NCBI RefSeq assembly: GCF_000143685.1 | Contig: NC_014328.1 | Coordinates: 3,100,001-3,164,000, forward strand | Length of the DNA: 64,000 nucleotides | DNA from: Clostridium ljungdahlii DSM 13528 | Lineage (GTDB): Bacteria > Bacillota > Clostridia > Clostridiales > Clostridiaceae | Reading direction: 5' to 3' | Part shown: positions 1-64,000 of the stretch, piece after piece | Layout: each line of letters begins with the position of its first letter | Position numbering within the stretch: the first letter of the stretch is position 1 | Notes under the pieces: model-generated | Database searches by the model: none | Seen by the model: the letters and a program-made list of their open reading frames with translations, nothing else | Told to the model about the DNA's origin: nothing | Made by a program: the position numbers and the translations under genes

Positions 1-1104
1 TTCTATTGTACGTGATTCTTCTAGTATAGCTCCTATTAATTCTATAAGTGAACTTTTCATTGAAATTGTAGCATTAGCAAGCTGTCCTATTTCATCTTTT
101 CTTCCTAATAAATAATCACAGCTAGTATCAGAAGTTAAATCAAAGTTGGAAGTTTTCTTTACTAACTTTGTTACAGATATTATTGGATTTCCAATTTTAC
201 CTCCAATATATAAGGAAAGTAAGATTGAAAGCACTAACATTATAATTATTACCAAAATGAATCCTAACAATAATGAATGAAGTGGTTTTTCCAATTCATT
301 TTTAGGTACTACAACACCAACAAGCCAATTACAACAGTTAGCCTTAGAAGTAACAAAATATTTTTCTTTACCATCAAAATCCTTTAATAGAGTTATATTA
401 TTATTTAATATCTTAGCAAATTTTCCATTCATAATTTTATTAACATTTTTATTTTCATTTTTTGTAGGTTGAAAATCTTTATTGGGATGCATTATAAAAT
501 CATTTTTATTATCTAATAGAAATGTATAACTATTATTCACAGGTTTTACTTTATCTAGCATGATTTTAATTGTATTTAATTTAAAGTCACAACTTACAAC
601 ACCGATTATTTCACCATTTTTTACAATAGGTTCAGATATCGAAACTGTCATTTTTTTTGTAAGTTCATCTAAATAGGGTTCAGAATAAACTAATTTATTT
701 TTTTGGACAGCATCTTTATACCAATATCTTTGAGTACAATCAAAATCTTTATCAGGTATCCACCCAGTTCCATCTAAATATCTTTTATCTTTAAACCCTA
801 GATATATTCCCCCTGTATTAGGATTGTCTTTTGTTTTTTCTTGCAGGTATGTTAAAATTTTTTTATTATCATTTGTGTCCATTTGCTGAATACAATCTCC
901 AATTTCTTTGATTACTTTTCCCTGCTCGCCAATCCATTCGTTAGTTATTTCAGAATATTTATCTGATTCTGCGATAATTTTGCTTTTGGATTCCTTCATT
1001 ATTAAATCATAAGAAATAAAATAACTTACTGAAGCTAATATTATTAAACTTAATATGCATAGAGATGAAATAACTAATATTATATTGTATTTGATACTTC
1101 TCAT
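1..1104 (-). CDS. Methyl-accepting chemotaxis protein, 5' part (runs off the left edge)
   Basis: The first 368 codons are present and the signalling domain lies outside the window. Translation from the ATG at 1104 gives a short cytoplasmic N-terminus, a first membrane segment (about residues 7-27), an extracytoplasmic region of about 235 residues with dCache-type features (WIPDKDFDCTQRYWYKDA, SISEPIVKNGEIIGVV), a second membrane segment, and a HAMP-like stretch (GNPIISVTKLVKK) leading into helical sequence. A GAGGAG ribosome site lies 8 bases before the ATG. This is the layout of a transmembrane chemoreceptor. The ligand cannot be read from sequence; dCache receptors often bind amino acids or organic acids. 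A sensor kinase or cyclase with the same input domain is possible because the output is unseen. Confidence 0.85.
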   Translation of the reverse strand, partial: MRSIKYNIILVISSLCILSLIILASVSYFISYDLIMKESKSKIIAESDKYSEITNEWIGEQGKVIKEIGDCIQQMDTNDNKKILTYLQEKTKDNPNTGGIYLGFKDKRYLDGTGWIPDKDFDCTQRYWYKDAVQKNKLVYSEPYLDELTKKMTVSISEPIVKNGEIIGVVSCDFKLNTIKIMLDKVKPVNNSYTFLLDNKNDFIMHPNKDFQPTKNENKNVNKIMNGKFAKILNNNITLLKDFDGKEKYFVTSKANCCNWLVGVVVPKNELEKPLHSLLLGFILVIIIMLVLSILLSLYIGGKIGNPIISVTKLVKKTSNFDLTSDTSCDYLLGRKDEIGQLANATISMKSSLIELIGAILEESRTIE

Positions 1105-1254
1105 AAATTGCACTCCTCGTATAATAAGTTTATAACTAGTTAAAGAACTGCTATAGGCTTATTTATTTTTTATATTTCCATATAGATTAAAGAATCTATT
1201 TTATTTTTCTAGTGGTGATTCTTCCAACAAGCAAGATTTATTAATAAGAATAAT

Positions 1255-2094
1255 TTATTTATCCTGACATTTAAATATAAGGCCTTCAAAAAACTTATTT
1301 ATAGAAACCTTTCCTCCTATTTTCCTTTTATGATTTATATAATCCATTTCAGCTTTTACATTGGTAAAATCAAAAAGTGCATTTGCACATGTATGAAAAA
1401 TATCATCAGCATAATCTTCTATACCCATATTAGCTGTATTAGTAAGTCCTACTTTTATTGCCCTTCTTATCCTTTGCTTTACAACCTGGGCATTATCTCC
1501 CAAATAGTTTTTCAAATCATCTAAATTGCATTCTACAAAATTTCTATTATTCTTCATAAGATATAAACTTATCTTGATTATATCATTTGTACCTTTTTCT
1601 CCGAGCATACCAAGCATACCTAGAATATGCCTTACTTTGATCAGATTTTCATTTTCAGTTTTGTCAACCTTTTTACTTTTATTTGGAGTTTTAAGCATTT
1701 TCTTTATATTAGACAGCATATTCTCCATTTCTACCCTTTCTGCCACTTTTGAAATTACTTTTTTAACCTCAATCTTATTTATTGGCTTATTTATAAAAAA
1801 TTCTATTCCTGCTTCATAAGACTCTGCTCTTAAATCACTGTCTAATACTTGAGATATCATAATAAAACAAATGCTTGAATCCAAGCTTTTTAGTTTTCTT
1901 ACAAGAACATTTCCATCCATTTCAGGCATAAGAAGATCTGCAAGTACAATATCAGGCTTAAGTAAAAGTATGTCATTAAAAGCATCTTCACTATTGCATG
2001 AACTTCCTACAACTTCAAAATTAACATCTTCTTCTATTATCATAGTTAATATTCTAACTATGCTTATATCATCATCTACAACATAAAATCTCAT
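1255..2094 (-). CDS. GlnL/YcbB-like response regulator, duplicate copy
   Basis: This 279-residue regulator has an N-terminal receiver domain with the acidic pocket VVDDD (residues 5-9), the phospho-acceptor Asp in ADLLMPEMDG and the conserved Lys in INKPINK. Its C-terminal half matches the YcbB-type DNA-binding domain of Bacillus GlnL, which partners the GlnK sensor in glutamine-responsive control. I chose the ATG at 2094 rather than the upstream GTG at 2103 because the paralogue at 3764-4603 starts at the equivalent ATG and an AGAAGG ribosome site fits it. It differs from that paralogue at about 17 of 279 residues, so it is a recent duplicate. No intact kinase lies directly upstream, only a 24-codon scar of one. 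Confidence 0.85.
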   Translation of the reverse strand: MRFYVVDDDISIVRILTMIIEEDVNFEVVGSSCNSEDAFNDILLLKPDIVLADLLMPEMDGNVLVRKLKSLDSSICFIMISQVLDSDLRAESYEAGIEFFINKPINKIEVKKVISKVAERVEMENMLSNIKKMLKTPNKSKKVDKTENENLIKVRHILGMLGMLGEKGTNDIIKISLYLMKNNRNFVECNLDDLKNYLGDNAQVVKQRIRRAIKVGLTNTANMGIEDYADDIFHTCANALFDFTNVKAEMDYINHKRKIGGKVSINKFFEGLIFKCQDK

Positions 2095-2103
2095 CCTGAT
2101 CAC

Positions 2104-2173
2104 CTTCTATCTCATGTTTTTTTATTTTTATAGTAAACTCTGTGTCTTTTTTTTTTTTGAAACAATTGATATA
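2104..2173 (-). pseudogene. Scar of the GlnK-like kinase 3' end
   Basis: Read on the minus strand, this stretch encodes, without a frameshift, a tail resembling ISVVSEEKKGTEFTIKIKEE at the C-terminus of the kinase at 4581-5867. Here Glu codons have decayed into a 12-A run. Homology stops about 2 bases before the permease stop codon at 2176. It is therefore the left edge of the duplicated block that carried the response regulator, not a gene. Confidence 0.75.
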
Positions 2174-2175
2174 AA

Positions 2176-3591
2176 TTAACTTGCTCTCTCAATATTCCTC
2201 TTCTTATTTTTATTAGAAAATAGTACATATCCTATATACAAAATCAAAGCTGTAGGAACACCAGTATAAATAGCCATTCTTTCAGTAGGGTCAATTATCA
2301 TTGCTATTATTACTACCACATACAATATAATTGCTACAATCGGAGTAATTGGATAAAATGGTGTTTTATATTTTAAATCTTCAACTTTATTTCCTTCTAA
2401 CATAAAATTTTTTCTAAAGCGCATTTGACATATACAATCGATTGTATAAATAAATATATCAATACTAGCAAGTAAAGATATAAGAAAAAGATAAACTGTA
2501 TCTGCTGCTATAAAACTTGAAATAATTGCAAATGATGCAAATGACAGAGAGATAATAAGTGCATATATTGGAACCTTTTTTTTATTTGTTTTAGCTAGTA
2601 TTTTAGGAGCTTGATTATGTTTTGCAAGTGACCAGAGCGTTCTTATACTTGCATATAAAAAAGAATTGGCTGATGATAATGCTGACGTTACAACAATTAT
2701 ATTAACTAAAAGTGAAGCTGATGTAATTCCTGCACTTTTAAACATATATGCAAATGGACTTCCTGCAAGATTTGCCTGTCTCCATGGAAGTACACATCCA
2801 ATTAAGAAAATACATGTAACATAACATAAAGTTATTAAAATTATAAATCCTCTTATGGCCTTCGGCATTTCTATCTCAGGATTTTTACTCTCACCAGCTG
2901 CAGTTGCAATAAGATCAGAACCACCAAATGCAAAAATAGCAGATAACATCGATGCTAATATTGCATTAAAGCCATTAGGAAAGGCACCACCATCAGAAAT
3001 AAAATTTGTAAATCCAATAGTTTTTCCTCCTATAATACCTGTAATTATTCCAATTCCAGTTATAACAAATAATATTACAGCTATTACTTTAATACTCGCA
3101 AACCAAAATTGAGTTTCTCCAAAATTTCCAGATGGAAGAATATTAAGAACTGCTAACAATATAGTAAACAATAATATCCAAATTATAGGATTAATATTTG
3201 GAAAGATATTTTTCATTATAATAGATGAGGCAACTATTTGTGCAGTAACTGTAACTGCACAGCTTATCCATTTCATAAAACCAGCCGTAAATCCCATTGC
3301 AGGACTAATAAATTCTGTTGCATATGCTTGTACATTTCCTGAAACAGGCATTGCTACTGCAAGCTCTCCAAGACAAGACATCATTAAATACATTATCAAT
3401 GCTCCAATTATATATGCTACTACAGCACCTCCTGGGCCGGCTTTATTGATAACGTTTCCAGAAGCTAAAAAAATGCCCGTCCCTATTGTTGCGCCAACTG
3501 TATACATTTGAATATGTCTGCTTGCCATACTTCTTTCAAGACCTTTTGACTTATCAAGTACCTCTTCTATATCGTTTTCATTTGCATCCAT
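2176..3591 (-). CDS. Amino-acid permease, APC superfamily (AAT-like)
   Basis: This is a 471-residue integral membrane protein with about 12 hydrophobic segments. It opens with a cytoplasmic stretch (KGLERSMASRHIQMYTVGATIGTGIFLASG) that carries the amino-acid permease helix-1 signature GTGIF. Other family marks are the GELAVAMPVSG loop and FGGSDLIATAAGESKNPE in the middle. It should import an amino acid with H+ or Na+. Substrate is uncertain; its position between two copies of a GlnL-like regulator suggests glutamine, glutamate or a related amino acid, but this is inference. A GGAGG site precedes the ATG. A stem-loop terminator of the upstream regulator lies at 3710-3742, so the permease may have its own promoter. 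Confidence 0.85.
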   Translation of the reverse strand: MDANENDIEEVLDKSKGLERSMASRHIQMYTVGATIGTGIFLASGNVINKAGPGGAVVAYIIGALIMYLMMSCLGELAVAMPVSGNVQAYATEFISPAMGFTAGFMKWISCAVTVTAQIVASSIIMKNIFPNINPIIWILLFTILLAVLNILPSGNFGETQFWFASIKVIAVILFVITGIGIITGIIGGKTIGFTNFISDGGAFPNGFNAILASMLSAIFAFGGSDLIATAAGESKNPEIEMPKAIRGFIILITLCYVTCIFLIGCVLPWRQANLAGSPFAYMFKSAGITSASLLVNIIVVTSALSSANSFLYASIRTLWSLAKHNQAPKILAKTNKKKVPIYALIISLSFASFAIISSFIAADTVYLFLISLLASIDIFIYTIDCICQMRFRKNFMLEGNKVEDLKYKTPFYPITPIVAIILYVVVIIAMIIDPTERMAIYTGVPTALILYIGYVLFSNKNKKRNIERAS

Positions 3592-3709
3592 ATTATTTCC
3601 TCCTTAATTTAATTTATAAACCATCAAAAATAAACCGTTTTCTCAAATGTCACAATTAATCATATTTTATGATAAAATGTAAGTTTCAAAATAAATCAAG
3701 ATAATTCAA

Positions 3710-3742
3710 AAAAGTTCTCAAGATAAAATTTTAAGAACTTTT
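3710..3742 (-). terminator. Rho-independent terminator of the response regulator
   Basis: The 9-bp arms AAAAGTTCT / AGAACTTTT surround an A/T-rich loop, and a T-run follows the second arm on the minus strand. It sits 20 bases after the stop of the regulator at 3764-4603. Confidence 0.6.
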
Positions 3743-3763
3743 AATTTAATACTATGCTATTTT

Positions 3764-4603
3764 TTATTCATCCTGGCATTTAAGTACGAGCCCTTCAAAA
3801 AACTTATTTACAGAAACTTTTCCTCCTGTTTTCCTTTTATGATTTATATAATCCATTTCAGCTTTTACATTGGTAAAATCAAAAAGTGTATTTGCATATG
3901 TATGAAAAGTATCATCAGCATAATCCTCTATACCCATATTAGCTGTATTAGTAAATCCTACTTTTATTGCCCTTCTTATCCTTTGCTTTACAACTTGGGC
4001 ATTATCTCCTAGATAGTTTTTCAAATCATCTAAATTGCATTCTACAAAATTTCTATTATTCTTCATAAGATATAAACTTACCTTGATTATATCATTTGTA
4101 CCTTTCTCTCCGAGCATACCAAGCATACCTAGAATATGCTTTACTTTGACCAGATTTTCATTTTCAGTTTTGTCAACCTTTTTACTTTTATTTGAAGTTT
4201 TAAGCATTTTCTTTATATTAGACAGCATATTCTCCATTTCTACCCTTTCTGTCACTTTTGAAATTACTTTTTTAACCTCAATCTTATTTATTGGCTTATT
4301 TATAAAAAATTCTATTCCTGCTTCATAAGACTCTGCTCTTAAATCACTATCTAATACTTGAGATATCATAATAAAACAAATGCTTGAATCCAAGCTTTTA
4401 AGTTTTCTTACAAGAACATTTCCATCCATTTCGGGCATAAGAAGATCTACAAGTACAATATCAGGTTTAAATAAAAGTATGTCATTAAAAGCATCTTCAC
4501 TATTGCATGAACTTCCTACAACTTCAAAATTGCCGTCTTCTTCTATTATCATAGTTAATATTCTAACTATGCTTATATCATCATCTACAACATAAAATCT
4601 CAT
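3764..4603 (-). CDS. glnL: GlnL/YcbB-like response regulator, partnered copy
   Basis: This 279-residue protein has a receiver domain (VVDDD, phospho-acceptor Asp in VDLLMPEMDG, Lys in INKPINK) followed by a YcbB-type output domain with a basic helix segment near residues 205-215 (VKQRIRRAIKVG). It overlaps the end of the sensor kinase gene by 23 bases, so kinase and regulator are translationally coupled and form the functional pair. In Bacillus subtilis the homologous GlnK-GlnL system controls glutamine uptake and glutaminase. The symbol is by family resemblance; the target genes here are unknown, though the adjacent permease is the obvious candidate. Confidence 0.85.
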   Translation of the reverse strand: MRFYVVDDDISIVRILTMIIEEDGNFEVVGSSCNSEDAFNDILLFKPDIVLVDLLMPEMDGNVLVRKLKSLDSSICFIMISQVLDSDLRAESYEAGIEFFINKPINKIEVKKVISKVTERVEMENMLSNIKKMLKTSNKSKKVDKTENENLVKVKHILGMLGMLGEKGTNDIIKVSLYLMKNNRNFVECNLDDLKNYLGDNAQVVKQRIRRAIKVGFTNTANMGIEDYADDTFHTYANTLFDFTNVKAEMDYINHKRKTGGKVSVNKFFEGLVLKCQDE

Positions 4604-5867
4604 CCTGATCGCCTTCTATCTTCTCCTCTTTTATTTTTATAGTAAACTCTGTGCCTTTTTTTTCTTCTGAAACAACTGATATTGAGCCCTTAAAAATATC
4701 AGTTACAATTCCATTTACATGAGTAAGACCTATTCCTCTGCATATATCTCCGGTTTCTTTATTAAATTTCGTTGAAAATCCAGGATTAAAAACATAAGCT
4801 AAATCCTTCTTTTTTATTCCTGATCCATTATCTGACACTACAAAAATGCATTCACCTTGTCTTTTACTAATAACAATTCTTATATAGCCATTTTTTCTCT
4901 TTTCCATAGATTCAATACTATTGTAAATTAAGTTCCTTATAATTGAAACCAGATAATAATGTTTCTCTACGCTGAAATTATCATATATCTTAAAATCTAA
5001 GTATACATTTAACTTATTTCTTCTTATATGTTCTTTTACATCTGCTTCAACAATATCCATAATATCCTTAATGTTCATCTTAACATTATCATATTTTTTA
5101 TCAAATATCTCTTCTAAACCTTTTATAACACTTGCATAATCTTTCTTTATTTCATGAACATCCTTTGCAACATCTAAAGACGCATTTTGAAATTCAACTG
5201 GATAATTATTTTCAGACAACGTTTTATAAAGATAATAAGCCTTTTTCATAACACCTTCAATATCTGTTTTATTTTTATTCATAAAATATACTTCACTTTT
5301 AATTTTTGAAGTAATAAGTATCAGCTTTCTATATCTCTTCTCATGTTCTTCCCTTACAAGTAAAAAACTATAATATCTAAATAACAATATTACACCTACT
5401 GCTATTGTAGATCTTATAAAAGCTATAATTACGAGGTCTTGAAACATAATATACTTATATCCTTTGAAAGCCATAAGTGCACTTAGTTCTAAAACATTAC
5501 CAATAAAATCACTTAAAACAGCTGAAACAAAAAAATTAGTCAAATTTGCCTCTATTTTCTTCCAATATAAAAAATAATATACCATTCCATATGTAAAATA
5601 AAATAGAATATCAGTAAAAACTGGACTAACTATTTGATGTAAACTAGTATTACTTATGTACATAATAAGTCCTCTATAAAGTGGTGAAGCTATTCCAACT
5701 ATAGCTGTTAAATAAAGAGGATTAATTTCCCTATTAAAATAGAGAAGAATAGGCAGCACAATTACAGATAATGTTATTGTAAAACCAGGTGCAAATAAAT
5801 TAAAATATACCTGTGAACTAAGGGCAATGCATGCAGCAATGATAAAAACAGTTTTTATCTTTTTCAT
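4581..5867 (-). CDS. glnK: GlnK-like sensor histidine kinase
   Basis: This 428-residue kinase starts with a membrane part of about six helices (residues 1-165, no large external loop). A dimerisation segment follows with the likely phospho-accepting His in DVHEIKKDYASV (about residue 236), then a GHKL ATPase domain with N-box NLIYNSIESM, G1 box DNGSGIKKKD and G2 box GIGLTHVNG. This matches YcbA/GlnK of Bacillus. The GGAAGG site precedes the ATG at 5867, and the 3' end overlaps the regulator gene. A copy of its last 24 codons is left as a scar at 2104-2173. The signal sensed is not evident from sequence. Confidence 0.85.
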   Translation of the reverse strand: MKKIKTVFIIAACIALSSQVYFNLFAPGFTITLSVIVLPILLYFNREINPLYLTAIVGIASPLYRGLIMYISNTSLHQIVSPVFTDILFYFTYGMVYYFLYWKKIEANLTNFFVSAVLSDFIGNVLELSALMAFKGYKYIMFQDLVIIAFIRSTIAVGVILLFRYYSFLLVREEHEKRYRKLILITSKIKSEVYFMNKNKTDIEGVMKKAYYLYKTLSENNYPVEFQNASLDVAKDVHEIKKDYASVIKGLEEIFDKKYDNVKMNIKDIMDIVEADVKEHIRRNKLNVYLDFKIYDNFSVEKHYYLVSIIRNLIYNSIESMEKRKNGYIRIVISKRQGECIFVVSDNGSGIKKKDLAYVFNPGFSTKFNKETGDICRGIGLTHVNGIVTDIFKGSISVVSEEKKGTEFTIKIKEEKIEGDQDEILCCR

Positions 5868-5945
5868 AGTATCCTTCCTTTTTTATTTTTATTATCTTAC
5901 ATGACTAGTATTGCATTCGTTTTACCTTTTGTGTTCATTTTTATT

Positions 5946-6152
5946 TTAGCAGTATCTTCTACTTAGCATATCTATAATTTCTTGGCCTCTTATACCTTTC
6001 CCTTCTTCCAATCCATCCTCATAAGCAGCCTTTAACAAATGCTTTATTAGTTCACAGTTCCATTTATTATTCAAATCTATAGTTATATTACTATTTTTAT
6101 CAATATCTTTTTCACCTTCCTCTATCAATTCATCAAAATACTTGTCCTTCAT
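5946..6152 (-). CDS. Small acidic protein of unknown function (68 aa)
   Basis: I do not recognise this protein. It is highly charged, with an acidic N-terminal half (FDELIEEGEKDIDKN) and a helical C-terminal half (ELIKHLLKAAYEDGLEEG), and ends RRYC. An AGGAAGG site lies about 12 bases before the ATG. It ends 78 bases upstream of the glnK start on the same strand. There is no signal peptide or membrane segment. A small regulatory or antitoxin-like protein is possible but not supported by any motif I can name. Confidence 0.55.
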   Translation of the reverse strand: MKDKYFDELIEEGEKDIDKNSNITIDLNNKWNCELIKHLLKAAYEDGLEEGKGIRGQEIIDMLSRRYC

Positions 6153-6239
6153 TTTTTATTTTCTCACCTTCCTCATAAAAAATTATATCATGTAATTATC
6201 GTCGTATTATTTTAATACTATATGTAAGTAGTATGGTTT

Positions 6240-6514
6240 TTACAGTATACTGTCTGGCACAGTTTTTATTATTAAATTTTCAAGCTCTCTTTTAAATTTT
6301 CCATATTGGCTTTCAAGGCATACAACTATTAATTTAAATTTATCTGTTTTATTATACCTATTTATCATCTGGCTCTGCTTTACTTTTACTATTTTCTCTC
6401 CATCATTAGTTACCAGAATAACAGCCTGTCCTTATAATACATAGTAATTGTTCCATTATATCTAATCCATCTATTATCATTTGTATTTGAAACACCATTC
6501 TGAATACCTAACTT
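6240..6514 (-). pseudogene. Frameshifted remnant of an unidentified gene
   Basis: Two abutting reading frames on the minus strand look like one protein broken by a one-base indel. The first reads NGVSNTNDNRWIRYNGTI then TMYYK. The frame then shifts near 6430 and continues GQAVILVTNDGEKIVKVKQ, QMINRYNKTDKFKLIVVCLE and so on to a TAA at 6240. No start codon with a ribosome site is present, and an in-frame TAG closes the 5' side. The family is not recognised. The rest of the 6153-6682 gap holds the stem-loop at 6550-6603 and nothing else I can support. Confidence 0.5.
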
Positions 6515-6549
6515 CTAACTCAAAAAAATAATTAGCACAAACTATAAAA

Positions 6550-6603
6550 GTACCCTGTAAGATTAGACACAACCTCTTTTAATATGTCTACCCTACAGGG
6601 TAC
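6550..6603. repeat. Inverted repeat downstream of the sleL-like gene
   Basis: GTACCCTGTAAG at 6550-6561 faces CTACAGGGTAC at 6593-6603, with further partial pairing inside (AGAC / GTCT). It lies 80 bases after the cortex-lytic enzyme gene. It could be that gene's terminator, but no strong T-run follows, so a relic of a mobile-element end next to the pseudogene is also possible. Confidence 0.45.
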
Positions 6604-6682
6604 AGTTTAAACAGTATTAAACAGTTTTTAATAATTAAACTATGGAGGAAAAAACTAATTTCACAATTGTATTCTACTCATA

Positions 6683-7978
6683 TCACCTAGCCGGTATAAC
6701 TTTTTCAATATTGAACATATTATCAAGTACCTGCCAGTTTTCTGGGAACGGCTTTGCTAAAACCCAGTAGCTAACACCTCGAAGTCCATATTCATTTACA
6801 AGTTTATATTTGGCCTTTACACTTCTTGCATCTTCAAACCAAACTACATGCTGCCGTCTTTCTTCATCTATATAGTTATAATATGGTGATTGTGCTTTTT
6901 GATCATACCTTATGACAGCTCCGTATCTTCTTGCTCTATCCACCGCTTCTCTATTTCCCACACTTTCTGCAAATTCTCCTCCTGGAGTGTATGGAAGTGT
7001 CCAATCATATCCATAAAGTGGCATTCCCATCATTATCTTATTAGGAGGTATTACAGTTACAGCATAGCTTATTACTTTTCTCACTTCATTAATTGGGGCA
7101 ACGGCCATAGGTGGGCCACCTGACCACCCCCACTCGTAAGTCATTATTATTACAAAATCAACTATCCTGCCGTGAGCACTGTAATCATGAGCTCCATGCC
7201 ATGCACCAGCTTTTACATCATATGTTTTAGGTGCCAATGCAGTTCCAACTACATATCCCAGTGGGTGTAGTCTTGCTACTAATTTCTCAAGGAAGCGGTT
7301 ATACTTCGTTCTATTTTCTGGTTGAATCCTTTCAAAATCTACTATAGTTCCATAATAACCTTTTCTCCTCATCATATCTATCATATTATTTATAAGATTA
7401 TTTTGAGCTTTCTCATCATTAAGGAACTTTCCTATTAGCTCAGTATCAAAGTTTTTCTCAGATAAATTTGTAACTGAAAGTAACGGTGCAACCCTATTAT
7501 TTTTTCCAACCGCAATAATTGTTTCATCCCTAAGCGGAGTCAATCCCCCTTCTGCAGTAATATGATGACTAAAAGGAGTTATATAAGTTAGATATGGTGC
7601 TGCATCAATTACAATTCTAGTTTCTTTTTCATCAGTAGAAGGTTGTATAAAACCATTTGTTTCAATAGTTCCATAGTTTTTGGATTTTTCAGGTATTCTA
7701 AGTGTCATACCTGGATAAATAGCGGAAGAACTTGACATGTTATTTAAACTCAGTATGCTGTTTACGGAAACTCCAAATTTTTGAGCTATAGACCACAGCG
7801 AATCTCCTGCTTTAACCCTATAGGCTCTTTCCCTTGATGGAATTACAATTGATTGTCCAACTACTAAACTTTCCCTTGGATTGAGGTCGTTGGCCTTTAT
7901 TATACTGTCCGGAGAAACTCCAAATTTTCTAGCTATAGACCATGTAGAGTCTCCTGGACGGACTACATATATATTCAA
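6683..7978 (-). CDS. sleL: Spore cortex-lytic enzyme, LysM-LysM-GH18 (SleL/YaaH-like)
   Basis: The protein has two LysM domains (VVRPGDSTWSIARKFGVSPDS and YRVKAGDSLWSIAQKFGVS) and a GH18 chitinase-fold domain whose catalytic region reads GTIVDFERIQPENR, keeping the D-x-E pair of the family. This is the architecture of SleL/YaaH, an N-acetylglucosaminidase that degrades spore cortex fragments at germination; the LysM domains bind peptidoglycan. I start it at TTG 7978 (residues NIYVVRPGD next). AAAGGAG lies 10 bases upstream and the family begins just before the first LysM, whereas the ATG at 8011 has no ribosome site. That gives 431 residues. No signal peptide is present, as expected for a protein made in the mother cell. 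Confidence 0.9.
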   Translation of the reverse strand: MNIYVVRPGDSTWSIARKFGVSPDSIIKANDLNPRESLVVGQSIVIPSRERAYRVKAGDSLWSIAQKFGVSVNSILSLNNMSSSSAIYPGMTLRIPEKSKNYGTIETNGFIQPSTDEKETRIVIDAAPYLTYITPFSHHITAEGGLTPLRDETIIAVGKNNRVAPLLSVTNLSEKNFDTELIGKFLNDEKAQNNLINNMIDMMRRKGYYGTIVDFERIQPENRTKYNRFLEKLVARLHPLGYVVGTALAPKTYDVKAGAWHGAHDYSAHGRIVDFVIIMTYEWGWSGGPPMAVAPINEVRKVISYAVTVIPPNKIMMGMPLYGYDWTLPYTPGGEFAESVGNREAVDRARRYGAVIRYDQKAQSPYYNYIDEERRQHVVWFEDARSVKAKYKLVNEYGLRGVSYWVLAKPFPENWQVLDNMFNIEKVIPAR

Positions 7979-8130
7979 ATATATATACGCTCCTTTTTTA
8001 TTTACTACCATTAGTTATTATATTCAATAACTCTATTTCTGTTCTAAAATACAAGTGGATATTTTAATTTCTTACTATAGAAATGATTTTTTATAATTAT
8101 ATGCATATATCTTAAAATTGGAAAATATAT

Positions 8131-8166
8131 AAAAAAGGAATCTAGCCAAATTTCAAACTAGATTCC
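8131..8166 (-). terminator. Terminator after garR
   Basis: GGAATCTAG (8137-8145) pairs with CTAGATTCC (8158-8166), and six T residues follow on the minus strand. It starts 8 bases after the garR stop codon and ends the island's leftmost transcript. Confidence 0.85.
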
Positions 8167-8173
8167 TACAAAA

Positions 8174-9058
8174 TTATTTAGTTACTTTAACTTTTCCTAA
8201 TTTCTCATAGAATTTTACTAGAGCAGAATGATCGCTTTGTCCTTCTCCATCTAAATGCAAATTTCTAAGCATTTCCAATACTTGATTTGTAAGGAAAAGT
8301 GGTGCTCCTACTCCTGCTGCAGTTTCAACAGCATTCTTTAAATCTTTTATATGTAGGTCAATTTTGAATCCTGGCTTGAAATTTCTGTCTAGTACCATTG
8401 GAGCTTTAGCATCTAATACAGTACTTCCAGCTAGTCCTCCACGAATAGCATTGTAAATTAATTCTGGAGATACACCAGCTTTAGTTCCTAGTACAAATGC
8501 TTCTGACATAGCTGCTATATTTAATGCAACAATTACCTGGTTTGCTAACTTTGTTACATTACCTGCACCAACATCACCACATAGTACTGCACTTGTACCC
8601 ATCTTCAAAAGTAAATCTTTATATTTTTCAAAAACTTCTTTCTTTCCGCCTACCATCATAGATAAACTTCCGTCAATAGCTTTTGGTTCTCCACCACTTA
8701 CTGGAGCATCCAACATGTCAATTCCTTTTTCTTCTAATTTTTTAGCTATTTCTCTAGAAACAAGTGGTGCTATGGAGCTCATATCAATAAATACGGAACC
8801 CTTTTTTATTCCCTCAATAACACCATTTTCTCCCAAGACAACTTCTTTAACCTGTGGAGAATTTGGAAGCATCGTTATTATAACATCACTTTTAGCTGCA
8901 ACATCTTTTGGTGAAGCTCCTCTTTCAGCTCCTGCTTTTTCCAGTTCTTCTTCTGATGCCTTACTGCGATTATAAACTACAAGGTCATAACCTGCCTTTA
9001 TTAAATTCTTTGACATTGGTTTTCCCATTATTCCAAGTCCGATAAATCCTACTTTCAT
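8174..9058 (-). CDS. garR: Tartronate semialdehyde reductase (2-hydroxy-3-oxopropionate reductase)
   Basis: This 294-residue beta-hydroxyacid dehydrogenase has an NAD(P)-binding Rossmann motif GFIGLGIMGKPMSKNL at the N-terminus, the substrate-binding stretch DAPVSGGEPKA near residue 118, and the catalytic Lys in GAGNVTKLANQ near residue 165. It reduces tartronate semialdehyde to D-glycerate, the step after aldol cleavage in galactarate/glucarate breakdown. It has a private promoter with the shared palindrome (9094-9178) and its own terminator, so it is monocistronic. The ribosome site is GGAGGATT. 3-Hydroxyisobutyrate dehydrogenase belongs to the same family, but the neighbouring garD, garK and gudD make GarR the better call. 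Confidence 0.92.
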   Translation of the reverse strand: MKVGFIGLGIMGKPMSKNLIKAGYDLVVYNRSKASEEELEKAGAERGASPKDVAAKSDVIITMLPNSPQVKEVVLGENGVIEGIKKGSVFIDMSSIAPLVSREIAKKLEEKGIDMLDAPVSGGEPKAIDGSLSMMVGGKKEVFEKYKDLLLKMGTSAVLCGDVGAGNVTKLANQVIVALNIAAMSEAFVLGTKAGVSPELIYNAIRGGLAGSTVLDAKAPMVLDRNFKPGFKIDLHIKDLKNAVETAAGVGAPLFLTNQVLEMLRNLHLDGEGQSDHSALVKFYEKLGKVKVTK

Positions 9059-9093
9059 AAGTCAATCCTCCTGTATTTCTATTTTATAATAAT

Positions 9094-9178
9094 ATTATCA
9101 TACCTTTGCATTTATCATTCAATGTTCATTTGCACAAAAATAATTTATTACTAGTAAACTATTTTATATATATGCATA
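9094..9178 (-). promoter_or_regulatory. garR promoter with putative CdaR box
   Basis: On the minus strand: TATGCATA (9171-9178), 34 bases, the imperfect palindrome TGTGCAAATGAACA (9136-9123), then directly TTGAAT as -35 (9122-9117), a 17-base spacer, and GATAAT as -10 (9099-9094). The same arrangement recurs at seven other island promoters. Confidence 0.75.
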
Positions 9179-9216
9179 ACATTTTACAATCTACTATTTT
9201 GTCATCAAGTCAATTA

Positions 9217-10740
9217 TCATGTAATTGGTGCAGGATTAAAAATTGATAATGCATTATAAATTCCATGTACATCTGCATAAGTTTTTTTAGTTCCACTAGC
9301 TATATCTATTATCAATTTAAAAAGTTCTAAACCAACCTCTTCAATTGTCTTTTCACCTGTGGCAATTCTTCCTGCATCTAGATCTATTAAATCATTCCAT
9401 TTTTCTTTAAGTGCTGTATTAGTTGAAACTTTTATAACAGGGGCAATCATTAAATTATATGTAGTACCTCTTCCAGTAGTAAACACTTGTAAAGTCATAC
9501 CTGATGATAACTGCATTGTCCCACAAACAAAATCGCTTGCTGGTGTTGCAGCATAGGTCATACCTCTTTTTCTAATACGCTCTCCTGGAGATAATACATC
9601 CACTATGCTTGTACTACCTGATTTAGCTACCGATCCAAGTGCTTTATCTACAACATTTAAAAGGCCACCTTTTTTATTTCCTGGTGAAGGGTTTGCATCT
9701 CTATCAACATGTGATTCGTCCAAATATTTATCATACCATTTCATTTCCTTAACAAGTTTCGCAAGTACTTCATCACTAACTGTTCTAGGTGCCAGCAAAT
9801 GAACTGCATCTCTAATTTCAGTCACTTCAGAAAACATTACCTTTGCACCTGATCTAACTAATAAATCTGCTGCAAATCCTACTGCTGGGTTTGCCGTAAC
9901 TCCTGAAAAAGCATCACTTCCACCGCACTGAAGTCCAACTACTAAATCAGATACAGGACATTTGGTTCTAACTCTTGAATTTAACTTTTTAAGTTTTTTT
10001 TCTGCTCTTTTCATAATTTCATCAATCATTTTATTAAATCCAAAACATTCCTGTAGTATTACAAGATTTTCATCTTTTATTTCAGGAAAAAGTAATGTAG
10101 GTACTAATTTTTCGCATCCAAGAGATACTGTCAGCATTTCACCACCAAAATTAGGATTCTGGGATAAATTTCTTATTGCCCTTATAGGAATTTCAGAATT
10201 ATCACCATGTATTGCAACACCACATCCATATAGATGATTCAAAGCCACAACAGCATCAACATTTTTATACTTAGGTAAAAGCTCATTTTTGATTCTCTCT
10301 ACTGCAACATTGACAACACCTTGTACACATTGAACTGTTGTAGTTATTCCAAGTATATTTTTAGTTCCAACGCTGCCATCTTCATTTTTATATCCCATAA
10401 ATGTGTAACCTTGTAAAGGTTCATATTTATCAATCATTTTACCGCTTTTTAATTCATTTAATGAATGTGCCTTAGGTAGTCTAACTTCATCGTGTGCTAC
10501 CCGACTTCCCTTTTTTAAATTTTTTTTTGCAAATCCAATTATTTCTCCATACCTAATAAAAGGTTCATCCTTTGAAATATCTTTTAAAAGCACTTTATTA
10601 GCTTGCGGTATATCCTGCAGCAATTTCAATCCATTTTCAAAAGTAATTCCCTTTTTAAGTCCATCTTTGTTTACTATTATAGCTACATTGTCTTCAGGGT
10701 TAACTTTAATATACAAAGGTTTTAATTGATTACTATCCAT
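9217..10740 (-). CDS. garD: Galactarate dehydratase (UxaA/GarD family)
   Basis: This 507-residue protein has an N-terminal SAF-type domain (about residues 8-90) followed by the UxaA/GarD catalytic region with the conserved segments [28 protein letters not shown] and [11 protein letters not shown]. GarD dehydrates meso-galactarate to 5-keto-4-deoxyglucarate with an iron cofactor. The related altronate dehydratase UxaA shares the fold, but single-chain fusion length and glucarate-pathway neighbours favour GarD. It follows garK after 31 bases with a GGAGG site and no promoter box between, so it is probably the second gene of a garK-garD operon. Confidence 0.88.
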
Positions 10741-10771
10741 TTAACTTTAACCTCCTTATATGTGATTTTAA

Positions 10772-11914
10772 CTATTTTACATTCATTAATCTTACTATAT
10801 TTTCAACTGTTTTCTCTATATTTTCACTGCCTTTTTTTAGAGCACAGTCTAATGTGGTCACACCTCTAACAATACTAAAAATTGAATCTATACCCTTTTC
10901 ATATAATACATCTATACCATTTTCAACACTACCTGCCAGTGCTACTACAGGCTTATTATATTTTTTTGCTATCATAGCTACTCCAATTGGAGTTTTTCCA
11001 TATTGTGTTTGGAAATCTATACTACCTTCACCGGTAAAAACTATATCTGCTTGCTTAATTTTTTCTTCCAACTTAGAATATTCTATAACTATATCAATAC
11101 CATTTTTAAGTTCTCCTTTTAAGAAAACCATAAGTCCAGCTCCTAATCCACCAGCCGCACCTGCTCCAGGTATGTTTAGTACATCTACATTAATTTGCTC
11201 CTTAATTATCTTAGCATAATGCTTTAAGTTATCATCCAATACTTTAATCATTTCGGGAGTAGCTCCTTTTTGTGGTCCAAAGATATTAGAAGCCCCTTCT
11301 TTTCCACAAAGAGGATTAGTAACATCGCAAGCTACTTCTAATTTAACATTCTTCAAACGAACATCAAAATTTGTTAAATCAATTTTTTCTATTTTACTTA
11401 ACTCACCACCGCCAAATCCAATTTCCTTTCCATATCTGTTCGTAAATTTTCCTCCTAGAGCTTGAATTGCACCTACACCACCATCATTAGTAGAGCTTCC
11501 CCCTATGCCAACTAACAATTTTTTTATATTGTGGTTTAAACACTCTCTTATTAATTGTCCTGTTCCGTAAGTTGTTGTTATGAGCGGATTTCTTTTTTCT
11601 TTTGGCACCAAACCTATTCCGCTTGCGCTAGCCATTTCTATAATACCTGTTTCGCCGTCTCCTAAAATACCATATTCAGCTTCTACTTCATCTCCAAGTG
11701 GTCCAATTACTTTTAATTTATATATATATCCTCCTGTAGCATCAACAAGAGATTGCATTGTTCCCTCTCCCCCGTCAGCCATAGGCACTTGTATACATTT
11801 AATATTTTTATTTACTCTTTTTATTCCTTTTTCCATAGCTTCACAAGCTTCTTTTGCAGTCATACTCTCTTTGAAGGAATCTGGTGCCAGCAAAATACTA
11901 AAATCCTTTTTCAT
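10772..11914 (-). CDS. garK: Glycerate kinase
   Basis: This is a 380-residue type I glycerate kinase. It opens with LLAPDSFKESMTAKEA (substrate and ATP region), followed by MADGGEGT, GGSSTNDGGVG, the glycine-rich GAGAAGGLGAG and FTGEGSIDFQTQYGK. It phosphorylates D-glycerate to 2-phosphoglycerate in this family, delivering carbon from galactarate/glucarate into lower glycolysis. The ribosome site is GGAGGG with 7 bases to the ATG. It is the first gene of the operon with garD and has the shared promoter element at 12039-12124. Confidence 0.92.
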   Translation of the reverse strand: MKKDFSILLAPDSFKESMTAKEACEAMEKGIKRVNKNIKCIQVPMADGGEGTMQSLVDATGGYIYKLKVIGPLGDEVEAEYGILGDGETGIIEMASASGIGLVPKEKRNPLITTTYGTGQLIRECLNHNIKKLLVGIGGSSTNDGGVGAIQALGGKFTNRYGKEIGFGGGELSKIEKIDLTNFDVRLKNVKLEVACDVTNPLCGKEGASNIFGPQKGATPEMIKVLDDNLKHYAKIIKEQINVDVLNIPGAGAAGGLGAGLMVFLKGELKNGIDIVIEYSKLEEKIKQADIVFTGEGSIDFQTQYGKTPIGVAMIAKKYNKPVVALAGSVENGIDVLYEKGIDSIFSIVRGVTTLDCALKKGSENIEKTVENIVRLMNVK

Positions 11915-12038
11915 GTTTAAACCCTCCTGTTGCCTAAAATCTATTCAAGAACTTAGCTTTTCTAATATATCTAAATTCTATATTAAAGTTAGATGTTTCT
12001 ATTAAAAGCGTTTACTGTTCATCATCTATTTCTATTTT

Positions 12039-12124
12039 ATTATTGTACTTTTTTACAAGTGAAACAATATTCAGTTGCACAAATATCATTTGTCTTTAAT
12101 ATTTTCTTTTTATCTATTTGCATA
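12039..12124 (-). promoter_or_regulatory. garK-garD promoter with putative CdaR box
   Basis: On the minus strand: TATGCAAA (12124-12117), 35 bases, TGTGCAACTGAATA (12081-12068), then TTGTTT as -35 (12067-12062), a 17-base spacer and AATAAT as -10 (12044-12039). The geometry equals that of garR, although both core hexamers are weaker. Confidence 0.68.
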
Positions 12125-12157
12125 ACTTATTTTTGATCCTACTTCTTATATATAAAA

Positions 12158-12191
12158 TAGGATTTGGCATTGAATTTAGTGTCAAATCCTA
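12158..12191 (-). terminator. Terminator after gudP
   Basis: TAGGATTTG (12158-12166) pairs with CAAATCCTA (12183-12191). On the minus strand the second arm is followed by TTTTATAT. It lies 24 bases beyond the gudP stop, separating gudP from the garK-garD operon. Confidence 0.8.
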
Positions 12192-12214
12192 TACTGCAAT
12201 AAAAGTTTTTATTG

Positions 12215-13570
12215 TTACTTAACAACTTTCACATTTTCGCTTACATGAAACTTTTTACTTAAATCAACAGGTTCTACCTTATCTACTATAAACAGGAAAG
12301 CCAAAGCTCCAACAACAGCAACTGCAGAAGTATAATCCATAGCCAAATGAAAATTACCAGTTTTTTGATGCAAAACTCCAAAAATTATTGGACTAACTAT
12401 ACCAGATAAATTTCCACAAAGATTAAGTACACCTCCAACTCTACCTATCATACTTTTAGGTAAGACATCACTTAGAGCTACCCATCCTAAGTTAGAAGCT
12501 GCATTTGCGAAAAATGCAATTGATAAAATAATTACAGCTACAATAGGTGTCTTTTCAAAGAAATTTGCTAAACATAGAATGGATGTAAAAAGTAAGCCTG
12601 CAACTATTGGTATTTTACGAGCTACAGTCAATGATGTTTTTTTCAATAAATAATCACTTAAAAATCCTCCAAATAGAACTCCTGCCATGGCCATCATATA
12701 AGGTAATATTGCCATAAATCCTGCTTTTTGTATTGGTAATTTCAATCCTTTTTGAAGGTAAACTATAAACCATGTCATAAAAAAATATAAAGTAGATGCT
12801 ATAGCAAATTGTGTAATAAATATTCCCCACACTCTTCTTTGCTTTATTACATATAAAATTTCATCTAATGAAATCTTATCTTCCTTTTTTTCTCCAATTT
12901 CATTAGGATTGTAAGCACCATTATTTTTAAGATAATCTAATTCCTCTTGATTTATGCTTTTACTGTCTTTAGGATCTCTGTATACAGCCAACCATATGAT
13001 ACCAAAAACGATTGCAATTCCACCAGAAAGATAAAATACTGATTCCCAACTTATTTTAGCAACCATCATAGCCAATATAGGAGTAAATACTGCTAATCCT
13101 ATGTATTGTGCAGATGAATAAATGCTTATTGCCCTAGCCCTTTCATTACTTGGAAACCAAAGTGCTGCTATTTTTGTATTGCTCGGAAAGGCAGGTCCTT
13201 CAGCTATTCCAATTAATATTCTACAAACTATAAGTACCATAAATGAAGCACCAATACCTGCAAACAATCCCTGAGAACTAAATGCCATAATAAATGTGAA
13301 AAATCCCCATAATACCATAGCTCCACCATATAAGAATCTTGCCCCAATTTTATCTAATATCATTCCAACTGGTATTTGAACTATAACATAAGACCACGTG
13401 AATGCCGAAAATAAAACTCCTAACTGGGTAGAATTTATTTTCAGCTGTTTTTGAATTGCAGTACCTGCAACTGATAAATTAGCTCTATCAAGATATGTTA
13501 TTGCAACAGCCACAAAAAGCATTAGCAATATCAAAAAACGTACTTTTGTAGGTTTCTTTTCCATATACAT
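12215..13570 (-). CDS. gudP: MFS glucarate/galactarate transporter
   Basis: This 451-residue major facilitator has 12 predicted membrane helices. The N-terminal pattern RFLILLMLFVAVAITYLDRANLSVAG is typical of the anion:cation symporter branch that contains GudP and GarP. A DKIGARFLYGG loop follows helix 2 and a SIYSSAQYIGLAV segment lies in helix 5. It should import D-glucarate and/or galactarate with protons. It is flanked by a private CdaR-type promoter and terminators on both sides. Start: ATG at 13570 with GGAGG nine bases upstream; an ATG two codons later is equally readable. Confidence 0.9.
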   Translation of the reverse strand: MYMEKKPTKVRFLILLMLFVAVAITYLDRANLSVAGTAIQKQLKINSTQLGVLFSAFTWSYVIVQIPVGMILDKIGARFLYGGAMVLWGFFTFIMAFSSQGLFAGIGASFMVLIVCRILIGIAEGPAFPSNTKIAALWFPSNERARAISIYSSAQYIGLAVFTPILAMMVAKISWESVFYLSGGIAIVFGIIWLAVYRDPKDSKSINQEELDYLKNNGAYNPNEIGEKKEDKISLDEILYVIKQRRVWGIFITQFAIASTLYFFMTWFIVYLQKGLKLPIQKAGFMAILPYMMAMAGVLFGGFLSDYLLKKTSLTVARKIPIVAGLLFTSILCLANFFEKTPIVAVIILSIAFFANAASNLGWVALSDVLPKSMIGRVGGVLNLCGNLSGIVSPIIFGVLHQKTGNFHLAMDYTSAVAVVGALAFLFIVDKVEPVDLSKKFHVSENVKVVK

Positions 13571-13662
13571 ATTTTCATTCCTCCACGATTATTTAATAAA
13601 TAACTTATTATTTACCTAGGTTACTTTAATGCCTTAAGACTTTTATAAATGTTTACAAGTTT

Positions 13663-13748
13663 ATTATCATATTTTTCGACATTTCATTCAATGTTCAGCT
13701 GCACAAACTTAAATCGTTATCATGGGCATTTTTTCATCTATATGCATA
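13663..13748 (-). promoter_or_regulatory. gudP promoter with putative CdaR box
   Basis: On the minus strand: TATGCATA (13748-13741), 35 bases that include TGATAACGATTT, the palindrome TGTGCAGCTGAACA (13705-13692), -35 TTGAAT (13691-13686), a 17-base spacer and -10 GATAAT (13668-13663). The palindrome arms differ at one position. Confidence 0.78.
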
Positions 13749-13780
13749 ACTTATTTTTGATTTAAATATGCATATATAAA

Positions 13781-13822
13781 TTTAGGACTATTACACTAAA
13801 TAGCTAGTGCAACAGTCCTAAA
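13781..13822 (-). terminator. Terminator after the first gudD
   Basis: TTTAGGACT with further pairing (ACTA/TAGT) faces AGTCCTAAA across a short loop. On the minus strand an A/T-rich tail follows. It begins 13 bases after the gudD stop. Confidence 0.72.
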
Positions 13823-13834
13823 CGAAAGCATATT

Positions 13835-15184
13835 TTATCTTACTAAACAAGGACGTTTATTATTAAACTTCCAACCTGGAATCAGAAATTGCATAGCAAC
13901 TGAATCATCACGTGCCCCTAATGACATTTTTGTATATAATTCATTAGCTTTCTTGACTTGTTCCATATCTATCTCTACACCCAAGCCTGGTTTGTCTGGA
14001 ATATCTATCATACCACCTACAATTTTAAATGGATCTTTAGTCAAATACTGACCATCCTGCCATATCCAGTGTGTATCAATTGCAGTTACATTTCCTGGGG
14101 CTGCGGCTGCTGTTTGAGCATACATTGCAAGTGAAATATCAAAATGATTATTTGAATGTGAACCCCAAGTAAGTCCAAAATCTCTACAAGTTTGTGCTAC
14201 TCGCACTGAACCTTCCATCGTCCAAAAATGTGGATCAGCTAATGGAATATCTACTGAATGCAGCTGAAGAGAATGTACCATCTGTCTCCAGTCCGTTGCA
14301 ATCATATTAGTAGCAGTAGGCAAATCAACAGCTCTCCTAAATTCAGCCATGACCTCACGCCCTGAAAAACCATTTTCAGCTCCACAAGGATCTTCGGCAT
14401 AAGCCAAAACGCCTTTTATGTTTTTGCACAACTTTATAGCTTCATCTAATGACCATGATCCATTTGGATCAAGAGTTATACGAGCATCTGGAAAACGTTT
14501 AGCCAAAGCTGTTACAGCTTCTATTTCCTTTTCTCCACTTAAAACTCCGCCTTTCAATTTAAAATCTTTGAATCCATAGCGTTCCTGTGCAGCTTCTCCA
14601 AGTCTTACAACAGCTTCTGGAGTCATTGCTTCTTCAATACGCAATCGTGACCAATCATCCTTTGAATCAGGTTCACTTACATAAGGTAAATTTGTTTTTC
14701 TCCTATCACCTACAAAGAATAAATATCCCAAAACTTTAACTGATTTTCTCTGCTGACCTTCACCCAATAATTGGCAGGCTGGTACATTAAGAAATTTTCC
14801 CATTAAATCAAGTAATGCTGCTTCTATTGCAGTAGCTGCATGTATAGTAGTACGCAAATCAAATGTCTGGAGTCCACGTCCACCAGCATCTCTAGATGAA
14901 AAAGTTTCTTTTACATTTCTAATTATTGATTTATATTTTCCAATACTTTGTCCCACAACTAACGACTTTGAATCCTCTATTGTCTTACGTATAGCTTCGC
15001 CTCCTGGTACTTCTCCAACACCAGTACTTCCTGCATTATCCTTTAAAATTACAATATTACGTGTAAAAAAAGGTCCGTGTGCTCCACTTAAATTAAATAA
15101 CATACTATCATGTCCTGCTACAGGAATAACTTGCATGTCAGTAACAACAGGTGTATTCTTTATCATATTTTTATTGTCATTCAT
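13835..15184 (-). CDS. gudD: Glucarate dehydratase, copy 1
   Basis: This 449-residue enolase-superfamily enzyme carries the catalytic signatures of GudD: the KxK motif in FKLKGG, metal ligands in LDPNGSW and YAEDPCG, and the general base region [12 protein letters not shown]. It dehydrates D-glucarate (and usually L-idarate) to 5-keto-4-deoxyglucarate with Mg2+. All catalytic segments are intact. It has its own CdaR-type promoter (15250-15335) and terminator. A paralogue lies at 18568-19914; the two are clearly homologous along their length but diverge throughout, so this is not a recent duplication. Either could serve another diacid such as an idarate isomer. Confidence 0.93.
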
Positions 15185-15249
15185 ATTCTAACCTCCATAA
15201 TAACGTTTTCCTTTGTTTTTCAATAAAACTTATATTACTTTATAATATA

Positions 15250-15335
15250 ATTATTATACTTTAAAATTTTCTATTCAATGTTCAATTGCACATATATTAA
15301 TCTTTAACGTCAACTTATTTTTATAGATATGCATA
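15250..15335 (-). promoter_or_regulatory. gudD copy 1 promoter with putative CdaR box
   Basis: On the minus strand: TATGCATA (15335-15328), 35 bases, TGTGCAATTGAACA (15292-15279), -35 TTGAAT (15278-15273), a 17-base spacer and -10 AATAAT (15255-15250). Its palindrome is identical to the one in front of the divergent aldolase gene. Confidence 0.78.
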
Positions 15336-15373
15336 ATACCCTTCAAGCTGCAATTAAATTACAGATAAACCTT

Positions 15374-16663
15374 TTACCACAAGTTTCCTTCTTCATTAAA
15401 TTTCATATACTCCGGTTCACTTTCCACTTCTAGATCAGGATAGTTTTTCATTTCATCATAGTAGGCCTCTGATAACATAATATGACCAATATGTAAACTG
15501 TTAGGTATTCTTACTACCTTTGACGCCTTTTTATTAACTCCCACACATGTTCTAATACAAAGCTGTATAGCTTCTTTATCATTTGCCACAACACAGGGTA
15601 TCCTTGCAGATTCCAGTACTGTACTTGTAATACAATTAGGATACATTTTTTCTAAATCCAATTTATCAAACAGTCTTTTTGTTATAACATTTGAAAGTCC
15701 TACACCTAAACCATTTCCATGAGATTCTTTACTTATATCAAGCATTGCCGTTCTCTGTACTTTTACACCACCTGATGCATATTTTGTAGAAAATGTTCCT
15801 GTAATATTAGGATCCACACCTGTTCCGCTATAATTTTTCCCTATTTCATCAACAACAAGTACATCACATCTTCCAACTATAATCTTAGGCATATTAGCAA
15901 AAGCCTCTTGTAATAACTTCGGCTCTTCTTCTGCAATTTCATCGCTGTTAACTGCTATTATCTTACATGTCTCATCAAAAGCATTTTCTATACACGGTAT
16001 GGCAAAGAGAATTGGTGCATGTTTAATAATTGCATTTCCTATAATAGGTATATTCTTTGCAATATTTTGCATTCCTTGTTCATGAACATGCTCTGCTCCA
16101 GCTTGCTTACCTAAACCAACTGCCATCATTTTCATAATTCCACTTTCGTATTTACCTCTAAAGGCATTATGAGGTTTAATACGACATGAAATTATAATAC
16201 CATCAGCTTATGCAGCATTTTTATCTATTACCACTTCTCTTCCATCCTCTGTATGTCCTATCATTTTGACTTCCATAGAAGATTTAATTGGGCATCCCAA
16301 ATACTCTTCTGTAAGACCATAACCTGCTAATAATTCGAGTTGTCCTTCAGCAGTTGCTCCACCATGACTACCCATTGCAGGAACAACAAATGGATTTGCT
16401 CCTTTAGATGTTACAAAATCTACTATAGATTTTGTTATAATAGCTACATTAGCAACACCTCTGCTGCCAGCTGTAATAGCAATATTCATTCCCGGTTTAA
16501 TCTTATCAGAAAATTTCTTTTGTGCTAATTCTTTTTTTACTACTTCAGGTATATTTTTTGATTCAATAATAGGTCGTGGGAAGATCTGCCTTACCTTAAA
16601 CATCTTTGGGATATATACATTTTCCAGCAACTTAGATACTACTCCACCTTTTTTTATTTCCAT
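15374..16663 (-). pseudogene. LarA-like DUF2088 protein interrupted by an in-frame TAA
   Basis: One continuous frame of 430 codons is broken only by TAA at 16210-16208 (codon 152, in DKNAA*ADGIIIS). The first open part covers 16208-16663 and a second starts at ATG 16135. The protein resembles the DUF2088/LarA nickel-pincer racemase family: GSHGGAT (His100) before the stop, KPHNAF (His165) in the stretch between the stop and the next ATG, and GLGKQAGAEHVHEQG (Lys186, His192, His194) after it. By analogy with LarA these are likely cofactor ligands, so neither fragment alone should be active. Start ATG with GGAGAG. Sequencing error, recent nonsense mutation or readthrough are all possible. The role in sugar-diacid metabolism is unknown. 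Confidence 0.8.
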
Positions 16664-16699
16664 ATTAGCTCTCCTTTTCTATTTCATTCATCATATTAA

Positions 16700-16729
16700 T
16701 ATATATTTTTTAGATATGGTTTTTGTCAA
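16700..16729 (-). promoter_or_regulatory. Promoter of the LarA-like gene, without CdaR box
   Basis: A consensus -35 TTGACA (16729-16724) is followed after 17-18 bases by TATATA/ATATAT. Unlike the other island promoters it lacks the TGTGCA palindrome, so this gene may be expressed independently of CdaR. Confidence 0.55.
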
Positions 16730-16784
16730 TTTTACACTAATCAGCAGTAGAACTCTTCTTTTATAAGGAAATGTAATATATAAT

Positions 16785-16818
16785 TTAAAAGGCATCTGGT
16801 GAATCAGATACCTTTTAA
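16785..16818 (-). terminator. Terminator after gntP-family gene
   Basis: AAAAGG-ATCTG arms (AAAAGGCATCTG facing CAGATACCTTTT) surround a six-base loop right after the permease stop codon at 16824. The T-run is short, so termination may be partial. Confidence 0.65.
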
Positions 16819-16823
16819 ATTGA

Positions 16824-18149
16824 CTAATGTACAAAAATATTTAATATTAAAACACCAATTAAACCAATAACAGAAAGAATACACGTATAACTTGTCCTAG
16901 TTTTTATTGCATCTGCCACTGATAGTCCAAAGTACTCTTTATACATCCAAAATCCAGGATCGTTTACATGAGATGCAAATATACTTCCTGTAGTAACTGC
17001 AAGTACCATTAAACTAGTATTAACTCCTGATGAAGCTGCCAGCGGCATTACTAATCCTGCTGCAGCTGTTACCGCTACAGTAGCTGATCCAAGTGCTGTT
17101 CTCAAAATTGCTGCAATAAACCATGCCAATACTATTGGTGAAAAATTTAATCCTTTCGTTATAGAAACAATTGTATTTCCTACTCCAGAATCAACTAATA
17201 CCTGTTTAAAAGCTCCTCCTGCACCAATTATAAGAATAATCATTGCAATGGCTTTTACAGATTCACTCATACTTTTCGTTATATCGTCTAAACTTCTATT
17301 GCATCCAAATCCAAAAGTAAACATTGCAATAATTACTGTAATCATCAATGCTATAGGTGCATCTCCAAAGAACTTAATGTATTTTAAAAGTGAAGATCCT
17401 TTAGGAAGAAACATTCCACTAAATTCGGAAATAGCTATTAAAATTACAGGTACAATTGCTGTAAATAAGCTTTTTCCAAAACTAGGCATTTCCTCATCCG
17501 TAAACAACTTACTTGTAGTTAAACCTTCTGGTATATGCGTCTTAGCATTTTTTACAATACTTGTTTTTGAAAATAAAATTCCTGCTATTATAGCCCCTGG
17601 AATTGCAAGAATTAGTCCTAAAAGAAGTGTTCCTCCTACACTAGCTTTAAACGCAGAAGCTACAAGGGTTGGACCAGGATGAGGTGGTAAAAAACTGTGT
17701 GTTACTGATAATGCAACAACAGCTGGAAATCCAACATAGATTAAAGGTAACTTTGTTTCCTTAACTATACTATAAATAATTGGTATTAATAAAATGAATG
17801 CTGCTTCAAAAAACATTGTGATTCCTACAATAATTGATGTTACCAGCATAGCCCATTGAACTCTTTTCATTCCAAACTTATTAATCAAGGTAGTGGCAAT
17901 ACGCTGTCCAGCTCCACAATCTGACATAAGTTTACCAAGCATTGCTCCAAATGCAAGTATAAGTATTAAACTATTCAGCTGGCCTCCAATACCCTTATAC
18001 ATAGATTTAGTAACATTTCCTAACGGCATTCCTTCAAGAACACCAACTACCAACGAAACCAATATCAAAGAAATAAATCCATTAAGTTTACAAGGTATCA
18101 TCAATACCAAAAGTAGTATTACTCCAATACCAACTATAACTAATGACAT
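16824..18149 (-). CDS. GntP-family organic acid:H+ symporter
   Basis: This hydrophobic 441-residue protein has about 12-14 membrane segments and the family marks LILAFGAMLGKLMSDCGAGQRIA near residue 65 and HSFLPPHPGPTLVASAF near residue 155. GntP permeases import gluconate and related sugar acids or glycerate. The start is ATG 18149 (SLVIVGIG next) because AAGGAGGAG lies six bases upstream; the longer frame to 18170 would include that site. Its promoter carries the shared CdaR-type element, so a sugar diacid or glycerate is a reasonable substrate; exact specificity cannot be read. Confidence 0.87.
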   Translation of the reverse strand: MSLVIVGIGVILLLVLMIPCKLNGFISLILVSLVVGVLEGMPLGNVTKSMYKGIGGQLNSLILILAFGAMLGKLMSDCGAGQRIATTLINKFGMKRVQWAMLVTSIIVGITMFFEAAFILLIPIIYSIVKETKLPLIYVGFPAVVALSVTHSFLPPHPGPTLVASAFKASVGGTLLLGLILAIPGAIIAGILFSKTSIVKNAKTHIPEGLTTSKLFTDEEMPSFGKSLFTAIVPVILIAISEFSGMFLPKGSSLLKYIKFFGDAPIALMITVIIAMFTFGFGCNRSLDDITKSMSESVKAIAMIILIIGAGGAFKQVLVDSGVGNTIVSITKGLNFSPIVLAWFIAAILRTALGSATVAVTAAAGLVMPLAASSGVNTSLMVLAVTTGSIFASHVNDPGFWMYKEYFGLSVADAIKTRTSYTCILSVIGLIGVLILNIFVH

Positions 18150-18296
18150 GTAAAACTCCTCCTTAATCATGTTTTATCAAATTATTTTATTGCAAACATT
18201 TACTTTACTTTTAATACAACCTTGGACTAATCATATGATATACTGAAATACTTAAAATTGAGTACTATAGAACTCTTATAAATACTTTGTAGTTTT

Positions 18297-18382
18297 ATTA
18301 TCATATTTTTCTATATTACCTTCAATATTCACCTGCACAAATTTTAATCGTTATCATAGTCATTTTTTCATCTATATGCATA
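18297..18382 (-). promoter_or_regulatory. gntP-family promoter with putative CdaR box
   Basis: On the minus strand: TATGCATA (18382-18375), 35 bases with TGATAACGATT, TGTGCAGGTGAATA (18339-18326), -35 TTGAAG (18325-18320), a 17-base spacer and -10 GATAAT (18302-18297). The rest of the 18150-18567 gap holds the gudD copy 2 terminator and A/T-rich sequence. Confidence 0.76.
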
Positions 18383-18486
18383 AATATTTTTTTAGAAAAT
18401 TTTAATTTTTCTCTGAATATCCCATTAAAAAAACATATACTATATTGCATTAATTCTTTTATTTTTACTATATAAAAGATTAAGAA

Positions 18487-18550
18487 AAAGAGCTGTATTA
18501 GTATAAAATATCCTTAACAAAGGCTTCATTTTATACTAATACAACTCTTT
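18487..18550 (-). terminator. Terminator after the second gudD
   Basis: Long arms AAAGAG-TGTATTAGTATAAAAT and ATTTTATACTAATACA-CTCTTT enclose about 18 bases. The hairpin lies 18 bases past the gudD copy 2 stop and is followed by a T-rich tail on the minus strand. Confidence 0.82.
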
Positions 18551-18567
18551 CTCTATATATTTATAAT

Positions 18568-19914
18568 TTACCTTACCATACATGGTTTTTTACTATCAAA
18601 TTTCCAATTCTTTATTAAATACTGCATGGATATAGAATCATCTCTATCCCCACAACTCATCTTAGTGTATAATTCATTAGCTTTCATAACCTTGTCCATG
18701 TCAACCTCCAAACCAAGCCCCGGCTTTTTAGGAAGTTCTATCAACCCATTAGATATTTTATATGGAGTCTTAGTTAAGTATTGTCCATCCTGCCAAATCC
18801 AATGAGTATCCATTGATGTAATTTCTCCTGGGGCTGCGGCAGCAACTTGAGTGAACACTGCTAATGATATATCAAAGTGATTATTTGAATGTGACCCCCA
18901 AGTATATCCCCATTCATTACATATTTGCGCCGCACGTACTGCACCATTCATTGTCCAAAAATGAGGGTCTGCTAAAATTATGTCAAGTGAATTTAATGAA
19001 AGGCAATGACCAAACTGACGCCAATCTGTTGCTATCATATTTGTTGCTACTCTTAGTCCTGTAGCTCTCTTAAACTCAGTCATAATCTCTCTTCCTGAAA
19101 AACCTTTTTCTGGTCCACAAGGATCTTCAGCATAGGATAAAGCTGTACCAGCATCCTTGCAAAGCCTTATAGCTTCTTCTAAAGACCATGCCCCATTAGG
19201 ATCTATATTGACATTAGCATCTGGAAATTCTTTAGCTAAAGCTTTTATAGTTTCTATCTCCTTTTCTCCTTCAAATACCCCTCCTTTTAATTTAAAATCT
19301 TTTACCCCATAACGTTCTCTTACTGCATGAGCCTCTTCGATAATATCTTCTACAGTTACCATTCTCTTTCTTCTTATTTTAAACCATTGGTCCTTGCTAT
19401 TGCTTTCATCAATATATGATAAATTCGTTTTATTTTTATCTTCTACGTAAAATAAATAACCCAGCATCCTCACAGCATCTCTTTGCTTGCCATCTCCAAG
19501 TAAAGATGCTACTGGAAGATCCATATATTGTCCTAATAAATCCAGTAATGCAGATTCAACAGCAGTTTCAGCATGAACTACAAAACACAAGTTTTTTAAA
19601 TCAAGTTCTTGAATACCTTCTCCATTATTTTGATCTGCACCCCAAGTCTTATTTTTTAATTCATATATTATACCCTTATAATCACCTATATATTTGCCTA
19701 TAACAAATGGCTTATAATTTTCCAAAGCCTTCCTAATATGCTCTCCTCCATGTATTTCACCAAGCCCTGTATTACCTGAATTATCTTTTATAATAACTAT
19801 ATTTCTTGTAAAAAATGGTGCATGAGCTCCACTTAATGTTAATGACATACTATCATATCCTGCTACTGGAATAACCTTCATATCTGTTACAATAGGTGTA
19901 CCTTTACTAATCAT
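18568..19914 (-). CDS. Glucarate dehydratase paralogue, copy 2
   Basis: This 448-residue enolase-superfamily dehydratase is collinear with the gudD at 13835-15184. The catalytic segments are kept: FKLKGG, IDPNGAW, YAEDPCG and [12 protein letters not shown]. The most divergent stretches are around residues 85-110 and 150-190 ([16 protein letters not shown] here), including the loop region that shapes the active-site cap, so substrate preference may differ. It has its own CdaR-type promoter (19964-20049), GGAGGAG ribosome site and terminator. Glucarate, idarate or another hexarate are possible substrates. A GudX-like non-catalytic paralogue exists in other bacteria, but here the catalytic residues are present. 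Confidence 0.88.
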
Positions 19915-19963
19915 ATTAAGTCTCCTCCAAATTCTGTATTTCTATAAAATATAACTCATTTAC

Positions 19964-20049
19964 ATTATCATATTTTTTTATTTTTCCTTCAATGTTCATC
20001 TGAATAAATTTCAATCGTTATCATAACTACTTTTTTATATATATGCATA
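19964..20049 (-). promoter_or_regulatory. gudD copy 2 promoter with putative CdaR box
   Basis: On the minus strand: TATGCATA (20049-20042), 35 bases with TGATAACGATTGAA, TATTCAGATGAACA (20006-19993), -35 TTGAAG (19992-19987), a 17-base spacer and -10 GATAAT (19969-19964). Confidence 0.75.
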
Positions 20050-20144
20050 AATGTTTTCCTGCTATTATCACAAGTGCAGATAATAAGGTATTTCATTTGG
20101 ATAAATGCTGATTATACGAGTACCTCCTGTTAATGACTCTAAAC

Positions 20145-20594
20145 TTACCACATAGATTGCATACTGTTCCAAATTAGCCTTTTATCCTCTTCACCACATT
20201 TTATTTTACTGGAAATATATTCACCAATAATACTTAAATTTTTCTCTGTAGCACCTAATTGTATATCTCTTAATATAGTCGGCAAATTAATAGATCGTAA
20301 AAGACTTTTATATTGCTCAATATCAGCATTCGGACATCTATTAATTTTCATCTGAAGAGATAACCCTAAAGAAACTAATTCTCCATGAAAAACCTTAGCT
20401 TGTTGTTCTTTAAAAAATTTAGTTATGCAATTATAAAAATAATGTGCAATTGCCAACTGATTTCCGCTATTAGCTAGGGATGATGCCATACCAGTTAGTT
20501 TTCCAAATTGTTTGACTTCTCTTCCAACAGCTTCAAGTCCACCAGAAGTTTGAATGTATTTACTGATAAGTCCAATACTATTCTCCTTACACAT
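20145..20594 (-). CDS. Half-length Fe-type alcohol dehydrogenase-like protein
   Basis: The 149 residues match only the C-terminal all-helical metal-binding half of iron-containing alcohol/glycerol dehydrogenases. Two histidines sit in the usual contexts, LAIAHYFYN and VFHGELVSLGL. The nucleotide-binding N-terminal half (about 170-200 residues) is absent. Despite this, the gene begins cleanly at ATG 20594 with GGAGG seven bases upstream, shows no internal stops, and has its own CdaR-type promoter. It is therefore either a truncated relic that still carries expression signals or a free-standing domain protein. Dehydrogenase activity is unlikely without the NAD domain. I do not know its role. 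Confidence 0.65.
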   Translation of the reverse strand: MCKENSIGLISKYIQTSGGLEAVGREVKQFGKLTGMASSLANSGNQLAIAHYFYNCITKFFKEQQAKVFHGELVSLGLSLQMKINRCPNADIEQYKSLLRSINLPTILRDIQLGATEKNLSIIGEYISSKIKCGEEDKRLIWNSMQSMW

Positions 20595-20625
20595 TCTAAT
20601 ACCTCCTCTACTCTCTTCCAATATA

Positions 20626-20710
20626 ATCATCATATTTTTTTAAAGTAATATCAATATTCAATTGCATAAATAGTTATAGCTATCACTTCTTGTTTTTATG
20701 TAATTGCATA
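20626..20710 (-). promoter_or_regulatory. Promoter of the half-ADH gene with putative CdaR box
   Basis: On the minus strand: TATGCAAT (20710-20703), 34 bases, TATGCAATTGAATA (20668-20655), -35 TTGATA (20654-20649), a 17-base spacer and -10 GATGAT (20631-20626). It is the weakest member of the set, but its spacing is unchanged. Confidence 0.65.
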
Positions 20711-20774
20711 GTGCCTTATTTAAAAATATATGATTTCTCATAGCAGAGGTTTAGAACTTAAAAAACTTTATATC

Positions 20775-22223
20775 TTAATATATTCCAATCAATTTCCACC
20801 ACAACATTCCAATTCCAATGATAATTAAAAGATGTGCTATTGAAACACAAAAACCTACAAACCACCATTTCTTTTGCTTAACATATCCTTCTGAAAAATA
20901 AACTCCTCCTTGTGCTAATCCATAATGAGTAAGTCCAGAACTTAAAGCTGATATGTTAACTAATAAAAACATAGATACTATTGTTGGAGCTCCAGCACTT
21001 AGTAATATAGTTAAAAAGGCTGAAAATAGGGCAGTAAAGTGTACTGTATTGCTTGCAAACAAGTAATGCAAATAATACATTATAATACATACTATAATTA
21101 GTGTAAGCATCCATGATTTTGTATATATGTGGTCTCTTACTATACTACTTATCCATTTAATCACTCCCAATTTGTTTAATTGACCTGCCATCATCATAAA
21201 TGCTCCTAGCCATATGAGTAAATTCCATATTTCTTTTTTGCCAGTAAATTCTTCCCAAGACACAATTCCTGTAGAAATCAGTATTATGAGCCCTAAGACT
21301 CCTACAGTTGTAACATCTAAATTTATCTTATTACCAATGATCCAAAGGAAAACTACTATTGCAAATACAAAAATCATTAGTTTCTCTGATTTACTTATAG
21401 GTCCTAATTCTTCTAATTTTTTATCCATCAATTCTTTAACATTGTCCATCTTTTTTATTTCTGGAGGACATAAAAAATAAATGATTATAGGTATAACTAT
21501 AAAAGCTACCAATGATGGGAGTAATGCCATTAAAAACCACATGCCAAAAGTTATATTTTCTTTTACTCCCAAATCTCTAGCCATAGTAATTGCTAGTAAA
21601 TTTACAACCGAAGATGTCATAAATAGAGAAGATGAAATAAGATTACTATGTAGTGCCGTAAGCATTAAAAATTCTCCCGCTTTTTTCTCAGTTCCATCTC
21701 CAACTTTTGATCCATAAGCTCTTGACAAAGATTTTGCAATAGGAAATACTATTCCACAAGACCTAGAAGCAGAACTTGGAATTAACATAGACAATATAAT
21801 TTCACATATAACCAAAGAATATCCTGCACCTATGGTTCTCTTACCTATCTTCTTAATAAGATTATAGGCAATCCTTTTGCCAAGTCCTGTTTTAGTTATC
21901 CCTATGGAAAGGCAATCAGCACATACAATCAGCCAAATAACTCCTTCTGCATAGGACGAAAATGCTGTTTTTACTGTAATAATGTGTGTGCAAGTTAAAA
22001 TAAATATGCCTATAAAGGATGCTAGTCCAAGTGATACAGCACCTAAAGCACAGGCAACTATAATAGCAATAAACACTGCCAAGAGGTACCATCCATTTCT
22101 AGGTACCATATTGGGTTTAGGTATAAAACAAATTATTACTCCAATTAAAATTGATATTAGTAAAGGTTTTAATTTAACTGAAGAATTAAATTTAATTGCC
22201 TTGAAATTTAAACTATTTACCAT
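20775..22223 (-). CDS. DASS (SLC13) family dicarboxylate/anion:Na+ symporter
   Basis: This 482-residue transporter has about 12 hydrophobic segments. The hairpin region near residue 150 reads SMLIPSSASRSCGIVFPIAKSL, and the second repeat contains WNLLIWLGAFMMMAG, both typical of the CitT/TtdT branch of DASS carriers. These carry citrate, tartrate, succinate and similar organic anions by symport or exchange. The location in a sugar-diacid island suggests tartrate-like or diacid transport, but no CdaR box is found. It lies 59 bases after speE, with an 18-bp hairpin between, and a GGGGAGGAT ribosome site. Confidence 0.85.
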   Translation of the reverse strand: MVNSLNFKAIKFNSSVKLKPLLISILIGVIICFIPKPNMVPRNGWYLLAVFIAIIVACALGAVSLGLASFIGIFILTCTHIITVKTAFSSYAEGVIWLIVCADCLSIGITKTGLGKRIAYNLIKKIGKRTIGAGYSLVICEIILSMLIPSSASRSCGIVFPIAKSLSRAYGSKVGDGTEKKAGEFLMLTALHSNLISSSLFMTSSVVNLLAITMARDLGVKENITFGMWFLMALLPSLVAFIVIPIIIYFLCPPEIKKMDNVKELMDKKLEELGPISKSEKLMIFVFAIVVFLWIIGNKINLDVTTVGVLGLIILISTGIVSWEEFTGKKEIWNLLIWLGAFMMMAGQLNKLGVIKWISSIVRDHIYTKSWMLTLIIVCIIMYYLHYLFASNTVHFTALFSAFLTILLSAGAPTIVSMFLLVNISALSSGLTHYGLAQGGVYFSEGYVKQKKWWFVGFCVSIAHLLIIIGIGMLWWKLIGIY

Positions 22224-22236
22224 ATAATCCTCCCCA

Positions 22237-22276
22237 AATAAATTTAGCTAACATAACAATGTTAGCTAAATTTATT
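22237..22276 (-). other. Perfect 18-bp hairpin between speE and the DASS gene
   Basis: AATAAATTTAGCTAACAT and its exact complement enclose a 4-base loop. The hairpin starts just after the speE stop and ends immediately before the GGGGAGG ribosome site of the transporter gene. On the minus strand ATTTGGGG follows instead of a T-run, so it may act in mRNA processing, partial termination or translational coupling rather than as a simple terminator. Confidence 0.7.
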
Positions 22277-22282
22277 ATTTCT

Positions 22283-23155
22283 TTATTTTAAATCACTTAT
22301 GAAATTTGGAAGGTCAAAACAGGACTTTACAATTTGTTTTGTTAAATAACGGGTATTTAAAGGCAATCTATCTACATCTATATTGCAAGGATCATAGACA
22401 TCTGATGCCATTGTAAAGCTCCACAATCCTCCAGGATAAGTAGGAACAAAAGCTACATATGTTTTTACAATTTTAAAATTATCCTTTAATATTTTTCTCG
22501 TACTTTCAATTATATCACGATGCAGCATTGGAGATTCACTTTGACATACCATTACTCCGTCAGAATTTAATGTTTTTTTCACATTTTTATAAAATTCTTC
22601 TCCAAATAAATCTTTGGCAGGTCCCTCTGGATCTGGTGAATCAACTACTATTACATCATATTTAATATCTGTGTTTTTTACATATTGAACTCCATCTCCA
22701 AATTTGAAATTCACCCTTTTATCAAAATTTGCTCCTCCACTTATCTTTGGAAGAAACTTTATACATTCTCTTGTTACTATTTCATCCAACTCAACCATAT
22801 CAATTGTTTTAAGTTCTTCATACTTTGAAAGTTCACGCACTGCCCCACAATCTCCTCCACCAATTACCAAAACCTTTTCTGGTTTTTTATGTGTAAGTAC
22901 TGGAATATGAGTTATCATCTCATTATATATAAACCCATCTGCAGAAGTGGACTGCATTATTCCATCTAGTGCAAGACATGGTCCAAATGCCGCAGTGTCA
23001 ATCAAAGCTATCTCTTGATAGGGGGATTTCAAATAAGAAAGTACCTTGTTAACTTTATAAGTGATCTTTAAATTTTTTTTCTCAACCTCAAACTCCTCAA
23101 ACCACAGTTCGCCATCAACTTCTTTGAAATACTTTGGTAATTGATTTATTTTCAT
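22283..23155 (-). CDS. speE: Spermidine synthase (polyamine aminopropyltransferase)
   Basis: This 290-residue protein has a short N-terminal beta domain (residues 1-70, ending LDGIMQSTSADGFIYNEM) and a methyltransferase-like catalytic core. Key motifs are VIGGGDCGAVRE (decarboxylated SAM binding, near residue 97), the acidic VELDE, and VVDSPDPEGPAKDLF near residue 170 with the catalytic Asp. It transfers an aminopropyl group to putrescine. The ribosome site is GGAGGG. speE usually sits beside speD or speH; here it stands alone among sugar-diacid genes and its transcript may continue into the DASS transporter. Confidence 0.93.
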   Translation of the reverse strand: MKINQLPKYFKEVDGELWFEEFEVEKKNLKITYKVNKVLSYLKSPYQEIALIDTAAFGPCLALDGIMQSTSADGFIYNEMITHIPVLTHKKPEKVLVIGGGDCGAVRELSKYEELKTIDMVELDEIVTRECIKFLPKISGGANFDKRVNFKFGDGVQYVKNTDIKYDVIVVDSPDPEGPAKDLFGEEFYKNVKKTLNSDGVMVCQSESPMLHRDIIESTRKILKDNFKIVKTYVAFVPTYPGGLWSFTMASDVYDPCNIDVDRLPLNTRYLTKQIVKSCFDLPNFISDLK

Positions 23156-23262
23156 AATACTCCCTCCGTTATGATAAATATTTATATATCTAATAAAGTT
23201 TTACTCGATTAATTATAACTAAAACGAAGATGTATTTCAAAGATTAACCCAAATAAAAATTT

Positions 23263-24162
23263 TTAAAGTACATCCAAAGTTACTTTCCTAGTAGGCTTTG
23301 GAAATATCCTGTCAAGTTCAATTAAATCTTCTTTAGATAAAACAATTGATCCAGATCTTGCATTTTCTATTACGTGTTCCTCACAGGAAGCTTTAGGAAT
23401 TGCAATCACATCCTTTGTCCTTATGCTCCAGGCCAAAAGTATCTGTAATGGCTTTGCATTATATTTTTTCGCCATATTTATTAAAATAGGATCATCTAAT
23501 AACTGTCTTCTCAGTTTACCGCCTTTGGCAATTGGACAATACGCCATAATTGGCATGTTGTGCTTTCTCTGCCATGGCAGTAAATCAAATTCAATTCCTC
23601 TTGATCCCAGGTGATATAATACCTGATTAACCATACAATTTTCTCCATCTTTACAACTTAAAAATTCTTTCATATCTTCTGTATCTAGATTTGATACTCC
23701 CCATCTCAATATCTTTCCCTGCTTTTTCAATTTTTCCATGCCTTTTATCGTTTCTTCAAAAGGCACACTTCCTCTCCAATGCAAAAGATATAAATCTAAA
23801 TGATCTGTATTCAATCTTCTTAAACTATTTTCACAAGCAGTAACTATATTTGAAAGTCCTGCATTGTGTGGATATACTTTAGATACAATAAATAGCTTGT
23901 CTCTAATGCCCTTTATTGCCTTACCTACTAAAACTTCAGAACCACCATCTCCATACATTTCTGCCGTATCTATAAGTGTCATTCCAAGCTTTATTCCCAT
24001 TCTAAGAGTTTCTATCTCACTTTTTTTCGTTTGTGAATTTTCACCTAGATACCATGTGCCTTGTCCTAATGCTGGTACTAAAGCTCCATCTGGCAATTTT
24101 ACCAGTCTTTTTTGATTTATGTTTCTAATTTGTTCTATCTCTTCATCACTTATTAAACTCAA
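23263..24162 (-). CDS. Aldo/keto reductase
   Basis: A 300-residue NADPH-dependent TIM-barrel oxidoreductase with the catalytic tetrad visible: Asp and Tyr in DTAEMYGDGGSE, Lys in FIVSKVYP, His in YLLHWRG. The cofactor-binding C-terminal stretch IAIPKASCEEHVIENARS is also present. I place the start at TTG 24162 (SLISDEEIEQ next) with AAAGGGA upstream; the longer frame to ATG 24252 would overlap cdaR by 56 bases and adds a hydrophobic stretch foreign to the family. It may reduce a sugar-acid-derived aldehyde or keto group, but substrate is unknown. It follows cdaR by 34 bases and may share its transcript. Confidence 0.85.
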   Translation of the reverse strand: MSLISDEEIEQIRNINQKRLVKLPDGALVPALGQGTWYLGENSQTKKSEIETLRMGIKLGMTLIDTAEMYGDGGSEVLVGKAIKGIRDKLFIVSKVYPHNAGLSNIVTACENSLRRLNTDHLDLYLLHWRGSVPFEETIKGMEKLKKQGKILRWGVSNLDTEDMKEFLSCKDGENCMVNQVLYHLGSRGIEFDLLPWQRKHNMPIMAYCPIAKGGKLRRQLLDDPILINMAKKYNAKPLQILLAWSIRTKDVIAIPKASCEEHVIENARSGSIVLSKEDLIELDRIFPKPTRKVTLDVL

Positions 24163-24196
24163 AATATCAATCCCTTTCTTTGCATAATTATAACCA

Positions 24197-25348
24197 CTAA
24201 TTTTTATTAGTTTCAAAATTAATAATAGAGCAGTACAGCCAAAATAAATCAATATAATTTTTAGGATTCATATTAGTAATCTTATATATTTTGTTAAGAC
24301 GATAATTAAGGGTATTTCTATGTATAAATAATTTATTTGATACTTTATTTAACTCTCCATTTTCTTCTATGAAAACTTTTAGTGTTTCTCTTAATTCACC
24401 ATTCTTATCATTTAGTTCAATTAGTCCATAAGAATCCTTTAATTCATTGATCTTCCATTGTGCATTATCCTGAAACAATAACATTTCGTACTTCATTACA
24501 TCAAAAATGTACACGTTATTATCAGGATGGCTTTTTTCTCCAAACAAAAGTGTTTCTCTGGCTATTTCATAGGATTTATGTATATCACTTAATTTAGTAT
24601 ATACCTTTCCAACAGATATTTTTACATCAGTATTAGTTTGATTTTGTATTTTCTCATAAATCCCATCTATTCTATCCTTACAAGTTATAGCCTTATATTT
24701 TATATTTGGACACTTATATAATAAAACAATAGTCTTTGAGTCAATAACTGCTACTAATGATTCTTTAAGAGTACCCTCTAAAATTGACACTATATTTTTT
24801 AATATATCCAAATCTTTTCTATTTGAAATCTGCTTAAAATTAACCTGTATAATAAAAATAGTCATAGGATAATTAGAAGCTATTTTAAATTTTTTAGTAT
24901 ACTTTTCAAGCAAACGAAATGATCCCTGATCATTTTTAATAAGTGAAAGTATCATATCCTCTTTAACCCTGTTACTCCATTCAAGTTCCTTCATAACATA
25001 AGCTTGTTCTATTATCATTTCTGCAGTCATTTTGATAAGCTTACCATATCCTATAACCTCATCTCTTTTTCCAGTAATACCTATTACTCCTACAATTTCA
25101 TGTTCAAATTCAATAACTATATTTGTACCCTGTTCTACTCCATTTAACTTTCTACATTGATTTTCATCAATACTGAATTCAGATTTTCTTCCAATTGCAA
25201 GAACTGCACCCTCATGAACGCTTCCAATTCTATCTTTATTACCAGATGCTATTATAATACCCTGTTTATTCATTATATTAATATTTTTATTCACCGCTTT
25301 CATAGTTCTATCCACTATTTCTTCAGCCAATTTGGTGCTAATGTCCAT
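24197..25348 (-). CDS. cdaR: Sugar diacid regulator (CdaR family)
   Basis: This 383-residue regulator has an N-terminal sugar-diacid recognition domain (residues 1-135, containing IIIASGNKDRIGSVHEGA and VIGITGKRDEVIGYGKLIK), a middle cyclase-like domain, and a C-terminal PucR-type helix-turn-helix (NKLFIHRNTLNYRLNKIYKITN, about residues 345-366). In Escherichia coli CdaR activates garD, garPLRK and gudPXD when glucarate, galactarate or glycerate is present. Here it lies at the edge of the island, divergent from the aldolase gene, and eight island promoters share a box that is its likely target. The ribosome site is GGGGGAAG. A TGTGCACA half-like site near 25399-25406 in its own upstream region suggests autoregulation. 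Confidence 0.92.
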   Translation of the reverse strand: MDISTKLAEEIVDRTMKAVNKNINIMNKQGIIIASGNKDRIGSVHEGAVLAIGRKSEFSIDENQCRKLNGVEQGTNIVIEFEHEIVGVIGITGKRDEVIGYGKLIKMTAEMIIEQAYVMKELEWSNRVKEDMILSLIKNDQGSFRLLEKYTKKFKIASNYPMTIFIIQVNFKQISNRKDLDILKNIVSILEGTLKESLVAVIDSKTIVLLYKCPNIKYKAITCKDRIDGIYEKIQNQTNTDVKISVGKVYTKLSDIHKSYEIARETLLFGEKSHPDNNVYIFDVMKYEMLLFQDNAQWKINELKDSYGLIELNDKNGELRETLKVFIEENGELNKVSNKLFIHRNTLNYRLNKIYKITNMNPKNYIDLFWLYCSIINFETNKN

Positions 25349-25398
25349 TAATCTTCCCCCTGACTATATAATAAGAGTAAATCTTATTCTGCTACAAT

Positions 25399-25483
25399 GT
25401 GCACATAAATAAAAAGCTTTAACTGATAACGATTAATATTTGTGCAATTGAACATTGCTATATACTCCGATAAATACGATAAT
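25399..25483 (+). promoter_or_regulatory. Aldolase promoter with putative CdaR box (divergent region)
   Basis: On the plus strand: TGTGCACA (25399-25406), 34 bases with TGATAACGATTAA, the palindrome TGTGCAATTGAACA (25441-25454), -35 TTGCTA (25455-25460), a 17-base spacer and -10 GATAAT (25478-25483). The left palindrome also lies in the leader of the divergent cdaR gene, where it could serve both genes. Confidence 0.78.
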
Positions 25484-25595
25484 GATTCTGTAAGGTTATT
25501 CATTTAGAATTAATGTTATTATAATTATAATATAAAAAGGTTAATATTTCTAATTTCATAGGAATATTATACTAAAACTTGGGAGGAATTGTATT

Positions 25596-26492
25596 ATGTT
25601 AAAAGGTGTTTTTACACCAATGATAACTATTTTTGATGAAAATGGTCAATTTGACAATAAATCAAATAAAGCTATGATTGAAAAATTAATTTCTGATGGA
25701 ATATATGGAATATGTATATTAGGAACTACAGGTGAATTTTTTAATTTAACTTTTGAAGAAAAAAAACAGTATATAAAATTTGCATTAGAAGTTATAAATG
25801 GAAGAGTTAAATTAATAGTTGGCACAGGTAGTACCAATTTAAAAGAAGTTATTGAACTGGGTAAATTTGCAGAAGAAAATAATGCAGATGCAATATTGGT
25901 TTTACCTCCATTTTACTTTAAGTTAGATGACAATCATGTTTTTGAATATTTCTCCATTATAGCAGAGAATACAAATTTACCTATGATATTATACAATATT
26001 CCTCAAAATACAAAGGTAAATTTATCTCCAGATTTAGTCTTAAAATTAGCTAACAAATATGAAAATATAGCAAATGGCGGCGTAAAAGATACTACTCCAG
26101 CCCTAGCTAATGTAAGAAATTTTGTAGAAAAGGTTAAAAGTGTCCATAAAAACTTTGCTGTTTTCTCTGGAATCGATGAATACCTCATACCAAACCTTAT
26201 AATAGGTGGAAATGGTATTGTAGGAACTCAAACTAATACTCAAGCAAAATTAATGGTCGAGACTTATAAAACCTTTATGAATAAAGATTTTGATAAATTA
26301 TTATTACTTCAAAAAAGAATAAATAAGATTATGGCTGTACGTGAAATGCCTGGCAGCAACAATATATTGTCTACAAAAACTGCGGCAAGTATAGCACTTA
26401 ATATGGATTTCAACACTTCTATAAGATACTATGATATAAAGCTTCCTAAAGAAACTAAAGATAGGATCGAAAGAATTGTTAAACAAAAATAA
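25596..26492 (+). CDS. DHDPS/NanA-family aldolase, probable 5-keto-4-deoxyglucarate aldolase
   Basis: This 298-residue class I aldolase of the dihydrodipicolinate synthase/N-acetylneuraminate lyase family keeps the carboxylate-binding GTTGE (residues 43-47), Tyr133 in ILYNIPQNT and the Schiff-base Lys164 in GGVKDTT. It is the only aldolase in the island and the only plus-strand gene, sharing the CdaR-type promoter. A GarL-type (HpcH) aldolase is missing, so it most likely performs the cleavage of 5-keto-4-deoxyglucarate to pyruvate and tartronate semialdehyde. The related decarboxylating dehydratase (KDGDH, giving 2-ketoglutarate semialdehyde) is an alternative, but garR and garK in the island favour the aldol route. 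Confidence 0.82.
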   Translation: MLKGVFTPMITIFDENGQFDNKSNKAMIEKLISDGIYGICILGTTGEFFNLTFEEKKQYIKFALEVINGRVKLIVGTGSTNLKEVIELGKFAEENNADAILVLPPFYFKLDDNHVFEYFSIIAENTNLPMILYNIPQNTKVNLSPDLVLKLANKYENIANGGVKDTTPALANVRNFVEKVKSVHKNFAVFSGIDEYLIPNLIIGGNGIVGTQTNTQAKLMVETYKTFMNKDFDKLLLLQKRINKIMAVREMPGSNNILSTKTAASIALNMDFNTSIRYYDIKLPKETKDRIERIVKQK

Positions 26493-26505
26493 TATATTTG
26501 TGATT

Positions 26506-26549
26506 AAAAAAGAAATGAAAGTAGCTTAATCTACTTTCATTTCTTTTTT
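26506..26549 (+). terminator. Terminator after the aldolase gene
   Basis: Near-perfect 19-bp arms (AAAAAAGAAATGAAAGTAG and its complement) enclose CTTAAT, and the second arm ends in TTTTTT. It lies 14 bases after the aldolase stop and could work in both directions, isolating the island from the rRNA operon. Confidence 0.88.
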
Positions 26550-26576
26550 AATTTTTACTTTTAAGCATATACTTAA

Positions 26577-26612
26577 ATACCCACTGCATAGAATGTTCTA
26601 TACAATGGGTAT
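26577..26612 (-). terminator. Terminator of the rRNA operon
   Basis: ATACCCA-TG-ATAGAA pairs with TTCTATGCAGTGGGTAT across a small loop, directly downstream of 5S rRNA. TTTAAG follows on the minus strand. Confidence 0.7.
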
Positions 26613-26620
26613 CTTACTTA

Positions 26621-26736
26621 CCTGGCAGCGACCTATTCTCCCACAGAGCCTCCCCTGCAGTACCATCGGCACCCTGAAGCTTAACCTTCCTGTTCGGTAT
26701 GGAAAGGGGTGTTACCTTCACGTCATTACCACCAGA
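26621..26736 (-). rRNA. rrf: 5S ribosomal RNA
   Basis: The minus strand carries the 5S pattern: TCTGGTGGTAATGACGTGAA at the 5' end, CACCCCTTTCCATACCGAAC in the middle, CCGATGGTACTGCAGGGG, and CGCTGCCAGG at the 3' end. The terminal TCTGG/CCAGG pairing sets the ends. It is the last gene of the rRNA operon, 110 bases after 23S. Confidence 0.93.
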
Positions 26737-26846
26737 TTATCATCGAAAATTGCTATTTCTATCAATTTTCTTTTATATTAATTTTTAAAGAGAACTTTCT
26801 GTCCTCTCAAAATTGCACAGTAAACTTTTTTTCTTTCGTTTTTATT

Positions 26847-29736
<2,890 letters not shown>

Positions 29737-29989
29737 TTATTTATATCATTCTAAATGTTTAAAATGATACTAAAGTTTATTCTACAAAGGTTATATTATA
29801 ACCTTAGCTTTACTTTATTTCTTGTTTACTGTGCAATTTTCAAAGGACAATTTTTCAATTTACATTCCTAACTGCTTGTAAACTGAAGGAAGAATCTATC
29901 TGATCCTTCAAAATTAAACAGAGTAGACTTTCTAACTTACTTAAACCATCAATTTATAAGATAGATTATACTCTATCTTTCGACTCCCT

Positions 29990-31505
<1,516 letters not shown>

Positions 31506-31520
31506 TTTATATGGCTCTGT

Positions 31521-31642
31521 TGAAAATCAATACTAACCTCGCATTTCTGCGTCAAACCTTTCGCTGTGGTGCTCATTTACTTAAGTAAACTCCGCTCCTC
31601 ACTCAAGGCTTTCCTTGAACTACTCGTTATTATTGATTTTAA
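31521..31642. repeat. Inverted repeat in the rRNA leader
   Basis: TGAAAATCAATACTAAC (31521-31537) faces GTTATTATTGATTTTAA (31626-31642) with 15 of 17 pairs, enclosing about 88 bases that are richer in G+C than the flanks. The position just upstream of 16S fits a leader processing stem; a small palindromic element inserted in the leader is another reading. Confidence 0.5.
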
Positions 31643-31817
31643 TATATTACATTTCAGCTTGTTAGCAAAATATAATACATTATTCTTACGAAATTACTTT
31701 TTTAGCTGCTCTCGCAGCTCAAAAGAATTGCTGGTTTATTCTAAATAAGTTGTACTTATATCTTCCTCTGTTTAATTTTCAAGGATCATTTTGCCGTCTC
31801 ACTTCGACAGCTTTTAT

Positions 31818-31846
31818 AGTTTATCACGTCTTTTTTATCTTGTCAA
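31818..31846 (-). promoter_or_regulatory. rRNA operon promoter
   Basis: A consensus -35 TTGACA (31846-31841), 17-base spacer and -10 TAAACT (31823-31818) point toward 16S, about 310 bases upstream of its mature 5' end. The stretch from 31847 to 32082 is A/T-rich and shows nothing else I can support. Confidence 0.72.
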
Positions 31847-32082
31847 CATTATTTAAAAATTAATTTTTATAAATTCATTTTTAAATAATTGAACCTTGCT
31901 GTCATGTTCCAACGGAACAAAAACTATTATATCATATAAAGTAATAAATACAGAACATCTACTCTTCACTTAAATAAGTTATCTAACTTTTTCATCCGTT
32001 TTTAATACATTTCTACAAATATCATGTTCAGATACACCTGGATAAGTTTTTAGTAACATAATATGAAAAATTTGTTCAGCCC

Positions 32083-32256
32083 CTAAGAAATTAGAGATGA
32101 TCTCATATTTTCTCTACAATTATTCATATTTCTATAATGTAAATAAATCAACTTGTCCAATTCCTGACTTAGCCTTAATACTTCTCCCCTACACAAATCA
32201 TTACTTAAAATAACTAATTCATTTAATTCTTTTCTAATTTTTTCCATTTGTTCCAT
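32083..32256 (-). CDS. Spo0E-like aspartyl-phosphate phosphatase (57 aa)
   Basis: Translation from ATG 32256 gives a short two-helix protein containing VLRLSQELDKLIYLHYR, which carries the Spo0E signature S-Q-E-L-D-x-L-I. Proteins of this family dephosphorylate Spo0A~P or related response regulators and so restrain sporulation. GAGGATGG lies upstream of the ATG. It is a lone gene between the rRNA promoter and add. A second Spo0E-like gene occurs at 51976-52149. Confidence 0.78.
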   Translation of the reverse strand: MEQMEKIRKELNELVILSNDLCRGEVLRLSQELDKLIYLHYRNMNNCRENMRSSLIS

Positions 32257-32459
32257 AATTCTACCATCCTCATAAAAATTTTTAACAACATTTTTTATTG
32301 TATTACTTTTTTTAATAAATTACAATACTTGTTAAAAATATATTTTTATATAAATTACTATAAAATATGGTACTTATATTGAAAAATTTTATTAATAATG
32401 GTATTATAATATAAAATTTCCACAAATATTCCAGTAAAATGGAAAATAGGAGGACACTC

Positions 32460-33485
32460 ATGAACTTAAATAAACTTATTAAACTTATTCCAAAAACAGA
32501 TCTCCATTGTCATTTAGATGGCAGTATACGACCTGAAACCATTTTGGATATTGCAAAAAAAGAACATATTTCTACTATAAATGATGATTTAAGTAGCTTT
32601 CAGAAAGAAGTTAAAGTATTAGGAAAATGTAATTCCTTAAAAGAATATTTGAATAAGTTCTATCTACCTATAAAAATAATGCAGAAAAAAGAATATATAT
32701 ATAGAGTTACTCTAGAATTATTAGAAGATGCGTTAAAAGAAAATATAAAGTATATTGAAATAAGGTTTGCTCCTTTAAACCATTTAGATGGTGGATTAAC
32801 TTTAGATGAAGTTATAGAAACTGTGCTTTCTGCTATGGATTATGGAAGAAGTAACCTAAACATCATGTCAAATTTAATTATATGTGCTTTAAGACATGAA
32901 CCTGTAGAAAAAGCCCTAAAACTTATCCATTCAGCCAAAAAATATGCAGGTAAAGGAGTAGTTGCTCTGGATTTAGCAGGAAATGAAGCAGACTTCCCAC
33001 CTGAAATACACAAAAAGCCTTTTGATTTAGCTAAGGACTATAATATTCACCGTACGGTACATGCTGGTGAAACGGGTATAGTAGAAAATATAATGAAATC
33101 TATAAAATTATTGCATGCTGAAAGAATAGGCCATGGAACTTATGCCTATAAAGATAAAAATACCCTCGTATATCTGGCAAAAAATAAAATTCCATTAGAA
33201 ATGTGTATAACTAGTAATGTAAATACTTCTGCTGTAAATTCTTACGAAGAACATCCTATAAAAAAATACTTGGACTATGGACTTGCTGTAACAGTAAATA
33301 CAGATAATACAACTGTATCAAATACTACTATAACTAAGGAACTCGAATGTCTCGTAAAATATCAAAATTTTGATATTGAAGATATTAAAAAAGTTACGGA
33401 AAACGGAATAAACTTTTCGTTTGCCAGCGCAGAGGATAAATTAAAATTACATGCTGAATATTCCTCATTTATAAATAACCTATAG
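32460..33485 (+). CDS. add: Adenosine deaminase
   Basis: This 341-residue TIM-barrel metal hydrolase has the metal-binding HCHLDGS near residue 14, VHAGE near residue 200, the catalytic His in RIGHGTYAY and Asp in TVNTDNT near residue 280. It converts adenosine (and deoxyadenosine) to inosine. The start is ATG 32460, six bases after GGAGG; the frame extends upstream to 32439 but that would contain the ribosome site. It is monocistronic on the plus strand, followed by a palindromic 210-bp element. Confidence 0.92.
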
Positions 33486-33505
33486 AGTCTCTAATCAAAA
33501 AAATC

Positions 33506-33715
33506 AACTTATACATAAAATGTAATGACAAAATTGAAAGCACATTTGAAAACTTTTCAATAAATTTTAGCGAGGTATTTTAGAAAATATTAGGAACTTA
33601 GATATGTTTGAAGTATGAGTTTAGCTAAGCTTCTTAGATTTTCAAAATGCCGAGCTTTAGACTTATTAAAGTTTTTAACGTGATGAAATTTGTCATTACA
33701 TGATTCGTATAAGTT
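33506..33715. repeat. 210-bp palindromic element (MITE-like)
   Basis: The ends AACTTATAC...ATGTAATGACA (33506-33530) and TGTCATTACAT...GTATAAGTT (33691-33715) are inverted repeats matching at 21 of 25 positions. Inner segments also pair (for example GGTATTTTAGAAAAT with ATTTTCAAAATGCC), so the whole element can fold into one long imperfect hairpin. It has no reading frame of interest. It may be a non-autonomous transposon or a strong bidirectional hairpin between add and the siaD gene. Confidence 0.6.
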
Positions 33716-33757
33716 AACTTTCAAGCTAGAAACCCCATATGGATCTCAATTTTAAGT

Positions 33758-34501
33758 TTAGCCTAATTTCTTACATTTTTGTTTATTTTCATACATTTTT
33801 GCATCTGCCCTTTGTATAATTTCATCAATACTTAAACTATTACCATAATCCACTTGGAATATCCCATAACTAAATGAAACAGAATAAGGCTTCAGCTTCT
33901 TTTCATTTTCTGAATTTATGTCAAAATTAATTCTTTCTATAGCTTTTTCTACATTTTCCTTTTTGCTATTTGAAAAAATAATTAAAAATTCATCTCCTCC
34001 TAATCTACATAAAATATCATTACTTCTTATAACTTTTTTTATAAATCTACAAACCATTACTAGAAGTTCATCGCCTTCGAAGTGTCCAAAATTATCATTT
34101 ACATATTTCAATCCATTTACATCTATATAACATATAGAAAAGAAACTCTTATTTCTCTTTATAGCATTCAATTCAGTATCTAAAAATGCTAATCCCATAC
34201 CTCTATTATAGCATCCTGTAAGTGAATCTATAGCTGCAAAATATTTTAGTTTTTCTTCTGCTCTTATTCTATCTTCAATTTCCTTTTTCAAATCACCTTG
34301 AATTCTATGAAGGTATTCTTGTTGACCATCACTAATTTTTATTATCTTTTCCACATCTCTTATGAGTTTATCAAACTGTTCAGTAAGAATAGTAAAACTT
34401 TTCAATAAAGTTTTTTTATCACACTTTTCACCTTTAATTAATTCTCGAGCTTCTTTAATCAATGCTTTTTCAGCTTCGAAAAAATCAGAATCACCTGGCA
34501 T
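33758..34501 (-). CDS. siaD: Diguanylate cyclase, SiaD-like
   Basis: A 247-residue soluble protein with an N-terminal helical/coiled-coil region (about residues 1-85) and a GGDEF domain. The active-site RLGGDEFLIIF is intact, and RSND five residues before GGDEF is a product-inhibition I-site. It should make cyclic di-GMP. It is the last gene of a siaB-siaC-siaA-siaD operon, 22 bases after siaA, with GGGGGGAAAG before the ATG. In Pseudomonas aeruginosa SiaC binds and activates SiaD; the helical N-terminus here would be the contact region by analogy. Confidence 0.88.
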   Translation of the reverse strand: MPGDSDFFEAEKALIKEARELIKGEKCDKKTLLKSFTILTEQFDKLIRDVEKIIKISDGQQEYLHRIQGDLKKEIEDRIRAEEKLKYFAAIDSLTGCYNRGMGLAFLDTELNAIKRNKSFFSICYIDVNGLKYVNDNFGHFEGDELLVMVCRFIKKVIRSNDILCRLGGDEFLIIFSNSKKENVEKAIERINFDINSENEKKLKPYSVSFSYGIFQVDYGNSLSIDEIIQRADAKMYENKQKCKKLG

Positions 34502-34523
34502 TACTTTCCCCCCACATCTATAG

Positions 34524-36365
34524 TTATTTTAATTTAAATGCAAAAACAGTAATATCATCTCTCTGTTCCTTGTTTCCCATGTAATTCTGCAATACTGTTT
34601 CAAATTCAATTTTCATTGAACCCAAATCTTGAGCTTCACATTTTTGTATCATATTATACAAACGTTTCTTTCCAAAAGGATAGTTTTTTGATCCTCCATT
34701 TTGGTGGATAAAACCATCTGTACTAACAATAAGTATATCTCCTTCCTCAGCTGATATAACTTCACTGCATAGAGATTGATTTAATTCTATATAATCATAT
34801 CCAACTCCTCTAGTTTGAGGTTTCACAATTTTTACTTCTTTACCACGCTTAATATATAAATCCAAATTAGCACCACAATACATCACATTAGATTTTTTAT
34901 CTATACAAAATAATGCTATATCCAGCCCATCATCTATACTTTGAGGATTAGAACTTTTATTTAAAGTTTCCTTAAGCCTTACATGAAGTTCTTTTAAAAT
35001 TGTACTAGGATCATCACTATTTATAGTAGTTACTATATCATGTAATATTGCATTTACAGTCATAGTCATAAGTGCACCTGGAACACCATGGCCTGTACAA
35101 TCCCCTACTGCTAATATAATCATATCTTTAATTTCTCTTAGCCAGAAAAAGTCTCCTCCAACTATATCCCTAGGTTTCCAAATCACAAAACTATCCATAA
35201 AAACTTTTTTCATTTCCTTATCTAAAGGCAAGATAGACTCCTGCAGTCTTTTAGCATATTCAATGCTATCTTTTATTTTTTCGTTAGACTCCTGAAGCTC
35301 TCGGGTCCTCACACTGACCTTATTTTCAAGTTCCTCATTAATCATCATAGCCTGTTTATATGGATTGGCGATTTTTTTAGAAATAAAGTAATATAAAAGC
35401 ATAAAAAATAACAAAACTAAGATTACAGTTATTACAGTATTAATTTTTAGCGAGTTAATAAGAGAAATGCTTTCTTTTCTCGGAATTTCATAAAATAGAG
35501 TCCAATCAGTTGAGTTTAACTTACAGTAAGCATAGTCCATAATTTCATCATTAGAATCATAATATTGTGCTACTTTAACATTTAGAGGTCGATTTTGAAT
35601 CTGCTTAACAACATCTTTTGGTAAAAACTCTTCAACTTTTTTTCCTACATCTTCTCTTTTATCAGACAGTTTAATTACACCTTTTTCATCTACCATCCAA
35701 AGGTTGCTTTTTTTACCTACTTTAAATTCTTTAAATTCCTTTGTTATGTTGTTGAGACTTAAAGCAACACCTGTTATACCAACAGGGTTTTCTACACTTC
35801 CCATAATTGTATTTACAAAAAGAAAAGTATCATCCATTACACGATCATAATTTACATTAAAACTCATTTGCTTTTTAGATTTAAGAGTTTCAAAAAACCA
35901 TCTGTCCTCAGGATTGTTTTCCGATAACACTATAAAATTTTTATCGTTTTTATTTAAACTTTGCCTAAAATAATAATTTTTTGTTTTTACTCCTGCTATA
36001 AAAAAATAATTGTAATCATAGGAAGTTGCAATACTTTCCAAATTACTTAGAACCAATTTTCCAACCTTTTGATCCTTTTCTTCTCCATTTACCCACTCTA
36101 CATTCAAGGGATCTCTTGCAAAAATATAAGAAGTTTCAACAGCTCTGCTAATACGTCCATCTATCTTAGATGCCATTGATTTTACCATAAAAACAATATC
36201 TTGAGACTTAGCTTTAGCTATAAGAGAATTTTTTATATTTATATATCCTAAAAAGGCTGTAGCAATTACTGCAAAAGATATAATTATACCAGATATAAAA
36301 ATTATTCTAAAAATATTTTTTATATAAGATCGGCTAAATTCTTTAGGTGACTCTTTTTTCTTCAT
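34524..36365 (-). CDS. siaA: Membrane PP2C phosphatase with dCache sensor, SiaA-like
   Basis: This 613-residue protein has a first membrane helix (about 17-40), an extracytoplasmic dCache-type sensor domain (about 45-295), a second membrane helix (about 305-328), a coiled coil (VSVRTRELQESNEKIKDS) and a C-terminal SpoIIE/RsbU PP2C phosphatase. The metal-binding residues are seen in IVGGDFFWLRE, AVGDCTGHGVPGALM and IVSTDGF. By homology with SiaA it dephosphorylates SiaC when a ligand binds, turning on the cyclase. It begins 3 bases after the siaC stop codon. The ligand is unknown. Without the neighbours it could be an RsbU-type sigma-factor phosphatase. Confidence 0.88.
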   Translation of the reverse strand: MKKKESPKEFSRSYIKNIFRIIFISGIIISFAVIATAFLGYINIKNSLIAKAKSQDIVFMVKSMASKIDGRISRAVETSYIFARDPLNVEWVNGEEKDQKVGKLVLSNLESIATSYDYNYFFIAGVKTKNYYFRQSLNKNDKNFIVLSENNPEDRWFFETLKSKKQMSFNVNYDRVMDDTFLFVNTIMGSVENPVGITGVALSLNNITKEFKEFKVGKKSNLWMVDEKGVIKLSDKREDVGKKVEEFLPKDVVKQIQNRPLNVKVAQYYDSNDEIMDYAYCKLNSTDWTLFYEIPRKESISLINSLKINTVITVILVLLFFMLLYYFISKKIANPYKQAMMINEELENKVSVRTRELQESNEKIKDSIEYAKRLQESILPLDKEMKKVFMDSFVIWKPRDIVGGDFFWLREIKDMIILAVGDCTGHGVPGALMTMTVNAILHDIVTTINSDDPSTILKELHVRLKETLNKSSNPQSIDDGLDIALFCIDKKSNVMYCGANLDLYIKRGKEVKIVKPQTRGVGYDYIELNQSLCSEVISAEEGDILIVSTDGFIHQNGGSKNYPFGKKRLYNMIQKCEAQDLGSMKIEFETVLQNYMGNKEQRDDITVFAFKLK

Positions 36366-36368
36366 TTC

Positions 36369-36752
36369 TTATTCCTCATCATTAATTGCAATAAAGTTAA
36401 AAGGAATATCTATATCCATTTTAAAGTCTTGTCCCATGTCATAATCAAAACCATTATCTTCATCATAATACCAGTTTGTAATAATTTCTTTTCCATTTTT
36501 ATAATTAGTATTGAGCTTATCAAACAATATAATTAAGCACTTTATACTGCTAGTATTGATATATGAAAGCTGAAAATTTACAGTTAACTTTTGAAAATTA
36601 ATAAAATATTCATCTATTAATTTATAAATGGGTTCATAAAAGCTATAGGCATTCTCTGGATAAGACTCTCCTTTGAAAATCAGTTCATTATATTCTGGAC
36701 TAAACTCTACATAGGGAGTACTTTTGGTACTTTCAACCATAAAATTATTCAT
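36369..36752 (-). CDS. siaC: SiaC-like regulatory phosphoprotein (DUF1987)
   Basis: This 127-residue protein starts with the family pattern STKSTPYVEFSPEYNELIFKGESYPEN and keeps the central FQLSYINTSSIKCLIILFDKL. The Thr/Ser cluster in INTSS corresponds to the phosphorylated Thr68 region of SiaC. In the known pathway SiaB phosphorylates SiaC and SiaA dephosphorylates it; the unphosphorylated form activates the diguanylate cyclase SiaD. The four genes lie together here in the order B-C-A-D. GAGGTG precedes the ATG, 8 bases after siaB. Confidence 0.87.
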   Translation of the reverse strand: MNNFMVESTKSTPYVEFSPEYNELIFKGESYPENAYSFYEPIYKLIDEYFINFQKLTVNFQLSYINTSSIKCLIILFDKLNTNYKNGKEIITNWYYDEDNGFDYDMGQDFKMDIDIPFNFIAINDEE

Positions 36753-36760
36753 TTTTCACC

Positions 36761-37306
36761 TCATACCGTAACAGTTAATGTGTAATAAGAGTAACTGTCA
36801 TCTATTCTCTCAAAGTTATATTCAACTTTTTTAGTGGCTTTTCTTGCAATTTGAATCAAACCAAGCCCGCACCTTCCCCTATTCATATCGACTTCTCTTC
36901 TTGATACTTCTCTAAAATAATTAGTAAGCTCTTCATCATTCATAGATATTATTTTATCTAGCTTTTCTTTCAAACTTGAAATATCTGTGTTTAATATAGT
37001 ATTACCTGAGTTTACACAATATCCTGAATCAGTTTTTGAAATAGCTATTACACCAGATCCAACTATAGCCAAAAAATCTTCTGTATTTTCTTTTGATACT
37101 TCATATTGTTTAATATTTTGTGTTTGTTCAACAAAAGTAAAAAAAGCCGAGCTAATCTTCCTCTTTTTAGCTTGCTGAAGCTGCATTCTCTGTTTTAGAG
37201 CTATTCCAAGTTCTTCTATTAGTCCTTGAGAAAATGTTCCTGAAAATATAAATTCAATATTTGATTGTTTTAACTTTTTCTGAAGCATGTATATTGCATT
37301 TTCCAA
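36761..37306 (-). CDS. siaB: SiaB-like protein kinase
   Basis: A protein of about 181 residues of the SiaB kinase family, a GHKL-like fold. The C-terminal glycine-rich segment NRGRCGLGLIQIARKA resembles an ATP lid, and VGSGVIAIS may form the nucleotide pocket. It would phosphorylate SiaC. I favour TTG 37306 as start because AAGGGGAG lies 8 bases upstream; the GTG at 37315 is almost on top of that site. It is the first gene of the operon. A 213-base gap upstream presumably holds the operon promoter; I see no clear consensus there. Confidence 0.82.
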   Translation of the reverse strand: MENAIYMLQKKLKQSNIEFIFSGTFSQGLIEELGIALKQRMQLQQAKKRKISSAFFTFVEQTQNIKQYEVSKENTEDFLAIVGSGVIAISKTDSGYCVNSGNTILNTDISSLKEKLDKIISMNDEELTNYFREVSRREVDMNRGRCGLGLIQIARKATKKVEYNFERIDDSYSYYTLTVTV

Positions 37307-37528
37307 TACGCCCACTCCCCTTAATTAATAATTTAAATTGCTTACCCTATAGCCTTAAATCTACACTATTCTTTAATGACTTAATTTCTAAGTAATATTT
37401 TCTTTACGGAAAATCAAATCAGAAAAATTTTTTAATTTATTATATCATACTTTGTCATAAACCTATATAAGTATTTCTCATAATACTATGGTTCTTTAAG
37501 CACTTAAATGTAGACCAAATACTAAAAC

Positions 37529-38701
37529 TTATATATAATCTTCCATTTTTTCAGTTTCAAGTTTAAGACCATTTACCACCATATCATCTTTTAATTCTAT
37601 GAGTAGGCACTTTCTACCACTTTTATTTACTACCTGTTTTACACTTCCTAAGTCGTGAGGATTTATAGTTATACTTGTATCTTCATTTTCTATCTTTATA
37701 GATTTACTTTTAAAATCAGGAATTATATTTCTAACTTTAAATTCATAGTCTCCCCCACATACTTCCTCAAATGCGCTTTTTACAACTTGTGGATTTTCTA
37801 TACCGCTTTCTCCAAGCACTTCCGTCACTTGTTTCATATCTAAAGTAGTTTCTTCCTCATCCTCTTCTTCTTCACTTAGTTTTTCATTCATTTTTTCATA
37901 TATTTCCTGCATGGTATCGGAATTTATTTTGCCTCCTGCTGCCGTACCTAATATAGCATTAAAACTTTCTTTTTCTTCTACCGCTGTAGGCTTTATAGTA
38001 CAATTTAATACTTTTTGTACAAAAGCACTGTTTATTTGTTTTGCCTTTTGAGAATAATATATAACTTTATTTACATCTACATACTGGGAAGAAAAACTTG
38101 GAAACATAAATCCATCTAGCGGTGAATTTAAATTTATAACCATATCCAGTGCAGAATTTGGTTTAAATCTCATTTCAGCATAATCAAATTTTAGTACCTT
38201 TTTGGGAATCTCCACCTTATTTACACTACACAATATAAATTCTATAGCATGTACATATTCCTCTGGAGAATCCTCGTTTCCCTTTTTCTTATCTGCATTA
38301 TAATATTCTGCTTTTATAAAATTTATAACTACATCTGTATCATAAGTGTAATTTTTAGAAACTTTATCTACTATTTTATCTCCAAATTCAGCTATACTTT
38401 GTCCAGAATTTAGCGCTTGATATAATATATTTTGAGTGTGCTCACCATCTTCATCGCCGCTGCTTTCTTTAAAGTCCAACTCAAATATTTTAGAATCCAG
38501 AGTTCCCGTAAGCACTTTTTTAAAGTTATTCAAATACAACTCTCTTTTTTCCACTTCCATCATCTCAAAATGTTCCAGTTCCCTAGTTATTATTTCTCCA
38601 TTATCCTTTTTTAAATACACACTGTATACCTCTTTAATAGGAAGTACATAACTTCCTAGTTTAAACTCTTTCCTTATACTTGCCAAATCCTTTTTATTCA
38701 T
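37529..38701 (-). CDS. DUF4317 family protein
   Basis: This 390-residue soluble protein begins MNKKDLASIRKEFKLGSYVL, the usual start of the DUF4317 family found in Firmicutes. The middle has a conserved AEMRFKPNSALDMVINLNSPLDGFMFPSF, and an acidic stretch (KLSEEEEDEEETTLDMKQ) lies near residue 275. No membrane segment, signal peptide or catalytic motif is evident. The function of the family is unknown to me. A GGAGAG site precedes the ATG. It stands 213 bases upstream of the sia operon on the same strand and seems independent. Confidence 0.8.
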   Translation of the reverse strand: MNKKDLASIRKEFKLGSYVLPIKEVYSVYLKKDNGEIITRELEHFEMMEVEKRELYLNNFKKVLTGTLDSKIFELDFKESSGDEDGEHTQNILYQALNSGQSIAEFGDKIVDKVSKNYTYDTDVVINFIKAEYYNADKKKGNEDSPEEYVHAIEFILCSVNKVEIPKKVLKFDYAEMRFKPNSALDMVINLNSPLDGFMFPSFSSQYVDVNKVIYYSQKAKQINSAFVQKVLNCTIKPTAVEEKESFNAILGTAAGGKINSDTMQEIYEKMNEKLSEEEEDEEETTLDMKQVTEVLGESGIENPQVVKSAFEEVCGGDYEFKVRNIIPDFKSKSIKIENEDTSITINPHDLGSVKQVVNKSGRKCLLIELKDDMVVNGLKLETEKMEDYI

Positions 38702-38836
38702 ACTTATCTCTCCAATTCATTAAAAATTCACTTTGAATTATTACAAGTTATATTTTATCACAATTTTTAATGGTATAAATTTAAGATTTTTGATACAATG
38801 AGTATACAAAATATAATTTTAAGAGAGGTTTTTTAT

Positions 38837-39178
38837 ATGGATTTTTTAAAAATAAGTGATATAGCCTACCAGGAATTCAAAAAATTTTTAGATGAGAATA
38901 ACGCAACTTCTGGTGCAATAAGAATATATTTGGCTGGCATGACCTGCCATGGACCATCTTTTAACATATCTGTAGATGAAAAAAAAGATCATGATTTGAT
39001 TCAAAAAGTAAAAGACATAACTTTTATCGTAGATAGTGATCTGTTTGTACAATTTAGCGGTTTTATATTGCTGTGTGGAAGTGAAAATGGACTTGGAGGA
39101 TTTACTTTAGAGCCTGTATTCAAGCCCCAGACTTCTAATTGCAGCAGCTGTGACAGCTGTCATGGATGCGAAGAATAA
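38837..39178 (+). CDS. HesB/IscA-like protein with Cys-rich tail
   Basis: A 113-residue protein resembling the HesB-like family of clostridia: AIRIYLAGMTCHGPSF, then FSGFILLCGSENGLGGFTLEP, and a tail with CSSCDSCHGC. Family members are A-type Fe-S carrier relatives, and some relatives have selenocysteine at Cys positions, but here all are TGC/TGT Cys codons. The start is ATG 38837 with AAGAGAGG upstream; an in-frame ATG at 38798 has no ribosome site. Its proximity to iscS (opposite strand) fits a role in Fe-S or sulfur handling, by inference. Confidence 0.78.
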   Translation: MDFLKISDIAYQEFKKFLDENNATSGAIRIYLAGMTCHGPSFNISVDEKKDHDLIQKVKDITFIVDSDLFVQFSGFILLCGSENGLGGFTLEPVFKPQTSNCSSCDSCHGCEE

Positions 39179-39180
39179 TT

Positions 39181-39230
39181 AAAAAAGGAGGTACAGCCAC
39201 TACAATAGGTAAAGCTGTCCTCCTTTTTTT
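39181..39230. terminator. Bidirectional terminator between hesB-like gene and thiI
   Basis: AAAAAAGGAGG-ACAGC pairs with GCTGT-CCTCCTTTTTTT. T-runs appear on both strands, so it can end both convergent transcripts. Confidence 0.88.
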
Positions 39231-40371
39231 AATTGAAAAGTTCCGTATTTTTAACTGCTTCTTCTACCAAGCTTTCTATATCCAAAACACTTTCAGCCTT
39301 TCTTATTTCGGAAACTCTAGGCCTAGTTTTAGGATGCTTTGGCACAAATATAGTGCAGCAATCTTCATAAGGAAGTATTGAAGTTTCATAAGTACCAATT
39401 TTTCTTGCTTCATCCATTATGTCTACTTTATCCATGGCAATAAGAGGCCTGAAGACTGGTCTATCTGCTACGTCGTTGCTTACAATTAACCCTTCCATGG
39501 TTTGACTTGCCACCTGACCAACACTTTCACCTGTAGTTACCGAATCAACATTGTATTTCTCCGCTAACTTGCAAGCTACTCTCATCATGAATCGTCTCAT
39601 TATTATAGTTAGTTCGTCTTCCCTGCAATTTTTAATTATCTGCATTTGTATTTCTGTAAAAGGTGCTACATAAAGATTTATGCTTCCTGTATACCCCTTT
39701 AATATTCTAGCTAATTCCTTAACTTTTTCCTTAGCTCTTTCACTAGTATAAGGATGGCTGTGGAAGTATACACAATTTAATCTGACTCCCCTTCTAGCCA
39801 TCATATATCCGGCTACCGGGGAATCTATTCCTCCTGAAAGCATAAGCATTGTGCTTCCATTTGTTCCATAAGGCATTCCACCTATGGCTTTTATCCTTTT
39901 CGAATATACATAAGCACTATCTCTTATCTCTATATTTACAAAAAAATCTGGTTTTCTTACATCTACTGTTAAATTTTCATCATTTTTTAAAATATGAGCT
40001 CCAACTTCCCTACTTACCTCCATAGAATTAAGGGGGAATTTCTTATTTGCCCTCTTAGTCACTACTTTAAAAGTAGTTCCTGAATTTTGCTGTATACTTT
40101 TAAGGCATTGTTCCTTTATACTATCCATATCTGGTTCTACTTCATCTACTATACAAATTTCAGCTATTCCAAATACCTTTTTTAATTTTGCAATAGCTTC
40201 ATCCATATCATCACAGCCTATAAACCATCTTCCCTCATCTACCACAAAATCGTATTTGGTTTCTCCAAGAACATTTTTTATATTATCCTTTAACTTCTTC
40301 TCAAATTTGCCTTTATTTAATCCCTTTAAAAATATTTCTGAAGCATATTTTAAAAGTAGCAATTTTCTCAT
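39229..40371 (-). CDS. thiI: tRNA 4-thiouridine synthetase ThiI
   Basis: This 380-residue protein has an N-terminal ferredoxin-like and THUMP RNA-binding region (about residues 1-165) and an adenylation domain with the PP-loop LMLSGGIDSPVAGYMMARRG near residue 180. The C-terminal rhodanese domain of the enterobacterial form is absent, as in Bacillus, so sulfur must come through the partner desulfurase. The gene overlaps the upstream cysteine desulfurase by 4 bases, which supports direct coupling. It makes s4U in tRNA and may also serve thiamine thiazole synthesis. Confidence 0.94.
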   Translation of the reverse strand: MRKLLLLKYASEIFLKGLNKGKFEKKLKDNIKNVLGETKYDFVVDEGRWFIGCDDMDEAIAKLKKVFGIAEICIVDEVEPDMDSIKEQCLKSIQQNSGTTFKVVTKRANKKFPLNSMEVSREVGAHILKNDENLTVDVRKPDFFVNIEIRDSAYVYSKRIKAIGGMPYGTNGSTMLMLSGGIDSPVAGYMMARRGVRLNCVYFHSHPYTSERAKEKVKELARILKGYTGSINLYVAPFTEIQMQIIKNCREDELTIIMRRFMMRVACKLAEKYNVDSVTTGESVGQVASQTMEGLIVSNDVADRPVFRPLIAMDKVDIMDEARKIGTYETSILPYEDCCTIFVPKHPKTRPRVSEIRKAESVLDIESLVEEAVKNTELFN

Positions 40372-41504
40372 TTACCCACACTCCTTAAAAATTTTAAAGA
40401 TTCGTTCAATACATTTAAGGTATAATCAACTTCATCTTTTGAATTATCTTCATCAAAACTAAATCTTATAGTTCCTTTGGTTTCTTCCTTCTTCAATCCC
40501 AGAGCTTTAAGCACATGACTATCTTCATTATTTTTAGCAGAACATGCAGACCCTGTAGATACATATATACCTTTTTCCTCCAACAAGTGTAGTAATACTT
40601 CTCCTCTTACACCTATAAAAGATACACTTAATACATAAGGTGAATAGTCACTTCCATCACTATTTATTTTAATATTGGATATAGCTTTAAGTTTTTCTAT
40701 AAAATAATTTTTTACACATGTTACTTTACTAAAACTTTCTTTTCTATTTTTGTACACTTTCTCCGCCGCTTCTGCAAATCCAACAACAGCTGCTAAATTT
40801 TCAGTGCCCGATCTAAACCCTTTTTCCTGTCCCCCTCCATATATAAGCGGTTCAGGTCTAAGACCTTTTTTTACATAGGCAATACCTATTCCTCTTGGTC
40901 CATGTATTTTGTGTCCACTTGCAGATAACAAATCTATATTGCATTTTTTAACATCAATATCATACTTTCCATAGGCTTGAACTGCATCTACATGGAACTT
41001 TACTCCACTATTTTTTTCTTTTATAATCTTTCCTATAGTTTCTATGTCCTGTACCGTTCCAATTTCATTATTAGTGTGCATTATACTTACTATTCTAGTT
41101 TCTTTATTAATGCTTCTTTTAAGTTCTTCAAGATCTATTTTCCCACTATCATCTACATCTAAATAAATAACCTTTATTCCTTCTCTTTCAAGAGCTTTAC
41201 AGGTATTTAAGACACTGGGGTGTTCTATCTTTGTAGTTATAATTTGCTGCCCAGGTTTTATAAAACCCCTTATTAAAAAGTTATTGCTTTCACTGCCACC
41301 GGAAGTAAATATTATTTCATCTCTACTACAATTTAAGGTATGTGCCACTATATCTCTACTTTCATTCATCTTTAACTCTGCTTTCAATCCTAGAGAATAA
41401 GAAGAAGAGGGATTTCCATAATAATTTTTCATAGTTTCTGCCATTGAATTTATTATTTCATCATAAGGTCTAGTTGTTGCACTGTTGTCAAAATAAACTT
41501 CCAC
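40368..41504 (-). CDS. iscS: Cysteine desulfurase (NifS/IscS family)
   Basis: This 378-residue PLP enzyme begins YFDNSATTRPYDE and has the PLP-binding Lys in SASGHKIHGPRG near residue 200 and the catalytic Cys in STGSACSAKNNEDSHVL near residue 325. It releases sulfur from cysteine as an enzyme persulfide. The 4-base overlap with thiI makes this the dedicated donor for tRNA thiolation, like NifZ with ThiI in Bacillus; a general Fe-S role cannot be excluded. Start: GTG at 41504 with GAGGTG upstream. Confidence 0.92.
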   Translation of the reverse strand: MEVYFDNSATTRPYDEIINSMAETMKNYYGNPSSSYSLGLKAELKMNESRDIVAHTLNCSRDEIIFTSGGSESNNFLIRGFIKPGQQIITTKIEHPSVLNTCKALEREGIKVIYLDVDDSGKIDLEELKRSINKETRIVSIMHTNNEIGTVQDIETIGKIIKEKNSGVKFHVDAVQAYGKYDIDVKKCNIDLLSASGHKIHGPRGIGIAYVKKGLRPEPLIYGGGQEKGFRSGTENLAAVVGFAEAAEKVYKNRKESFSKVTCVKNYFIEKLKAISNIKINSDGSDYSPYVLSVSFIGVRGEVLLHLLEEKGIYVSTGSACSAKNNEDSHVLKALGLKKEETKGTIRFSFDEDNSKDEVDYTLNVLNESLKFLRSVGK

Positions 41505-41630
41505 TATCTTTCACCTCGTATACATAAAAATAATTAAAATATCATAAAAAGCCAATATAACATATATTATCACACTTATATGCTATAGACAAAATCTATT
41601 TTTACAATTTTCCTGTTATAAACTTATCAA

Positions 41631-41774
41631 GTGATTCTTAGGTTCAGATGGAGTTTGCTTATAAGAATAACTTTCTCAAGCTAAACCTTAGAAGAACTTA
41701 TCCAGGCGCGTAGCAGTGCTTATCACCCATTTTGATAAAAATGGGTGTATTAGCACTGACAGCGATCGGATAAA
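41631..41774 (-). repeat. Structured repeat family, copy Z (divergent)
   Basis: On the minus strand the copy opens TTTATCCGATC, forms an outer stem closed by CCTGGATAA, and carries inner arms CAGTGCT/AGCACTG with an apical hairpin ACCCATTTT/AAAATGGGT. It then continues with TTCTAAG, ACTCCATCTGA and AAGAATC segments shared with copies X and Y. It lies in the gap between iscS and the deacetylase gene, which otherwise holds nothing recognisable. Confidence 0.7.
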
Positions 41775-41833
41775 AAAATTTATAAGAGCACATACTATTA
41801 TAGATAAAAACTAGGAATAGAAGGGACATTTTA

Positions 41834-42553
41834 ATGAAAGTTAAATATTTTTTATTAACCATATTCTATATTTTATGTATAAGCTTAAATTCTACAGTTT
41901 TTGCATCTTCACCAAACACCTCAAAAGAAATTTCCTGCAATAAAACAATATATCTTACTTTCGATGATGGGCCAAGTACAGAAGTTACACCAAAAATACT
42001 TGATATTTTAAAAGAAGAAAACGTAAAGGCCACTTTTTTCCTAATAGGCTGTAAAATTCAAGGAAGAGAGGATATAGTAAAAAGAATATTCAACGAAGGT
42101 AACAGTATAGGTCTCCATACATATACTCATAAATCAAGTAAAATATATTCAAATTCTGATTCTTTTATCGATGAAATGAATAAAACCGGCATCGAAGTTG
42201 AAAAAGTAGTAGGATTTGCACCTAAAATAATAAGATTTCCCACAGGAAGTAATGGCCACTTAACCAATTCACTTCTTGAAAAACTTCATTCTTCAGGCTA
42301 TAAGATATATGATTGGAATTTGTCTTTGTCCGATGGCATTGACTACAATACATCAGTTGACAAGTTATACAGGGAAGGTACTGGAAAGTGTGTCAATCCA
42401 AATAAAATATTTTTACTTGCTCATTGTGACGGTCAAAATAAAAACACCTGTGTGGTACTCTCTAAAATAATAAAACACTACAAAGAATTGGGATATGAAT
42501 TCAAAGCAATTACAGAAAACACCCCTGAATATCACTTTAGAGTGAAGAGATAG
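41834..42553 (+). CDS. Secreted polysaccharide deacetylase (NodB-like)
   Basis: A 239-residue protein with an N-terminal signal sequence (hydrophobic YFLLTIFYILCISLNSTVFA) followed by a NodB homology domain: YLTFDDGPSTEV with the metal and catalytic Asp pair, HTYTHKS with the metal His pair, and RFPTGSNG. It probably removes N-acetyl or O-acetyl groups from cell-wall peptidoglycan or a surface polysaccharide outside the cell. A bidirectional terminator follows. It is monocistronic on the plus strand. Confidence 0.88.
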   Translation: MKVKYFLLTIFYILCISLNSTVFASSPNTSKEISCNKTIYLTFDDGPSTEVTPKILDILKEENVKATFFLIGCKIQGREDIVKRIFNEGNSIGLHTYTHKSSKIYSNSDSFIDEMNKTGIEVEKVVGFAPKIIRFPTGSNGHLTNSLLEKLHSSGYKIYDWNLSLSDGIDYNTSVDKLYREGTGKCVNPNKIFLLAHCDGQNKNTCVVLSKIIKHYKELGYEFKAITENTPEYHFRVKR

Positions 42554-42566
42554 TGAATTATACATT

Positions 42567-42619
42567 AAAAAAAGCTGCCAGGAAGTCAACTATTAGTTAA
42601 CTTTCCAGCAACTTTTTTT
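42567..42619. terminator. Bidirectional terminator between convergent genes
   Basis: AAAAAAAG-TGC-GGAA-GT arms pair with ACTTTCC-GCA-CTTTTTTT around a short loop. It overlaps the 3' end of the IDEAL-domain gene and serves both convergent transcripts. Confidence 0.78.
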
Positions 42620-43213
42620 CAACTTGTTACACAACGAGTAAAATAATTTTTTATTATTGCTGTCCAAAGCTTCATCTATCAAAATATACAAAATTTCAGT
42701 ATACAATTTTCTTTTATCCAGACTAGTTATAGGGTTCATAGTAGGATTTTTATAAAGATCAAAAGAGTTGTCCAAATTTTCCCTGTGGACTTTCTTTAAA
42801 ATCCATATATAATATGCTAGTTCTTCTTTTGATATGGTAAAAAACAATCTATTACAGTTATTTGTTGAAGATATCTTTATCATATCACTCTGCAAGTAAG
42901 TCAATTCCATTTCTCCAAAATTGCGTACTTTAAACTTACTGCTTTTAAAACTAGAACTTTTAAATTCACTTAAAAATTCTATATACCTTAAAAAATCTTT
43001 TTCTCCAAGTTTAAAATCATTTAGTACAGTATTAAAGCCGCACCTTTTTTGGAAAGAAATTTTATAATTGCTGCATCCTCCTGCATTGCTCACATTAGAA
43101 ATAAAAATGCTATCTACAAATTTGTCCATTGCACGTTTTGGTATTAGCTTTATTCCATATTCAAAGTCCCCGTTTTTATGCTCCTTCAAAACAACAAAGT
43201 TACTTATATCCAT
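42593..43213 (-). CDS. IDEAL-domain protein of unknown function
   Basis: A 206-residue soluble protein. Near its C-terminus YTEILYILIDEALDSNNKKLFYSLCNKL carries the I-D-E-A-L signature and the following acidic/hydrophobic pattern of the IDEAL domain, a short motif found in Firmicute proteins and often attached to other modules. The rest (residues 1-165) is not recognised. I start it at ATG 43213, six bases after AAGGGGAT; the longer frame to 43303 has no ribosome site. Its stop codon lies inside the terminator hairpin at 42567-42619. Confidence 0.7.
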   Translation of the reverse strand: MDISNFVVLKEHKNGDFEYGIKLIPKRAMDKFVDSIFISNVSNAGGCSNYKISFQKRCGFNTVLNDFKLGEKDFLRYIEFLSEFKSSSFKSSKFKVRNFGEMELTYLQSDMIKISSTNNCNRLFFTISKEELAYYIWILKKVHRENLDNSFDLYKNPTMNPITSLDKRKLYTEILYILIDEALDSNNKKLFYSLCNKLKKSCWKVN

Positions 43214-43374
43214 AATTTTATCCCCTTTTTCGTAATATACCTGATTTATTATACATGAAAAAGGTGATTTTTTATGTTTATACGCAATATTGTGAAATTT
43301 CACAATATAGTACTCAAAACCCTACTTATAAGCCCATTATCCATAATAAATATATTTATTTCCATATATTACGA

Positions 43375-44115
43375 TTAATAAATTTTTTGATTATTGCAAA
43401 GATAATTAAACTCACAAAACTTACAATGAGATGAGTAAAGTTTGGTATTAACACTATAAAAATCATAGGAGTTTATATTTTTTATTATTTTACTCAAGTA
43501 CTTTTCATTTTCAATATGAGCCTTTTTGCTATACCCTATAGTTATAATATTATTTTCATATTGAGGCTGCCAAAAGTTCATTGTTATATCTTCCAGTTTA
43601 CATTCAAAGCCAAACATATTTTCAACATTTTCAGCTAATACATACATATATACTAAAGTTTGAACTCTTTTTTTCATCTCCTCTATAGATAATTTTCTAT
43701 TTTCCGTCTTCCAATCCCATATTTGAATTTTTTTATCTGGTGTTACTAGTATCAAATCATACTTTGCCTGAAGTCTCATGACATCTTTTGTCATCTTCAC
43801 TTCATACTCTACTAAATAATCATTTTTTCTGTCTATTTTAAATGTGTCCTTTAAAGAATTTACTTTTTTTATTAAATCATCATTATTTAGTTTTCCTAAA
43901 GGAATCCCTGCAAAATACCTTTCACATATTAAATGAAAATCCAGACCCTGCTTTATATTCTCATAATAATTTTCTTCTATGGAACCTTCCCTCTTCCAAG
44001 ACAAGTTTTCCAAATACTTTAGCCTAAACTTAAGAGGACATTTTATAAATGCATTTATAGAATTTTGACTGTAATAAAAATATTCCAATTTCCTTATATC
44101 CAAAACTTTCACCAC
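43375..44115 (-). CDS. PD-(D/E)XK nuclease with Fe-S cluster motif (AddB/Cas4-like)
   Basis: This 246-residue protein resembles the stand-alone nuclease domain of AddB. Active-site elements are GLDFHLICERYF, an Asp in KYDLILVTP and the IQIWDWKT motif with the D-x-K pair. Four cysteines sit exactly as in Cas4, Dna2 and AddB: Cys26, then Cys231-x2-Cys234-x5-Cys240, predicting a 4Fe-4S cluster that clamps the fold. It follows the two helicase genes on the same strand, separated by repeat copy Y. The first codons are ambiguous (GTG at 44115 or 44112, or TTG a little later). There are no cas genes nearby, so Cas4 is unlikely. Confidence 0.83.
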   Translation of the reverse strand: MVKVLDIRKLEYFYYSQNSINAFIKCPLKFRLKYLENLSWKREGSIEENYYENIKQGLDFHLICERYFAGIPLGKLNNDDLIKKVNSLKDTFKIDRKNDYLVEYEVKMTKDVMRLQAKYDLILVTPDKKIQIWDWKTENRKLSIEEMKKRVQTLVYMYVLAENVENMFGFECKLEDITMNFWQPQYENNIITIGYSKKAHIENEKYLSKIIKNINSYDFYSVNTKLYSSHCKFCEFNYLCNNQKIY

Positions 44116-44130
44116 TTATACATTCTAAAT

Positions 44131-44363
44131 TTTATCCGATGACTACCTGCTCTAATACTCCACGCACTCTGTGAAAGCGACTATCACCAAATCAAAGATT
44201 TGGGATATCTGCTTTTCTCCAAGTGGAAGTAAAGAGTAGCTAGATCCCTGGATAACGATTTTTCCTAAAGGACAACGCCTTCTAAGTGCTGAAGCACTAA
44301 GAAGCCTGTTAATAAGCATCATGTGGAGCCAAAACTCTATCTGATGCTAAGAACTCTGTTTAT
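44131..44363 (+). repeat. Structured repeat family, copy Y (long tip)
   Basis: This copy starts TTTATCCGATGACTACC, closes its outer stem with CCCTGGATAA, and ends AAGAACTCTGTTTAT. It is nearly identical to copy X except for about 50 extra bases in the tip of the first stem, which themselves form a hairpin (CCAAATC/GATTTGG). A second hairpin (AAGTGCT/AGCACTA) and a third (GCATCA-GTGGAG/CTCTATCTGATGC) follow. Its right end overlaps the last codons of the helicase gene at 44347. Confidence 0.8.
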
Positions 44364-46548
44364 TCTCACAAATGAACTTTTTTATGATTTCAAAATACTT
44401 AGATGGGCAATCTTTTTTGTTTTCATCATAGTGGGCCATAAGTATTAAGTATTTCTTTGCCCTGGTTATAGCTACATACAAAAGTCGTATTTTTTCACAT
44501 ATCACTTCTTCCCTAGCCTTTATAATAGGATTGTAGCAAACATCATTTTGAAGTAGTTTTTGCACTTCTGCTTTTCCTATAGCTGTGGGATTTTTAAATT
44601 CATCTTTAAAGTAATAGTGTTCTGATCTAAATTTTCCCTTAATACTATAGGGATATATGTAATTATTTAAATACAACAAAAATACGCAGTCCCATTCTAA
44701 TCCCTTCGATTTATGATAAGTTGTAACCGTGACTTTCTCTGGAACTGGCTCATATCCTCTTATGTCATAAATTACATTGCATATATGTGTAAATGCAGAA
44801 CTTCTTACATCTAAAAGCTCCTGTGAAATTTCATCCAAAGTCATAGAATTATTTTCAGCATTCTTATGCCTTACATAAGATGCTACATATTGAAGAATAG
44901 CTTTATCTTCATTATTTAATTTAAGTTCATAACCTATATATAGAATCAATTCTTGCAAAGGCATATTCAAATTGGCCAATATATCTTTTACCATTCTTAA
45001 TTTACATATAAAATCTTCAAATATATTCTTGTCTATCTCCTCTAATTTACAAACAGACGTAGTCTTAAATACACTTTCTTTTATTATGTCCTCAATTTTA
45101 AAACTTGTAATATTATTAATTATAACATTCTTTTTTTCATTGTCCCCCTCTATAATTTCATACATCAAATCTCTAAATTTCACCGGGCTGTCCGGTTCTC
45201 CTAAAAAGCCTAATATTTTCCCCAAAATATTTATGATTTTGAGCCTCTCTGAAGATGTGCTTGACAGTTCATCACATTCTATTTTATTTTTTCTAAGCTC
45301 TTCTGCTATTTCTTTTACATGGCTGTTAAAGGGAATCAATATGGCAAGTGTCATATCTGAATGCTTGCTTTTAAAACTTTTTACCACTTCTATAGTCCTT
45401 TTTTTCACATCTTCCCAAGAACTCATGCTGTATGCATAGATGCCGTATTCATCAACTTCTGGATTTTTCAAATCTTCTACATCTTCTATAGGATGTATTT
45501 TTTGATATCTAAGTGCCTCTCTACATCTTTTCTCTGGATGATTTTTTACGGTGTATTCAACTAAAGAATTAGCTAAATTCATTATATTTCTTGTGCTTCT
45601 GCCTGCTCTGTTCATTACATAGTTTTTATCTGCTTCTCTTAAGAATTGTTTAAAATATATGGGATTTGAAGATGTAAAACTTCCCATTATACTTTGATTT
45701 AAATCTCCTACCCGAACCAAATTACATTCTCTCTTCTTATTATCTGCACCTACCCTTTCAGAAATAATGGACAGTATATCGCACTGCACCAAATTTGAAT
45801 CCTGACATTCATCTTCAAATACAAAACTATATTTTTGTTGAAACTTTTTTCTCAAATCCTCATCTGAAATAAGTGCCTTATAAGCAAGTACAAGTATGTC
45901 ATTATAGTCCACATATCCATTTAGATTCAACATTTTCTCATATCTGAAATAAATATAATTTAAAATATAAATTATGCTATTGTTTCCTAAAAGCTCTCTG
46001 TTTTCTTCTACTTTTTCAGGAGTTATTCCGTTTAATTTTAATTCACTTATAAGCACGTCTGATATTTGTAAAAAATCTTTCCACCATCTCTCACTTTTTT
46101 CATCATATTTTTTAGTGCCATACTCACTTAAAAGACTTCTGTATATCTTTTCTCCTCCAAGCTTTCTCCATATCTTTACAGCATTATCTAAATAGAAGAT
46201 CTTCTGTAAATCATCTATGACCTTAAAATTTTCATCTAACCCTGCTGCATCCGGCCTCTCCTGTAATACTTTCATTGCAAGGCCATGTATTGTCATAACT
46301 TCATAGTCGCTATTTGAATCTATTCCTCTCTCCTCAAGCATGTGAGAAATTCTATTTTTAAAGTTATTTACAGCACTATTCATGTATGTAACTACAAGTA
46401 CTTTTCCAGGCTTGTTTAATTTTTCTTCTATTATTTTGCAAACAAGCTGTGCTGTAATAAAGGTTTTCCCTGCCCCAGGCACTGCAGAAACTGCCATAGT
46501 ACCTCCTTTATATTGCATTATAGGCAGCTGATCATCTCTAAATTTCAT
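44347..46548 (-). CDS. UvrD/AddA-like superfamily 1 DNA helicase
   Basis: This 733-residue helicase has intact SF1 motifs: Walker A AVPGAGKTFIT near residue 24, motif II FVFEDECQD near residue 245, motif V TTYHKSKGLEWDCVF and motif VI LLYVAITRAKKYLI near the C-terminus. The C-terminal nuclease domain found in AddA (about 1200 residues) is absent. It overlaps the upstream helicase-like gene by 4 bases (ATGA) and precedes a separate AddB-like nuclease, so the three products probably work as one DNA-end processing complex. The last codons (NKQSS and stop) are supplied by repeat copy Y. Confidence 0.88.
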   Translation of the reverse strand: MKFRDDQLPIMQYKGGTMAVSAVPGAGKTFITAQLVCKIIEEKLNKPGKVLVVTYMNSAVNNFKNRISHMLEERGIDSNSDYEVMTIHGLAMKVLQERPDAAGLDENFKVIDDLQKIFYLDNAVKIWRKLGGEKIYRSLLSEYGTKKYDEKSERWWKDFLQISDVLISELKLNGITPEKVEENRELLGNNSIIYILNYIYFRYEKMLNLNGYVDYNDILVLAYKALISDEDLRKKFQQKYSFVFEDECQDSNLVQCDILSIISERVGADNKKRECNLVRVGDLNQSIMGSFTSSNPIYFKQFLREADKNYVMNRAGRSTRNIMNLANSLVEYTVKNHPEKRCREALRYQKIHPIEDVEDLKNPEVDEYGIYAYSMSSWEDVKKRTIEVVKSFKSKHSDMTLAILIPFNSHVKEIAEELRKNKIECDELSSTSSERLKIINILGKILGFLGEPDSPVKFRDLMYEIIEGDNEKKNVIINNITSFKIEDIIKESVFKTTSVCKLEEIDKNIFEDFICKLRMVKDILANLNMPLQELILYIGYELKLNNEDKAILQYVASYVRHKNAENNSMTLDEISQELLDVRSSAFTHICNVIYDIRGYEPVPEKVTVTTYHKSKGLEWDCVFLLYLNNYIYPYSIKGKFRSEHYYFKDEFKNPTAIGKAEVQKLLQNDVCYNPIIKAREEVICEKIRLLYVAITRAKKYLILMAHYDENKKDCPSKYFEIIKKFICENKQSS

Positions 46549-48557
46549 ATATCCATATATCCTCCATTTTGTTCATATCCCATTTCAGAATATTCACTTC
46601 CATATAAATATATTCTACCACTACATTTCCTTAAAAGTGCTTTGGCTACACTATATAAATTTTTCTTTCTATTTCTTGTTTCTATTTCCTCTGTATACAC
46701 AACATTTTCATTCCAACTCTTCTTTAACACACAGTCATTTGAAAATTTTTTTATATTTCTAGGACTCCACAAATTACTCGTCACATCAGTCCAAATTTGT
46801 ACAGAACTTTTCATATTACTGGTTAGAAAATTAGAGGCACTGCTTAAAATTATACCTTTTTTTTCAAAATACATATTTTCTATGTCTCTAAAGGAACAAA
46901 AACTTTCAGCTTCGTTTATTGCAAAATCTACGAATTTTTGTGATGGGTTATCTATCGTTTTAAATTTATCAAGAGTATTTATAAACCTATCTGCCAATTC
47001 ACCTAAATTTTCACATATACTTATGTTTTCTCTTGAATCCGGAAGTTCTATCATAATATTTAAAAATATTAGTCTTATAAGCTCTGGCATATCTATACTA
47101 TCACTTCTAATATTTTTGCTGCAGTTTCTTATCCAATTTACAATATAGTTATATTTAGAGGCTCTCTCATCTCCCATAATGTTCTTTTGAGTATCCGTTA
47201 AATCCCCTAGCTTTCGAAAATTTACAACTTCATTAGATAAAATCCATGAAGTTTTTGCATCTGTAACTAAAAGCGTTGAAAAAAACTTTCTATAATCATC
47301 CATTGTAAAGTCATATTCTATGTCTTCAATACACATACATATAATCATCATAATGCAGTGAACATATGCATTATCCATCAATTTGTTTTTCTTTCCTAAA
47401 TTATTGATTTCAAAAGGTGCATCTTTAAACCTACTTTGTAATTCATAACTCAATACAAAATCATTTATAGGACATATAATAGCTATATCTTCCGGAGACG
47501 TCCCATCATCTATAAGCTCCTTTAATTTATCTCCGATTTTTTCAATCATTTCACTTCTTAGGGAGGCGCCTATATCCGTATAAATATTATCTGAGTATTT
47601 GAATTTATTGGGACTTTCTAAAATGTGACAAAACTCAGAACTACATAAAAAATGTTCCTCTAAATTTATAAGTTTACCGTTAAAAAATTTACTTTTCTTT
47701 ATAAAATCTATATCTGAACCATTGGAATTGCAAAACCCTGCCTCCATGTTAGAAAAAAAGTAACACCTATGTGCATTTTTAGAAATTACTTCTACTAAAT
47801 TAAGTTCAGCAGCACACATTTCATCCATGTCATCTACCAGTACATATTTTATATTCCGAAGCTTTTTTAAATAACCTTCATCTTTAAGTAAATATTTGTT
47901 ATAAAGTTGTATTGCCATAGCTATATCAATAGTTCCTGAATTCAAAAAACTTTTTGCGTAATGCATTATTACTTCATCCATCTTATCAAAATTCTGAGCA
48001 TTTACATTTTTCTTCAATTTTAAAGAATTATATAACCTGTGTCCTATTTTATCCATATCAATTAATGAACATGCAGCTTGACTCATGTTTGAAACGAAAA
48101 TGCCAGCCATTTTTTTAGACTCCACTGTTACATCTAAAAAGTATCCTTTTCTTTTTCTATAATAATCAATTAGCATTTTCATCATGTACTTTGAAGTATC
48201 ATAATTTACAAATTCAGGTCGTATTTCACTTTTTCCTATAAGTTTACAGCTTTTTTCAATAATTGGCCAATATTTTATAATTTCTTCTTTTACAAAATTA
48301 GCATAAGTTTTTATTTTACACTGACCGCAAAAATTAAAAGAAATATTCCTCCTCCATGCTATTATCTGATTTAAATTCATAACAAATATTAAAATCTCTT
48401 CACTTTTAATTTTTTGAGATTCAATCATATGTCTATATTTTTCTTGTGCTAAAGTAGTTTTGCCACTGCCGCTTATTCCATCTATAACAAGACTATTTCC
48501 TTGGAAATCATTTTTAAAAAGTATTTCTCTTATTTCTTCATACTTTATTTTCATCAC
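46545..48557 (-). CDS. Helicase-like P-loop NTPase, AddB-like without nuclease
   Basis: This 670-residue protein has a Walker A DGISGSGKTTLAQ near residue 29 and an acidic Walker B-like VLVDDMDEM near residue 247. The arrangement is like UvrD-fold proteins, but the other helicase motifs are eroded. A late IILSSASNFLTSNMKSS resembles the motif where SF1 enzymes couple ATP to DNA. AddB-type proteins likewise combine a degenerate helicase with a nuclease; here the nuclease would be the separate gene at 43375-44115. It is the first gene of the module and overlaps the active helicase by 4 bases. The ATPase may be functional, unlike in RecC. Confidence 0.72.
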   Translation of the reverse strand: MMKIKYEEIREILFKNDFQGNSLVIDGISGSGKTTLAQEKYRHMIESQKIKSEEILIFVMNLNQIIAWRRNISFNFCGQCKIKTYANFVKEEIIKYWPIIEKSCKLIGKSEIRPEFVNYDTSKYMMKMLIDYYRKRKGYFLDVTVESKKMAGIFVSNMSQAACSLIDMDKIGHRLYNSLKLKKNVNAQNFDKMDEVIMHYAKSFLNSGTIDIAMAIQLYNKYLLKDEGYLKKLRNIKYVLVDDMDEMCAAELNLVEVISKNAHRCYFFSNMEAGFCNSNGSDIDFIKKSKFFNGKLINLEEHFLCSSEFCHILESPNKFKYSDNIYTDIGASLRSEMIEKIGDKLKELIDDGTSPEDIAIICPINDFVLSYELQSRFKDAPFEINNLGKKNKLMDNAYVHCIMMIICMCIEDIEYDFTMDDYRKFFSTLLVTDAKTSWILSNEVVNFRKLGDLTDTQKNIMGDERASKYNYIVNWIRNCSKNIRSDSIDMPELIRLIFLNIMIELPDSRENISICENLGELADRFINTLDKFKTIDNPSQKFVDFAINEAESFCSFRDIENMYFEKKGIILSSASNFLTSNMKSSVQIWTDVTSNLWSPRNIKKFSNDCVLKKSWNENVVYTEEIETRNRKKNLYSVAKALLRKCSGRIYLYGSEYSEMGYEQNGGYMDI

Positions 48558-48601
48558 CCACTTTTTTAAATTAATTTTTTTAATGAGTAATTATACTACT
48601 T

Positions 48602-48630
48602 AAAAAATCAGGGTCTATAACCCTGATTTT
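48602..48630 (-). terminator. Terminator after cfa
   Basis: AAAATCAGGG and CCCTGATTTT enclose TCTATAA, and the T-run TTTTTT ends the second arm on the minus strand. It lies directly after the cfa stop and before the helicase module promoter region. Confidence 0.88.
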
Positions 48631-48639
48631 ACAATAATT

Positions 48640-49824
48640 TTAATCTTCATACAAATATTTTCTTGTCATTGGCAATTCATTATTAAGTCCTTTTGTAAAT
48701 ACAAACTGATGTATATCTACTACCCCGTAATGAAATGAAGCAGCACAGGCATTTAAGTAAAGTCTCCACATTCTTATAAATCTAGTATCCTTCATTTTTT
48801 TAACTTCATCTATAGCACCTTCAAAATTTTCAGCCCAACATTTTAATGTTTTAAAATAATGAAGTCTCAAACTTTCTGCATCCACAAGGTGAAGATCATT
48901 ATCTGCCATTAAACTAACTAACTCTCTTATAGATGGTATATATCCTCCTGGGAATATGTATCTCTTTATCCATTCATTCACTTCTCCTTCTGTTTGTGCA
49001 GTAATACAATGAAGAAGTGATACTCCTCCTGGATTTAGCATATCTCTTACATCTTCCATATAAGTGGACAGATTTTTTCTTCCCACATGTTCAATCATTC
49101 CTACACTTACTATTCTATCAAATTTTTGTTTTTTATCTGCAAGTTCTCTATAATCTGCAAGTTTAACTTCAACTTTTCCCTGCAAATTATTTTCCTCTAT
49201 TCTTTCATTTGCCTTTTTTAACTGTTCCTTACTTAAAGTTATACCTACAGCCTTTACTCCATATTTTTTTGCAGCCATGAGAATGAGTTCTCCCCATCCA
49301 CATCCTATATCTAAAAGTGTTTGTCCCTCTTTTAAATTAAGCTTTTTCAATATATGATCTACCTTATTTAATTGTGCCTGATAAAGGGAATCATTTTCAT
49401 GCTTAAAATATGCACAAGAATAACTCATTGTTTTATCAAGCCATAAACTGTAGAAATCATTTCCCTGGTCATAGTGATACTGTACATCAGTTTTGCTTCT
49501 CTTTAAAGTATTTGGAAGTATTTTGTACACTTTAGAAAATATATCCGCTTTATTTAAAAAGCTTTCTCTATTCTTATATACTGATTCTAATATTTCTCTA
49601 ATATTTCCTTCAAAATCAAGAATCCCGTCCATATATGCCTCTCCTAGAGTAAGAAAAGGATCTCGCAATATGTCTTTTTCAGAAATGGGCTTATTCATAC
49701 ATACTTTAAATTTTATGTCTCCCTCTCCATACTTTTCTTCAGAACCATCCCAATACTTAACTGCTACAGTGTCCGAAAAGGCACTTTGTAAAAATTTTCT
49801 AAAAAATATTTTATCTAATCCCAT
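48640..49824 (-). CDS. cfa: Cyclopropane-fatty-acyl-phospholipid synthase
   Basis: This 394-residue SAM-dependent enzyme has an N-terminal lipid-binding region (residues 1-110) and a methyltransferase core: YHYDQGNDFYSLWLDKTMSYSCAYF (family signature), LLDIGCGWGELILMAA (SAM binding), SVGMIEHVG and YIFPGGYIPS. It adds a methylene to double bonds of membrane phospholipid acyl chains, changing membrane properties in stationary phase or under acid/solvent stress. It is monocistronic with its own terminator. Confidence 0.94.
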   Translation of the reverse strand: MGLDKIFFRKFLQSAFSDTVAVKYWDGSEEKYGEGDIKFKVCMNKPISEKDILRDPFLTLGEAYMDGILDFEGNIREILESVYKNRESFLNKADIFSKVYKILPNTLKRSKTDVQYHYDQGNDFYSLWLDKTMSYSCAYFKHENDSLYQAQLNKVDHILKKLNLKEGQTLLDIGCGWGELILMAAKKYGVKAVGITLSKEQLKKANERIEENNLQGKVEVKLADYRELADKKQKFDRIVSVGMIEHVGRKNLSTYMEDVRDMLNPGGVSLLHCITAQTEGEVNEWIKRYIFPGGYIPSIRELVSLMADNDLHLVDAESLRLHYFKTLKCWAENFEGAIDEVKKMKDTRFIRMWRLYLNACAASFHYGVVDIHQFVFTKGLNNELPMTRKYLYED

Positions 49825-49897
49825 ATCTTTATATCTTCCTTTCTTGAAAAATAAAACTATATTTAAAATAGATATATACTACACAACAATCACACAT

Positions 49898-51232
49898 TTA
49901 ATTTTCATTACTATGACTTTCATTTGGAATATATATCTTTAAGCTCTCTATTCTCTTCTCATCTACTTTTTCCACTTTAAAAATTATATTTTCATATTCA
50001 ACTGTATTTTCTTCCCCTTCTTTAGGAATGCTTCCTAAAAGTTCTATTACAAAACCACCTATAGTATCTGAATTATCTGATTCCAATTCTAAATTTAAAA
50101 ATTCATTTACTTCATCTATTGATACTAATCCACTTACTAGATAAGTATCCTGATCAATTTTATTTATATACTGGTCATTATCATCATACTCATCAAAGAT
50201 ATTTCCCATTACCTCTTCAATCAAGTCTTCTATAGTTACAATTCCAGAAAATCCACCATATTCATCAATTAAAATTGCCATATGATTTTTAGTATTTTGG
50301 AGCTCTTTAAAAAGTACATCTATATTTTTATTTTCCGGTATAAAATAAGGAGTTCTGAGCAGTGGTTCTATATCTACATTATCTGCAGAAGTTTTCATAA
50401 GCTTCACAAATAGATCCTTAACATACAATATACCTATTATATTGTCTATATCATCTCTATAAACAGGTATTCTAGAATATTTTTCTTCAATAATACTTTC
50501 AATAGTACCCGAATCTATGTCATTTATATCTATAACAAATACTTCTGTTCTAGGAGTCATAACTTCTTTTGCTAGTTTATCATCGAATTTAAATATTCCC
50601 TCTATCATTTTCTTTTCAGATTGATTAAAAACTCCTGTTTCCTGTCCAAGTTCTATCATTGATCTAATTTCTTCTTCAGATACTTCATCTTCAATATTTT
50701 CTGTACTTATATTACATATTTTTAAAAGGACATTAGTAGAACCTGAAAGTAATTTTACAAAGGGTAGCATCAACTTACTTATAAACAAAGTTGGATTTAT
50801 TAATGCCATTGATATTGTTTCTGATTTTTGAAGTGCAATTCTCTTTGGAAATAATTCTCCAAATACAAGAGTAACATAAGATAATAGCACTGTAATTATA
50901 ATTACAGACAGTTTGTCACTATAGGGAACGTGAAGTTTACCCAAAAAAAATGAAAACTTCTCCGATAAGGTAGTAGCTGCAAACGCACTAGCTAAAAATC
51001 CAGCAAGAGTTATTCCCACCTGTATAGTAGCTAGAAAATTGTTTGGTTCTTTTAATAATTTCAATATCCTCTTTGCCTTTTTATTCCCCTCTTCTGCTAA
51101 ATAATTAATTCTACTTTTGTTTAAAGCAACTATAGCCATTTCTATGGCTGAAAAAAATGCATTAATCACCGTGAGTACTAATAACAACATAAGTTCGAAT
51201 ATTATACTCTGCCAGGTAACATCCATGCCCAC
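49898..51232 (-). CDS. CNNM/DUF21-CBS-CorC membrane protein (hemolysin-like)
   Basis: This 444-residue protein has a DUF21 membrane domain of about four helices (residues 10-195; NAFFSAIEMAIVALNKSRI and TIQVGITLAGFLASA), a CBS pair (about 210-335, starting VMTPRTEVFVID) and a C-terminal CorC/HlyC domain (about 355-435, NTVEYENIIFKVEKVD). Relatives export Mg2+ or other divalent cations or regulate their transport, and older annotation calls them hemolysins. The start is GTG 51232 or ATG 51226; GGA is upstream of both. It sits just downstream of the tRNA cluster terminator. Confidence 0.9.
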   Translation of the reverse strand: MGMDVTWQSIIFELMLLLVLTVINAFFSAIEMAIVALNKSRINYLAEEGNKKAKRILKLLKEPNNFLATIQVGITLAGFLASAFAATTLSEKFSFFLGKLHVPYSDKLSVIIITVLLSYVTLVFGELFPKRIALQKSETISMALINPTLFISKLMLPFVKLLSGSTNVLLKICNISTENIEDEVSEEEIRSMIELGQETGVFNQSEKKMIEGIFKFDDKLAKEVMTPRTEVFVIDINDIDSGTIESIIEEKYSRIPVYRDDIDNIIGILYVKDLFVKLMKTSADNVDIEPLLRTPYFIPENKNIDVLFKELQNTKNHMAILIDEYGGFSGIVTIEDLIEEVMGNIFDEYDDNDQYINKIDQDTYLVSGLVSIDEVNEFLNLELESDNSDTIGGFVIELLGSIPKEGEENTVEYENIIFKVEKVDEKRIESLKIYIPNESHSNEN

Positions 51233-51271
51233 AATCGTCCTTTCATCTATTTTTTAGATAATAAAATAAAT

Positions 51272-51298
51272 AGGAATTAGATGATAAGTCTAATTCCT
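51272..51298 (-). terminator. Terminator of the tRNA cluster
   Basis: AGGAATTAGA pairs perfectly with TCTAATTCCT over a 7-base loop. On the minus strand the second arm is followed by ATTTATTTTATT. It lies downstream of tRNA-Leu and upstream of the CNNM gene. Confidence 0.78.
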
Positions 51299-51391
51299 GC
51301 AATAAAATCCTTTTATTATACTTGTGTGTAACTTACAAGCCATTCTTATCATTTATAACTTGAATATAACTTGAACCTTCTTGTAAATCAA

Positions 51392-51476
51392 TGGTGCAGG
51401 TGAAGGGAGTCGAACCCCCACGCCGTAAAGCGCTAGATCCTAAGTCTAGTGCGTCTGCCAATTCCGCCACACCTGC
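51392..51476 (-). tRNA. tRNA-Leu (anticodon TAG)
   Basis: An 85-base class II tRNA on the minus strand: acceptor GCAGGTG/CACCTGC, anticodon loop CTTAGGA with anticodon TAG, a long variable arm, T-arm GGGGGTTCGACTCCC and an encoded 3' CCA. It is the third of three clustered tRNAs. Confidence 0.96.
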
Positions 51477-51547
51477 ATATATAAAAAATAAATATTAGGA
51501 TTTTTCCACGTTACAACTTTACCACAAAACTACAACCTCGATTGAAT

Positions 51548-51623
51548 TGGTGGCTTACCGGGGAATCGAACCCCGGGCAACATGATTAAAAGTCATGTGC
51601 TCTACCAACTGAGCTAGTAAACC
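51548..51623 (-). tRNA. tRNA-Lys (anticodon TTT)
   Basis: A 76-base tRNA on the minus strand: acceptor GGTTTAC/GTAAGCC, D-arm TAGCTCAGTTGGTAGAGCA, anticodon loop CTTTTAA with TTT, T-arm CCGGGGTTCGATTCCCCGG and encoded CCA. Confidence 0.96.
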
Positions 51624-51625
51624 AT

Positions 51626-51700
51626 TGGCTGGGATGGCAGGATTTGAACCTACGAATGATGGAGTCAAAGTCCATTGCCTTACCACTTGGCTACACCCCA
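51626..51700 (-). tRNA. tRNA-Gln (anticodon TTG)
   Basis: A 75-base tRNA on the minus strand: acceptor TGGGGTG/CATCCCA with U1 as is usual for tRNA-Gln, D-arm TAGCCAAGTGGTAAGGCA, anticodon loop CTTTGAC with TTG, T-arm GTAGGTTCAAATCCTGC and encoded CCA. It is the first tRNA of the cluster. The following 275 bases (51701-51975) are A/T-rich with no gene. Confidence 0.96.
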
Positions 51701-51947
51701 ACGTTAAACAGATTTCCTTCTTCTTATATATGAATAAGTATCCATAAAGCAAAAACACTATAGAAATCATTAATTTACAGGTTATATACTTAAGTGTACT
51801 AATTTATTCCTCTACCTATAAAAACTAGGGAATTTTTTGTAACTGCAAGATATATTATAAAACACAACAAATATAATGTCAATAGTTTTTTTGTTTTAAT
51901 AATTGTTACCCTTTATTATTTCCTAGTATGTTAACTTTTATATAGAT

Positions 51948-51972
51948 AAGAGAGACATTTTGTCTCTCTCTT
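51948..51972 (-). terminator. Terminator after the second Spo0E-like gene
   Basis: GAGAGACA (51950-51957) and TGTCTCTC (51961-51968) enclose 3 bases, immediately after the stop codon at 51976. A T-rich stretch follows on the minus strand. Confidence 0.75.
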
Positions 51973-51975
51973 TTG

Positions 51976-52149
51976 TTAATTGCCTGTTTTGTTTTTAATT
52001 ATTTTATTGTATTCATTTAAAATTGAATCCAACATTTGACTTGCAACAATCACTTCTGGATCGAGCAAATTTTTCTTTTGCTCAATTAAATTCTCTAGTT
52101 CTTTTCTTAATTCAGTTATTTTTTGCAATATTCTTTCAATTTCGCTCAT
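51976..52149 (-). CDS. Spo0E-like aspartyl-phosphate phosphatase (57 aa)
   Basis: Translation from ATG 52149 gives a two-helix protein with ELRKELENLIEQKKNLLD, a turn, and VIVASQMLDSILNEYNKII; S-Q-x-L-D-x-I-L is the Spo0E signature. It would dephosphorylate Spo0A~P or another regulator. GGAGGG lies six bases before the ATG. It follows the agr locus on the same strand, beyond the terminator at 52263-52284, so it is transcribed separately. It is the same length as the Spo0E-like protein at 32083-32256 but its sequence is quite different. Confidence 0.8.
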   Translation of the reverse strand: MSEIERILQKITELRKELENLIEQKKNLLDPEVIVASQMLDSILNEYNKIIKNKTGN

Positions 52150-52262
52150 ATTATTCCCTCCTCTCTCAAATTAGTATAGAAAGGAAGGAATTTCTTATAA
52201 ATATTAATCTATTGGGAATACCACCATAGTATTGACTAATTGTATTTAAAAGTAAAAAAATA

Positions 52263-52284
52263 AGAACTGGTAAATACCAGTTCT
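52263..52284 (-). terminator. Terminator after agrB
   Basis: AGAACTGGT and ACCAGTTCT form a perfect 9-bp stem with loop AAAT, 15 bases beyond the agrB stop. T-rich sequence (TATTTTTTTA) follows on the minus strand. Confidence 0.85.
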
Positions 52285-52299
52285 AAATAAAATTATCAA

Positions 52300-52851
52300 T
52301 TATTTAAATTTACCAACAATCATAAATACTGCTGCACTAACAATAGATATTACTGCAGTATTAAAAAACTTATGTGGTAAAAAGTAGGATAATATAATTA
52401 AAAAGGACGTAATTATTATAGAAGCATATTTAAGCTTCATTCTACGTTCTTTACTTTTTATTCTTTTGTTAATATTATCTACAGGAGAAAAAATACAAAT
52501 AAGTACAAAGGAAATAAACTGCAGCATCAACAATATGTATGTATTAAATGAAATATATTTTCCAACAATTATTATAGATAAAAATGCAATAAAACTAATG
52601 AAAAAGCATCCCCAATAGGTTTTTGCATGATACCCTCCTGAAAATATCCTAATTGGGCAAAAAAATATAAGAATAACTATATAATACTGATGCAATGAAA
52701 ACAGCCAAAATATAATAAAATATGGAATAATCTTTGTTATCTCATCAAAAATACAAAGCAATCCATACTCCATCTTTTTTAGTTCTAAATCAGAAAATTG
52801 AGGATTTGTTTCAGAAATTTTTTTTACTATAGCTCCTATAAGTTCATCCAT
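52300..52851 (-). CDS. agrB: AgrB-like autoinducer peptide-processing protease
   Basis: A 183-residue membrane peptidase with about four to six hydrophobic segments. The active site is clear: GGYHAKTYWGC places His and Cys seven residues apart, as His77 and Cys84 in staphylococcal AgrB. It cuts the AgrD precursor and forms the cyclic (thio)lactone. It lies 4 bases after the kinase gene, as the last gene of an agrD-agrC-agrB unit, an order that differs from the staphylococcal B-D-C-A. Confidence 0.92.
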   Translation of the reverse strand: MDELIGAIVKKISETNPQFSDLELKKMEYGLLCIFDEITKIIPYFIIFWLFSLHQYYIVILIFFCPIRIFSGGYHAKTYWGCFFISFIAFLSIIIVGKYISFNTYILLMLQFISFVLICIFSPVDNINKRIKSKERRMKLKYASIIITSFLIILSYFLPHKFFNTAVISIVSAAVFMIVGKFK

Positions 52852-52855
52852 TTAT

Positions 52856-54124
52856 CTATCCTTCTATCTTAAATCTTATTGTGAATTTAGTAATTTCCGG
52901 ACTACTTTCCACACATATACTTCCATCGTTTTTTTCAACTAGTTGTTTAATAATATATAATCCAAAACCATGGTCACTTTTTTTGCTAGTTTTCGTAGAG
53001 AAGCCTTTATCAAAAATCTTTTTTTTCGCATTTTCTGAAATAACCTCCCCATTGTCAGCTACTTCAATGCAAAAATCTTTATGCTCTCTAAAAGTACTTA
53101 CAGCTATTTCTTTATAATCCGTATATGATTTAGATTGGAATGCCTCAAAAGCATTGTCTACTAGATTACTTATAATGCTTATCAACTCATCCTGTCTAAT
53201 TTTTATCAAATCAAAAGGTTCATCAATCATCACTTCAAAATCTATATTATTTTTCATAGCATAGTTATTTTTGATAGACAATAGCCCATCTATGTAATCA
53301 TTTCCTGTATCTAAGTACTTAAAAGAAGAATGTACAGTATCTGAAATTTTTAACACATAGTCGTTTATTTTTTCAACAGTGTTAGGTTTATTTAACATGC
53401 ATAGCCCTTGTATGACATTTATGTGATTGGCAAAATCGTGTTTTTCCTGTCTTATTATACTAATTATTTCTTCCATATTTTTAATTTGGCTTTCTTGAAC
53501 TTTATACTTAGCATTTATGTTTACAAGGGTCTGTTTTTCCTTTAAGCTTCTAAACTTTGCTATTAAAAATACAAAATAAATACTAAAAATAATAATATTA
53601 TAGATTTGAATATTGCCTATATTAAAAATACCATAATTAATACAAAATACAAATAGAGCAAATACACCTAATTCAATTATTAAATTATCAAAGATAAGAC
53701 CTTCTTTTTCGAATAATTTAAGTTTAGTAAAACATAAGTTGAATTTAAAGATCATTGATACAGTAAATATTTGTAACACTTTCGAAACTATTATAAAAAT
53801 CCAAAGATATTTAGAATTCAAAAAAATCTGATTCAGATCTATGTTAAACACAAACATTTCAATGGTCTGAACAAGAAATTCCGTGGTAAAAATTATTGTA
53901 ATAAATAAGCATACTATAATTGTAGAATCAAAAATCCTTATTTTTACAGTTAATGAGAGTAATAAAATATCAAATATTATAGGAATTAACGAATGATATG
54001 ATGCTGACACATGAAATGTGCTCCAATAAGTTACAAAAGTAAACAATATACAAAATAATCCTGCTTTAATTTTATTCTGTATTATAAATTTTTTTTCGTC
54101 ACATAATGACTCAAAAATTTTCAA
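52856..54124 (-). CDS. agrC: AgrC-like GHKL sensor histidine kinase
   Basis: A membrane part of about six helices (residues 15-190) is followed by a linker helix, an H-box with the phospho-acceptor His in IRQEKHDFANHINVIQGL (about residue 232), N-box LVDNAFEAF, and the ATP lid FDKGFSTKTSKKSDHGFGLYIIK. It should sense the AgrD-derived peptide. The start is problematic: TTG 54124 has no ribosome site, but the frame is open upstream (LIIREIILDVIEAVLLLKIF) to an ACG at 54178 that sits exactly 7 bases after GGAGG where an ATG is expected. No agrA-type regulator lies nearby. Confidence 0.87.
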   Translation of the reverse strand: MKIFESLCDEKKFIIQNKIKAGLFCILFTFVTYWSTFHVSASYHSLIPIIFDILLLSLTVKIRIFDSTIIVCLFITIIFTTEFLVQTIEMFVFNIDLNQIFLNSKYLWIFIIVSKVLQIFTVSMIFKFNLCFTKLKLFEKEGLIFDNLIIELGVFALFVFCINYGIFNIGNIQIYNIIIFSIYFVFLIAKFRSLKEKQTLVNINAKYKVQESQIKNMEEIISIIRQEKHDFANHINVIQGLCMLNKPNTVEKINDYVLKISDTVHSSFKYLDTGNDYIDGLLSIKNNYAMKNNIDFEVMIDEPFDLIKIRQDELISIISNLVDNAFEAFQSKSYTDYKEIAVSTFREHKDFCIEVADNGEVISENAKKKIFDKGFSTKTSKKSDHGFGLYIIKQLVEKNDGSICVESSPEITKFTIRFKIEG

Positions 54125-54205
54125 AAGAAGTACTGCTTCTATAACATCTAGTATTATTTCTCTTATAATAAGATACGTATGAATTCCTCCTTTGTTTTAT
54201 GATAC

Positions 54206-54252
54206 TTTACAAATCTGCTGATTGAAAACTTTTAATCAGCAGTATTTGTAAA
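54206..54252. other. Long hairpin between agrD and agrC
   Basis: TTTACAAAT-CTGCTGATT pairs with AATCAGCAG-ATTTGTAAA, an 18-bp stem with one bulge. It lies 13 bases after the agrD stop. No T-run follows on the minus strand, so it more likely stabilises or processes the agrD message, or attenuates read-through into agrC, than terminates fully. Confidence 0.7.
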
Positions 54253-54264
54253 AAAACTAAGTAA

Positions 54265-54408
54265 TTACTTTAAGAATTCATCAGGACATTTTGGTTGATA
54301 AGCACCACCTGTTGATGTTGGTACTATAACTATTGCTGCCAAAAATAAGGATAATGAACCTACTACCTTCATTGTCTTACTTAGTAAAGATTTTTTTAAA
54401 TTTTTCAT
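54265..54408 (-). CDS. agrD: AgrD-like cyclic autoinducer precursor (47 aa)
   Basis: Translated from ATG 54408 this small peptide has a basic amphipathic N-terminus (KNLKKSLLSKTMKVVG), a hydrophobic segment (SLSLFLAAIVIV) and a C-terminus PTSTGGAYQPKCPDEFLK. The tail YQPKCPDEFLK is typical of clostridial AgrD peptides, in which (Y/H)QPK-P-E/D follows the ring. The ring would then lie just before Tyr38, closing through Ser32 as a lactone in STGGA; if instead Cys41 is used a thiolactone is possible. AAAGGAG lies upstream. It is the first gene of the agr unit. Confidence 0.85.
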   Translation of the reverse strand: MKNLKKSLLSKTMKVVGSLSLFLAAIVIVPTSTGGAYQPKCPDEFLK

Positions 54409-54500
54409 TTCATACACTCCTTTAGTAAAAATTTTGTAATTATATAGCTCATTTTATATATTCTACAATATATTGTGTTTTCCTCCCTCAATTTATAAAA

Positions 54501-54546
54501 AAGTAACATTTATCTAAAAAATTATTTTTTTAGATAAATGTTACTT
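54501..54546. other. Perfect hairpin in the gap between agrD and the radical SAM gene
   Basis: AAGTAACATTTATCTAAAAAA and its complement form a stem of about 20 bp around a tiny loop. It lies upstream of both divergent genes in the 54409-54731 gap, so it is not an obvious terminator; a regulator site or a palindromic relic is possible. Nothing else is recognisable in that gap. Confidence 0.6.
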
Positions 54547-54731
54547 AAAATGCAGTCAAAAACTTACAATTAGTAAATATCTAACCATGCCAATAACTCT
54601 TCTTTACATCCTTACTAATTTTGTAGTATTATAAACACGCAAATCTTTAAACTGAATAACAAATAACAAATTCTAACAAAACAACTGAACATATTTTAGA
54701 TAAATGCACTAAGTGTAGGGAGGATTTTAAT

Positions 54732-55433
54732 ATGATAAGATATAGCTTAGTAACGCAAAAAAATCCCAGGGAGATTGTTTTACTTAAAGCCTCTCCTTGC
54801 ATATGGGGGCACTGTAGTTTTTGTGATTACATAGATGACAACAGCACAGACATTAATTCAAATATACTTTTTAATGAGAACATTCTCAAAAAAGTTACAG
54901 GAAAATATAAAACTCTAGAGATCATAAATTCAGGAAGCTGCTTTGAATTACCCATTGAAACACTAGAATACATTAAATCTATAGTAGTTTCAAAACACAT
55001 AAAAAAGTTATTTTTTGAAAGCCACTGGCTTTACAAAGACAGGCTTCATGAAATGGATGATTTTTTTAAAGTACCTATAATATTTAAATGTGGTATCGAA
55101 ACCTTTGACCATAATTTTAGAAATAAGGTATTACGTAAAGGTGCTGTTTTTTCTGGTCCAGCTGAAGTTGCCAAATATTTTAAGTCCATATGCCTTTTAG
55201 TTGGCATAAAAGGACAGACTACTGAAATGATAAAAAAAGATATAGAGTATCTGCTTAAATATTTTCAATATGGATGTGTAAATATATTTACACAAAACTC
55301 CACAAGCATAGAAAGAGATGAAAAATTGATAAATTGGTTTAAAGAAAATTATTCCTTTTTGGATGAAGAAAAAAATATAGAAGTACTTTGGAATAATACT
55401 GATTTTGGTGTTGGGACTATTTGTAACAGTTAA
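54732..55433 (+). CDS. Radical SAM protein of unknown function
   Basis: A 233-residue protein with the radical SAM cluster motif C-x-x-x-x-C-x-x-C in SPCIWGHCSFCDYID near residue 25 (spacing slightly wider than the classical Cx3Cx2C) and family-like segments LEIINSGSCFELP, IIFKCGIETFD and CLLVGIKGQTTEMI. It is shorter than most family members and lacks an auxiliary cluster tail. GGGAGG precedes the ATG. No neighbouring gene indicates a substrate. A role in modified nucleoside or cofactor metabolism is possible but unproven. Confidence 0.78.
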   Translation: MIRYSLVTQKNPREIVLLKASPCIWGHCSFCDYIDDNSTDINSNILFNENILKKVTGKYKTLEIINSGSCFELPIETLEYIKSIVVSKHIKKLFFESHWLYKDRLHEMDDFFKVPIIFKCGIETFDHNFRNKVLRKGAVFSGPAEVAKYFKSICLLVGIKGQTTEMIKKDIEYLLKYFQYGCVNIFTQNSTSIERDEKLINWFKENYSFLDEEKNIEVLWNNTDFGVGTICNS

Positions 55434-55471
55434 AAATATACGTTAAATCATTGACTTACCAGAAGGTAAGC

Positions 55472-55524
55472 CAGCTTTAATGTAATAAATACGAGTGTAC
55501 TTATTACATTAAAGCTGTTTTTTT
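55472..55524. terminator. Terminator shared by the radical SAM and EAL genes
   Basis: A 17-bp perfect stem (CAGCTTTAATGTAATAA and complement, loop ATACGAGTGTAC) ends in TTTTTTT on the plus strand. Its right arm contains the last codons and stop of the EAL gene (55509), so the coding end of one gene is built into the terminator of the other. Confidence 0.9.
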
Positions 55525-56669
55525 AAAAAATCTTTTATATCTTCTGAAGGCATTGGCTTTCCAAAATAATATCCCTGAATTTTGTTACAGTTTTTACCTT
55601 TCAAAGATTTAATCTGATTTTCTTCTTCAACACCTTCTGCTACTACTTCCAATTTCATTCTATGAGCAAGTTTTATTATCTCTTCCGTTATAATATCTTC
55701 ATAATAATCACTGCATATACCATCTATAAAAGTCTTGTCAATTTTAAGCGTATTTATTGGAATACTTTTTAAATAGTTCAAAGAAGAATATCCACTTCCA
55801 AAATCATCAAGTGCAACTTTTACTCCCATATTTTTAAGTTCATTTATCACTTTAAGATTACTTTCAAGAGACTCCATCATAACACTTTCAGTTATCTCTA
55901 TTTCCAAGTATTCTGGTTTTAATTCAGTTTCCTCCAGAACTTTCTTTACCGTATATACAAAATTATCATCTTTAAGTTGTATTGGCGATACATTTATGGA
56001 TATAAAGTCATAAGAATATCCATTATCCTTCCACATTTTATTTTGAGAACAAGCAGTTTTTAAAACCCATTCTCCTATAGGTATTATAAGCCCTGTTTCC
56101 TCTGCCAAATTTATAAATTCTAAAGGCATAACCCATCCTAACTTAGGACTATTCCATCTAATTAAGGCTTCAAAACCTACTACTTTTGTATTCTCCATAT
56201 CCACTTGAGGTTGATAGTATAGAATAAATTCATTATTTTTTATTGCCTTTCTCAGCTCTTTTTCCATCTCAACTTTTTTCAAAATTTCATTGTACATGGA
56301 TTTTTCAAACAATTTATAAGAATTTTTACCTAGCAATTTAGTTCTATTTAACGCTATATCTACATTCCTAAGTAAAGTGGCAACTTCCTCTCCGTCCCTA
56401 GGATATACAGTTATTCCTACAGTAACCGATATTAAGGTTTCCGTTCCATCTATATTCCAAAGTCCACTTATGGTATTTATTATACACTGAGCTATGTTTT
56501 CCAAATGCTGTTTATTATCATATCCATTTTTTAAAATTAAAAACTCACTTCCACCCATCCTTGCAACCATCCCCAAATGCAATTGGCCTAAAACCTCTCC
56601 TGTTTTTCTTAACAGTTTATCTCCATACTCATATCCAAAGATATCGTTTATATTTTTAAAATTATCCAA
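55509..56669 (-). CDS. GGDEF-EAL part of a frameshifted c-di-GMP protein
   Basis: This 386-codon frame holds most of a GGDEF domain (from DNFKNINDIFGYEYGDKLLRKTG) and a complete EAL domain. The cyclase site reads MGGSEF instead of GGDEF, so synthesis is probably lost. The EAL domain looks active: FEALIRW, NVSPIQL, EITESVMM and VALDDFGSGYSS are all present, so it should hydrolyse c-di-GMP. Its N-terminus lacks the first GGDEF strand, which is encoded in the other frame upstream (56672-57415). The apparent TTG start at 56669 has no ribosome site. The frame was broken by one missing A in a 7-A run at 56703-56709. Confidence 0.82.
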   Translation of the reverse strand: MDNFKNINDIFGYEYGDKLLRKTGEVLGQLHLGMVARMGGSEFLILKNGYDNKQHLENIAQCIINTISGLWNIDGTETLISVTVGITVYPRDGEEVATLLRNVDIALNRTKLLGKNSYKLFEKSMYNEILKKVEMEKELRKAIKNNEFILYYQPQVDMENTKVVGFEALIRWNSPKLGWVMPLEFINLAEETGLIIPIGEWVLKTACSQNKMWKDNGYSYDFISINVSPIQLKDDNFVYTVKKVLEETELKPEYLEIEITESVMMESLESNLKVINELKNMGVKVALDDFGSGYSSLNYLKSIPINTLKIDKTFIDGICSDYYEDIITEEIIKLAHRMKLEVVAEGVEEENQIKSLKGKNCNKIQGYYFGKPMPSEDIKDFLKKQL

Positions 56670-56671
56670 GT

Positions 56672-57415
56672 CTATTTGGAATATAGAAAAATTATCCCCT
56701 GATTTTTTTCTATTCTCTTTTCAACTTCCTTTTTGAAAAGATTCCAATTAGGTAAGTTAGTTAATTGATCATAATAGGCTAATTTTTTTATCCCATCATA
56801 TTTAGATCTAAGCTGCCGTTCTGATGCACATAATTGTTCATATATACCAAAAAGTTCTACATAACTTTGATTTAGCTTTTTATTTATATCCAAATCCATG
56901 ATAAATTCATCTTCCGTCTTTTGTGCTAGTATCAACCCATAATGAAAAAACTGGGTAATTTTTTCAATGTACCTTTCCGAAATAACAGGTGTATTTTTTA
57001 TTAGAAGCTTATATTTTCTTTCATCAAAGTTAGATTCTTCAAATTTAACTTTAAAACAATCTTTATCAGACTTTTCAATAAAAACAGGGTTTAAAAAAAT
57101 TGTGCCAATATGCTCCTCGTTTATGGTAATTGGTATACCTATGTAAACTAAATTACCATATCCCTTGAAAACTCCTATTTTACTTTCGTTTCTAATTTGA
57201 TTTAATATATATTCTTCTTTTTTGTTATCGCCTAATTTATCAAATATATGTATGTATTTTTGTGAATTTATATTAAGTATTTCTCCACTTATATCTTTTA
57301 CATAACAAGCTATTGAAGTTATAGAATAAAATCTTTCCATTAAATTTTTAAGTTCGGATATATTTATCATATCAGCTAATACAAAGGCCATATGGGCACC
57401 AACTTTCATCCTCAT
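56672..57415 (-). CDS. PocR sensor part of the same frameshifted c-di-GMP protein
   Basis: The 247-codon frame contains a PocR ligand-sensing domain (about residues 17-165; ISELKNLMERFYSITSIACYVKD and YIGIPITINEEHIGTIFLNPVF), a helical linker, and the opening of a GGDEF domain (LAYYDQLTNLPNWNLFKKEVEKR). It then runs out of frame in GIIFLYSK and stops. Adding one A in the run at 56703-56709 fuses it to the GGDEF-EAL frame (RIEKKSGDNFSIFQIDLDNFK), giving a protein of about 635 residues. PocR domains bind small metabolites such as diols or hydrocarbon derivatives. Frameshift, slippage or sequencing error cannot be separated here. Confidence 0.8.
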   Translation of the reverse strand: MRMKVGAHMAFVLADMINISELKNLMERFYSITSIACYVKDISGEILNINSQKYIHIFDKLGDNKKEEYILNQIRNESKIGVFKGYGNLVYIGIPITINEEHIGTIFLNPVFIEKSDKDCFKVKFEESNFDERKYKLLIKNTPVISERYIEKITQFFHYGLILAQKTEDEFIMDLDINKKLNQSYVELFGIYEQLCASERQLRSKYDGIKKLAYYDQLTNLPNWNLFKKEVEKRIEKNQGIIFLYSK

Positions 57416-57557
57416 TTATTTACAGGAATTGTAAAATATATTTTACTATCTAAATTTTTACTATTATAATCATATTGCAAAACTTTACTTGAAAGTGTTA
57501 ATAAATTTGCATATTGTCTTTAAATTATATAATCATTTCATCATTTTGAAAACACTT

Positions 57558-58736
57558 TTATTCAAATTTTATGTTTTTTAATTTATCTTTTAGTAAATCC
57601 CCCAGGGTAACTCCACTTTCATCTTCATCTAAATACTGTTTAAAATTATCTTTAGGCTTATCCACTGCATCTTTTATACTAAGGGATATTCTACTATCTT
57701 TTGTATTTATATCTAATATTTTTACTTTTACTCTATCTCCTACTTTTAATACATCAGATGGTTTTGCAATATGTTCTTCAGATATTTCTGAAATATGGAC
57801 AAGTCCTTCTACTCCTGGTTCAATTTCTACAAATGCACCTATATTTATAATCTTGCTTACAGTTCCCTCTATTATATCATTTACGTTATACTTTTCATCC
57901 ATATTATCCCATGGATTTTTTTTCGTATCCTTTAAGGAAAGTGATATTCTATTTTTATCTTTATCTGCATTCAGCACATATACCTCTACACAATCCCCAA
58001 CAGATACTACTTCAGAAGGATTTTTTATTCTTCTCCAGGAAAGTTCTGAAATATGTGCAAGCCCTTCTACACCACCTAGATCAATAAAAGCTCCAAATCC
58101 AGTTAGCCTGCTTACTACTCCTTTAACCTTATCTCCTTTAGATATGCTGCTCCAAAGTTTTTCTTTTTTCTTTTCAAACTCTAGTTTTTCTACTTCTTTC
58201 CTAGATAACACAATTCTTGATTTACTTTTATCCAGTTCTATTATCTTCACCAAAAGAGTTTTTCCTAAAAATTCGTTTAAATCACTAACATATTTAACTG
58301 AAAGTTGTGAAGCTGGTATAAACGCTCTAAGGCCATATAAATCAGCGATTACTCCACCCTTTACTACTTGTTTTACCACTATTTCAAATGCTTTGTCATC
58401 CTTTAGCACCTCAGTAAGTCTGTCCCAACATATTTCTCTATCTGCTTTAATTTTTGACAACAGTACATTTCCATCTTCATCATTTGTTTTAATTACATAA
58501 ACGTATATCTCATCCCCAACTTTTAGAACTTCATCCACATTTACATTTTCATCTTTACATAATTCACTTTTAGGTAATACTCCATCAACTATGTAGCCAA
58601 TATTTACCATGGCCTGTTCATCGGTTACAGAAATTACTTTACCTTTTACTACTTCTCCACTTCTCACATTTTTCATAGATGAATCAATTTGATCCATAAC
58701 TTCGTTCATTGAATTTAATTCATTATCATTGCCCAT
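57558..58736 (-). CDS. rpsA: Ribosomal protein S1-like RNA-binding protein
   Basis: A 392-residue protein with four S1 domains (about residues 25-92, 108-172, 193-260 and 278-346). They show the repeated patterns GVVSRLTGFGAFIDLGGVEGLAHISE and GTVSKIINIGAFVEIEPGVEGLVHISE. Enterobacterial S1 has six domains; Firmicute S1-type proteins have four. It binds mRNA and helps translation initiation or RNA turnover. The ribosome site is GGGAGATGG. It is flanked by repeat copy X upstream and seems monocistronic. Confidence 0.9.
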   Translation of the reverse strand: MGNDNELNSMNEVMDQIDSSMKNVRSGEVVKGKVISVTDEQAMVNIGYIVDGVLPKSELCKDENVNVDEVLKVGDEIYVYVIKTNDEDGNVLLSKIKADREICWDRLTEVLKDDKAFEIVVKQVVKGGVIADLYGLRAFIPASQLSVKYVSDLNEFLGKTLLVKIIELDKSKSRIVLSRKEVEKLEFEKKKEKLWSSISKGDKVKGVVSRLTGFGAFIDLGGVEGLAHISELSWRRIKNPSEVVSVGDCVEVYVLNADKDKNRISLSLKDTKKNPWDNMDEKYNVNDIIEGTVSKIINIGAFVEIEPGVEGLVHISEISEEHIAKPSDVLKVGDRVKVKILDINTKDSRISLSIKDAVDKPKDNFKQYLDEDESGVTLGDLLKDKLKNIKFE

Positions 58737-58841
58737 TAAATTCCATCTCCCATTCTGTTATAGTTATAGTTTAATTTTTACTTAAAATCACTATATCATT
58801 TTAACAATTATATTCTATCACAAATGCTATATAAAGTTACA

Positions 58842-59024
58842 TTTATCCGATGACTACCTGCTCTAATACTCCTACTTCTCCAAGTAAGAGTAAAGAGCAG
58901 CTACGTCCCTGGATAACGATTTTCCCTAAAGGATAACGCCTTCTAAGTGCTGAAGCACTAAGAATCCTGTTAATAAACATCAGGTGGAGTCAAAACTCCA
59001 TCTGATGGCAAGAACTCTGTTTAT
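58842..59024 (+). repeat. Structured repeat family, copy X
   Basis: This 183-bp copy starts TTTATCCGATGACTACC and ends AAGAACTCTGTTTAT. It can form an outer stem (TTATCC/GGATAA with CTGCTCT/AGAGCAG), a middle hairpin (CTAAGTGC/GCACTAAG) and a third hairpin (CATCAG-TGGAGT/ACTCCATCTGATG). It fills most of the gap between rpsA and the P1 peptidase gene; the remaining bases show nothing else. Confidence 0.8.
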
Positions 59025-59038
59025 GTAGTTATACATAC

Positions 59039-59998
59039 TTAAAGGTCTTTATAACTTTTATATTGTAAAATTGAATCTGCACTTTTTACAGCTCTTACAA
59101 TAGCTTTTTCCATAACTTCAGCAGCTAAAAATCCAACTACACTTAAATCAGCTTCTATTTTTCCACATGACGCAGCAAAAATAGTATCTCCATCAAACAT
59201 AGAGTGGGCAGGTCTTATTGCTCTTCCATAGCCATTATGTGCCATTGAAGCAACTTTATTCATTTGTGTTTTTGTGAAATTTCCATTAGTTACCACAGCC
59301 CCAATAGTAGTATTTCCACTAAACAAATTCTTCTTTTCAGAATATCTTTTAAGCATTACTTTTTCAGTGCCTGCAAAAGATTTTTTATCCTCATTTAAGG
59401 CTCCTGCAATTATACTCTGACTCTTGCTATCTATTACATCTCCAAGACAATTAACTGCAACTACAGCTCCTACCTTAAGTTCTCCAACCTGAATTGCAAA
59501 AGTTCCAAGTCCGCCCTTCATGGCATGTTCATTTCCAAGTATTTTTCCTACAGTTGCACCTGCTCCAGCACCTACATTTCCATTTTCACATAAATTCAAT
59601 TCTGAATTTTTACAGGCTTCATATCCCATAGTCTTATCTGGTCTTACTCTAAAATCTCCTATATTCAAATCAAATAAAACAGCTCCACAAACTATAGGCA
59701 CTTTTGTAACTGATACATCAAAACCAATACTCTTCTCTTCTAAGTACTGCATTACTCCTCCTGCTGCATCAAGTCCAAAAGCACTTCCTCCTGCAAGTAC
59801 TACGGCATGAATTTTATCTACTAAGTTTACGGGATTTAAGAGATCAGTTTCCCTTGTACCTGGAGAACCTCCCCTTACATCAACTCCAGCGCTTGCTCCT
59901 TCTTCAAACACAAGTACAGTACAACCTGTAGGTCCATTTAACTTTTGAGAATTTCCTATTCTCATTCCTTCTATGCTATTAAATGTTATTTCTTTCAC
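59039..59998 (-). CDS. P1 family peptidase (DmpA/S58, L-aminopeptidase/D-esterase-like)
   Basis: A 319-residue Ntn-type hydrolase of the DmpA family. Conserved parts are VDVRGGSPGTRETDLL, VLAGGSAFGLDAAGGVM, NVGAGAGATVGK and the self-cleavage region GNTTIGAVVTNG, where the Thr after Asn becomes the nucleophile. Members act as aminopeptidases or D-amino-acid amidases/esterases. Start: GTG at 59998 with AGGAGG seven bases upstream. It is downstream of the ECF S-component gene but separated by a stem-loop. Confidence 0.88.
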   Translation of the reverse strand: MKEITFNSIEGMRIGNSQKLNGPTGCTVLVFEEGASAGVDVRGGSPGTRETDLLNPVNLVDKIHAVVLAGGSAFGLDAAGGVMQYLEEKSIGFDVSVTKVPIVCGAVLFDLNIGDFRVRPDKTMGYEACKNSELNLCENGNVGAGAGATVGKILGNEHAMKGGLGTFAIQVGELKVGAVVAVNCLGDVIDSKSQSIIAGALNEDKKSFAGTEKVMLKRYSEKKNLFSGNTTIGAVVTNGNFTKTQMNKVASMAHNGYGRAIRPAHSMFDGDTIFAASCGKIEADLSVVGFLAAEVMEKAIVRAVKSADSILQYKSYKDL

Positions 59999-60015
59999 CT
60001 TTTCCTCCTATATCA

Positions 60016-60042
60016 AAACCCTAAGCTAAAAGCTTAGGGTTT
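60016..60042. terminator. Stem-loop between the ECF S component and P1 peptidase genes
   Basis: AAACCCTAAGCT and AGCTTAGGGTTT form a perfect 12-bp stem with a 3-base loop. The T-runs are short, so termination may be partial. It lies directly before the GGAGG of the peptidase gene. Confidence 0.65.
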
Positions 60043-60081
60043 ATTTCTATATTATCAATTTAAGATAAAACGTAATTGCAT

Positions 60082-60732
60082 CTATTTGTGTTTTATCTTA
60101 GTAACTGCAGTAACTACAGATATTGTAATAAGTATACATAAAATCATTTCAGGTATACCATTTGTAACACCTACAGCTATAATTCCCTTTTGGGCAGCAC
60201 TTGAACTTATATTCAAAGCCTTTGCATAAGATCCAAGATATATAATATATATCATTCCTAAAACCCCAATAGTATTCATCAATGAGCCTACTGCTGAAGC
60301 TATTCCTATAGGAATAATCTTTTTCTTCATACTAAAGCACCTGTATACATAATAAGGTATTATACCTATGAGTACTCTAGGTAAAACTGATACCAGTGGA
60401 TTCATAAATACAAAAGAAACTGGTGTAGGTGCAGTTATAGACTGAATCACACTAAATATACCGAAAATAAGCCCTACTGAGGCACCAACTATAGGTCCTT
60501 CTAAAATAGAACCTATTATGACAGGTACATGCATTATGGTGGCTTTCACCGGTGGAATAGGTATAAACCCCAGTCCTGTAATTCCAAGTACAATAGAAAT
60601 TCCAGACAGCATTCCAATTACAGTAATCTGTCTAATTCCAAACTTTGAATGACTTTTTATTTGTCTTTCCATAATTTTTTCCGTTGCTGTTCTTGGCCAT
60701 TTAAAAGAAAATGCCTTATGTAGATACAGCAC
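60082..60732 (-). CDS. ECF transporter substrate-binding (S) component
   Basis: A 216-residue membrane protein with about six hydrophobic segments and the S-component pattern: an N-terminal ITVIGMLSGISIVLGITGLGFIPIPPVKATIMHVPVIIG, then GPIVGASVGLIFGIFS and MNPLVSVLPRVLIGI. It binds a vitamin or ion and works with a shared EcfA-EcfA'-EcfT energizing module. Substrate cannot be assigned safely; the long first segment with IPVKATIMHVPVIIG recalls pantothenate- or folate-type S components. Start: GTG 60732 with AAAGGAGG; the ATG at 60672 would give a more typical N-terminus but has no ribosome site. Confidence 0.82.
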   Translation of the reverse strand: MLYLHKAFSFKWPRTATEKIMERQIKSHSKFGIRQITVIGMLSGISIVLGITGLGFIPIPPVKATIMHVPVIIGSILEGPIVGASVGLIFGIFSVIQSITAPTPVSFVFMNPLVSVLPRVLIGIIPYYVYRCFSMKKKIIPIGIASAVGSLMNTIGVLGMIYIIYLGSYAKALNISSSAAQKGIIAVGVTNGIPEMILCILITISVVTAVTKIKHK

Positions 60733-60839
60733 GGATCCTCCTTTATAAAATTTAGTTCAGTTTTATTCCAATAAATACTGACGATTTAATTTTATCATGT
60801 TTAACCAAAAGTTCAATATATAAATCATAAATATAGAAT

Positions 60840-62357
60840 TTAATCTCTTTTTATTGGAAAGCCATCTTTAAAACATTCCTTAGGATACAGTAAATTTATT
60901 ACCTTTTCCCTACTGCATTTTCCGTTTTTCATAAATACATCAGGTATTCCTTTCAAATAAACCCGTACATTTCCTTTAGGAAATATATCACATACATTTT
61001 TTATGCATTCTACAACAGAATTATTTTTAGATTTTCTTATGTACTCATCTATTTTTTCTCCCTTTAGCCAATCAGCCCCTTTATATTTGTCATCATAGTT
61101 TATAACTGTACATTTCAATTTTTCTTTATCATTTCCCGATATAGATGACATAAAAAAAGTTTTAACCATAATATCATCTATAGGCAAACTATATCCAGCA
61201 AAAATTATATGCTTTGCATTTTTTATAAGAAGTCCCATCTCGGTTTTTAACTCTTCTAAAGCAGGTATATTCTTTTTTTTAGAAAGGCTCTGTATTATAA
61301 GTGTCATATCATAGGGATAGGTTATCTGTCCACAATAAGGACATTCTATTGCTCCTCTTTTATTTAACTTTTCCTTAGGTGTTCTATACTTCCAATTTTT
61401 TTGTAAAGGTTTTAAGATGGAGGGTCCAAAAATTTCTGAAGATAATCTATCCCATTTTTCCGCAAAAGTTACTATAGATTTCCCACACTCAGGACAAATC
61501 CTTGATCCAAACATTCCATGAGGAAATAATACTTTACCTATTCTCATTGTTCTAGAAGGATAGCTATAATCATTTATAACCTTGCACTGGGATTCATTGG
61601 TAGTATACCGTATTTCGCATTCATTTTCGTCTAATCCAGCAGAAGCTATTTGAGTTCCAAAATCATCATATAGCTGAAGCTTTAATCCATTTTTTAAATA
61701 GGTAGGATTCCTGTTCACTTCTTTGTGCACATTAAATATGTTCCAAAGTATTACAGGATCCCAATTAAAAGATATTATAGCATAGGAATAAAGGTAAAAC
61801 CTCCTTGTATCCATTTTGTACCCTCTGCTTTCAAATGTTTTTGCCTCCTCTACCATAAGCTCAGCAAGAATTTTTCCAAATTGATAATAAGGTTCCATTT
61901 TTTCTTCATCCATACATCCCGGTACCTTTTGTATACTTAATCTTTCTAATTCTTCAATAAGAAGTATAAGACATCTTTTAGCTGCCTGTACTCTCTCAAC
62001 TCTTAAAAATTTCCTCTTTCCATCACAAAATGCATTAAAGCCCATGTTATTATCAATAAGTTGATCTAACATAGTAAATAATTCATGCATATTAAACTTA
62101 GTATTTGTACTTATTATAGTTTCAAGGGCCTTAAAGTCATAGACTTTTGACAATTTAGGGTCCTTAATTAGATCTTCTGTTACTAATTTTTTAAAAGCGC
62201 TTGCTAGTTTTTCGTCTTTATCTTCCAAAAATGAAAAATCATTTTTACTGATTTTTAGAACCAATTGTATTAACTCACTTGTAGGATGAAGTCCCAAATT
62301 TTTAGTAGCACCAGCTCCCCATAATACTACCGTTTCAGGCCAATATTTTTCAGGCAT
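60840..62357 (-). CDS. Large SIR2-family protein with zinc-ribbon insertion
   Basis: This 505-residue protein carries SIR2 features: the NAD-binding VLWGAGATKNLG (residues 11-22), AIISFNWDPVI (about 193-203) in place of the sirtuin NxD motif, a catalytic-type His280 in FPHGMFG, two zinc pairs Cys288/Cys291 and Cys339/Cys342 separated by 47 residues, and a late IIFAGYSLPIDD (385-395). Canonical sirtuins are about 250 residues, so half of this protein is extra, mostly the helical stretch between residues 25 and 190. It could be a protein deacylase or, like many large bacterial SIR2 proteins, an NAD-degrading defence effector. No partner gene is seen. The ribosome site is GGGAGATGG. Confidence 0.75.
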   Translation of the reverse strand: MPEKYWPETVVLWGAGATKNLGLHPTSELIQLVLKISKNDFSFLEDKDEKLASAFKKLVTEDLIKDPKLSKVYDFKALETIISTNTKFNMHELFTMLDQLIDNNMGFNAFCDGKRKFLRVERVQAAKRCLILLIEELERLSIQKVPGCMDEEKMEPYYQFGKILAELMVEEAKTFESRGYKMDTRRFYLYSYAIISFNWDPVILWNIFNVHKEVNRNPTYLKNGLKLQLYDDFGTQIASAGLDENECEIRYTTNESQCKVINDYSYPSRTMRIGKVLFPHGMFGSRICPECGKSIVTFAEKWDRLSSEIFGPSILKPLQKNWKYRTPKEKLNKRGAIECPYCGQITYPYDMTLIIQSLSKKKNIPALEELKTEMGLLIKNAKHIIFAGYSLPIDDIMVKTFFMSSISGNDKEKLKCTVINYDDKYKGADWLKGEKIDEYIRKSKNNSVVECIKNVCDIFPKGNVRVYLKGIPDVFMKNGKCSREKVINLLYPKECFKDGFPIKRD

Positions 62358-62450
62358 AAACCCATCTCCCTCCTTTAATTTAATTTTAATTAATTACTAT
62401 TTTTCAAATATATATATTATACCACCGCAAAACATTTCATATAAAAATTA

Positions 62451-62476
62451 ACCGGGAGATTTTTCAATCGCCCGGT
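62451..62476 (-). terminator. Terminator after the SASP gene
   Basis: ACCGGG-GAT and ATC-CCCGGT arms enclose a small A/T loop 20 bases after the SASP stop codon. A T-rich tail follows on the minus strand. Confidence 0.85.
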
Positions 62477-62495
62477 CTATTTTTTAATATTTATT

Positions 62496-62693
62496 CTACT
62501 TTAAATTCTGTTCGTAGGATTCTATCATTCTTTTTACCATCTGTCCTCCTACTGATCCAGCTTCTCTTGCTGTAATATCACCATTATATCCATCTTTTAA
62601 ATCTACTCCAACTTCTCTTGCTGCTTCCATTTTAAATCTATCCAGACCTTCTTTTGCTTCTGGAACTAATGCTCTATTACTTCTACTTGCCAT
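62496..62693 (-). CDS. Alpha/beta-type small acid-soluble spore protein
   Basis: This 65-residue protein has the family signatures: ALVPEAKEGLDRFKMEAAREVGV, which includes the germination protease cleavage region, and ITAREAGSVGGQMVKRMIESYEQ. SASPs coat spore DNA in the A-form, protecting it against UV and heat, and are degraded at germination as an amino-acid source. It is expected to be under the forespore sigma factor. No clear promoter was identified. It confirms a spore-forming host. Confidence 0.95.
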   Translation of the reverse strand: MASRSNRALVPEAKEGLDRFKMEAAREVGVDLKDGYNGDITAREAGSVGGQMVKRMIESYEQNLK

Positions 62694-62875
62694 AATTAAT
62701 TCCCCCTTTAGGATTTTGATAGATTTTTATTGAAGTACTTATTAGTTGTGTATTTAAATTTTGTGCAATTTCAAAATTAATACTCTATTGAATTAATAAC
62801 AAAAAAGTTAAATTTTAAGCTGCTTTATATTTTCTCGTAAATTCTCTAAAAGTATTTCTAAAATTTAAAAGGCAC

Positions 62876-62910
62876 AAAAATACGGACAATCTTTACTCTT
62901 AGGTTGTCCG
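62876..62910 (-). terminator. Terminator after the ECF ATPase gene
   Basis: CGGACAATC pairs with GGTTGTCCG around an 10-base loop, and the minus strand continues TATTTTTGTG. It lies 23 bases after the ATPase stop codon. Confidence 0.82.
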
Positions 62911-62933
62911 CAAAAATATTTTTACAATTAAAA

Positions 62934-63770
62934 TTACACTTGAGACTTATTTTTTTCTAAAAAATCCTTTGCTTGTCCAATAGTAAGTGGCAAATCATCA
63001 GCATTTAAAATTCCATCTCTATCTAAAATCTCAATTAAATGTGCTACTCTAGGAAGTCTTAAATTAATCTTACGGATAACTTCCTTCTGATTAAATACTT
63101 CTTCAGTAGTTCCTCCCATTACGACCTTTCCTTTATCTAGAAGATAAACTTTATCTGCAAGAAGTGGAACTGTATCCACATCATGTGTTGCAAAAATTAG
63201 AGTAATTCCAAGTTCTTTATTTATAGAATCCAAAAGCCTAATTAATTTGTGTACTCCTCGTGGATCAAGTGCTGCGGTTGGCTCATCCAATACCATAACT
63301 TTTGGTTTCATAGCAAGTACGCTTGCAAGTGCAATTCTCTTTTTTTGTCCACCACTTAAATTGTGAGGGCTTTTATCTTCATACCCTGACATTCCCACTG
63401 TTTTTAAAGCCCACTCTATAGTATTCTCTAACTTTTTTCCACTAACTCCCATGTTTAAAAGTCCATAGGCAATTTCCTGCCTGACTGTAGGGTTAAAAAG
63501 CTGGTCATCAGAATCCTGAAATACCATTCCCACATTGCGCCTAATCTCTACTAAATTTTTTTTACATACTTCCATACCATTTACAGTGATAGTTCCAGAT
63601 GTAGGTTTTAAAATTCCATTAAATAGGTGAAAAAGCGTAGACTTTCCCGCACCATTTGGGCCAAGTATTGCTACTTTTTCCCCACTTTTTATTTTCATTT
63701 TAATATCTTTAAGCGCCATACTCCCATCACCATAAGCATAACTAACTTGAGACACATCAATAATTTCCAT
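62934..63770 (-). CDS. Energy-coupling factor transporter ATPase (EcfA/CbiO type)
   Basis: An ABC ATPase of 278 residues with Walker A LGPNGAGKSTLFHLF near residue 38, Q-loop VFQDSDDQLFNP (the ECF-type DDQLF), signature LSGGQKKRIALA, Walker B VMVLDEPTAALD and H-loop FATHD. It energises uptake of Co2+/Ni2+ (CbiO/NikO type) or a vitamin together with the T component encoded directly upstream. The start is ATG 63770, seven bases after AAAGGAG; an ATG at 63776 is too close to that site. Substrate assignment would need the S component, which lies outside the window. Confidence 0.9.
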   Translation of the reverse strand: MEIIDVSQVSYAYGDGSMALKDIKMKIKSGEKVAILGPNGAGKSTLFHLFNGILKPTSGTITVNGMEVCKKNLVEIRRNVGMVFQDSDDQLFNPTVRQEIAYGLLNMGVSGKKLENTIEWALKTVGMSGYEDKSPHNLSGGQKKRIALASVLAMKPKVMVLDEPTAALDPRGVHKLIRLLDSINKELGITLIFATHDVDTVPLLADKVYLLDKGKVVMGGTTEEVFNQKEVIRKINLRLPRVAHLIEILDRDGILNADDLPLTIGQAKDFLEKNKSQV

Positions 63771-63782
63771 AAACATTCTCCT

Positions 63783-64000
63783 TTAAATCAATACATTTGC
63801 AATAATTAGAACAACCAATAAAATCACACCTACTACACCAAGTTCAAAATCCTTAGAAGGTACTGGATATGTAAAAAATTTAGCTTCTATACTATCTTCA
63901 TTATATCCCCTTGACAGCATGGCATTATAAACTCTTATACTTCGATCTAAAGATTGTATTATAACATAGACTGCTATTTCTGCAGTATCTTTAACCTGAT
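63783..64000 (-). CDS. ECF transporter T component (CbiQ/EcfT), 3' end only
   Basis: The last 72 codons are in the window. The segment IIQSLDRSIRVYNAMLSRGYNED contains the A-x-x-x-R-G-like coupling motif (AMLSRGY) by which CbiQ/EcfT contacts the ATPase. It is followed by a hydrophobic C-terminal helix (VGVILLVVLIIANVLI). The stop codon TAA at 63783 is followed at once by the AAAGGAG of the ATPase gene, so both are in one operon. Confidence 0.88.
   Translation of the reverse strand, partial: QVKDTAEIAVYVIIQSLDRSIRVYNAMLSRGYNEDSIEAKFFTYPVPSKDFELGVVGVILLVVLIIANVLI

Follow-up and report, generated by a model that had tools for sequence, protein, structure and literature searches.

A fixed two-box promoter architecture in the diacid cluster of Clostridium ljungdahlii DSM 13528, a probable target of CdaR

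The stretch of Clostridium ljungdahlii DSM 13528 DNA analysed here (64,000 nucleotides of contig NC_014328.1; hereafter the window) carries a diacid gene cluster with eight similar promoters and a cdaR gene, which raises the question of whether these promoters form one regulon and how its regulator would recognise them. A sequence-only reading had claimed for all eight a palindromic box flush with the -35 hexamer, a 17-bp spacer and a GATAAT-like -10, and we found this arrangement in 8/8. A 14-bp box, TRTKCA-N2-TGAAYA, abuts the -35 and is followed after 17 bp by GATAAT (five promoters), AATAAT (two) or GATGAT (one); judged from sequence alone, the -10 could also be TATGAT at spacer 14. A second, distal box is also present in 8/8, at a start-to-start distance of 43 bp in six promoters and 42 bp in two (garR and half-ADH), and the 34-35 bp claimed earlier is the same distance counted from the end of the distal 8-mer. 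The features are as follows.

9094..9178, minus strand: garR promoter; distal box 9165-9178, proximal box 9123-9136, -35 9117-9122, -10 9094-9099, distance 42
12039..12124, minus strand: garK-garD promoter; distal box 12111-12124, proximal box 12068-12081, -10 12039-12044, distance 43
13663..13748, minus strand: gudP-like MFS promoter; distal box 13735-13748, cre-like element 13712-13722, proximal box 13692-13705, -10 13663-13668, distance 43
15250..15335, minus strand: gudD copy 1 promoter; distal box 15322-15335, proximal box 15279-15292, -10 15250-15255, distance 43
18297..18382, minus strand: gntP-family promoter; distal box 18369-18382, cre-like element 18346-18356, proximal box 18326-18339, -10 18297-18302, distance 43
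19964..20049, minus strand: gudD copy 2 promoter; distal box 20036-20049, cre-like element 20013-20023, proximal box 19993-20006 (first half TATTCA), -10 19964-19969, distance 43
20626..20710, minus strand: truncated-ADH (half-ADH) promoter; distal box 20697-20710, proximal box 20655-20668, -10 GATGAT 20626-20631, distance 42
24197..25348, minus strand: cdaR; Diacid_rec, GGDEF-like and PucR-type HTH domains, putative activator
25368..25411, minus strand: possible weak cdaR promoter, picked out by eye; the aldolase distal box abuts TTGTAG 25392-25397, with TATTAT 25368-25373 18 bp on
25398..25483, plus strand: DapA-family aldolase promoter; distal box 25398-25411, cre-like element 25424-25434, proximal box 25441-25454, -10 25478-25483, distance 43

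If the weak cdaR promoter holds, the same two boxes could possibly serve both the aldolase and the cdaR directions. No box was found in the 170 bp before cdaR in five relatives.

The distal 8-mer is TATGCATA in five promoters and TGTGCACA in the aldolase promoter. The earlier claim of a second palindrome in all eight was too strong, since the 8-mer is not palindromic in garK (TATGCAAA) and half-ADH (TATGCAAT); what stands is a second box in every promoter. We dropped TATGCATA as a palindrome of its own, as the distal element aligns better as a 14-bp box like the proximal one, and by sequence the two seem better read as one kind of 14-bp pseudo-palindrome. It could be argued that the proximal box alone is the CdaR site and that TATGCATA with its A-tract is curved or UP-like DNA, or the site of another protein. 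The distal consensus does differ from the proximal one and runs into an A-tract, and two E. coli promoters described below lack a second box at our threshold. Against this, both boxes have T.TGCA..T..A.A in common, the aldolase distal box reads TGTGCACA, and of the two sites the distal one is more strongly palindromic in distant homologs and in E. coli garP; we regard a proximal-only site as unlikely.

The composite is specific to the cluster. At up to one mismatch it has eight matches in the 4.63-Mb genome, all inside the diacid cluster and none before unrelated genes, and it was therefore rejected as a genome-wide promoter element. Allowing two mismatches adds one further match, and up to three mismatches gives 44 matches against 37 for the reversed pattern, so loosening adds nothing above background.

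The motif also follows the regulator gene, which supports the proposal that these promoters are a likely CdaR regulon. Across 13 genomes of the genus there are 23 exact composite matches, solely in the six genomes with a cdaR ortholog; the exact composite is absent from the seven cdaR-less genomes. One of these (G002) has a single one-mismatch match of the single-box composite, taken as chance because it has no two-box match, and at up to two mismatches the seven together give 15 matches against 10 for the control. Among 206 genomes of the family, a two-box pattern, drawn up after sight of some of the promoters it detects, has 46 matches. CdaR orthologs (58% identity or more) are present in 14 of these genomes, 13 of which together contain 42 of the matches. 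The four matches in the remaining 192 genomes look like strays, and the reversed two-box pattern has none in the 206. At least 4/6 of TATAAT stands at spacer 17 in 41 of the 42 matches; spacer 14 scores as well (42/42). A class-wide search for close orthologs (E 1e-60) returned 2/391 genomes, both known already.

The combination of the motif before gar and gud genes with a cdaR gene thus holds with two exceptions, genus g6 and G108. In G108 six promoters carry boxes although both cdaR copies are interrupted in that assembly, the second by an in-frame stop. This, and the inability of co-occurrence by itself to separate CdaR from its neighbour genes, would suit boxes that belong to another regulator travelling with the cluster. 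The boxes persist, however, where little of the cluster does: in a 15-kb stretch of G001 the sole matches to window proteins are cdaR and garK, and in the g6 stretches cdaR alone. Box and spacing are, moreover, common to distant CdaR homologs in other phyla, and a regulator other than CdaR appears very improbable.

The spacing between the boxes falls into only two classes. All 42 two-box matches in ortholog genomes lie at a distance of 32, 42 or 43 bp (just three of the 15 gap values allowed): 42-43 bp, or four helical turns, in three genera and 32 bp, or three turns, in g6. Inside the ortholog clade a clear change from one class to the other is seen just once; G108 has, besides, one degenerate three-mismatch site at distance 32. 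In g6 the one-turn-shorter module stands before cfa-type and LrgA/B-type genes, so that the restriction of matches to diacid genes is true of the window's genome at 0-1 mismatches and fails in this genus. A phase score was set aside, having rough weights and coming out high for any two close distance pairs 10-11 apart.

The arrangement recurs at more distant loci. A palindrome pattern with free gap, also designed after some of its promoters were seen, has eight matches in the 206 family genomes, seven of which abut a distant cdaR homolog with a gap of 32 or 33 among 27 allowed values. A match from a separate scan (G561, gap 32) was taken as chance, with no CdaR relative in its 3-kb locus; the reversed-pattern control of that scan gave one match as well. 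At distant CdaR homologs the boxes are spaced by 32-33 bp in Clostridiaceae and 42-43 bp on some plasmids. We used 13 of the 16 distant loci L096-L111 (L096, L100 and L111 were left out); a -10-like hexamer occurs at box distance 32 or 33 in 12/13, only three of which have no other candidate. For Mesobacillus and Niallia the chance of a 5/6 -10 at one of four favoured distances is 0.082 and 0.046. The fit of Plesiomonas (L159) and V. campbellii (L164) depends on weak -10s (4/6), and L164 was measured with the expected distance already in hand. A Pseudomonas locus (L163) has the palindrome with no clear -35/-10 at the expected distance, and the Azospirillum, Aeromonas and V. tritonius loci showed no clear palindrome beside cdaR.

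By its domains the window CdaR is a member of the CdaR/SdaR family (domain scores PF05651 4.8e-46, PF17853 4.9e-9, PF13556 9e-16), though its 272.7 bits fall below the PRK11477 cut-off of 612, so that it does not count as an NCBI equivalog of the E. coli protein. Residues of the C-terminal HTH show conservation between Clostridium and E. coli. The E. coli CdaR (SdaR) regulon comprises garPLRK, garD, gudPXD and cdaR, with regulator family and pathway genes as in Clostridium, and box, -35, 17-bp spacer and -10 are found at garP, gudP and cdaR (3/3). Only garP also has a box pair, at 42 bp; no second box reached threshold at gudP or cdaR, and no clean promoter was found in the garD direction. A 100-kb K-12 background contained two such composites and no box pair, a count that is post hoc because its thresholds were set after the E. 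coli promoters had been read. The stronger half-site adjoins the -35 in E. coli and lies upstream in Clostridium. Clostridium also differs from E. coli in its numerous single promoters, its DapA-family aldolase and its cre-like elements. E. coli cdaR has been reported to bind Crp-cAMP (PMC6390033).

From the sequence architecture, its near-confinement to genomes with a CdaR ortholog, its few spacing classes and its recurrence at distant CdaR loci, it is highly probable that CdaR directly targets the eight promoters, with a proposed bridging of the two boxes in class II activation and a putative CcpA site in some; cdaR's own promoter may be a further target. A CdaR dimer would sit on the proximal pseudo-palindrome, centred near -43, and contact RNA polymerase at the -35 region, presumably in response to an inducer. 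A second dimer of the same oligomer would occupy the distal box four helical turns upstream, or one turn closer in g6, and its placement on the same DNA face could make occupancy cooperative. In class II activator promoters of the CRP type the activator site is centred near -42. The Clostridium promoters add a second like site three or four helical turns off, and their box abuts the -35 in a fixed register, in keeping with the class II position claimed from sequence. A box at the -35 edge could block polymerase as well, which would make CdaR a repressor released by diacids, and, as PMC5443562 states, the RegPrecise annotation of Shewanella SdaR was not that of an activator. Fitness data in that paper nevertheless favour activation for Shewanella SdaR, E. 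coli CdaR is termed an activator (PMC7652997), and the fixed class II position fits activation; repression is improbable here.

The middle element claimed for several promoters is TGATAACGATT, present in 4/8 at one fixed offset; four of its five exact genome copies lie here. It may be a CcpA cre site, through which CcpA would shut some operons when better sugars are present. Scored against the C. acetobutylicum CRE consensus WTGWAAACGWTWWCAW (PMC3507653), promoters with TGATAACGATT reach 12-14/16 with shuffle p of 0.02-0.46 (13/16 for the window gudD2 promoter, without a shuffle), and in two the best match lies elsewhere in the promoter. These scores, and the element's presence in just half of the window promoters, could instead point to a third point of contact or to binding by an unknown factor; its variants in relatives (TGAAAACGATT and TGAAAACGGTT, with TTAACGTTTAA in some g6 promoters), however, keep the AACG core at the same offset, and we see the non-cre reading as the less favoured of the two, with a substantial chance nonetheless.

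Published work already covers CdaR regulons and a predicted SdaR motif. An SdaR site has been predicted in Shewanella, before grtP-garK, and described as conserved at E. coli targets (PMC2996990, PMC3223726), and SdaR regulons have been predicted in Lactobacillaceae (PMC3616900); the accessible text of these papers, unlike the Clostridium promoters, presents neither a spacing rule nor a second box. The earlier statement that such a rule is not described in a Clostridium is thus uncontradicted in the open literature searched, where we found no two-box spacing rule for CdaR, and needs qualifying for the sites predicted elsewhere. A 2020 paper gives the CdaR binding site as not yet determined (PMC7652997). 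That paper also describes GabR of C. glutamicum, an octameric PucR-family activator whose binding is much stronger with two inverted repeats than with one, which favours the two-site reading of CdaR; its target promoter region resembles those of Clostridium CdaR in having two such repeats, and GabR differs in having no GGDEF-like domain and a different 21-bp repeat.

More tentatively, and with slightly less than an even chance in our estimation, the sequences could reflect one ancestral rule for CdaR-type activators that spans Firmicutes and Proteobacteria, in which a single oligomer bridges, in helical phase, two pseudo-palindromic TGTGCA-N2-TGCACA boxes. The near box would be welded to the -35 and the far box three or four turns off, with a CcpA site inside acting as an AND-NOT gate and one clostridial genus placing a one-turn-shorter module on membrane-lipid (cfa) and LrgA/B genes. 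The rule supplies an exact candidate site and spacing for CdaR, already used in a glucarate biosensor (PMC4551912), and makes it possible to find its targets with few false matches in the genomes searched. Three versus four turns is a natural spacing experiment on activation by PucR-type oligomers, and in g6 regulator and promoter grammar are retained while the target genes differ.

Within the cluster, the parts between the motif elements are also alike among the gudP, gntP and gudD2 promoters (69-88%), and flanking sequence is unlike in all promoter pairs; these three may be promoter duplicates.

The diacid gene cluster lies within positions 3,100,001-3,164,000 of the single 4,630,065-bp contig of Clostridium ljungdahlii DSM 13528. 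It encodes garR, garD, garK, two gudD-type dehydratases (scoring 837 and 705 bits with the model for glucarate dehydratase, whose cut-off of 829 the second does not reach) and a LarA-type protein in two pieces. The cluster further encodes an MFS transporter, a GntP-family permease, a DASS transporter, a truncated alcohol dehydrogenase, speE, an aldo-keto reductase and CdaR. Divergent from cdaR is the gene of a DapA-family protein that we treat as the aldolase. The CdaR proteins of Clostridium ragsdalei P11 and C. ljungdahlii ERI-2 are 98% identical to that of the window.

24197..25348, minus strand: cdaR
15374-16663: group 22 LarA-type nickel-pincer isomerase in two ORFs; an in-frame TAA ends the upstream ORF
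20145-20633: truncated alcohol dehydrogenase, about 209 internal residues missing relative to a 372-aa protein in the related genome G006, its CdaR-type promoter retained despite this loss

When the promoters of garR, garK-garD, gudP, the two gudD copies, gntP, the truncated alcohol dehydrogenase and the aldolase are aligned on the TGCA of the proximal box, the box, -35, 17-bp spacer and -10 stand in register in all eight, as the sequence-only reading had described. The distal TGCA lies 43 bp upstream of the proximal one in six promoters and 42 bp upstream in two. The single-box composite is not a genome-wide element in front of unrelated genes, its six exact and two one-mismatch matches in the whole genome being exactly these eight promoters. 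A single match at two mismatches lies elsewhere, and at up to three mismatches the pattern yields 44 matches vs 37 for its reversed control. Outside the motif positions most promoter pairs have little in common; the exceptions are the gudP, gntP and second gudD promoters, which, judging from their sequences, may be products of copying.

A CdaR ortholog (70-100% identity) is found in six of the 13 genomes of the genus, and these hold 6, 1, 4, 4, 4 and 4 exact composites (23 in total). On the question of whether genomes lacking cdaR keep the motif, the seven others contain no exact composite; one of them (G002) has a single one-mismatch match, and at up to two mismatches the seven give 15 matches vs 10 for the control. 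In the family, a CdaR homolog was detected at E 1e-30 in 56 of 206 genomes, 14 of them with at least 58% identity. We scanned all 206 with a two-box pattern that required no -10 and left a free gap of 24-38; it misses the second window gudD promoter (TATTCA), so that the window counts as seven of eight promoters, and also G042, both promoters of which deviate by one base. Of the 46 matches, 42 come from the ortholog genomes, 13 of the 14 being hit, and four from four of the 192 others; the reversed pattern gave none. No CdaR relative was found in the 3-kb loci of the four stray matches, which have gaps of 24, 27, 29 and 32.

Among the 42 matches in ortholog genomes the gap is 37 (23 cases), 36 (11) or 26 (8), which places the box starts 42/43 bp (four helical turns) or 32 bp (three turns) apart. 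At spacer 17, at least four of six TATAAT bases are present in 41/42 and at least five in 37/42; an alternative -10, TATGAT at spacer 14, scores nearly equally (42/42 and 29/42), because the sequence reads TATGATAAT. The short form is confined, within this set, to one genus, g6 (G086, G089, G090, G091 and G093); one degenerate three-mismatch site in G108 is likewise spaced at 32 bp.

The expectation that matches precede only diacid genes holds for the window genome at 0-1 mismatches and fails in g6, where cyclopropane-fatty-acid-synthase (cfa)-type and LrgA-type genes follow the boxes. Outside g6 the targets are garR, garK, gntP, gudP, gudD, alcohol dehydrogenase, aldo-keto reductase and aldolase genes. 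In g6 a 391-aa cfa-type protein is encoded downstream of six of eight sites (three proteins scanned, the other three being 93-98% identical to one of these), with an LrgB-type gene just beyond it in loci L115 and L119. In L143 the first gene after the site is of LrgA type, and a 143-aa ORF of no known family follows one site in G086. The boxes lie between cdaR and a divergent cfa-type gene in G089, G090 and G091, and none of the g6 stretches, 17.5-19.5 kb long, had a match to a gar or gud gene. These g6 loci are L115-L119, L127 and L143; membrane-lipid genes would there be under a diacid-type regulator. In G005 (L083 16154), G010 (L084 19375) and G001 (L082 4808) the gene that directly follows cdaR is a small one with a degenerate box pair (42 bp) in front; its product in G005 is a PCC-domain protein.

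The box pair at the aldolase promoter could also serve cdaR. On the cdaR strand of the window, its distal box is directly followed by TTGTAG and, 18 bp beyond, by TATTAT. In G001, where the pair upstream of cdaR is not followed by an aldolase gene and the -10 facing that way has been lost, the pair is kept, which fits its use by cdaR itself. Since the cdaR-side elements vary in relatives and no box was seen within 170 bp before cdaR in G042, G025, G086, G093 and G108, autoregulation in the window is only a suggestion from sequence; E. coli CdaR is called auto-regulating in the accessible text of PMC4551912. G108 has six promoters with boxes. Of its two tandem cdaR copies (L113 13669-16019), the first is broken across two reading frames and the other is interrupted by an in-frame stop; this could mean recent decay or a fault of the assembly, or it could speak against regulation by CdaR.

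The same order of box, -35, 17 bp and -10 was seen at three of three E. coli K-12 promoters: garP (TGTGCATATGCTCA, then 42 bp on TTAGCATTTGCACA against ATGATT, 17 bp, TATACT), cdaR (TAGGCATTTGCACA, ATGCCG, 17, TATGCT) and gudP (TGTGTTGTTGCACG, GTGAGC, 17, TATACT). No clean promoter of this form was found in the garD direction. At the same thresholds, picked only after the promoters had been seen, 100 kb of K-12 background (both strands) gave two composites, and pairs of boxes 25-49 bp apart were absent.

Sixteen loci with more distant homologs (L096-L111; CdaR 31-38% identity) were also sampled. In the five cases scanned cdaR adjoins genes of 412-423 aa, two with weak, below-cut-off GntP-type matches, and in two loci a glycerate kinase gene lies beside cdaR. 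A TGTKCA-N2-TGMACA-type palindrome occurs in 12 of the 16; in 11 of these 12 it falls in the interval separating cdaR from its neighbour or at the end of cdaR. A free-gap pattern (palindrome, 26-52, WTG, 20 bp, TAYAAT), designed after some distant loci had been seen, gave eight matches in the 206 family genomes and none for its control; seven abut distant cdaR genes (five at loci already seen), with gaps of 32 (5) or 33 (2), hence box starts 32-33 bp apart, and the eighth is a stray (gap 29). Across the class (391 genomes) it recovered G019 again and one match without CdaR (control 1). Plasmid loci were taken from eight of 40 records. The Mesobacillus and Niallia loci fit at 43 bp with TACAAT, Plesiomonas (43 bp) and V. 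campbellii (42 bp) fit with weaker -10s, the Pseudomonas locus has a palindrome with no clear -35/-10 where these would be expected, and the Azospirillum, Aeromonas and V. tritonius loci show no clear palindrome beside cdaR.

CdaR carries its diacid domain at the N-terminus and its PucR-type helix-turn-helix at the C-terminus, and also has a GGDEF-like domain; the helix-turn-helix region is conserved as far as E. coli. In the available text of PMC7652997, the PucR-family activator GabR is described as octameric, with much stronger binding to a pair of inverted repeats than to a single one. By analogy with this binding of two repeats by an oligomer, both boxes would be held by CdaR dimers of one oligomer, and the whole-turn spacing would put them on one face of the DNA.

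The CdaR regulon as such is already known: in the portions available, an SdaR site is predicted for Shewanella and reported as conserved at targets in E. coli (PMC3223726), and SdaR regulons are given for Lactobacillaceae (PMC3616900). The accessible part of PMC7652997 states that the CdaR binding site was undetermined as of 2020, and we recognised no two-box rule for CdaR/SdaR or PucR-family sites among the results of our searches of the openly accessible literature. On these grounds the predicted window regulon is a new one of an already known type, and its two-box spacing rule appears to be unreported.

Between the boxes, TGATAACGATT occupies the same relative position in the gudP, gntP, second gudD and aldolase promoters, with one further copy in the genome. 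It matches 12-14 of 16 positions of the C. acetobutylicum CRE consensus WTGWAAACGWTWWCAW (PMC3507653, as far as accessible); promoters without it reach at best 9-13/16. Relatives carry the variants TGAAAACGATT and TGAAAACGGTT, and some g6 promoters TTAACGTTTAA. Support for the CRE match from per-promoter shuffles is modest (p 0.02-0.46). Because a different motif is given for C. difficile CcpA (PMC3510511, in the part available), the element is only a plausible candidate cre site.

The diacid pathway seems, from gene content, to be eroding among close relatives, since garD is split into two ORFs in G006 (L086 4959-6178) and missing from the G008 stretch of 18 kb (L087), and neither gntP nor the LarA-type gene was seen in either stretch. 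The cluster of G010 (L084 10566-11855) has a 429-aa ORF with 80% identity to the C-terminal piece of the window LarA-type protein.
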